IMG/VR virus record: IMGVR_UViG_3300022221_000021
Location: 1 to 28,742 of that record
Source of the DNA: a virus
Direction: 5' to 3' (one strand)
DNA: 28,742 nucleotides
Shown: positions 1 through 28,742 of the stretch, one piece after another
How the letters are laid out: the number at the start of each line of letters is the position of its first letter
How positions within the stretch are numbered: the stretch's first letter is position 1
The notes under the pieces: model-generated
What the model was told of the DNA's origin: nothing
Database searches by the model: none
The model's input: the letters and a program-made list of their open reading frames with translations, nothing else
Translations under genes and position numbers: made by a program

Positions 1-2
1 GC

Positions 3-296
3 CGCGCCGAGAAGCGACACCGCAGGAGCGACTACCGAGGCCCTCAGGCGCCACCGAGCGAGCGCATCGGGCTGATCGGCCAGAAGCCCCTGTGGTTGAT
101 GCAGGCGGTTGTGCGGGACTACTCGGAGCCCGGCGACCTCGTGATCGACCCGTTCGCCGGCGCGGGCACGACGCTGCTCGCGGCCGTCATCGAGGGCCGC
201 AGGGCCGTCGGCGCCGAGCTCGACCGGGGGACGTTCGATCAGGCTGTCGCGCGCCTTCGGGCGCTCGAACCCGTCATCGAGGAGGCGCGTGCATGA
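3..296 (+). CDS. DNA methyltransferase, C-terminal part (5' end outside window)
   Basis: The reading frame is open from the left edge, so only about 97 C-terminal residues are present. They include KPLWLM followed by VIDPFAGAGTTLLAA, the S-adenosylmethionine-binding motif I (DPFxGxGTT), then an ExD-type acidic segment (GAELD). Having motif I near the C-terminus fits the beta-class arrangement of N6-adenine or N4-cytosine methyltransferases, in which the catalytic (D/S)PPY motif lies N-terminal; that motif would be left of this window. The likely role is methylation of phage DNA, for protection from host restriction or for regulation. It overlaps the next gene by 4 bases (ATGA). The methylated base and target cannot be told from this fragment. 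The class is well supported; the subclass is inference. Confidence 0.85.
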   Translation, partial: RAEKRHRRSDYRGPQAPPSERIGLIGQKPLWLMQAVVRDYSEPGDLVIDPFAGAGTTLLAAVIEGRRAVGAELDRGTFDQAVARLRALEPVIEEARA

Positions 297-1321
297 CCTG
301 GGTCCGACACGACGACGGAGCGCCAACGCATCCGAAGCACCTGCGCCTGTCCGATGCCGCATTCCGGCTCTGGTACAACGGCCTCGCACACGCGAACCTC
401 CACGCCACAGACGGCCTCATTGCGCGCGAGATCGTTCATACGCTCGACTACCGCCACGCGTGGACGAAGCGTCAGTTGGCGGCGCTCGTGCAGGAGATCA
501 AAGACGCGAAGCTGTGGAAGGAGGTGTCCGCCGGATACGAGATTCACGACTACGAAGACTACCAGGAGGAGGCCACCACGCCTGTCCGCGCCGCGAGACG
601 GGAGGCCGCTAGAGAGCGAAAGCGTCGGCAGCGGGAGCGCGAAAGGGCGCGAAAGACCGGCGATTCGGACGGCAGTCACGCTGTGACAGGGCGTGACACG
701 TCACGCGTGACGGACCGTGACTGTCACGCTGATGGTCACGCGGGAGTCACGCGCGGGAGAAGTGCGTCCGTCACGCAGCCGAAGGCCGACGCTCGCGCGG
801 AGGTGTCACAGCCCCCCGACCCGTCCCGACCCGTCCCGACCCGTCCCGAGTCCTCACTACGTTCGGACGGACGCGCGCGCGAGGCGCCCTCCGATGAGCC
901 CGACCACGGCATGACCGACGAGGAGCTCGTCCACGCCGCTCAAGCGCCGAGCCTCCGCTCCCATGTCCTGCGGCTCCTCCGGGAGGGTTACGAGCGCAAA
1001 CGCGCCCTGCAGTGGCCAGGCATCTCCGACGCCGAGCAGCACGTCCAGAAGCTCGTTCGCTGGCTCGAGGCGAGCGCCGCCAAGAGCAAGCTCGACGCTC
1101 ATCGCCTCGCCGAGCGGGTGATCGCCGCCTGGTACGACGACGAGTGGGCGAGCGAACGAGACTGGCCGCTCGGCAGCTTGGCCAAGCGCCCAGGGCGCTA
1201 CCTGCAGACACCCAAGCCTCGAGGTCCCGCCAAGGGGCCCGTGCCGCCTGCGCACGAGAGCCACTTCGTCGAGGGCGACCCGTTCGAGGACTACGACTTC
1301 GGAGGACAGCACCATGCCTGA
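293..1321 (+). CDS. Phage replication initiator-like protein (winged-helix N-terminus, lambda O-like organisation)
   Basis: This encodes 342 residues. The start is the ATG that overlaps the methyltransferase stop; earlier in-frame starts would run far into that gene. The N-terminus (MTWVRHDDG.PTHPKH.RLS, then LWYNGLAHAN) resembles the winged-helix N-terminus of many phage replication proteins. Residues about 98-120 are highly basic (AARREAARERKRRQRERERA). Residues 128-190 form a low-complexity linker encoded by GTCAC/GTGAC repeats and a 10-bp tandem repeat. The C-terminal part (about 205-340) is helical and includes ERDWPLGSLAKRPGRYL. It is followed, with an 8-base overlap, by a DnaC-like ATPase, the order seen in initiator/loader pairs such as lambda O/P. 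Its likely job is to bind the origin inside its own gene and recruit the loader with DnaB. The family was judged by eye; the origin role is inference. Confidence 0.65.
   Translation: MTWVRHDDGAPTHPKHLRLSDAAFRLWYNGLAHANLHATDGLIAREIVHTLDYRHAWTKRQLAALVQEIKDAKLWKEVSAGYEIHDYEDYQEEATTPVRAARREAARERKRRQRERERARKTGDSDGSHAVTGRDTSRVTDRDCHADGHAGVTRGRSASVTQPKADARAEVSQPPDPSRPVPTRPESSLRSDGRAREAPSDEPDHGMTDEELVHAAQAPSLRSHVLRLLREGYERKRALQWPGISDAEQHVQKLVRWLEASAAKSKLDAHRLAERVIAAWYDDEWASERDWPLGSLAKRPGRYLQTPKPRGPAKGPVPPAHESHFVEGDPFEDYDFGGQHHA
675..809 (+). repeat. Iteron cluster, GTCAC/GTGAC (candidate replication origin)
   Basis: Eleven copies of GTCAC or its complement GTGAC begin at 675, 683, 693, 700, 707, 717, 723, 735, 746, 770 and 805. 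Several pair into palindromes: GTCACGCGTGAC at 700-711, CGTGACTGTCACG at 716-728 and GCGTGAC-AC-GTCACGC at 691-706. The copies fall in all three codon phases of the host gene (encoding SH, VT, RD, TS, CH, GH and VS), so protein sequence alone does not explain them. Iterons within an initiator gene are the known arrangement of lambdoid origins. The repeats are seen directly; origin function is inference. Confidence 0.7.
816..850 (+). repeat. 10-bp tandem direct repeat (CCGTCCCGAC)n
   Basis: Three head-to-tail copies of CCGTCCCGAC occupy 821-850 (the last ends in G), preceded by a partial copy at 816-820. The unit is not a multiple of three, so the repeat encodes a shifting Pro/Arg/Ser-rich linker (DPSRPVPTRPES). 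It lies directly after the GTCAC cluster and may belong to the same origin. It could also be slippage-generated linker sequence. Confidence 0.85.
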
Positions 1322-2024
1322 CGATCGAGAGCCAACGCGCGTCGACTACCTGCGCCTCATCCCGTCGCCCGCCGAGCTCGACGCCATCGACGAGCGGCAA
1401 CGACGCGAGGCAACCCTCGAGCGGCAAGCCGAGGAGCGCTACCACCGGAACCGCCGACTCATCGAGTCGAACGCCTGCGTCACGGAAGAGGACCACAGGC
1501 GCATCGTTCGCGCGACCCTGAGCCCGACTCAGCCGCTTTCGCAGGTACGCCCATGGTCGACGACCGGCCAGGCCTTCCTCGTGCTCCTGGGCCCCACGGG
1601 CCGCGGCAAGACGGTCTCCGCCGGGTGGTGGCACGCCAACCACGGCGGCATCGCGGTCACGGCTCGCGAGCTATGCATCGCTCATGCGCAGGAGCACGCA
1701 GAGGCTCGCAAGCTCCGCGCACTCGTGGCTTCCGAGCGGCTGGTCACCATCGACGAGCTCGGCCACGAGCGTGACGCAGACGAGGCCGAGTCCGGCATCT
1801 TCGAAACGGTCAACATGCGGCTCAAGCGGGGGTTCAAGACGCTCCTCCTCGGCAACATCGCTCGCGTGCCGAAGAAGGCCACGGCGGACGCTCCAGCAAC
1901 GGCGCCGAGGACTGACTTCGCCACGCGCTACGGCGAGCGCACGTGGAAGCGCATTCGCGCGCAGGGGCATATCTACGTCGTCACGGGGCCGTGTCTGCGG
2001 GAAGCGATCGAGGAGCGTCGGTAG
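1314..2024 (+). CDS. DnaC/DnaI-like helicase loader ATPase
   Basis: This is a 236-residue AAA+ type ATPase. Walker A is GPTGRGKT at residues 93-100, and Walker B is LVTIDELG with D147 and E148. A later segment, KTLLLGNIAR near residue 180, resembles sensor I (DnaC proteins usually have a TSN-type motif here), and basic residues follow (RYGERTWKRIRAQG), as expected for the sensor/Arg-finger part. The N-terminal 80 residues are charged and lack an obvious zinc motif. Loaders of this class deliver the replicative helicase DnaB to an origin. The start overlaps the initiator gene by 8 bases, so the two are probably co-translated. The family was recognised from motifs and context. The alternative is an IstB-like ATPase, but no transposase accompanies it. 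Confidence 0.8.
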   Translation: MPDDREPTRVDYLRLIPSPAELDAIDERQRREATLERQAEERYHRNRRLIESNACVTEEDHRRIVRATLSPTQPLSQVRPWSTTGQAFLVLLGPTGRGKTVSAGWWHANHGGIAVTARELCIAHAQEHAEARKLRALVASERLVTIDELGHERDADEAESGIFETVNMRLKRGFKTLLLGNIARVPKKATADAPATAPRTDFATRYGERTWKRIRAQGHIYVVTGPCLREAIEERR

Positions 2025-2132
2025 CGGCTCACCCCTAGCGGTACGTGGATGACATTCTCCGGAGCGCCATTTCCCGCCCAATCAGCCGCCCCAAGGTGGA
2101 CCACTCACCCCTACCGCAAATAGATGTCATCT
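2025..2132 (+). promoter_or_regulatory. Largest rightward intergenic gap; repeated CTCACCCCTA element
   Basis: The gap separates the replication and packaging genes. CTCACCCCTA occurs at 2028-2037 and again at 2104-2113. Each copy is followed by a related stretch (GGATGACATTCT at 2047-2058 and AGATGTCATCTAT at 2122-2134), suggesting an imperfect duplication of about 30 nt. The second copy sits exactly 30 nt before the ATG at 2133. No convincing -10/-35 pair or terminator is seen. It is a plausible place for a module promoter or operator, but that is inference. Confidence 0.45.
2103..2113 (+). promoter_or_regulatory. -30 element, copy A (ACTCACCCCTA)
   Basis: The element ACTCACCCCTA starts 30 nt upstream of the ATG at 2133. 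It is one of four related elements at the same distance from a start codon; the others are at 4527, 6946 and 18372. No Shine-Dalgarno-like purine tract lies between it and the ATG. Confidence 0.5.
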
Positions 2133-2134
2133 AT
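2120..2134. promoter_or_regulatory. Perfect palindrome ATAGATG-T-CATCTAT overlapping a start codon
   Basis: Seven-base arms flank a single central base, and the right arm runs into the ATG at 2133. A degenerate half-matching copy (GGATGACATTCT) lies upstream at 2047-2058. Two-fold symmetry at a gene start suggests a repressor or activator site. No regulator gene is visible in the window to pair with it. Confidence 0.4.
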
Positions 2135-2648
2135 GCATCTGGAGCGGGTAGCTGACCTTCGGACCCTCGGTCGATACGCGGCGGGGATGGCGATGCGGCC
2201 GGATATCGCCGCACGCATCGAGTCCTACATCGAGGAGAGCGGCCTGGATGCGCTGAAGCGGGCCCGCCAGCAGGCGATCGACGCCCGGGGCGGAGAGGTC
2301 AGCGTGAACGATGCGGATCTCGAGGAGCCGACGCCGAAGGTGCTTCCCCTCCCCCTCGGTGCCGAGGTTGGGCGATGGCGCATCGTGCGCCGAGCTGCAC
2401 CGGAACCCATGGCCGGCCGCCGCGGGAAGCTGCGCCGCGTGGTCGTCGAATGCGTCTGCGGGGTCGAGAGCATCACCTTCGAACGGTACCTCAAGCTCGG
2501 ACGCACGCTCGGCTGCCCCAGCAAGAGCTGCCGCATCACATGGGAGCGGTCGCAGGGGATGCTTGAGCACTTGGGCCTCGACACCGTGCGCTCCATTTGC
2601 CGACGCGCCCGCGAAACCGGCATCTCCATCGACAGGATGATGCGATGA
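2133..2648 (+). CDS. Zinc-ribbon phage protein of unknown function
   Basis: The product is 171 residues from the ATG at 2133. An ATG at 2124 would add three residues; 2133 is preferred because it keeps the shared 30-nt spacing to the upstream element. The N-terminal 70 residues are helical and charged. Residues about 80-133 match a recurring phage zinc-ribbon pattern: G.EVGRWRIV, a basic stretch, then VVECVCG (C107, C109), then LKLGRTLGCPSKSC (C128, C133). The last 35 residues form helices (LDTVRSICRRA). It lies just before the terminase genes and overlaps terS by 4 bases. It may be a DNA-binding or packaging-associated regulator. The cysteines are seen directly; metal binding and role are inference. 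Confidence 0.7.
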   Translation: MHLERVADLRTLGRYAAGMAMRPDIAARIESYIEESGLDALKRARQQAIDARGGEVSVNDADLEEPTPKVLPLPLGAEVGRWRIVRRAAPEPMAGRRGKLRRVVVECVCGVESITFERYLKLGRTLGCPSKSCRITWERSQGMLEHLGLDTVRSICRRARETGISIDRMMR

Positions 2649-3100
2649 AGGGCCTAACCCACAAACAGCGGGCATTCGTGGAGGCCTACACCGGCGCGGC
2701 CGAGGGCAACGCGACCGAGGCCGCGGCGATGGCGGGATACAAAGGGAACCGCAGGACCCTCGAGGCGGTGGGACGCGAGAACCTCGGAAAACCTCGCGTA
2801 GCGTCAGCTATCGAGGAGATCAACGAGAGGCTCAGCAGCGCCCGGATCGCGACCGCCGAGGAGCGGCAGGCTTTCTACACGGCGATCCTCCGCGGCGAAG
2901 GGCTGGAACCGCACGTGACCCCGAAGGGTGACGTGGTCGATGCCGGGCCGACGTTCAAGGACCGACTAAAGGCTGGCGAGCTCCTCGGCAAGATGCAGGG
3001 CGACTTCATCGAGAAGGTAGACGTGCAGGTCACCGGAGCCGATGTGCGGTTCGTCTACCCCGACAACGGCCGGGTGCCTCCGCCACCGCCGAAGACATGA
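2645..3100 (+). CDS. terS: Terminase small subunit (TerS)
   Basis: This 151-residue protein begins MKGLTHKQRAFVEAY and continues NATEAAAMAGYKGN, RENLGKPRVASAIEE. That is the helix-turn-helix signature of the Terminase_2 type small subunits (LTxKQxxFVxxY, NATxAAxxAGY, NLxKPxVxxxI). The C-terminus ends in a proline run (RVPPPPPKT), a plausible flexible tail contacting the large subunit. The small subunit recognises the packaging site and regulates the large subunit. It overlaps terL by 4 bases (ATGA). The start at 2645 overlaps the zinc-ribbon stop and avoids a long N-terminal extension. This is not the Mu-type packaging arrangement, although the head genes downstream are Mu-like. Confidence 0.85.
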   Translation: MKGLTHKQRAFVEAYTGAAEGNATEAAAMAGYKGNRRTLEAVGRENLGKPRVASAIEEINERLSSARIATAEERQAFYTAILRGEGLEPHVTPKGDVVDAGPTFKDRLKAGELLGKMQGDFIEKVDVQVTGADVRFVYPDNGRVPPPPPKT

Positions 3101-4524
3101 ACGCGCCCCGCGAGGTCCGGGAGATCGGCCCGCAGCCTGGGCCCCAGACTGCTTTCCTCGCGAGCGAGGCGGACATCGCGTTCTACGGGGGAGCTGCCGG
3201 TGGCGGCAAGACCTGGGCGCTCGTATTCGACGCCGGGCGGGGCGCTCACCTGAATGGCTACGCCGCCGTCATCTTCAGGCGTACCAGCCCGCAGCTCACC
3301 GGCGGCGGATCGATCTGGGAGGAGGCGCAGGGGCTCTATCCCCTGCTCGGTGGGAGAGCCCGGGAACACCCGACGCTCGATTGGCATTTCCATTCGGGGG
3401 CGATGATCGAGTGCAGGCACCTGCAGCACGAAAAGAACAAGCTGGACCATCAGGGGAAGCAATACGGCTTCATCGGGTTCGATGAGGCTACCCACTTCAC
3501 CGAGTCGCAGTTCTGGTACCTCGTCAGCCGCAGCCGTTCGACGAGCGGCGTGCTCCCGTACATCCGCGCGACCTGCAACCCGGACCCGGACTCATTCGTT
3601 CGAGGCCTCATCGACTGGTGGATCGGCCAGGACGGCCTACCGATCCCGGACCGCTCCGGGGTGTTGCGATGGTTCGTCCGCGACGGCGACGACCTCCACT
3701 GGTTTCCGAGCAAGGACGAGGCCCTCGAGGAACACCCCGACGGCGACCCGATGTCGATCACCTTCATCGCCGCCAAGCTCGAAGACAACCCGGCGCTGCT
3801 CGAGAAGGATCCGACGTACCGGGCCAAGCTGCGGGCGCTCAACCGAATCGATCGTCAGCGCCTCGAGCTGGGCAACTGGGACGTCCGCGCGAGCGCCGGC
3901 GAGCTCTTCCAGCGGCACTGGTTCAAGCTGGTCGATGCGGTCGCCGATGTGCCGGGGCGCGTCGTGCGGACGGTCCGGTGTTGGGACAAGGCGGCGACCG
4001 AGCCCCATGCGGCGAACCCCGATCCGGACTGGACCGTCGGCGCCAAGCTCAGCGTGACGAGCCACGGCTTCTACGTGCTCGAGCACGTGGAGCGGCTCAG
4101 GAAACGGCCCGCCGGCGTCGACGATGCGATGCGCGCGATCGCCGAGCAGGACGGGCGAGGCGTCGAGGTCGGTATCTGGCAGGACCCCGGGCAGGCGGGC
4201 GTGGTCGACGTGGAGCACACGAAGGGCGTACTCCGCGGCTGGGCCGTGACCGAGCTTGTGGCGTCGCGAGACAAGACCGTCTGGGCCAAGGTCTGGAGCC
4301 CTCTCGCTGAACAAGGCCTCATCTACGTCGTGCGTGGCCGGTGGAACAACGTCGTGTTCGCCACGCTCGAGAACTTCCCTCCGGAGGACGGTGGCCACGA
4401 CGACGACGTCGACGCGATCTCCCTGGCCTTCCAGATGCTCTACGCGGGACTGGCCACGAAGGGCGCTCGTCGGCCCAACAAGGAGGGTCGCCCACGGGTG
4501 ACTCGAGGTGGGGCGCTCCTTTGA
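3097..4524 (+). CDS. terL: Terminase large subunit (TerL)
   Basis: The 475-residue DNA-packaging motor has an N-terminal ATPase and a C-terminal RNase H-like nuclease. Walker A is GAAGGGKT at residues 32-39. Walker B is IGFDEA with D129 and E130. A coupling-type segment ATCNPDPDSF lies near residue 155. The nuclease half starts around residue 290 with RCWDKA (D297), has a central IWQDPGQAG and ends with HDDDVDA (D435-D439), which supply the expected metal-binding acidic residues. The length is normal for the family. It acts at the portal, cutting concatemers and pumping DNA into the prohead. The gene is followed by a 32-base gap containing a -30 element and then the portal gene. Confidence 0.95.
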   Translation: MNAPREVREIGPQPGPQTAFLASEADIAFYGGAAGGGKTWALVFDAGRGAHLNGYAAVIFRRTSPQLTGGGSIWEEAQGLYPLLGGRAREHPTLDWHFHSGAMIECRHLQHEKNKLDHQGKQYGFIGFDEATHFTESQFWYLVSRSRSTSGVLPYIRATCNPDPDSFVRGLIDWWIGQDGLPIPDRSGVLRWFVRDGDDLHWFPSKDEALEEHPDGDPMSITFIAAKLEDNPALLEKDPTYRAKLRALNRIDRQRLELGNWDVRASAGELFQRHWFKLVDAVADVPGRVVRTVRCWDKAATEPHAANPDPDWTVGAKLSVTSHGFYVLEHVERLRKRPAGVDDAMRAIAEQDGRGVEVGIWQDPGQAGVVDVEHTKGVLRGWAVTELVASRDKTVWAKVWSPLAEQGLIYVVRGRWNNVVFATLENFPPEDGGHDDDVDAISLAFQMLYAGLATKGARRPNKEGRPRVTRGGALL

Positions 4525-4534
4525 GCACGCACCC
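4510..4534 (+). other. Bulged inverted repeat at the terL stop
   Basis: GGGGCGCTC (4510-4518) can pair with GAGC, GC and CCC in 4523-4534 around a CTTT loop, giving nine base pairs with two bulges. The 3' arm contains the ACGCACCCC element of the portal gene. There is no following T-run, so a terminator is unlikely. It could modulate access to the element or translation of the portal gene. Confidence 0.3.
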
Positions 4535-4537
4535 CAG
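4527..4537 (+). promoter_or_regulatory. -30 element, copy B (ACGCACCCCAG)
   Basis: ACGCACCCCAG begins 30 nt upstream of the portal gene ATG at 4557, inside the terL-portal gap. It shares ACGCACCCC with the copies before 6976 and 18402. The only purine tract before the ATG is a weak AGTAGG. Confidence 0.5.
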
Positions 4538-4556
4538 ACGAAAGTAGGTATCGACC

Positions 4557-6194
4557 ATGCCCAAGCCTGTGACGAGCAAGGACCTAGGCCGCGAGATCGC
4601 CGGCCCGACGATCACGGGGGTGCGATCCCCGTACCGCTCGAGCCAGGCCGCGGGCATCACTCCGGAGCGCCTCGGCGCCATCGTACGAGCAGCCGACGAC
4701 GGTGATGTCGAGGCCTATGTCACCCTGGCCGAGGAGATGGAGGAGAGGGACGGGCACTACGCCTCGGTGATCGAGTCCAGGAAGCTCGAGGTGTCCGGAG
4801 CGCCGTGGGATGTCGAGAGCGACGACGAGGGCCGTGCGAAGGAGGAGCATGTCCGCGCCGTTCGGGACGACATCCTGAAGGGTGACGGATTCGAGGGGCT
4901 GGTGAAGGACCTCCTCGACGCCACCGCGAAGGGGTACTCGATCTGCGAGATCATCTGGGACACGAAGGCGAAGCGCTGGCGACCAGACGAATACAAGTGG
5001 CGGACGCAGCGCTGGTTCATGTGGGACATCGAGACGCTCTCCGAGCTCCGCATCATCACCGAGAAGACGCCGCACGGGGAGTCGCTCCTGCCCCACAAAT
5101 ACGTGGTGCACACGAGCCACATTCGCAGCGGACCGTCGTTTCGTGCGGGACTCGGCCGCATCGCCTCGATCGCATTCATGGCCAAGAGCTTCACCGTCAA
5201 GGACTGGCTCGCCTTCGTCGAGGTGTACGGCATGCCGATTCGGATCGGAAAGTACCCGGAAGGCGCTCTCGACGACGATATCGACGCGCTCGAAAAGGCG
5301 GTCCACGACATCGGCACCGACGCAGGAGGCGTTATCCCGGCCAATATGGCGATCGAGCTCCTGCAGCCAGTCACGGGCAGCGGAAACGCCGCCGACCTTT
5401 TCCGCAACAAGGCCGACTGGTGGGACAAGCAGGTCAGCAAGGCAGTCCTGGGCCAAACGATGACCACTGACGAAGGCGCCAGCCTCTCCCAAAGCCAGAC
5501 GCACGCCGACACCCTCCGGAAGCGCGTGCAGGCGGACGCCCGGGCGGTAGCGCGCACGATCAACCGCTACGTGGTCCGGCCCTACATCGACCTGAACTTC
5601 GGTCCGCAGGAGTACTACCCGCGCCTCCGGGCGCAGATCGACGATCCCGAGGACCAGGAGGCGAAGAGTCGCACCGTCAAGGTGCTGGTCGACGCCGGGA
5701 TGCGGATCCCAGCCGCCTGGGCACGGAATGAGTTCGGTATCCCAGACCCCGAGGAGGACGAGGAGATCCTCGGTGGGTCGCCGCTCGACGAGAGCACCAC
5801 GCGCACCCCCGAGGAGGCGGAAGCCGCCCGCAAGGCCTTCGAGGATCGCATGAGCGGCAAGGACGGCGACGAAGGGGAGGAAGATGGAGACGAAGACGGC
5901 GATGAGACCGATGAGGACAATGGCGACAGCCCTGACCTCAACGCGAGCCGGGGAAACAAGAGCGTCATCGATCAGATCGTCGACGAGGCACTGGCCGACT
6001 GGGAGCCGGTCGCGAGCGACGTGGCCGCCGTGCTTGAGCTCGCGGCGAGGGCCACGAGCTTCGAGTCCTTGAAGGCCGAGCTCCGGCGGTTCGCCGACGG
6101 GAGCGAGGACCTCAACGAGAGCGATTTCGTTCGCCGCCTGGCCGTGGCCACCTTCAAGTCTCGAGGACTCGGCGACGCCACCGACGACCCATGA
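4557..6194 (+). CDS. Portal protein, Mu gp29 family (DUF935)
   Basis: The 545-residue portal starts MPKPVTSKDLGREIAGPTITG, the usual opening of Mu gp29-like proteins. Residues about 45-110 (TLAEEMEERDGHYASVIESRK, then SGAPWDVE) carry the DUF935 core. The middle has GKYPEGA and WWDKQVSKAVLGQT, then SLSQSQTHADTLRKRVQADA, typical of the wing/stem region. Residues about 425-455 are extremely acidic (DGDEGEEDGDEDGDE), a linker before a helical C-terminal domain (SVIDQIVDEAL, then FVRRLAVATF) found in the family. Twelve copies would form the unique-vertex DNA channel and dock TerL and the tail connector. It overlaps the next gene by 4 bases. Confidence 0.95.
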   Translation: MPKPVTSKDLGREIAGPTITGVRSPYRSSQAAGITPERLGAIVRAADDGDVEAYVTLAEEMEERDGHYASVIESRKLEVSGAPWDVESDDEGRAKEEHVRAVRDDILKGDGFEGLVKDLLDATAKGYSICEIIWDTKAKRWRPDEYKWRTQRWFMWDIETLSELRIITEKTPHGESLLPHKYVVHTSHIRSGPSFRAGLGRIASIAFMAKSFTVKDWLAFVEVYGMPIRIGKYPEGALDDDIDALEKAVHDIGTDAGGVIPANMAIELLQPVTGSGNAADLFRNKADWWDKQVSKAVLGQTMTTDEGASLSQSQTHADTLRKRVQADARAVARTINRYVVRPYIDLNFGPQEYYPRLRAQIDDPEDQEAKSRTVKVLVDAGMRIPAAWARNEFGIPDPEEDEEILGGSPLDESTTRTPEEAEAARKAFEDRMSGKDGDEGEEDGDEDGDETDEDNGDSPDLNASRGNKSVIDQIVDEALADWEPVASDVAAVLELAARATSFESLKAELRRFADGSEDLNESDFVRRLAVATFKSRGLGDATDDP

Positions 6195-6931
6195 CCGATC
6201 CCCGTGCGGCCCCCATCGAGGCGATCCGGTTCTTCCTCGCGAAGGGCATCCAGCCGGGGTTTGCCTACGACGACATCTTCGGCGAGGAGCACCTCCGCGC
6301 GTTCACCGCGGCAAAGTTCATGCGGGAGGACGTGCTCGAGCTCGTCCAGGAGTCGCTTGACGGCGCTCTCGAAGAAGGCCTCGACTATCGATCCTGGGTG
6401 GCCTTGCTCGAGCCTCGCCTCCAGGCCGCTGGGTTCTGGGGCGCGCAGCAGGTGACGGACCCGTTCTCGGGAGCTGTCGCGGATATCGACGTGCCCTCGC
6501 GCTTGCGTCTGATCTACGAGACCAACACGCGGACCGCGATGGCTGCCGGCCAATACGAGCGGGTGCAGAGGACGAAACGCAGCCATCCATACCTGCTCTA
6601 TCAGCTCGGCCCGAGCCGTGTCCACCGGCCGGAGCACGTGCGATGGGCGGGGCTCCTACTGCCCGTCGATGATCCCTTCTGGGCCACGCACTACCCGCCC
6701 AACGGCTACGGTTGCAAGTGCCACGTGCGCCAGGTGAGCCGGTATGAGTACGACGAACTCGTAGCTGCCGCGGAGAGCGGCGGGCCGCAGTCCGCGCGCA
6801 TCAAGACGGCAAGACCGCGAATCCGGCGTCGCAAATGGCGCAGCAAGCGCACCGGGGAGGAGTACCTGGTGCCCGTGGGGATCGACCCCGGATTCGACCA
6901 CCCTCCGAACCGCTCGCTGACGCGTCGGTAG
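6191..6931 (+). CDS. Head morphogenesis protein, Mu gp30 (F)/SPP1 gp7-like
   Basis: The 246-residue protein opens with IEAIRFFLAKGIQPGFAYDD, a segment shared by Mu F-like proteins. It contains RLRLIYETNTRTAMAAGQYE and ends its core with THYPPNGYGCKCHVRQVS (C175, C177), the diagnostic PPNGxGCxCxV motif of the SPP1 gp7/Mu F morphogenesis domain. A short basic tail follows (RIRRRKWRSKR). At 246 residues it is shorter than Mu gp30, so the C-terminal extension appears absent. Proteins of this family are minor head components bound to the portal. The stop at 6929-6931 is followed by a 44-nt gap with a -30 element. Confidence 0.9.
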   Translation: MTDPRAAPIEAIRFFLAKGIQPGFAYDDIFGEEHLRAFTAAKFMREDVLELVQESLDGALEEGLDYRSWVALLEPRLQAAGFWGAQQVTDPFSGAVADIDVPSRLRLIYETNTRTAMAAGQYERVQRTKRSHPYLLYQLGPSRVHRPEHVRWAGLLLPVDDPFWATHYPPNGYGCKCHVRQVSRYEYDELVAAAESGGPQSARIKTARPRIRRRKWRSKRTGEEYLVPVGIDPGFDHPPNRSLTRR

Positions 6932-6939
6932 CCCCGCAA

Positions 6940-6958
6940 TCGACGACGCACCCCCAGC
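6940..6958 (+). promoter_or_regulatory. -30 element, copy C (19-bp repeat identical to 18366-18384)
   Basis: TCGACGACGCACCCCCAGC is repeated exactly at 18366-18384. In both places the repeat ends 17 nt before a GTG start codon (6976 and 18402). Its core, ACGCACCCCC, begins 30 nt before the GTG, as in copies A and B. The only purine tract downstream, AAGGG at 6959-6963, is too far from the GTG for a strong Shine-Dalgarno. Confidence 0.6.
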
Positions 6959-6975
6959 AAGGGCACCACCATTGC

Positions 6976-7953
6976 GTGCACGACCTCATCGCACGCGGAA
7001 CCATTCTGTGTCAGCTGGCGCTGGCTGCCGAAGGCACCGTGCCAGAGTGGATTCACCTGCTCCCGGTGGGGCCCGAGATTCGCGGGCGCGACGGCCGAGC
7101 GTTCCGCCTTGAGGATGCGGCGGCGGTGATCGCCGAGACCGAGGCGCACCGGCTGAGCGCCGACGCCCTGTTCGCGATCGACTGGGAGCACGCCTCCGAG
7201 ATCAAAGCCGGCAAGGGCGAGAAGAGCCCCGCGGCCGGCTGGGTGCAGCGCCTCGAGGCGCGCGCCGACGGCATCTGGGCGCGCGTAGAGTGGACCGAGG
7301 TCGCGGCCAACGAGATCGCCGCCAAGCACTACCGATTTATGAGTCCTGCGTTCCGTGCGGAGCGCAAGAGCGGTCGCGTTCGCTCGTTCACCAGCGCGGC
7401 TCTCACCAACCGGCCGAACCTGGCCCTGACCCAGCTCAACTCCCGAGAGGACGGAAAAGCGATGAACGAGGAACAGATCAAGGCGCTTTGCGCTGCGCTC
7501 GGGATCGACCCCAGCGCAGACCCCGACGCCATCATCACGGCTGCGCAGGGCCGCCAAACGGTGCCCGTAATCGGCACGATGGTCCCGAAGGCCGACCTGG
7601 AGGTGGCGCTGCAGCGGGCCAAGTCCGCCGAGGACAAGCTGGCGACCATCGAGAAGGCGCAGCACACAGCCGAGGTCGACCGGGTCCTGAACAAGGCCAA
7701 GGACGATGGCAAGATCGCCCCCGCCAGCATGGAGCAGTATCGAGCCATGTGCTCGACGGCCGCCGGCTTCGAGCAGGTCAAGGCCCTCTTCGAGACGCTG
7801 CCGTCGATCCACGCTTCGCAAACCGCCGGCCTGAAGCAACCCAGCAAGGGGCTCGGCCTGACGGAAGAGCAGGTCGAACTCTGCAGGCAGATGGGGTGGG
7901 ACCAAGAGACCTACCTCCAAACGCTGCGTGACGAGGAAGGGGGTGCGCGATGA
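6976..7953 (+). CDS. Capsid protease/scaffold fusion, Mu gpI-like
   Basis: The product is 325 residues from GTG 6976. This start is chosen because it lies after the gp30 stop and at the shared 30-nt distance from the repeat; upstream starts would overlap gp30. The N-terminal half carries the Mu I protease pattern: PEWIHLLPVGPEIRGRDGR, then LFAIDWEHAS (candidate catalytic His), AAGWVQRLEARADGIWARVEWT and YRFMSPAFRAE (candidate catalytic Ser), then SAALTNRPNL. The C-terminal half is an alanine- and charge-rich helical scaffold (LEVALQRAKSAEDKLATIEKAQ). It would assemble inside the prohead and be processed before packaging. The domain order matches Mu I/Z. The catalytic residues were assigned by eye and are less certain than the family. 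Confidence 0.9.
   Translation: MHDLIARGTILCQLALAAEGTVPEWIHLLPVGPEIRGRDGRAFRLEDAAAVIAETEAHRLSADALFAIDWEHASEIKAGKGEKSPAAGWVQRLEARADGIWARVEWTEVAANEIAAKHYRFMSPAFRAERKSGRVRSFTSAALTNRPNLALTQLNSREDGKAMNEEQIKALCAALGIDPSADPDAIITAAQGRQTVPVIGTMVPKADLEVALQRAKSAEDKLATIEKAQHTAEVDRVLNKAKDDGKIAPASMEQYRAMCSTAAGFEQVKALFETLPSIHASQTAGLKQPSKGLGLTEEQVELCRQMGWDQETYLQTLRDEEGGAR
7462..7953 (+). CDS. Candidate nested scaffold gene, Mu Z-like (in-frame internal start in the protease gene)
   Basis: In phage Mu the scaffold Z is made from an internal start within I. Here an in-frame ATG at 7462 begins MNEEQIKALCAALGIDPSAD exactly where the protease domain ends and the helical scaffold begins. A purine-rich stretch (GAGAGGACGGAAAAG) lies just upstream. 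The product would be 163 residues. This arrangement supports separate scaffold synthesis but does not prove it; the same region is also made as part of the full-length fusion. Confidence 0.5.
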   Translation: MNEEQIKALCAALGIDPSADPDAIITAAQGRQTVPVIGTMVPKADLEVALQRAKSAEDKLATIEKAQHTAEVDRVLNKAKDDGKIAPASMEQYRAMCSTAAGFEQVKALFETLPSIHASQTAGLKQPSKGLGLTEEQVELCRQMGWDQETYLQTLRDEEGGAR

Positions 7954-8357
7954 CGGCGCTCACGGAAGACGGGAAGGTCTGGGAGCGGCAAGGCAGGCGG
8001 CGCACGATCGGAGCGGCCGCGGCCGTCACCATTTACGAGGGCGCCTTGCTCGTTCAGGCCGCCGGGTACGCGACCCCAGCAACCACCGCGGTTAGCCTCG
8101 TGGTCCTTGGAGTCGCGGAGTCGCGAGTCGACAACGCCGGCGGCGCGGCCGGCGACAAGACGGTCGAGGTCCTCTCGGGGATTTTCGGCTTCAAGAACAG
8201 CGCCGGCGCGGACGAGGTGCTGGCGTCGCACATCGGATCCGATTGCTACATCGTCGACGACCAGACGGTCTCCATCGTTGCCACCGGCAAATCGATCGCC
8301 GGCAAGGTCTGGGATGTGGACGCGGATTTCGTCTACGTCGCCGTGGGGAAGGTCTGA
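7950..8357 (+). CDS. Small head protein, probable decoration protein
   Basis: The product is 135 residues and lies between scaffold and major capsid, where phages usually place a decoration or stabilisation protein. The sequence is rich in Ala, Gly and Val with beta-type stretches (AAAVTIYEGALLVQAAGYATP, VSLVVLGVAESRVDNAGGAAGD, KVWDVDADFVYVAVGKV). This pattern resembles DUF2190-like decoration proteins. A strong GAGGAAGGGGG tract precedes the ATG, and the start overlaps the protease stop by 4 bases. The assignment rests on size, composition and position; I do not recognise a specific motif. Confidence 0.65.
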   Translation: MTALTEDGKVWERQGRRRTIGAAAAVTIYEGALLVQAAGYATPATTAVSLVVLGVAESRVDNAGGAAGDKTVEVLSGIFGFKNSAGADEVLASHIGSDCYIVDDQTVSIVATGKSIAGKVWDVDADFVYVAVGKV

Positions 8358-8360
8358 GTC

Positions 8361-9239
8361 ATGATCCCGAATAGTCAAAACCTACGAAACCTCTACATCG
8401 GCTGGAAAGCGGCCTTCATGGGGGCGCTGAGGGGCGACTCCACCGCGGAATGGCCTCGGATCGCCACCAAGTCTCCCAGCTCGACCGCGGCCGAGGAGTA
8501 CGGGTTCCTCGACAACTGGCCCAAGTTCCGCAAGTGGGTCGGCGACCGAATCCTGAAGCAGCTCGGGGCGCACGACTACACGATCAAGAACGAGGACTAC
8601 GAGAGCTCGATCACCGTGCCCATCAACGCGGTGAAAGATGACAACCTCGGGATGTACTCCGAGATCTTCGCCTCCTACGGGGTGGCCGCCGCGCAGTGGC
8701 CCGACGACATGATCTTCGCGCTGCTGCTGCTCGGCGAAACGGAGAACGGGTACGACAAGGTGCCATACTTCGGAAACCACACCGTCGGTGGGGCCGTGGT
8801 CAGCAACCTCGACGCGGGCGCCTCGACTCCCTGGTACCTCTTCGACACGAAGAAGTCGCTGAAGCCCCTGATCTACCAGGAGCGGGAAGCCCCGACGCTG
8901 GTCCCGAAGGACAAGCCGGACGACGACAACGTCTTCTACGGCAAGAAGCTGGTCTACGGCGCCCACGCTCGAGGGGCCGCAGGCTTCGGCCTCTGGCAGC
9001 TCGCCCACAAGGCCAAGGTCGCCCTAGACAAGGCCGGCTTCGAGGCGGCCAAGACCGCGATGCGCGAGCGAACGAACGACGAGGGCGAGACCCTCAAGAT
9101 CGTCCCGAACCTCATCGTCGTGCCGCCCTCCCTCGAGGGAGCCGCGCGCGACCTCTTCGTCGCGGAGCGCGACGCGAATGGCGCGACCAACACCCTGAAG
9201 GGTGCGGTCGAAATCCTCGTCTCCAGCAACCTGGTGTGA
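8361..9239 (+). CDS. Major capsid protein, Mu gpT family
   Basis: The 292-residue protein matches the gpT-type major head subunit. It has an N-terminal NLYIGWKAAFMGAL segment, then LDNWPKFRKWVGDR, YTIKNEDYESSITVPINAVKDD, a YFGNHT motif and the C-terminal IVPNLIVVPPSLEGAARDLF. Length and motif order are normal for Mu gpT. Hundreds of copies would form the HK97-fold icosahedral shell. A GGGGAAGG tract precedes the ATG. The next gene starts at the overlapping ATG at 9239. Confidence 0.95.
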   Translation: MIPNSQNLRNLYIGWKAAFMGALRGDSTAEWPRIATKSPSSTAAEEYGFLDNWPKFRKWVGDRILKQLGAHDYTIKNEDYESSITVPINAVKDDNLGMYSEIFASYGVAAAQWPDDMIFALLLLGETENGYDKVPYFGNHTVGGAVVSNLDAGASTPWYLFDTKKSLKPLIYQEREAPTLVPKDKPDDDNVFYGKKLVYGAHARGAAGFGLWQLAHKAKVALDKAGFEAAKTAMRERTNDEGETLKIVPNLIVVPPSLEGAARDLFVAERDANGATNTLKGAVEILVSSNLV

Positions 9240-9547
9240 TGATGGCTGAACGCTACCTACACGTGACGATCAAGGAGCCCCGAATGGCGCGGCGGACCAG
9301 CGGCCGCCACACCTTCACACAGGGGCTCAACCTCGTGCCTCTCAGCGCCTTCGACGAGGGCAGCCGCCCTGACATGGAGCGGCTGAACTACATCAAGGCC
9401 GACCAGCTCCTGGTCGTCCGCGAGATCAGCGCTTCGAAGGCGAAGGAGCTGCGCGAGGCCGAGGAGCTCAAGGAGCTCGAGCGCCTCACGGCTCCCGAGC
9501 CAGCGGGGGAGCCGGAGGGCGACCGGAGCGAGGGGGGCCAGGAGTAA
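9239..9547 (+). CDS. Small head-region protein, function unknown
   Basis: The product is about 102 residues, starting at one of two adjacent ATGs (9239 or 9242) that overlap or follow the capsid stop. The N-terminal part has LHVTIKEPRM and RHTFTQGLNLVPLSAFDEG, the middle has YIKADQLLVVREISASKAKE, and the C-terminus is highly charged and Glu-rich (ELREAEELKELERL). It lies where Mu has its small gp35. I recognise no functional motif. A head-completion or structural role is suggested only by position. Confidence 0.7.
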   Translation: MMAERYLHVTIKEPRMARRTSGRHTFTQGLNLVPLSAFDEGSRPDMERLNYIKADQLLVVREISASKAKELREAEELKELERLTAPEPAGEPEGDRSEGGQE

Positions 9548-9550
9548 CAC

Positions 9551-9955
9551 GTGGTCTATGCGACGGCAGCGGATATGGAGGCCTTGCTGGGTACGGCAAC
9601 GTACCTACAGGCCGCCGATCGAGACGGCAACGGCACCGCCGACGCCGATGCGGTGACGTCCGCTCTCGAGGCCGCTTCGTCGCTTGCCGACACCTACATC
9701 GCAGCGTACCTGCCGCTCGCCACCGTCCCGACGGCGCTCCGCAACGCGGTCATTCGGATCGCGCACTACGATCTCCTCGGAGCCGGCGGGACCGAAGAGC
9801 CACGGAAGCGCCGCGACGACGCGCTCGCGTGGCTCGACAAGGTGGCCACCGGGATTGCGACCCTCATCGTCGACCCGGCGGCGCCAGAGTCGGCGGGAGC
9901 TCCGAGAATGCGCTCTTCGAGGCGACTCTTCACTCGGGAAAAGCTCGCATGGTAG
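9551..9955 (+). CDS. Mu gp36-like head-tail connector protein (DUF1320)
   Basis: The 134-residue product begins with GTG and has VYATAADMEALLG, then DADAVTSALEAASSLADTYI, YLPLATVPTALRNAVIRIA and RRDDALAWLDKVATGIA. This is the helical pattern of the DUF1320/Mu gp36 family, related to gp6-like adaptors that attach to the portal. A good AGGAG tract lies just before the GTG. The C-terminus (RMRSSRRLFTREKLAW) is typical of the family. It overlaps gpG by 7 bases. It probably acts in the neck between portal and tail. Confidence 0.9.
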   Translation: MVYATAADMEALLGTATYLQAADRDGNGTADADAVTSALEAASSLADTYIAAYLPLATVPTALRNAVIRIAHYDLLGAGGTEEPRKRRDDALAWLDKVATGIATLIVDPAAPESAGAPRMRSSRRLFTREKLAW

Positions 9956-10398
9956 AGGCCGCCTACACGACGGTTCACCTCGACGAGCTGGTACCGGCCG
10001 TTCTTCGAGATGCCATCATCGAGCTCGCCGAGGTGGACTACGCGGAGCTCCTCGACGTGGTCGGGGCGGAGGTGGAGAGTCAGACCCGCCGACGCCTCAC
10101 CGCGGAGAAGGCAGACCCCGACGGCAATCCGTGGCCCGACCTGGATCCGGCCTACGCCGCTCGACGCCACAACCCGAGGCACGACGACATCCTGGTCAAC
10201 CACGGCCGGATGCTCGACGCCGTCACCCACAACGTTCTCGGCAGCAACACCGTGGAGATCGGCAGCAGCGCCTCCTATGGCGTCTACCATCAAAAAGGGC
10301 GGCGGCCGTTTCTGGGCCTTTCGCAGGACAACGAGCAGCAGCTCGAGCGCGTCCTGAGTGACTTCCTCGAAGACACCGTCGCCGGGGCCTTCCAATGA
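9949..10398 (+). CDS. Virion morphogenesis / tail completion protein, Mu gpG-like
   Basis: The product is 149 residues from ATG 9949, a start chosen because it overlaps gp36 by only 7 bases; an earlier in-frame ATG would run much further into gp36. The core has ESQTRRRLTAEKADPDGNPWPDLDP and ILVNHGRMLDAV, with a C-terminal YGVYHQKGRRPFLGLS. These are the NPWxxL and HQxGxxxxxRPFLGLS features of the phage virion morphogenesis family that includes Mu G. The protein would cap or terminate the tail for joining to the head. It overlaps gp37 by 4 bases. Confidence 0.9.
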   Translation: MVEAAYTTVHLDELVPAVLRDAIIELAEVDYAELLDVVGAEVESQTRRRLTAEKADPDGNPWPDLDPAYAARRHNPRHDDILVNHGRMLDAVTHNVLGSNTVEIGSSASYGVYHQKGRRPFLGLSQDNEQQLERVLSDFLEDTVAGAFQ

Positions 10399-10955
10399 GC
10401 AGCGTCATCGAAGTAAGGGACGCGATCGTCAGCGGGCTCGAGGCCAAGCTGACTGAGCTGGCGGGGCGGGTCGAAGCGCACGACGGCGAGATCGATGTGG
10501 CCGCCGTCAAACGCTATTTCACGCACGGCATCCACGCACGTGTCGCCGTCCTCGGGTCCTCTCGGCTCGAGCGCAAGGGCACGATGCACGTGCCGTACCG
10601 GCATGCGCTCTTTGGGATCTACGTTGGCGCTGCCGGCAAGGCAGTTCCTGCGACGTCGTCGGGCGATGTCGCGATGGCCCTCGTGGAGCGCATCGAGGCT
10701 GTGGTCGAAGCGGAACGATGGTCCGACACCGCCTCGGGATCGGCGCAGCGCGTGCGCTCACGCAACCTCTTCTCCGGACAGCTTGACGCGCTCGGACTCT
10801 CGCTGTGGGCAATCACCTTCGAGCAGTCGTACGAGCTGACCGCTCTCGCGGCGGACAACGCCACGCTCGACCGACTCCTCAGCATCTACCGCCAGTCGGA
10901 TACCTCCAAGGTTCGCGAGGGCCGCGAACATGAACAGCAGGTGCATTTCACATGA
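10395..10955 (+). CDS. Mu gp37-like tail protein (DUF1834)
   Basis: The product is 186 residues. It begins SSVIEVRDAIVSGLEAKL and includes GIHARVAVLGSSRLERKG, a mid-protein AMALVERIEAVVEAERW, and LDALGLSLWAITFEQSYEL, the pattern of the DUF1834/Mu gp37 family. Its place between gpG and the small gp38-like protein is exactly that of Mu. Its molecular role is not established; a tail-terminator-like role is possible. It overlaps both neighbours by 4 bases. Confidence 0.85.
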   Translation: MSSVIEVRDAIVSGLEAKLTELAGRVEAHDGEIDVAAVKRYFTHGIHARVAVLGSSRLERKGTMHVPYRHALFGIYVGAAGKAVPATSSGDVAMALVERIEAVVEAERWSDTASGSAQRVRSRNLFSGQLDALGLSLWAITFEQSYELTALAADNATLDRLLSIYRQSDTSKVREGREHEQQVHFT

Positions 10956-11167
10956 AGATCTTCACCATCCACGCACGCGAGGGCCTGAACGTCCGCGACC
11001 CCGACACGCGCGAGAACGTGCCCCCGGGCGGGCTAGCCCTACGGGAGCCGAAGTTCCGTCGCTGGGAAACGTACTGGATGCGTCGCAAGCAGGACGGGGA
11101 CGTCGGCATCGAGGTCAGCGATTCGCCTCCCCCCAAGAAGTCCACGAAGAAGGACGGGGGTAGCTGA
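10952..11167 (+). CDS. Small gp38-like protein (DUF2635)
   Basis: This 71-residue protein has an opening MKIFTIHAREGLNVRDPDT and a central VPPGGLALREPKFRRWETYWMRRK, both typical of DUF2635 proteins that precede the tail sheath gene in Mu-like phages. The C-terminus is lysine-rich (PPPKKSTKKDGG). Its function is unknown. It overlaps gp37 by 4 bases, and its last base is the first base of the sheath start codon. Confidence 0.85.
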   Translation: MKIFTIHAREGLNVRDPDTRENVPPGGLALREPKFRRWETYWMRRKQDGDVGIEVSDSPPPKKSTKKDGGS

Positions 11168-12651
11168 TGGTCGACTTCAACTCCATCCCGAACGGCATCC
11201 TCACGCCGGGCGCCTTCGTCGAAAACGATCCATCCGGCGCCGTCGAGGGAGACTCTGCGAAGCCGCAGCACGTGCTGGCCTTGGCTGTCGTCCCGACCGT
11301 GATCGACGGGACGGGATCGCACCTGGTCCCGACGCCGCTCACGTCGACGAGCCAAGTAATGGATGTCTTCGGCAAGAGCGAGCTCTCCGCTGTCATGTGC
11401 TCGTTCATGCGGAAGAACCCCCGCACGAAGATCTCCGGCGTTGCGATCGCCGAGGCGGGCGCCGGCACGGCTGCGACCGCGACGATCACGTTCACCGGCG
11501 CGGCCACCGAGGACTGGACGATCTACGTGCGGTTCAACGGCATGGAGTTCGCGGTCAAGATCAACTCCGGTGACGCGGTGGCGGACGCTGCGGCCGCCGT
11601 CGTGACCGCCTTCGACGCCGCGGCCGCCAAGTCCACGACGCCGTGGATGTGGCTCGCGACGGCAAATAGCGCCCTCGGAGTCGTGACGCTGACAGCCGTC
11701 TGGAAGGGCACGACCAGCAACGGCCTCAGCCTTGCGCTCAACGTGGACCCGAAGCAGCGAATGCCGGCGGGCCTCTCGGCCGTGGTCGCAGACTTCTCGG
11801 GCGGCGCTTCCGATCCGGACATAGCGACGGCCATCGCGGTCCTTGGAGGCACGCACTACACCCGGATCGTCAACTCGCTCAGCGACGCGGCGAACATGGG
11901 CAAGCTCGAGCTCGAGGCCGAGAGTCGTTGGGACGGTACCGACGACCGCGACGTCGGGATCTTTGTTGCTATTCAGGACACGCACGCGGCCACGATCACG
12001 TGGGCGGACACGCGGAACAGCCCCTATGTCGTCGCCATGGCGTCGGGCAAGAGTCCCACACCGCCTCAGGTTTGGGCCGCTCAGGCATGCGCCGCGGACG
12101 TGCTCGTGAGCAACATTCTCGTCGTGAAGCCGCGCTTCGGGCAGCTGCTCCCGGATTGTATCCTTCCGGCCAACCAGTTCACCCGTGACGAGCGGCAGCT
12201 CCTCCTCGAGGCCGGGATCGCGACCCACAAGAGCGACGCCGCGGGACGAGCGATCATCGAGTCGCTGGTCACCACCTACACGAAGGACCCGGCCACCGAC
12301 ACGCCCGACACGAGCTATCAGGACTGGTCGCTCGTCGACGCGCTTGGGTACCTCAACTGGTCGTGGCTGACTCGGGCCAGCCAGCGCTTCGCGGCCAAGA
12401 ACGCGGCCAACGACGGCACCAGGGTGGCCTCCGGGTCAAACGTCGTGACGCCGTCGACGCTCCGCGGCGAGCTGGTCGCCTGGGCCGGCGAAATGGAGGA
12501 GGCCGGCATCATCGAGGATGCAAAGGCCTACGCCGATTCGGTCATCACGGAGCGAGCCGCCGGTGACCCGTCGCGGATGAACATCCTCGACGAGCCCAAC
12601 ATCATCAACGAGCTCAAGGTCATCGCCAAGCGAACGGCCTTCAAGAGGTAG
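11167..12651 (+). CDS. Tail sheath protein, Mu gpL-like
   Basis: The 494-residue sheath opens with VDFNSIPNGILTPGAFVEND, the usual start of Mu L-like sheath proteins. It carries a GGASDPDIATAIAVLGGTHYTRIV segment of the middle domain. The C-terminal part (ILPANQFTRDERQLLLEAGIAT, LNWSWLTRASQRF, INELKVIAKR) matches the conserved contractile core. Presence of a sheath shows that the virion is a myovirus. A GGGGGTAGCTG tract precedes the ATG. The sheath polymerises around the tube and contracts to drive it through the envelope. Confidence 0.95.
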   Translation: MVDFNSIPNGILTPGAFVENDPSGAVEGDSAKPQHVLALAVVPTVIDGTGSHLVPTPLTSTSQVMDVFGKSELSAVMCSFMRKNPRTKISGVAIAEAGAGTAATATITFTGAATEDWTIYVRFNGMEFAVKINSGDAVADAAAAVVTAFDAAAAKSTTPWMWLATANSALGVVTLTAVWKGTTSNGLSLALNVDPKQRMPAGLSAVVADFSGGASDPDIATAIAVLGGTHYTRIVNSLSDAANMGKLELEAESRWDGTDDRDVGIFVAIQDTHAATITWADTRNSPYVVAMASGKSPTPPQVWAAQACAADVLVSNILVVKPRFGQLLPDCILPANQFTRDERQLLLEAGIATHKSDAAGRAIIESLVTTYTKDPATDTPDTSYQDWSLVDALGYLNWSWLTRASQRFAAKNAANDGTRVASGSNVVTPSTLRGELVAWAGEMEEAGIIEDAKAYADSVITERAAGDPSRMNILDEPNIINELKVIAKRTAFKR

Positions 12652-12654
12652 CCA

Positions 12655-13017
12655 ATGTCTGACGACGATGTAACCGGCCTGGTCGCAATCGTGATCAATA
12701 GCGAGGAGATCCCGGTCGCTCCAGGCGCCACGATCGCGATGGGCGGTCCGATTCGTGAGACCATCATGGAAGCCTCGGGGAAGCGACGCGAGCGGACGAC
12801 CGGTTTCGCCCCGGGGAAGATCTCCTGCTCGGCCTTCCATGGCCCGAAGACCGACCTCGGCTTCTTTCGCGACTTCAAAGGCGGCACCGTTCTGGCCAAG
12901 ACCGACACCGACCAGGTGTTCGTCTGCAAGAAGGCGAGCCAGATTGGCGAGGTCGAGAGCTCGGACGGGATGATCCCGCTCACCTTCGAAGGGCAGCCGC
13001 TCGAGCAAATCGCATGA
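12655..13017 (+). CDS. Tail tube protein, Mu gpM-like
   Basis: The product is 120 residues. The sequence has GLVAIVINSEEIPVAPGATI, GGPIRETIMEASGKRRERTTGF, KISCSAFHGPKTD and TDQVFVCKKASQIGEVESSDGMIPLTFEG, matching the small tube proteins of Mu-like phages in size and order. Hexamer rings stack to form the inner tube inside the sheath. An AAGAGGTAG tract lies just before the ATG, and the stop overlaps the chaperone gene by 4 bases. Confidence 0.9.
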   Translation: MSDDDVTGLVAIVINSEEIPVAPGATIAMGGPIRETIMEASGKRRERTTGFAPGKISCSAFHGPKTDLGFFRDFKGGTVLAKTDTDQVFVCKKASQIGEVESSDGMIPLTFEGQPLEQIA

Positions 13018-13616
13018 CGACCTTCTCCGACGAGCGCATTCAGAAGATTCTCGCCGGTCGCCGAGCGATCGGGCGGGTGCCGTTTCCAGGCCCCCTCGAC
13101 GAGGACGAGAGCATCACCGACGTGCCCATGGTCGGCCTGCGCCTGCTCTCTGAGGCTGACACTGACGCGGCCCGGATCGCGACGCAGTCCTATCTTCATC
13201 AGAAGCTCGATCGGAAGAACCTCGACGTTGTGAAGTTCATCGACGCCGATCCGGATGCGATGCAGCGGGAGTACCAACGTCAGGTGCTCGTCCGCGCGTG
13301 CGTCGATCCGGACTGCACGGACCACGACAACCCGACGCCGTTCTTCGCCGTCATCGAGCAGGTCCGAAAGCTCGACGTGCTCACCCTCGACCGCCTGTGG
13401 GATGCGTACGGAGCGTGGCAGGAGGAGGTCAACCCGCGCTTTTCGCTCACCGAGCAGCAGGTCCGGGAGCTCGATGGTGCCCTAAAAAAAGCGCTGGTCG
13501 ACCAGGCAACTTTCGCGCTTTTGGAGCGCGACACGCTGCTGAGCTTGCTGCGTATTATGGCTGCCCGGTCTCCGAGCTCACCTTCTGGCAGATCCACTAC
13601 TTCCGGCTCCTCTTGA
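13014..13616 (+). CDS. Tail assembly chaperone, zero-frame product (Mu gp41-like)
   Basis: The product is 200 residues, placed between the tube and tape-measure genes as tail assembly chaperones always are. The zero-frame product carries FIDADPDAMQREYQRQVLVRAC and VNPRFSLTEQQVRELDGALKKAL. After the A7 run at 13484-13490 the zero-frame reading becomes low-complexity (ARSPSSPSGRSTTSGSS), which looks like an unselected end. The -1 frame there encodes a conserved-looking tail instead. The chaperone binds the tape measure to guide tube polymerisation and is absent from the finished virion. Confidence 0.85.
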   Translation: MTTFSDERIQKILAGRRAIGRVPFPGPLDEDESITDVPMVGLRLLSEADTDAARIATQSYLHQKLDRKNLDVVKFIDADPDAMQREYQRQVLVRACVDPDCTDHDNPTPFFAVIEQVRKLDVLTLDRLWDAYGAWQEEVNPRFSLTEQQVRELDGALKKALVDQATFALLERDTLLSLLRIMAARSPSSPSGRSTTSGSS

Positions 13617-13630
13617 GCGATGGCCATTGA
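13014..13630 (+). CDS. Tail assembly chaperone, predicted -1 frameshifted product
   Basis: Read as 13014-13490 joined to 13490-13630, this gives about 205 residues. Ribosomes slipping back one base on A AAA AAA would continue SAGRPGNF, RHAAELAAYYGCPVSEL and TFWQIHYFRLLLSDGH. The last part resembles the aromatic-rich ends of frameshifted chaperone extensions. The extended product ends inside the start of the tape-measure gene. Many phages make a short and a long chaperone in fixed ratio by this mechanism. The slippery site is seen directly; use of it is inferred from family behaviour. Confidence 0.75.
13484..13490 (+). other. Programmed -1 frameshift slippery heptamer A AAA AAA
   Basis: The zero-frame codons are CTA AAA AAA GCG, so the heptamer has the X XXY YYZ phase needed for a -1 slip. 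Downstream lie a small palindrome (CTGGTCGACCAG, 13494-13505) and a 6-bp-stem hairpin (CGCGCT-TTTGG-AGCGCG, 13514-13530). The second hairpin is farther away than the usual spacer, so its contribution is uncertain. Confidence 0.75.
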
Positions 13631-15536
13631 GGGCGCGCTACGGATCACGCTGACCGGGGATCGCGCGGTCCGCCGAAAGCTCAAGGTTGTCGCAGGCGAC
13701 TTCGACAAGGCCGAGAAATCGAAGGTCCAGTCAGCCAAGCGAACGAAGACCGACCTCGAGCGTCTTGCGAAGAAGAGCGCCGCGGACGACCGCCGCGCGA
13801 ACCAGCGTCGAGTTCGAGAGTGGAAGAACGCTGAACGAGAGCGCCTTCGTGCGTCAAAGAGGCGCGCCAGCGAAGAGCTCAAGCTGCAGAAGAAGGCGGA
13901 GCGCGAGGAGTCGGCGTCTCTGCGTCGTCGCCAACAGAAGCGCCGGTCGATTCTCGGCGCTGTGGCCGGAGGCGCGGCCGGCGCGGCGTACGCCGGCATG
14001 GAGTACGCGCGTAGGTCTCAGGGGGTGCTTGGCGTGCAGACGAAGGAGCAGATCACGGCGCGCTCGCTGCAAACGCGCCGCGATCTGCTCCTCGCTGGGT
14101 CGGATGCCGGCATGAGCAAGGCCGAAATCGAGAAGATGATGAAGGACGCCTCCGCGGTCGCGAAGAAGCGTGGCGTGAGCGTCAACGATCTCCTCGCTGG
14201 AGCTCTCAAGGCCCAGGAGGACCACTCGGACATCAAGGGCTATGCGAGTCGGATGGACATCAACGCGCTCGCCATGCGGACGACGGGCGCGAGCGCCGCC
14301 GAGCTCGTGGGCGTCGAGGGGAACCTGAAGGACATCCTCGGATTGCAGGGGGAGGAGATCAAGAAGGGTCTCCTCATGGCGATCCAAAGCGGTACCGAGG
14401 GAGCCATCAACCTGCGGGACTTCGCCACGGAGATGCCGGAGGGATTCGGCCTGCACGCCGCAGCGTTCGGCGAGACCGGCCTCGACGCATTGCGTTCGTC
14501 GATGGCGATGAGCCAGCAGATCAAGAAAGGCACCGGCGTCAAGGCGGCTGAGGTCCAGACGATGCAGAAGGCGCTGACGATGGCCCTCGCCGACAAGGAC
14601 GTGCAGAAGCGGTTCAAGAAGGCCGGACTCGACGTGGTCGAGTGGGATGGCAGCGTGCTGGGCATCGCTGAGCTCGTGGAGGCGGCGAGCGGCAACGCGA
14701 AGCTCGGAGATATCGGGACGCTGAAGAAAATCATGGGCACCGACGAGGGGGCGATTGCGATGCAGGCGCTCCTCGGCCAGGAGCGGGCGGCCGGTCGCGG
14801 CGACGAGGGCGCGATGTCCCTCGCCGCCAGGCAGAAGATTGACAGCGACGCAGCGATGGGGCTCCTCGAGAAGAAGGAGAAGACGCTCGACGCGGACATC
14901 GTCGGCAAGGCGCAGCGCACGACCGCGACTCAAGAGTCGAAGATCTTCGATCAGACCGAACGTCTGACGCAGGCGATGCTCGATACCTCGGGTTGGCTGA
15001 CCGAGCTGGAGGCCGAGTTCCCGATCCTCACCGACGCGGTGAAGGGTCTCACGTCGGTAGTTGCAGGGGTATTCGGCGGCGGCTTTCTGAGTGGTCTATT
15101 CGGAGGCGGCGCGACAGCTACCGCTGGAGGTGGAGCTGCCGCAGCCGGAGGCGGGGGATTGCTAGCGACAATCGGGGCGATCGCTGCTCCCGTCACCGCG
15201 GCTGTGGGGGCAGGCGTGCTCTGGAACGAGGGCGAGAAGCACGGGAAGAAGGCGGACGACCTGGAAGCCGGGGTCGCGGGCAAACAGGCCGAGCGCTTTG
15301 GGCTCGCCACGCGTCGGATGAAGGGAGGTCTTCATGTCGACAAGGAGATGATGACGAGGGCCAAGCGTGCCGCCGAAGCTGAAGAGAGCGGGATGTTGAA
15401 GCGCGCCCTCGCTCAGGCCGGGAACGACCGCGGCCAGCGAGAGCTCATCGAGTCGATGCGCCAGCTCGCCGCGGCGTACCGTGAGCGCCAGCGGAACGTG
15501 GATGTGACCGCCGGACCGAACCGGGGTGCGTCGTGA
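13620..15536 (+). CDS. Tail tape measure protein
   Basis: The product is 638 residues. The N-terminal 110 residues are strongly basic and coiled-coil-like (RLRASKRRASEELKLQKKAER), followed by a Gly/Ala hydrophobic segment (LGAVAGGAAGAAYAGM). Helical repeats of the tape-measure type come next (VNDLLAGALKAQEDHSD, AELVGVEGNLKDILGLQGEE). Residues about 475-545 are Gly/Ala-rich and hydrophobic (GVFGGGFLSGLFGGGA, LLATIGAIAAPVTAAVGAG), a plausible membrane-active part. The C-terminus is a charged helix (RQLAAAYRERQRN). The protein sets tail length and may enter the host envelope. It overlaps gp43 by 4 bases. The family follows from position, size and composition. Confidence 0.9.
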   Translation: MAIEGALRITLTGDRAVRRKLKVVAGDFDKAEKSKVQSAKRTKTDLERLAKKSAADDRRANQRRVREWKNAERERLRASKRRASEELKLQKKAEREESASLRRRQQKRRSILGAVAGGAAGAAYAGMEYARRSQGVLGVQTKEQITARSLQTRRDLLLAGSDAGMSKAEIEKMMKDASAVAKKRGVSVNDLLAGALKAQEDHSDIKGYASRMDINALAMRTTGASAAELVGVEGNLKDILGLQGEEIKKGLLMAIQSGTEGAINLRDFATEMPEGFGLHAAAFGETGLDALRSSMAMSQQIKKGTGVKAAEVQTMQKALTMALADKDVQKRFKKAGLDVVEWDGSVLGIAELVEAASGNAKLGDIGTLKKIMGTDEGAIAMQALLGQERAAGRGDEGAMSLAARQKIDSDAAMGLLEKKEKTLDADIVGKAQRTTATQESKIFDQTERLTQAMLDTSGWLTELEAEFPILTDAVKGLTSVVAGVFGGGFLSGLFGGGATATAGGGAAAAGGGGLLATIGAIAAPVTAAVGAGVLWNEGEKHGKKADDLEAGVAGKQAERFGLATRRMKGGLHVDKEMMTRAKRAAEAEESGMLKRALAQAGNDRGQRELIESMRQLAAAYRERQRNVDVTAGPNRGAS

Positions 15537-16774
15537 GCTGGTTCGAGCGTTTGCAGCAGGCCTCGTTTCGTGGGGTCGAGTTCAGCGTGGAGGAGATCGG
15601 ATCGCGAGGTGGTCGACGGAAGCAGAAGGTCGCAATCCCCGATCAGGACGCCGAGGAGAAGGCGGTGCGCGTGCACAACCTCGGCATGGGGGAGAGAACC
15701 TTCTCGGTGACCGCCTTCCTGGCCGGAGACGACTACGACCTCGACCTGCAGCGCCTCGAGAACGCGCTCGACGAGCCCGGTCCTGGACTACTCGTCCACC
15801 CGTACCGCGGGACGCGTCTGGTCGAGATCGAGGACGGGTACGACGTCACGGAGAGCCGTTCGAGCGGTGGCTACGCTGCAATCACATTCGTGGCCGTCGT
15901 CGTCGGGGCCACCGACCAGGGAGGCCTCGTCGTCACCTCGGACCCGGTGTCGTCCGCCGGCGCGGCCGCGGACGTAGTGGCCGCGCCGGCGGTCGATGAC
16001 TTCGCGAACGACTTCTCGGTCGACGGGCTACCTGCGGCATTTCGTGAGTCGAGCGAGGGCGCATTCGCTGACGTGATGGAGGCGATCGAAACGGCCCGGT
16101 CGCAGCTCGGCGCGGCCCTCGACGCCTCAGATGAGATCGGTGGGCAGGTGCGCAAGTTCAACGCCGACCTATCGACGCTCCTCGACCAGCCGGCGGAATG
16201 CGCTGGGCAGCTCGTCGCCATCGTGCGGGGTGTACTGGATCCCCTGCTGCAGACGCGAGACACGGTGATCGGGGCTGGGTCCGAGCTGCTGCGCGCCGTC
16301 GATGTGATCTGGTCGTTCGCCGACGCCTACATCGACATTCCGTCGACTTCGACGAATCGGTCGGTGGAGGCCCAGAATCGCTCGGCCGTGGTGCGCAGCG
16401 TCCACGTGGCCGTGGTGGCCGAGGCCGCTCGAGTCGGCACCTCCATCGGGTACGACAGCAGACAATCGGCGCTAGCCGTCCGGGACGATATCGTTCGTCG
16501 AATCGATCTGATCGCGGACCACGACGACCCGGGCGACAAGGTATTCGTGATGCTGGACGAGCTTCGCGCGCAGGTCCACGATGCCCTCAGCGTTGCAGCA
16601 GCAGCGCTTCCGGAGCTCGGCACGTATACGCCGCGATTCGAGATGCCGGCGCTGCTCCTCGCACACCTCCTCTACGGGGACGCTCGCAGGGGCGATGAGA
16701 TCGTGGCCCGGAACAACCCCGAAAACCCGGGGCTACTCTCGACGAGTGACGATCTCGAGGTCCTGCGGTCATGA
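15533..16774 (+). CDS. Mu gp43-like tail/baseplate protein (DNA circularisation N-terminal domain)
   Basis: The 413-residue product starts at GTG, overlapping the tape-measure stop. The first 130 residues match the DNA_circ_N family: WFERLQQASFRGVEFSVEE, then KVAIPDQDAEEKAVRVHNLG, RTFSVTAFLAGDDYDLD and HPYRGTRLVEIEDGYDV. Despite the family name, in contractile-tail phages this domain belongs to a baseplate hub or tail-tip protein that binds the tape measure. The remainder is mostly helical (DLSTLLDQPAECAGQLVAIV). It overlaps gp44 by 4 bases and keeps the Mu gene order. Confidence 0.9.
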   Translation: MSWFERLQQASFRGVEFSVEEIGSRGGRRKQKVAIPDQDAEEKAVRVHNLGMGERTFSVTAFLAGDDYDLDLQRLENALDEPGPGLLVHPYRGTRLVEIEDGYDVTESRSSGGYAAITFVAVVVGATDQGGLVVTSDPVSSAGAAADVVAAPAVDDFANDFSVDGLPAAFRESSEGAFADVMEAIETARSQLGAALDASDEIGGQVRKFNADLSTLLDQPAECAGQLVAIVRGVLDPLLQTRDTVIGAGSELLRAVDVIWSFADAYIDIPSTSTNRSVEAQNRSAVVRSVHVAVVAEAARVGTSIGYDSRQSALAVRDDIVRRIDLIADHDDPGDKVFVMLDELRAQVHDALSVAAAALPELGTYTPRFEMPALLLAHLLYGDARRGDEIVARNNPENPGLLSTSDDLEVLRS

Positions 16775-17820
16775 CGATCCAGCACGATATGACCCTATCC
16801 GTCGGGGGCTCTCGGTATCGAGGGTTCACGCGCGGAGAGGTCCGGCTATCGATGGACCAGGCTGCGCCTACATTCGAGTGCGAGTACGTCGATAGCAAGC
16901 GGACCGGGGGAGCGCTTTGGACAATCGACGAGGGCGACGCCTGCGTCGTGTCCATCGATGGGGAGCCCGTAGTCTACGGGCACGCCGAGGACGTCGAGAC
17001 CGGGTATTCGGCGACCCATCGATCGGCTCGAGCGGCCGGCCGCGGGAAGCTCGGCGACATCGTGGACAGCTCGATCCTCGGCCGCTATCAGTTTCGCGGC
17101 AAGACGCTTGCCGACGTGGCGACGATCCTCACCAAGCCATTCGGGATTCGCGTCCGGTTCGATGGTAGCCCTGGGGCGCCGTTCCGAAGGTTCCGCTGTC
17201 AGCCCGGCGACAAGGTCTTCGAAGTGCTGGCCCGGGCCGCACGACTGCGGGGATTCGTCCCCATCGAGGTCGCTGGTGAGCTGGTCTTTACTCGAGCTGG
17301 ATCGAGACGAGTCCGCACCGTGCTCCGCCGAGGAGAAAACGTCGTCAGCTCGACCCGGAGCGGCACCCATCGCAATCGGTACTCGGAATACCATTTCCGC
17401 GGTCAGACCCAGGCGAGCGACGAGCTCAGCGGCAAGAGCGCCACCGAGCTCAGCGGGGAGGTGACGGACCCGCAGATCAAACGGCACCGCCCACTTCTTG
17501 TCACTGCGAGCGGGTCCGAGGGGAACCGGGACCTTGGAAAGGCGGCCGTGCTCGAACGCAACCGTCGCGCCGGCGAAAGCGAGCGGGTATCGTGCGTCGT
17601 CGAGGGGTGGCGAGACGACGACGGAGCCCTCTGGGAGCAGAACACACTGGTTCCCGTCGAAGACGACTGGGTCCGCGTCCACGGCACGCTGATCGTGGTA
17701 GATGTGGCCTACACGTTCGGCCCGAACGAACCCTACCTGACCCGCCTCGAGCTCACGCGACCGGAGGCCTACGACGAGATCGGGTACCCGACCCGAGGAA
17801 GGGGTGGCGTATGGAACTAG
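16771..17820 (+). CDS. Baseplate hub protein, Mu gp44 (gpP)-like
   Basis: This 349-residue protein has the gpP/gp27-like hub pattern: an N-terminal beta-barrel (MTLSVGGSRYRGFTRGEVRLSM), then DGEPVVYGHAEDVETGY, FRGKTLADVATILTKPFGI, CQPGDKVFEVLARAARLRGF, and a C-terminal ELVFTRAGSRR barrel. It also has PLLVTASGSEGNRDLGKAA and ERVSCVVEGWRDDDGALWE, common in Mu P homologues. Trimers form the centre of the baseplate to which the spike attaches. It overlaps gp45 by 10 bases. Confidence 0.9.
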   Translation: MTIQHDMTLSVGGSRYRGFTRGEVRLSMDQAAPTFECEYVDSKRTGGALWTIDEGDACVVSIDGEPVVYGHAEDVETGYSATHRSARAAGRGKLGDIVDSSILGRYQFRGKTLADVATILTKPFGIRVRFDGSPGAPFRRFRCQPGDKVFEVLARAARLRGFVPIEVAGELVFTRAGSRRVRTVLRRGENVVSSTRSGTHRNRYSEYHFRGQTQASDELSGKSATELSGEVTDPQIKRHRPLLVTASGSEGNRDLGKAAVLERNRRAGESERVSCVVEGWRDDDGALWEQNTLVPVEDDWVRVHGTLIVVDVAYTFGPNEPYLTRLELTRPEAYDEIGYPTRGRGGVWN

Positions 17821-18365
17821 GGGCCTTCGAGCGGTTGATCGCGCCCATTCTGAACGAGGTGCGCGGCGCAATCCGCAAGGCGATTCTCGGCCGAGTGGAT
17901 GACTCGACCGGAGTGCAGACCGTGCAAATGTCCCGAACGAAGGGCGACGACGCCGACCTTGTCGAGCACCTGCAGCCCTACGGCATGTCGTTCCGTCCAC
18001 CGGAGGGAAGCGAGGGCGTCGCCCTCGAGATCGGAGGCGACGCCAATCACCTCGTGCTTCTATGCGTGGCACCGCGCAAGGAACGCCCGAGGGACGTGGC
18101 CGCCGGCGAGGGGGGCCTGTGGCATCACAAGCACGGGTGGCGCGTGTTCCTCGACGACGCCGGCGACGTGCATCTCGCGGCGCAGACGGGAGCGTCCAAG
18201 CTGGCCCGGGCTGATCGGGTGGACGCTGAGATTCAGCGGATCTGGGATGTCCTCACTGGTTGGACGCCCGTCCTTCACGACGGGGGCTTAGCGTTGAAGG
18301 GGACGGCGACCACAGCGTCGGCCGGGAAGCAATCCACGGCGGCCGACAAGGTCCACGGCACCTAG
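17811..18365 (+). CDS. Baseplate spike protein, Mu gp45 (gpV-like)
   Basis: The product is 184 residues from ATG 17811, preceded by GAGGAAGGGG. The N-terminal part holds the OB-fold region (AIRKAILGRVDD, TVQMSRTKGDDADLVEHLQPYG, EGVALEIGGDANHLVLLCV), followed by a short beta-helix-like stretch (WRVFLDDAGDVHLAAQTG). The size is close to Mu gp45, the short membrane-piercing spike. No clear metal-binding HxH tip motif can be placed with confidence. A 36-nt gap follows, with the 19-bp repeat beginning directly after the stop codon. Confidence 0.9.
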   Translation: MELGAFERLIAPILNEVRGAIRKAILGRVDDSTGVQTVQMSRTKGDDADLVEHLQPYGMSFRPPEGSEGVALEIGGDANHLVLLCVAPRKERPRDVAAGEGGLWHHKHGWRVFLDDAGDVHLAAQTGASKLARADRVDAEIQRIWDVLTGWTPVLHDGGLALKGTATTASAGKQSTAADKVHGT

Positions 18366-18384
18366 TCGACGACGCACCCCCAGC
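18366..18384 (+). promoter_or_regulatory. -30 element, copy D (19-bp repeat identical to 6940-6958)
   Basis: This exact copy of TCGACGACGCACCCCCAGC starts immediately after the gp45 stop. Its ACGCACCCCC core lies 30 nt before GTG 18402. It can pair with the start region of the next gene: GACGAC-GCACCCC (18369-18381 region) with GGGGTGC-TC-GTCGTC (18399-18413), apart from a 2-nt bulge. That would bury the GTG in a hairpin. Confidence 0.6.
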
Positions 18385-18401
18385 GCGAGCATTCCGAAGG
18401 G

Positions 18402-18854
18402 GTGCTCGTCGTCGCCTACGACAACGCCACCGGTGACGGTGACTTGGTCCGCCAGGAGGGCCACCTCCTAGCCGGCGCAGGCATCGAGACCTTGGTCCAG
18501 AACAGCCTGTGCCTCGACGCGCCGGCCCACCCCGGGGACCCCGTCCCAGACGACATCGCCCGAAGTGGCTACTGGGCCGACGCGCTAGATGGCGAGGTCA
18601 CCGGGTCGCGCCTCTGGATCCTGCAGTACATGGCAGCCAACGAGGCGGCCCGGCTGTTTGCGATCGACGCGGCCGCGGAGGCCCTCGCCTGGATGATGCG
18701 AGCGCCGTACTTTCTGGCGAAGTCGGTCGAGGTATCGGCGCGGTACACGCCTGGTGGGACGATCGCGGTCTACCCGTCGATCACGAAACCGAGCGAGCTC
18801 GCGCCGTCGGTCGTCGGCGTCTGGGATTTCGAGGTGGGAAGTGCCCTTTACTAG
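18402..18854 (+). CDS. Baseplate wedge protein, Mu gp46-like
   Basis: The product is 150 residues from GTG 18402. The sequence contains NATGDGDLVRQEGHLLAGAG, the typical D-x-x-GDL opening of gp46/W-like proteins. SGYWADALDGEVTGSRLWIL at about residues 55-73 is the GWWxD..GSRLWxL signature of the Mu gp46 family. The family is related to T4 gp25 and forms part of the baseplate wedge. The GAAGGG in front of the GTG is nearly adjacent to it, a poor spacing for a Shine-Dalgarno; the upstream repeat may compensate. It overlaps baseplate J by 14 bases. Confidence 0.9.
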   Translation: MLVVAYDNATGDGDLVRQEGHLLAGAGIETLVQNSLCLDAPAHPGDPVPDDIARSGYWADALDGEVTGSRLWILQYMAANEAARLFAIDAAAEALAWMMRAPYFLAKSVEVSARYTPGGTIAVYPSITKPSELAPSVVGVWDFEVGSALY

Positions 18855-19908
18855 GCCCACCCTCGCCGAGCTGGCGACGCGCACCCGCGCCGATATGGAG
18901 TCTCGCCTCGGCGGTGACCCTTTCCTGCCTCGGAGCTTCGAGTACATTCTAGCCCGAACCCTCGCGGGGCTCGCACATGGCCAGCACGGTCACATCGGCT
19001 GGGCAGCGAAGCAGATCGTGCCGGGTCGCCACTGCGACGACGACACCATTCTCGAGTGGGCCGGCCTGTTCCTCGACCCACCCCGGAAGGCAGCGACAGT
19101 CGCCGTCGGGCCAGCGGTGACGTTCACCGGGACCGACACGACGGTCATCCCCGCGGGAACCCAGGTGCAACTGTCGGATGGGACCACCTTTACGGTCGAC
19201 GCCGATGGAACCATCACGGGCGGCTCGGCCACAGTCGCGATCACTGCCGAAGAGGCTGGGGCTCAGGGCAACGCCGCGGCGGGCGCGAAAGTCTCCCTGT
19301 CGTCTCCGATCATCGGCGTCGACTCAGAAGGGGTCGCCGACGAGGACATCGCGGGTGGCGCCGACCTCGAGTCCATCGCCGATGTGTTTGCGCGCCTAGC
19401 GCTCCGGTTGTCGAAACCGCCGAGGGCGGGTGGCGATGGCGACTTCGTGCGGTGGATGCTCGACACGCCGGCCGTGGCCGTCGTCAAGGCGTGGGAGTGG
19501 CCCAAATACAATGGACCAGGGACCGTGCGGATCGCATTCCTGACCGACAGCGGGATTCCGTCAGCCGCGGAGGCCGACGCGGTGCTCGCGTACGTCGTGA
19601 GCAAAGCACCCACGTTCATGCTCTCGGTCGACATGACGGTCCCGGCGGACGTGCCGTTGGTCCTGTCGATCCAGCTCAGCCCGAACACCGCGGCGGTGAG
19701 AGCGGCGGTGCTTGCCGAGATCGAAGACCTCATCGACCGGGAAGCGATTCCCGACGGGGTTCTCCCGCTCAGCCACATCAAGGAAGCAATCAGCACAGCC
19801 ACCGGCGAGGAGGACCACGCCCTGGTCTCGCCGGTCGCCGATGTCGATCCAGGCGTCGGAAACATTCTCACCTTCGACGCTGGCTCGGTCAGCTTCTCCA
19901 CGTTGTAG
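18841..19908 (+). CDS. Baseplate J-like protein, Mu gp47
   Basis: The product is 355 residues from GTG 18841, with GAGGTGGGAA just upstream. It begins PFTRPTLAELATRTRADMES. Conserved segments of baseplate J proteins follow: ARTLAGLAHGQHGHIGWAAKQI, DTTVIPAGTQVQLSDGTTFTVD, then ITAEEAGAQGNAAAGAKVSLSS, and VKAWEWPKYNGPGTVRIAFL. The C-terminus has LSHIKEAISTATGEEDHALV. The family is homologous to T4 gp6, the wedge component that builds the baseplate ring. The gap to the next gene is 2 bases. Confidence 0.95.
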   Translation: MPFTRPTLAELATRTRADMESRLGGDPFLPRSFEYILARTLAGLAHGQHGHIGWAAKQIVPGRHCDDDTILEWAGLFLDPPRKAATVAVGPAVTFTGTDTTVIPAGTQVQLSDGTTFTVDADGTITGGSATVAITAEEAGAQGNAAAGAKVSLSSPIIGVDSEGVADEDIAGGADLESIADVFARLALRLSKPPRAGGDGDFVRWMLDTPAVAVVKAWEWPKYNGPGTVRIAFLTDSGIPSAAEADAVLAYVVSKAPTFMLSVDMTVPADVPLVLSIQLSPNTAAVRAAVLAEIEDLIDREAIPDGVLPLSHIKEAISTATGEEDHALVSPVADVDPGVGNILTFDAGSVSFSTL

Positions 19909-19910
19909 AC

Positions 19911-21062
19911 ATGCACCGAATCAACACCGCGACCGCCGACGCAAATGCCAACGGGCCTGGTAAAGCCGGGTTTCGCGACAGGTCAGGGCCCGATGCGCCG
20001 ACCCAGTTCAATGCCGCCTGGTGCAACGCCGTACAGGAGGCGCCCGCACATGTGATCGAGGCGATGGGGATTGCCTTGGTCGAGGGGGACAACGGCCAGC
20101 TTCTCGAGGCCATCCACCGCATTCTCGCGAGGCGTGCGATCAAGAACATCCACAGATGCCGAGCGCCCGGTAGCCACGAACTGATCGGGGCGTGTCGACA
20201 GCCCGATGACGCCTACACGCGCGAGGTGAGCGCCATCGTGAAGAACGGCGCGAACTTCGACATGCTGAAGTCGACCGACTACTTCCACAACGTCACCACG
20301 ATCGCATCGATTGCGCTCACCGACCCCCAGGAGGTTGTCGGGTGCTACCAGGACTACCGGCTGATCCGAGACGGAGTGAATAGTCTCGACTACGGCCGAT
20401 ACACGACCGCCGCAGACTTCGTGACCGTGGCTCATACGAGCGACGCATCCGTCTACTGCCCGTTCTACAAACGCGTCTATTCGGCGGTCACCGGGGCGAC
20501 GCGGCACATCTACCAATCGAACGACCTCTCGTTGGGCGTCCTCGCCTCGATGACATCGCTCTATTCATCGGACGCTACGAAGGTTGACGCTGTGCTTGGC
20601 ACGGATGAGGCTGGAGTGGTGTGTGTCGCGATCGGTAGCGCCACAAACTTCGAGATTTTGCGGACCACCGACGGGTCGACGTTCTCGATCGTGTTCACTG
20701 GGACCGCCACCGAAACGTCCGAGGCCATCCACTATTTGCCCGACACCGACGTGTGGCTCGTCGGCACGAGCGAGCGGGTGCTGGAGTCCACAGACGGCGG
20801 CGCGACGTGGACCGCGGTGTGCGCGACGGCCGAGCTCTACAATCGGTCGGTTCACGACGGTCACTCCACGATCTTCAGCGACTCGACGACCGACGCCAAG
20901 GTGTCGCTCGACCGGGGGCGCACGTGGAGCGACTACCGCACGCTGGTCGGATCTGACCGCGTCAACGGAACGTACGCGAACAAGCGGGCAATCTCCCTCG
21001 GTGATCGATGGCTATTCGTTCGCGAGCCTGATGCCTGGTTGCTGACGGGAGCATACCGGTGA
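19911..21062 (+). CDS. Putative tail fibre/receptor-binding protein with Asp-box beta-propeller motifs
   Basis: The product is 383 residues. The N-terminus (MHRINTATADANANGPGKAGF, then PTQFNAAWCNAVQEAPAHVIEAMGI) is the attachment region seen in many prophage tail fibres. The rest contains sialidase-type Asp boxes: TTDGSTF at 252-258, STDGGATW at 293-300 and SLDRGRTW at 332-339, the S-x-D-x-G-x-T-W motif of beta-propellers. No catalytic sialidase residues can be assigned. It sits between gp47 and gp48, which are adjacent in Mu. Receptor or glycan binding is inferred. Its local GC appears lower than that of the flanking baseplate genes. Confidence 0.7.
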   Translation: MHRINTATADANANGPGKAGFRDRSGPDAPTQFNAAWCNAVQEAPAHVIEAMGIALVEGDNGQLLEAIHRILARRAIKNIHRCRAPGSHELIGACRQPDDAYTREVSAIVKNGANFDMLKSTDYFHNVTTIASIALTDPQEVVGCYQDYRLIRDGVNSLDYGRYTTAADFVTVAHTSDASVYCPFYKRVYSAVTGATRHIYQSNDLSLGVLASMTSLYSSDATKVDAVLGTDEAGVVCVAIGSATNFEILRTTDGSTFSIVFTGTATETSEAIHYLPDTDVWLVGTSERVLESTDGGATWTAVCATAELYNRSVHDGHSTIFSDSTTDAKVSLDRGRTWSDYRTLVGSDRVNGTYANKRAISLGDRWLFVREPDAWLLTGAYR

Positions 21063-21712
21063 CCGCTCCTTCCGAAGCGCTTGTCGCGCGCTACCGCGAC
21101 GTTGCAGTCAGGCTCCTGCCGCCCGGCGACGGGCTCAGCAAGCGGCCCGAGAGCAACGTGGCCCGGCTCCTCGAGGCGGCGTCCGTCGAGCAAGCGCGTC
21201 TACACGAGCGCGTCGATGGTCTGCGGTCCGAATCCCTTCCCTCCAGGTCGGTCGAAACGCTCGATGAATGGGAGGCAGCTCTAGGCCTTCCCGACTGCGC
21301 GGAGAATCCGACAACCAACGGGGAGCGACAGGTCGCGGTCGTGAGCAAACTGATCGCTTCCGGAGACCAGTCGGAAGCGACGTTCCAGGCAATCGTCGCA
21401 ACAATCGGATACACGGTCACGTTTCAACATCGGTACGTGCCAGCAACCTGCGAAGACACCTGTGAAGACTACCCCGCAGACATCAGCTGGGCATTCATCA
21501 AGGAAGTCGTCGGAACTGGCACGCTGGCGCTGCTTCCGCTGTTGCGATGCCGTATGGACGCACACGCCCATCTGTACGGTCTTCTCCTCTACGACTCGCC
21601 GGCGCTCCTGACCACACCCACGCTCGACGACGAAGTGCTGCTCGTGAGCGATGCCGATTGGCTTGCGGTCACAGCGGACGGCAGCCCGCTTCTCACCGGA
21701 GCCGTCTTCTAG
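21059..21712 (+). CDS. Mu gp48-like tail protein (DUF2313)
   Basis: This 217-residue product starts with GTG overlapping the fibre stop. The sequence matches the gp48/DUF2313 family: YRDVAVRLLPPGDGLSKRPES, then SVETLDEWEAALGLPDCAENP, GERQVAVVSKLIASGDQSEATFQAIVATIGYTV. A cysteine-rich insert follows (ATCEDTCEDYP). It is comparable to tail protein I and links the baseplate to the fibres. The C-terminal LLTTPTLDDEVLLVSDADWL is less conserved. It is followed by the second fibre gene. Confidence 0.85.
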   Translation: MTAPSEALVARYRDVAVRLLPPGDGLSKRPESNVARLLEAASVEQARLHERVDGLRSESLPSRSVETLDEWEAALGLPDCAENPTTNGERQVAVVSKLIASGDQSEATFQAIVATIGYTVTFQHRYVPATCEDTCEDYPADISWAFIKEVVGTGTLALLPLLRCRMDAHAHLYGLLLYDSPALLTTPTLDDEVLLVSDADWLAVTADGSPLLTGAVF

Positions 21713-21720
21713 GGGGTCCT

Positions 21721-22746
21721 ATGGCAGCCAAGCTACCTCGCGATTTGGTATCGAGCCCCACTCCTGCCGAGACAGATGTCTTCGTTTACGATGACGTCAG
21801 CGTTCCGAAGGGCCCCGGCGTCGAGACAGTGCGCCAGCTGACGACTGCGGAGCTTCGCACCATTCTTCTCAACGCCGCTGCGTCGCTGCCGAACACGCCC
21901 GCCGGCAACATCGCAGCCACCGACGCGCAGGCCGCGATCAACGAGCTGGATAGCGAGAAGGCAGGGGTTGCGCTCGCGAACATCTTCACCGCGCTGAACA
22001 CGTTCCCGGGTCTCCGCCTCAACCCTGCGACCGACACCGACATCCCGATCGACTTCACGGTCGCGCCGACGGGGTCCTTCAAATACATGTCCCGCTGGAA
22101 GGTCACGAGCACGATCTATGGTCGTCGCTACGCGACCGCGATCGGGTACGTCGAGACGATCAACGCACGCTGGACCGGCACCAACTGGGCCGCCGACAGC
22201 ACCGCGAGCGCGGCGGCGAAGTTCGCCTATGGGTTCGACGGCGCGTTCCGGGTCTCGCCGAAGGCCAACACGGCGGTCGCGTGGCTCGACACCGCGTGGG
22301 ACACGGATCGGAATCGGTCGGGCTCCATTGCCGAGTACGCAATTGGCGGTAGTACCGCGCATAACAGCGGCATTCTGACGCTAACAGAAACGATAAACCG
22401 AAGTGGCTACACTATCGCGTCAAATCTAGTTCAGGTTCCCGAGGCTGGAACCTATCGGATTCGTGCGCAGTCGCTTATCACACACACGAATGTTGCCGAT
22501 CCGGTAGACATGAAACTTGAACTTGCCATTGGCACCGCTAGACCGGGAACGGTTATAGGTACGGGTTATTGCAATCGGTACATAGCATCTTCGGCATGGG
22601 CCGACTCGGTTGGGATAGAACGTATCTACCAGATTACAACGCCTGCTGCGCAAAAGATTTTGGTTTACTTCAGCTCTGCGAACGCTGGCACATTGGCGAC
22701 TGTAGGCAGTACAGCAAACCATCTTTTGATCGAGCGTGTCCAGTGA
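21721..22746 (+). CDS. Tail fibre protein with divergent low-GC C-terminal domain
   Basis: The product is 341 residues, preceded by AGGGGG. The N-terminal 90 residues have phage-fibre features (TVRQLTTAELRTILLNAAAS, NIAATDAQAAINELDSEKAG). The middle (FKYMSRWKVTSTIYGRRYATA) may be a chaperone- or shaft-like part. The last 125 residues (LTLTETINRSGYTIASNLVQV to HLLIERVQ) look like a beta-sandwich head of the TNF/C1q type. The DNA encoding that head averages about 50% GC by hand count, against about 73% for the line at 22201-22260, which suggests exchange of the receptor-binding end. No separate fibre-assembly gene is evident. Confidence 0.8.
   Translation: MAAKLPRDLVSSPTPAETDVFVYDDVSVPKGPGVETVRQLTTAELRTILLNAAASLPNTPAGNIAATDAQAAINELDSEKAGVALANIFTALNTFPGLRLNPATDTDIPIDFTVAPTGSFKYMSRWKVTSTIYGRRYATAIGYVETINARWTGTNWAADSTASAAAKFAYGFDGAFRVSPKANTAVAWLDTAWDTDRNRSGSIAEYAIGGSTAHNSGILTLTETINRSGYTIASNLVQVPEAGTYRIRAQSLITHTNVADPVDMKLELAIGTARPGTVIGTGYCNRYIASSAWADSVGIERIYQITTPAAQKILVYFSSANAGTLATVGSTANHLLIERVQ
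22381..22740 (+). other. Low-GC block encoding the fibre C-terminus
   Basis: Counting six lines of 60 bases gives 180 G or C out of 360, or 50%. The line at 22201-22260 has 44 of 60. The change begins inside the gene near 22330-22380 and ends at the stop. Its sharp, domain-sized limits suggest horizontal exchange of the receptor-binding module. Confidence 0.7.
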
Positions 22747-22767
22747 CCCGTACCCCGAGGCGCTGCT

Positions 22768-23208
22768 GTGACTGACCCAGCCGAACTCGGGGTCGTCGGC
22801 CTTTCCCTCGTCGTGCTGTGGCAGCTGCTTGCGCCCGTGGTCAAACGTGCGGTCGAGCGTCGTCGTGATAGCGCCAGGCCCCCAGCAACCCAGGCGGTTC
22901 CGGCCGTGGGCCCCGAGCCGACGGGGCAGCACCCGACCGGGCAGCACCCCGCGGTGTCGGCGGACCAGCTCGCGGCGTTGCTCCGCGATCGCGAGGAGCG
23001 CGCCGAGATCATTCGCGCACTCCGCGACCTCGCCGCCGAGGCCGAGGCTCGACGCGAGGCGATTCGCGCGATCTCCGCCGAGCTTCGCGGTCAACAGCAG
23101 GCCCTCGGCGAAATCCTGCACCTAACGAAGACGCTCGTCGATCGAGTCGAGCGAATGGAATCAGCACGCGGGCGGAGCGCTCACCCGAGCCACGCGCCCG
23201 GGAGGTAG
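22768..23208 (+). CDS. Single-span membrane protein with coiled coil (holin- or spanin-like candidate)
   Basis: The product is 146 residues from GTG. Residues about 7-26 (LGVVGLSLVVLWQLLAPVV) form one membrane span, followed by a basic stretch (KRAVERRRD) that predicts a cytoplasmic C-terminal part. Residues 48-60 repeat PTGQHPTGQHP, from a 15-nt tandem repeat at 22919-22948. Residues 65-135 are a strong coiled coil (LLRDREERAEIIRALRDLA, ILHLTKTLVDRVERME). The position after the fibre genes and before other membrane proteins fits a lysis cassette. No holin family is recognised, so the function is inference. Confidence 0.65.
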   Translation: MTDPAELGVVGLSLVVLWQLLAPVVKRAVERRRDSARPPATQAVPAVGPEPTGQHPTGQHPAVSADQLAALLRDREERAEIIRALRDLAAEAEARREAIRAISAELRGQQQALGEILHLTKTLVDRVERMESARGRSAHPSHAPGR

Positions 23209-23210
23209 AG

Positions 23211-24071
23211 ATGGAAATAGATCCCGCAATCTGGCAACAAATCACGTTCTGGGCGCTCGTCGTGCTCGGAGCCTTCACCGCGGTTGTCCGTGTGCTCGAA
23301 GCGATCGTGCCGCGCCTCGAAGAGCAGGCGGCGCGCACTCCAGAGACGGGCGACGACGAGCGCGCAGCGTGGCTCCGACGACAGCTCGGATGGATGTCGG
23401 TCACCCTCGACACGGTGCAGATGCTCCTCCCCCGCATCAGCCTCGGACGCCCCGCACATCAGGGCACGAGCACATGGGACCACCTGCGCATGCGACGGGA
23501 GCGACGCGAGATCGAGGAAGGGTCTCGACGACCCCCGCCGCCTCCCCCGCCTCCCGACGCAGGCGGGATCATCATGCTGATGATCGTCGCTGTGTTGGCG
23601 TGGAGCTCGCAGGGCTGCACCCCGGCGTCGATTCGCGGCCAGGCCAAGGCTGCTCTGGCGACCGAGCGTGTGGTGAACTCGCTCAGCTCCGAGGCGCGTC
23701 GGGAATTTGAGCAGACCGAACGTCGCGCTATCGAGGCCGCCTGTGGCCAGGGAGCCCTCGAGAGGCCGGCAGCAGAGGCGGCGTGCTCCAGGGACCAGTA
23801 CGCGGCGGCAGTCGCCCCTGTGCGCCAGCAGTGGGCTCCGGTGTGGGAGGCGCACGACGGTCTGCGCTTCGCGCACCGCGCGTGGGTGCGGGCGCTCACG
23901 ACGATGCACGCCGCGGGAGGCTTCGACGCAGGCCTCGCGATTCCCCTGGCCGAAAACCTCGTGCGCGCCTATCGGTCGTTCGCAGCAGCGCTCCAAGCGG
24001 TCGGTCTGCGAATGCCACCCGTGCCGCCGATCTTGTCGGCGTTGGTCCAAGAGGAGGACGACAATGAGTGA
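23211..24071 (+). CDS. Two-hydrophobic-segment protein, possible membrane/lipoprotein fusion
   Basis: The product is 286 residues. Segment one is FWALVVLGAFTAVVRVLEAIV (about 11-31). A polar region follows, then eight prolines at about residues 107-114. Segment two, IIMLMIVAVLAWSSQGC, ends in C136 and resembles a lipoprotein signal. The remaining 150 residues are helical with two more cysteines (AACGQGALERPAAEAAC). ATG 23574, with AGGCGGG seven bases upstream, would produce a 165-residue protein starting MLMIVAVLAWSSQGC. The signal would be short and lacks basic residues, so acylation is uncertain. It could be one two-span protein or a spanin-like pair in one frame. Confidence 0.6.
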   Translation: MEIDPAIWQQITFWALVVLGAFTAVVRVLEAIVPRLEEQAARTPETGDDERAAWLRRQLGWMSVTLDTVQMLLPRISLGRPAHQGTSTWDHLRMRRERREIEEGSRRPPPPPPPPDAGGIIMLMIVAVLAWSSQGCTPASIRGQAKAALATERVVNSLSSEARREFEQTERRAIEAACGQGALERPAAEAACSRDQYAAAVAPVRQQWAPVWEAHDGLRFAHRAWVRALTTMHAAGGFDAGLAIPLAENLVRAYRSFAAALQAVGLRMPPVPPILSALVQEEDDNE

Positions 24072-24324
24072 GTCAAAAGAACTGTCGGCGTCGGACATTC
24101 TCGAGGGCGGAGGAGCCATCCTGGAGATCGCTGGGGGAATGCTGCCGGGCAAGTGGGGCGTGATTGCGCGCATTGTCGGCGCCGGAGCTCAAGCGGGCGC
24201 CGGTCTCCTCAACCAACAAAAGACCACGGCTGAGGTCATCGCGGAGCTCAAGGGCATCGCCCCGCACGGCGCCGACGAGGTGACCAAGAAGCACGACGAC
24301 TGGGCAGACGGCCTAGGCCGGTGA
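24064..24324 (+). CDS. Small protein with glycine-rich hydrophobic segment
   Basis: The product is 86 residues and overlaps the previous gene by 8 bases, with GAGGACGACA before the ATG. Residues about 13-50 are hydrophobic and glycine-rich (ILEGGGAILEIAGGMLPG, VIARIVGAGAQAGAGLL), with GxxxG-like spacing. The last 35 residues are charged (ELKGIAPHGADEVTKKHDDW). This could be a small membrane-interacting protein in the putative lysis region. No family is recognised. Confidence 0.65.
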   Translation: MSESKELSASDILEGGGAILEIAGGMLPGKWGVIARIVGAGAQAGAGLLNQQKTTAEVIAELKGIAPHGADEVTKKHDDWADGLGR

Positions 24325-24337
24325 AAGGGAGGCAGCT

Positions 24338-24733
24338 GTGAGCGGATTGTATGACAAAGGACGCCAGGGATTTCTGGACGGATCGATCGACTGGGACACG
24401 GACGACATCCGTGCTGTTCTCGTCGACACAGGGGTCTACACGGTGAACCTCGCGACGCACCAGTTTCACTCGGACCTCTCCGGCATCGTCGCGACGCTGG
24501 GTGCCGCGATGACGGGCATGACGGTGACCGACGGGGTGGCCGATGCGGCTGACATCGTGTTCACAGGCGTCTCGGGCGCGACCGTCGAAGCCGTCGTGCT
24601 CTACAAGTGGAGCGGCCTCAGCGCCACGTCCCGCCTCATCGCCTACATCGACACGGCGACCGGGCTCCCGGCGACGCCTTCAGGCGGTGACATCACCGTC
24701 ACCTGGAACGCGTCGGGCATCTTCAAACTGTAG
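24338..24733 (+). CDS. Duplicated phage structural-type protein, copy 1
   Basis: The product is 131 residues from GTG with AGGGAGG seven bases upstream. It reads YDKGRQGFLDGSIDWDTDDIR, VLVDTGVYTVNLATHQFHSDL and SRLIAYIDTATGLPATPSGGD, a pattern seen in hypothetical proteins of many tailed phages that contain FLDGSIDWDTDxIxxxLxD. The sequence looks beta-rich. The next gene is a clear paralogue. The function is unknown; its presence among late genes suggests a virion or virion-associated role. Confidence 0.8.
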   Translation: MSGLYDKGRQGFLDGSIDWDTDDIRAVLVDTGVYTVNLATHQFHSDLSGIVATLGAAMTGMTVTDGVADAADIVFTGVSGATVEAVVLYKWSGLSATSRLIAYIDTATGLPATPSGGDITVTWNASGIFKL

Positions 24734-24861
24734 CTGTGGCGAACGCTCTATACGCCAGTGGCCGCGAAGGGTTTCTGGACGGATCGATCAACTGGGAAAC
24801 CGGGGACATTCGCGCGGCGCTGATTGACACAGGGGTCTACACGGTGAACCTCGCGACGCAC
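24425..24861 (+). repeat. Direct repeats from tandem gene duplication
   Basis: A 36-bp exact match links 24425-24460 with 24826-24861. A second near-exact match covers TTTCTGGACGGATCGATC near 24370 and 24773, and a third covers the segment encoding SRLIAYIDTATGLP near 24631 and 25025. The offset is about 400 bases, the length of one gene. Confidence 0.9.
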
Positions 24862-25125
24862 AAATTCTATTCGGCCATCAGCGGGGTGCTCGGGACCTAC
24901 GCATCGCTGCGAGGCAAGACGGTCACCAATGGAAAGGCGGGCGCCTACAGCATTCATTTTACCTCGGTGACGGGCTCCGCGGGTGCGGTGGTCCTGGTGG
25001 ACTGGAAAGGGTCGTCTTCGACCTCGCGCCTCATCGCCTACATCGACACGGCTACCGGATTGCCTGCAAGCCCTTCCTCCCAAGACGTCAATGTCGGGTG
25101 GCCGACCCCCATCTTCACTCTCTGA
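24736..25125 (+). CDS. Duplicated phage structural-type protein, copy 2
   Basis: The product is 129 residues from GTG 24736, two bases after copy 1. It shares FLDGSI.WET.DIRAALIDTGVYTVNLATHKF and TSRLIAYIDTATGLPASPSS with copy 1, while the central region differs (GTYASLRGKTVTNGKAGAYS). The DNA keeps stretches of exact identity, so the duplication is recent or partly homogenised. Both copies have AGCT immediately before their GTG. Copy 2 has no clear Shine-Dalgarno and may be translated by coupling to copy 1. Confidence 0.8.
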   Translation: MANALYASGREGFLDGSINWETGDIRAALIDTGVYTVNLATHKFYSAISGVLGTYASLRGKTVTNGKAGAYSIHFTSVTGSAGAVVLVDWKGSSSTSRLIAYIDTATGLPASPSSQDVNVGWPTPIFTL

Positions 25126-25128
25126 GCC

Positions 25129-26355
25129 ATGGCCACGTTTGACCAAGACAGCTATCGACTCCGGAACGACAACGGGACGGACCTCACGGCGACATGGATT
25201 GCCGGCGTCAACGTCTCGGGTGGTACGGTTTCCGCGAATAGGGTTTTTCGCACACGCTTCTTGATCCAGGAGACCAGCGGCACCGGAGGAAGCCAAGGGT
25301 TCCGACTTCAATATCGATACAACTCCGGTGGCGGATATGGGGCCTGGACGAATTTGACGGAGACGTCCTCCGTGCTCCGGCTCTACAAGACGACGCACTA
25401 CACCGACGGGGACAACACCACACAGCAGCTCGGCGCGGGTACATTCATCACGCCCAACGGCGGGATGGATACCGATGGGGTCATCAGTGCAATCACGTTC
25501 GCGGGCAGCGATGAGGTAGAGCTCGAGTTCCTCTGGCAAGCGGTCGGGCTCGATTTCTCCACGGGTCACACAATCGAGTGGCGGGTGGCGAAAGCGGACG
25601 GCACCGCGCTCGACAGCTATACGAACACTCCGAGTGGCAGTCTTAGCAATTCGTCGCTTTCGCTTCTCCCCTCGAGCATTGCGTCGGGCGAGACGTTCTA
25701 CGCGCCAACCGTCGAGGCCGATGACGTCATTGCGCCCGCGTTCATCCCGTCGGCGGAGGTAGTCTACAGCCCGACGATCGATGCTGGCGCCACGATCTCG
25801 CCGACCTTCATTGCCTCGGAAGAGACGCACTACGCGCCGCAGGTCGACCAGGCGGTTACGGCCGGCTTCATCGCGAGCGAGGAAACGTTCTACACGCCGA
25901 CCATCACCTCTGGCGCCACGATCGCCCCCTCGTTCATCGCCAGCGAAGAGACGCACTACACGCCGCAGGTTGACCAAACGATCACCGCGGCGTTTCTGGC
26001 CAGCGCGGAGGCGTTCTACACCCCGTCCATCGGGCACCGCATCCACGTCTCAACGCGGATCGAGTCGGACGAGGCGTTCTACGTCCCTTCCATCGGGCTG
26101 ACGATCGCGCCAACGCGGATCGAGTCGGGCGAGACGTTCTGGGTGCCGACGGTCAGCGCGGACGGGTCGATCCACCCCGTCTTCATCGCGTCGGGCGAAG
26201 CGTTCTACCTGCCCACCGTGGGCGCCGGCGATGCGGGTCTTGTCGCCATCGAAGAGACTGGCTGCGCGCGCGCGTTTCTGCATGAGGCCCACGGCTCGCG
26301 ATCGTTCGTGGAGCAAGTTGGCGGCGCAACGGTGTTCAAGGAGGATGCGCGATGA
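25129..26355 (+). CDS. Virion-type protein with nine C-terminal 20-22-residue repeats
   Basis: The product is 408 residues. Residues 1-180 form a beta-rich domain (FDQDSYRLRNDNGTDLTATWI, FRTRFLIQETSGTGGSQGFRL, EVELEFLWQAV) common in phage structural proteins. Residues about 184-370 are nine repeats of the form (I)ASxExFYxPTVxxGxxIxPxF, for example IASEETFYTPTI and IESGETFWVPTV. The last 40 residues (CARAFLHEAHGSRSFVEQVG) differ. Such repeats may give an extended beta-structure for surface binding. The family is known among phage hypothetical proteins; its job here is not known. Confidence 0.75.
   Translation: MATFDQDSYRLRNDNGTDLTATWIAGVNVSGGTVSANRVFRTRFLIQETSGTGGSQGFRLQYRYNSGGGYGAWTNLTETSSVLRLYKTTHYTDGDNTTQQLGAGTFITPNGGMDTDGVISAITFAGSDEVELEFLWQAVGLDFSTGHTIEWRVAKADGTALDSYTNTPSGSLSNSSLSLLPSSIASGETFYAPTVEADDVIAPAFIPSAEVVYSPTIDAGATISPTFIASEETHYAPQVDQAVTAGFIASEETFYTPTITSGATIAPSFIASEETHYTPQVDQTITAAFLASAEAFYTPSIGHRIHVSTRIESDEAFYVPSIGLTIAPTRIESGETFWVPTVSADGSIHPVFIASGEAFYLPTVGAGDAGLVAIEETGCARAFLHEAHGSRSFVEQVGGATVFKEDAR
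25678..26238 (+). repeat. Coding tandem repeats (nine units of 60-66 bases)
   Basis: Nine imperfect units encode the repeat described for the enclosing gene. Units three and five (IASEETHYxPQVDQ) are closer to each other than to their neighbours, as are the units that follow them. That alternation suggests duplication of a two-unit block. The units lie in one frame with no spacers, so this is not a CRISPR array. Confidence 0.85.
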
Positions 26356-26735
26356 TCGAAGCACAGTTGCACGTGGGCGCGATCGGAGCCGCGATTGTGA
26401 TTCGAGTCCACGACCTCAACCCAGGGTCGCCGAAGACGCAGCCCTACCAGGCGTTCGACCTCTCGCCGTTCTTCTCAGGAGGGACGGTGGACATGCTCTT
26501 TCAGTCGCCGGCAGGCGTGTCGAAGTCGTTGACGGCTACCGCAGCGACGATCACGACCCTACCGGGGTACGTCGGCGACGGGACCGACGGCTATGCACAG
26601 GCGATCGTGCCGAACGCAGCCTTTCTTGATACGGACGGGCGCTGGCAGATCCAGCTCAAGGCCGTCGCTGGAGCGGAAACGATCTGGTTTCCAGTCGTCA
26701 CGAGACTCGTCTACGGGAACCTGGCGGCACCGTGA
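26352..26735 (+). CDS. Small beta-rich late protein, possibly baseplate/fibre-associated
   Basis: The product is 127 residues and overlaps both neighbours by 4 bases. The sequence (QLHVGAIGAAIVIRVHDLNPG, YQAFDLSPFFSGGTVDMLFQ, GRWQIQLKAVAGAETIWFPVV) has the alternating beta pattern and the order ATITTLPG...GRWQIQ seen in BppU-like N-terminal domains of phage baseplates. The resemblance is weak. No catalytic motif is visible. Its placement before the putative hydrolase may reflect a shared late accessory module. Confidence 0.6.
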   Translation: MIEAQLHVGAIGAAIVIRVHDLNPGSPKTQPYQAFDLSPFFSGGTVDMLFQSPAGVSKSLTATAATITTLPGYVGDGTDGYAQAIVPNAAFLDTDGRWQIQLKAVAGAETIWFPVVTRLVYGNLAAP

Positions 26736-27628
26736 CGCAGCACGACCTGGCCGTTGAAGCGCGCGGGACGCCCACCGGCCTCGCCCTCTACGTCCGACGC
26801 ATCACTCGGCGCCGTCACGGTGCGCCCGAGGCCTTCGCCCGAAGGTGCGCCGACCACGGGCTTCAGTGGATCGCGATCGGCGGTCCGTGGCAGGAGCGGG
26901 GCGATGACGGGCGAGTCCGGACGCGGCTCATCAACCCGATCGACGTCTGCCGCCGGTACATGGACGCCCTCGCCGAGGCCGGCGTCGAGCCGTGGGTGTG
27001 GGGCTACCCGTGGCTCGGCGAGGAGGAGGCCTTCGCCGACGCGATGGCATCATGCGCAGGCGACCACCGGAGGGCGATCCTCGATCCCGAGCTCGGCGCC
27101 AACCCCTCGAAGGCGCGGAGGGGCGACGGCAAGCTCGCCGCAGAGGCGGGCGCCCGCGAGCTCGTCGGGCTCATGGCCGACCGCTTCGATGCGTGCGGGC
27201 TCAGCACGTACGGGTCAGGAGTCAGGCTGAAATGGTTCCCGCTCTATGCCTACGCTCGAGCGCTAGTCGAACGCTTCGAGGGTAGGACGTTCATCGGGGG
27301 GCAGACCTACACGGTCGACGAGCAGGCGGTCGACCGTTCGACGGCCGACTTCGCTCGAGCCGCCGAGAGGGTCGCCGGCGAGGGCTGGCGCTCGAAGATC
27401 GAGGTCGTCCCCAACTTTGGGACGTACTCGAGGGTCGGCGGCAAGGTCCGCGCGAAGAGCGCCGAGGAGCTCCACTGGCATCTGAGCGGCTTCGTCGACG
27501 ACGGGGAGGAGATCCGGGCACTGATCGGGTGGGCGGAGAATTTCGTGGGCCGGGAGCAGTGGAAGGTGCTGGCGCGGTGGGCCGATTGGCTCCACCGGGG
27601 GGCGTGCACGCTGCCGGCGGTGGGCTAG
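26732..27628 (+). CDS. Putative TIM-barrel glycoside hydrolase, endolysin candidate
   Basis: The product is 298 residues from GTG. The sequence alternates strands and helices in a barrel pattern: PTGLALYVRRIT, HGLQWIAIGGPWQERG, MDALAEAGVEPWVWGYPWLGEEEA, HRRAILDPELGAN, FDACGLSTYGSG, RTFIGGQTYTVD, then KIEVVPNFGTYSR. The acidic residues in ILDPELG and the aromatic loop WVWGYPWLG are plausible active-site parts. It lies last in the rightward late genes after several membrane proteins, so it could be the cell-wall lysis enzyme; no other endolysin-like gene is seen here. No signal peptide is visible. The family is uncertain. Confidence 0.5.
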   Translation: MTQHDLAVEARGTPTGLALYVRRITRRRHGAPEAFARRCADHGLQWIAIGGPWQERGDDGRVRTRLINPIDVCRRYMDALAEAGVEPWVWGYPWLGEEEAFADAMASCAGDHRRAILDPELGANPSKARRGDGKLAAEAGARELVGLMADRFDACGLSTYGSGVRLKWFPLYAYARALVERFEGRTFIGGQTYTVDEQAVDRSTADFARAAERVAGEGWRSKIEVVPNFGTYSRVGGKVRAKSAEELHWHLSGFVDDGEEIRALIGWAENFVGREQWKVLARWADWLHRGACTLPAVG

Positions 27629-27912
27629 GGCTTCACGGTGCTCACGGTGCGACGGGCAAGTTCGACGGCGAGCTTACCCGCGCTCGCCGTCGCGTCGACC
27701 AGGTCGCTGCTGTCCCCACGTGCGGTGCTTCCAACCGTCTTTGTTGGGCCGTAGAAGACCGCAACAGCGTACGTCTCGCCACCAGGGCCTTTAGCCTTGG
27801 CCTCGTGCTCTATTTGGCCGGTAGTGCCGTTCGATATGGTGTAGGTGATGGTGGAACAGCCGCTGCCCGGCAGGACGGCGAGCATCACCAATGACATCCA
27901 AACGCTACGCAT
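27625..27912 (-). CDS. Small predicted lipoprotein (leftward)
   Basis: The product is 95 residues. The signal MRSVWMSLVMLAVLPGSGC gives a likely lipobox ending at C19 (GSGC), followed by Ser, which by the E. coli rule would favour outer-membrane targeting. The mature part (TYTISNGTTGQIEHEAKAKG, YAVAVFYGPTKTVG) is short and polar. AGGAGG lies eight to thirteen bases upstream of the ATG. The stop codon shares CTAG with the stop of the convergent hydrolase gene. It may act in envelope disruption or in modifying the host surface. No family is recognised. Confidence 0.75.
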   Translation of the reverse strand: MRSVWMSLVMLAVLPGSGCSTITYTISNGTTGQIEHEAKAKGPGGETYAVAVFYGPTKTVGSTARGDSSDLVDATASAGKLAVELARRTVSTVKP

Positions 27913-27929
27913 CGCGAATTCCTCCTAGG

Positions 27930-28514
27930 TCACTGCAAGACTGGCGTTAGAGCCGACGTCTCAACGCCGGCTTCTTCGAGGTCGGCGGCCAGCGCGCGGA
28001 GCCGGGCGATAACTCGACCCCTCTCCTCGTCACTCAGGTCGACCAGAGTGGTCTCAACGTATGCATCGGACAGCACCTGGGGCGAGACCAGCAGATCAAC
28101 AACGATTGAGTTGGCTACATCCACAACGTCAATGGGCTCTTGTTTCGGATCTGCGTCCGGTTCGGGAGCTGGATCTGGCTGATCCGACCCGACCTCCTTG
28201 CCGGGGAGGACGCTAGCTCCAAGAAGATCTCGTTCTGCGGTGAGGTAGGAAGAGATCGCTCGCGATATTGCGGATGAGTCGCTCGCAAGTATCACCGTCC
28301 AGTAGCAGCTTCTTCTGGGAGCCTCGGGAGGCACCTGGCCTCCTGTCAGCGCCTCGATTGCCGATGGGCGCAGGCACCTTACGTCTGCTGATGCCTTGGT
28401 TCCGTAGCCAGTGATCGTGAGCTGACGTCCGCCCGGTAAGGAGGTCCTAGCGTAGACACTGGCGCAGCCAGTCGACATTCCAGAAAGGAAAATGATGAAG
28501 ATGAGCGAACGCAT
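27930..28514 (-). CDS. Predicted lipoprotein, 194 residues (leftward)
   Basis: The signal MRSLIFIIFLSGMSTGC places a lipobox cysteine at residue 17, followed by Ala. The mature part contains YARTSLPGGRQLTITGYGTKA, an acidic linker (DPAPEPDADPKQEP) and a helical end (LSDEERGRVIARLRALAADLE). The Shine-Dalgarno is weak. Its reading is opposite to the late operon, and its base composition is visibly less GC-rich than that of the virion genes. Together with the neighbouring leftward lipoprotein it looks like an independently expressed accessory pair. The role is unknown; lysogenic conversion or superinfection exclusion is speculation. Confidence 0.75.
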   Translation of the reverse strand: MRSLIFIIFLSGMSTGCASVYARTSLPGGRQLTITGYGTKASADVRCLRPSAIEALTGGQVPPEAPRRSCYWTVILASDSSAISRAISSYLTAERDLLGASVLPGKEVGSDQPDPAPEPDADPKQEPIDVVDVANSIVVDLLVSPQVLSDAYVETTLVDLSDEERGRVIARLRALAADLEEAGVETSALTPVLQ

Positions 28515-28551
28515 TGGAGCTGGCTAGCGGACGGCACGACAACCCGTCAAC

Positions 28552-28565
28552 GCAACTTTTGTTGC
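28552..28565. other. Inverted repeat GCAAC-TTTT-GTTGC
   Basis: Five-base arms flank TTTT in the gap between the lipoprotein gene and the leftward reading frame ending at 28579. The stem is short and has no T-tract after it in either direction, so a terminator is not well supported. It could be an operator-like site upstream of the lipoprotein gene, 37 bases from its ATG. Confidence 0.3.
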
Positions 28566-28578
28566 ACTCCCCAAACGG

Positions 28579-28725
28579 CTACACCCTCGCCGCCTCGACG
28601 ACCGCGATCACCTGCCCCGTCTGACTGAGCCTCCAGACCCACCACTGCCCGCCGAGATGCTCGAGCTCCACCAGTCCGACCGCGTCCTCGAGGGTCGCGA
28701 CCTGCGGCCACCATGTCCATCGCAT
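28579..28725 (-). CDS. Short Trp-rich reading frame, possibly the C-terminus of a longer gene
   Basis: From ATG 28725 it would encode 48 residues, MRWTWWPQVATLEDAVGLVE continuing to QWWVWRLSQTGQVIAVVEAARV. It has five tryptophans in conserved-looking positions. The frame stays open to the right edge (28742), so the true start may be outside the window. No Shine-Dalgarno precedes the ATG. It may be a small phage protein of the next leftward transcript. It is not recognised. Confidence 0.4.
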   Translation of the reverse strand: MRWTWWPQVATLEDAVGLVELEHLGGQWWVWRLSQTGQVIAVVEAARV

Positions 28726-28742
28726 GCCCGGGTTATCGGTCG

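Follow-up and report, generated by a model that had tools for sequence, protein, structure and literature searches.

Predicted leaderless late promoters with lineage-specific boxes in a Mu-like virus fragment

Four repeated elements in the window

What is the role of a short sequence that recurs, at one fixed distance, ahead of the genes that open the modules of a phage? The window, by which we mean the whole stretch of DNA that was analysed, is a virus fragment from IMG/VR, 28,742 bases long and with 66% G+C. It carries AC(G/T)CACCCC exactly 30 nt ahead of four module-opening start codons, once as ACTCACCCC and three times as ACGCACCCC (Table 1). The original prediction, made from the letters of the window, had placed the four elements at these positions and had described an exact 19-bp repeat at the last two of them. 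Both observations were confirmed, the repeat being TCGACGACGCACCCCCAGC, which begins at 6940 and 18366 and belongs to promoters 3 and 4. As judged from the ORF table, the genes behind the four elements are those on the plus strand with a preceding gap of at least 30 nt, which agrees with the earlier statement that no other rightward genes follow such a gap. The modules had been named as packaging, head, protease/capsid and baseplate, and Pfam and PHROG matches identify TerS and TerL, the portal, protease I and GP46, respectively, in these blocks.

Table 1. Predicted promoters, the extra box copy and the genes that they adjoin in the window.
Feature	Position	Strand	Details
Leaderless promoter 1 (predicted)	2097..2132	+	-35-like TGGACC 2097-2102; box ACTCACCCC 2103-2111; -10 TAGATG 2121-2126; predicted +1 = ATG 2133
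Leaderless promoter 2 (predicted)	4521..4556	+	-35-like TTGAGC 4521-4526; box ACGCACCCC 4527-4535; -10 TAGGTA 4545-4550; predicted +1 = ATG 4557
Leaderless promoter 3 (predicted)	6940..6975	+	-35-like TCGACG 6940-6945; box ACGCACCCC 6946-6954; -10 CACCAC 6964-6969; predicted +1 = GTG 6976
Leaderless promoter 4 (predicted)	18366..18401	+	-35-like TCGACG 18366-18371; box ACGCACCCC 18372-18380; -10 CATTCC 18390-18395; predicted +1 = GTG 18402
Extra CTCACCCCTA copy	2028..2037	+	directly after stop 2022-2024
Cys-rich, zinc-finger-like protein	2133..2648	+	CxCG...GC..C; first gene after promoter 1
Small terminase subunit (TerS)	2645..3100	+	PF03592, phrog_51
Large terminase subunit (TerL)	3097..4524	+	phrog_979, PF03237
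Mu-type portal	4557..6194	+	PF06074; first gene after promoter 2
Mu-type head maturation protease (I)	6976..7953	+	PF10123, phrog_328; first gene after promoter 3
Baseplate protein GP46	18402..18854	+	PF07409, phrog_180; first gene after promoter 4

Both strands of the window together contain ACKCACCCC five times, against 0.78 expected, and the fifth copy is on the minus strand within a gene. A position matrix of 16 columns (-36 to -21), built from the four sites, gives them 22-24 bits, and the runner-up place in the window reaches 13.8 bits with no start codon at +30. When each site is left out of the matrix in turn, the four rank 4, 5, 4 and 3, in order, among 57,454 places. Eight of the nine box columns are invariant at the fixed offset, a value reached by none of 20,000 shuffles. 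The claim that these starts lack a good Shine-Dalgarno (SD) sequence was also upheld: anti-SD pairing amounts to -0.4, -6.4, -4.0 and -2.2 kcal/mol at sites 1 to 4, against values of -7 to -15 kcal/mol for many other window genes.

At site 1, an alternative in-frame ATG is located at 2124, inside the putative -10 hexamer, and ATG 2133 is for this reason the better start. The extra copy of CTCACCCCTA, which the original prediction had missed, precedes its counterpart in promoter 1 (2104-2113) by 76 bp. It has no A at the -11 position, no gene at +30 and no promoter geometry, and it is perhaps an additional activator site. At site 4 (18368-18413), the box GACGACGCACCCC is able to pair with GGGGTGCTCGTCGTC, which includes the GTG start codon; this pairing is seen at site 4 only and is perhaps due to chance.

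Three further observations concern other genes of the window. The replication-initiation gene (293-1321) harbors clustered TCACGC/GCGTGAC repeats at about 660-775, and similar repeats, GTCACGC...GCGTGAC, are found in the homologous gene of a related record (L334:2381-2428); both sets look like origin iterons. Near the tail end, an adjacent gene pair (24338-25125) shares a 146-nt stretch that is 76% identical, a tandem gene duplication. Finally, one tail-region gene contains degenerate repeats of ~60 nt (25660-26227).

Boxes, spacing and protease starts in related cassettes

In related Mu-like morphogenesis cassettes, the equivalent places are occupied by a repeated element that differs from lineage to lineage. 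The closest full relative, L095, comes from a Myxococcales MAG and has a portal 43% identical to that of the window. In this relative GACGACTCAGCCTAGA precedes the portal, protease and GP46 genes. The core of this element, GACTCAGCCTAG, has just three copies in the 4.1-Mb genome, one at each of those sites. G182, which belongs to the same class as the host of L095, carries a 25-bp perfect dyad, CGCGTGGAGTAGCTGACTCCACGCG, before the portal, the protease and a small tail-region ORF, with 22 bp retained at the portal; the dyad core is present three times in 9.3 Mb, and a tolerance of two mismatches adds no further copy. The same dyad is repeated before the portal and protease of L333, whose portal is 93% identical to that of G182. 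Two prophages of G109 have AATCACTCCGGAT before the portal, the protease and a tail-region gene, and the third site of both G109 and G182 precedes a gene other than GP46 of the window. L261 bears TTGTAACGATGTGG exactly 32 nt before both the portal and the protease starts, L334/G593 bears TGGGCGCAGC-N3-GCTGCGCCCA 21 nt before the portal and 22 nt before the protease, and L338 has a single dyad, CGGCCCGT-AGACA-ACGGGCCG, 22 nt before the protease. No universal sequence appears to be common to these lineages. The box is near-identical within a phage and different between phages, which points to a phage-specific recognition factor. Exact searches of viral contigs returned 11 matches to the 16-mer of the window, all in unrelated contexts, and 3 matches to the L095 15-mer, likewise in unrelated contexts.

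We compared the upstream regions of portal and protease genes for repeated elements in 139, then in about 280 Mu-like loci. GC3-based gene calling missed sites, and direct tests were used instead. Box lineages score 14-22 in this comparison, and 1,000 cross-locus pairs never exceeded 13. The portal/protease pair of the window scores only 9, and its case rests on the four-site pattern. The score of L042 was an artefact, one region having been compared with itself, and the main scores of 10-13 look like chance on inspection. Only seven related records carry boxes, and a FastTree portal tree does not group the box-carrying lineages in one clade. Many distant relatives have the same portal gene with no element and an ordinary SD sequence (44% strong SD), a situation that the original prediction had regarded as counting against the element. 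These portals do not refute it, as the nearest lineages have versions of their own.

Two of the prophages, G109 C2 and G182 C37, seem to be of the integrase type with CI/Cro-like repressors and not of the transposable type, as far as the translations show by eye; they look like a Mu-like virion cassette in a lambda-like frame. A Myxococcota-phylum locus, L260, repeats a 17-bp near-palindrome, AGTGCAATCGATTGCAC (oriented 484 and 9691), a possible operator.

The sites of the window and its relatives were aligned on the box, dyads by their centre, and L261 was excluded from the statistics because its register was fitted rather than predicted. An A is located 19 nt downstream of the box (box+19, which is -11) at 13 of the 16 sites, and at 13 of 13 without G109. 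This is the sole outstanding column outside the box (binomial 4.5e-7 before correction; 0/20,000 shuffles). Enriched positions ahead of the box are T at -6 (14/18), G at -4 (14/18) and A at -3 (11/18). The combined pattern reads TNGACN - 18 bp - NANNNN, with TNGACN at -36..-31 and a predicted +1 at box+30. This +1 coincides with the start codon in 8/16 sites and is one base off in 5/16; the start codon lies below it by 4 nt at L095 GP46, 4 nt at the G109 protease and 20 nt at the G182 portal. In its fitted register, L261 agrees with the scheme at offset 1, with CANNNT at both sites. The -10 hexamers are weak and often share A(-11) alone, and G109 has no A in register. Their first two bases (-12/-11) are mostly CA or GA, and the strict TANNNT form is found in part. 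As far as can be read from these alignments, the geometry of the boxes fits a sigma70 promoter with +1 at or beside the start codon.

Anti-SD pairing is weak at 17 of the 18 sites of the window and its relatives. As a discriminator, a weak SD is valid for portals and fails for proteases, since other Mu-like proteases also have none. An RNA hairpin was rejected as a common feature, being present in the dyad lineages only (G182, L333, L334 and L338). In the host G109, a 400-kb stretch of chromosome shows a maximum of TANNNT at -12 ahead of candidate start codons, with 10 cases against 0.8 expected.

Protease and portal starts in other Mu-like loci served as a control. ANNNT is found in 69 of 150 non-redundant protease genes; its A falls at -11 in 49 of them and at -12 in the other 20, and most other positions give about 5 (0/2,000 shuffles). 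Portals of the same set have it at -11 in only 3 cases and show a G-rich SD instead. Where the upstream word TCAGG/TCGGG is present among the 69 proteases, it is at -41 (13 cases), and GC-rich inverted arms with at least 5/6 pairs surround the hexamer in 18/69. In L034, L043, L127, L271 and L352, inverted arms flank the hexamer directly before the protease ATG and covary between phages; such arms could be an operator, in DNA or RNA. Among cultured phages, B23 and RC1 have the signal at their annotated protease starts. The protease start annotated for MP38 is 126 nt downstream of an in-frame ATG that bears the leaderless signal, at position 19,114 of NC_011611, and the signal suggests an earlier protease start in this cultured Pseudomonas phage. 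A comparable ATG follows CACCAT GGCGGC in the D3112 record, where it lies in a different frame (L452:283 and L451:7794 for this pair of phages). Mu and Shewanella phage MuM16-2 do not show the protease signal. A leaderless promoter of the P_I type before the protease appears to be common in Mu-like phages, and the relatives of the window appear to have the leaderless arrangement at several late blocks.

A promoter model and its rivals

Directly observed in the sequences are the repeats and where they lie, the constant spacing with A(-11), the weak SD and the lineage-specific boxes at equivalent boundaries. Each of the four elements is probably the upstream half of a late promoter that yields leaderless mRNA and carries an activator box specific to the phage. 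The -35 region of such a promoter would combine a degenerate TNGAC with the phage-specific box (AC(G/T)CACCCC in the window), together covering about -36 to -21, and an 18-bp spacer from the -35 hexamer would lead to a very degenerate -10 of the sigma70 type (TA or CA at -12/-11 in the window). A phage-encoded activator would bind the box over the -35 and spacer, and would recruit or activate host RNA polymerase, with the primary sigma factor, at these weak promoters. Transcription would begin at the first base (A or G) of the start codon; the mRNA of the first gene of each late block would then have no leader and would be translated without a Shine-Dalgarno sequence. The packaging, portal, protease/capsid and baseplate blocks would probably be switched on together, as C does at Mu P_lys, P_I and P_P. 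From sequence patterns we infer that transcription starts at the start codon, that there is an activator and that the timing is late.

The original prediction had offered three readings, a promoter giving leaderless transcripts, a translation signal and a boundary used for module exchange. The promoter reading gained support, since A(-11) lies at sigma70 spacing from TNGAC and puts +1 at or beside the start codon, a geometry that recurs before the protease of many other Mu-like phages. The elements might also belong to late promoters with ordinary SD-less leaders of ~30 nt, the box being the -10/start region or an activator site, but we consider this unlikely. The G109 sequence before the box (TGTAAT, TTGAAT) is -10-like and would place +1 near the box, whereas no AT-rich -10 lies ahead of the box in the window, L095, L334 or L338, and ordinary leaders leave the fixed-spacing A(-11) and the tight start-codon distance unexplained. 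Slightly less probable again is a post-transcriptional operator, with the box as an RNA site through which a phage protein regulates how the opening gene of each block is translated. It would account for the fixed start-codon distance with a weak SD, the perfect dyads of G182, L333, L334 and L338 could form RNA hairpins, and inverted arms surround the hexamer at some other Mu-like proteases; an RNA operator is possible above all for this flanking-arm form in other phages. In the window, L095, G109 and L261, however, the box shows no hairpin, and the conserved geometry fits a DNA promoter. These elements are moreover wholly different between relatives and an Rfam search of the window gave no match, which also argues against a translation signal as such. 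Module exchange, with boundary sequences used for it or left by it, is very improbable. The sites do lie at module joints, and the third site of G109 and G182 is before a different gene; yet relatives share positions and not sequence, which therefore could not guide exchange between them, the copies in L095 and G182 are confined to their own prophage, and promoter geometry is conserved.

We performed a search for the activator that the leaderless promoters would need. Neither a Mor/C activator (PF08765) nor an Ogr/Delta zinc-finger activator (PF04606) was found in the seven genomes or records (0/7 for each); as the window, L261, L338 and L334 are fragments, the absence of Mor/C is firmest for the G109 and G182 prophages. 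The Cys-rich protein encoded after promoter 1 has no Pfam or PHROG match, and a fold comparison with its predicted structure (pLDDT 81) returned nothing similar. Homologues occur in the window, L095, G182, L333, L334/G593 (with two domains) and L384, and were not found in G109 or in the fragments L261 and L338. L384 has the protein, yet no box before the portal. This protein is a tentative and rather doubtful candidate for the late activator. The scales are evenly balanced for a wider reading, taken jointly, in which about half of the sampled Mu-like family would start the protease mRNA on the start codon, a set of lineages related to the phage of the window, with known hosts in Myxococcota, would be leaderless at the portal, packaging and baseplate blocks too, and a fast-evolving activator, perhaps the Cys-rich protein, would have its DNA box rewritten in every lineage.

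Among phages, leaderless mRNAs have been described mainly for repressor genes, lambda cI being one. The first leaderless case is credited to lambda (PMC3160421). If the promoters act as predicted, the most heavily expressed phage genes, those of the structural late operons, would use an SD-independent route, and virion proteins would be translated from leaderless mRNAs. The signal would help in locating late operons and assigning start codons in uncultured phages, and the lineage-differing boxes would form a natural series for the coevolution of regulator and site. A literature search that covered few subscription papers gave no description of coordinated leaderless late operons, which is weak evidence of novelty.

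Comparison with known systems

The Mu late promoters P_lys, P_I, P_P and P_mom are activated by C (PMC4461284). Like them, the predicted promoters form a set of several weak sigma70-type promoters with non-consensus -10 and -35 (PMC4461284). They lie before protease I and the tail/baseplate block (6946 and 18372; also in L095), with near-equivalent tail sites in G109 and G182, and they have an activator site in common, here the putative box. Unlike in Mu, no Mor/C homologue was found (0/7). The box overlaps the -35 and spacer, at about -36 to -21, and the dyad boxes span about -45 to -21, whereas the Mu C site is upstream of -35. The predicted promoters also precede the portal and, in the window, the packaging block, and they would be leaderless, whereas Mu gene I has no ANNNT at -11. 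The elements thus appear to work like Mu late promoters while not being members of the Mu C-dependent class.

The elements also differ from late activation of the P2 Ogr/Delta type, with PF04606 in 0/7 and no Pfam match for the Cys-rich candidate, and from structured RNA translation elements, with no Rfam match and no fold common to all lineages. Lambda cII and T4 MotA are phage activators that act at or near -35. Their promoters are similar in that a short box at about -30 to -35 replaces a good -35 and is combined with a sigma70 -10; here, by contrast, the boxes vary between lineages, some are perfect dyads, and the transcripts are predicted to be leaderless. The lambda cI mRNA from P_RM is a leaderless phage mRNA of a single repressor gene, as opposed to the set of structural late operons proposed here.

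For Zheng et al. (2011, PMC3160421), TANNNT at about -12 marks leaderless genes, and their survey reports such genes in 8 of 33 delta-proteobacterial genomes. As in those genes, a degenerate -10 hexamer would put +1 on the start codon and the SD is weak. The hexamer here mostly has CA or GA, not TA, at -12/-11 and, unlike the leaderless genes of that survey (PMC3160421), the predicted promoters would serve a set of phage late operons with a common and specific upstream box.
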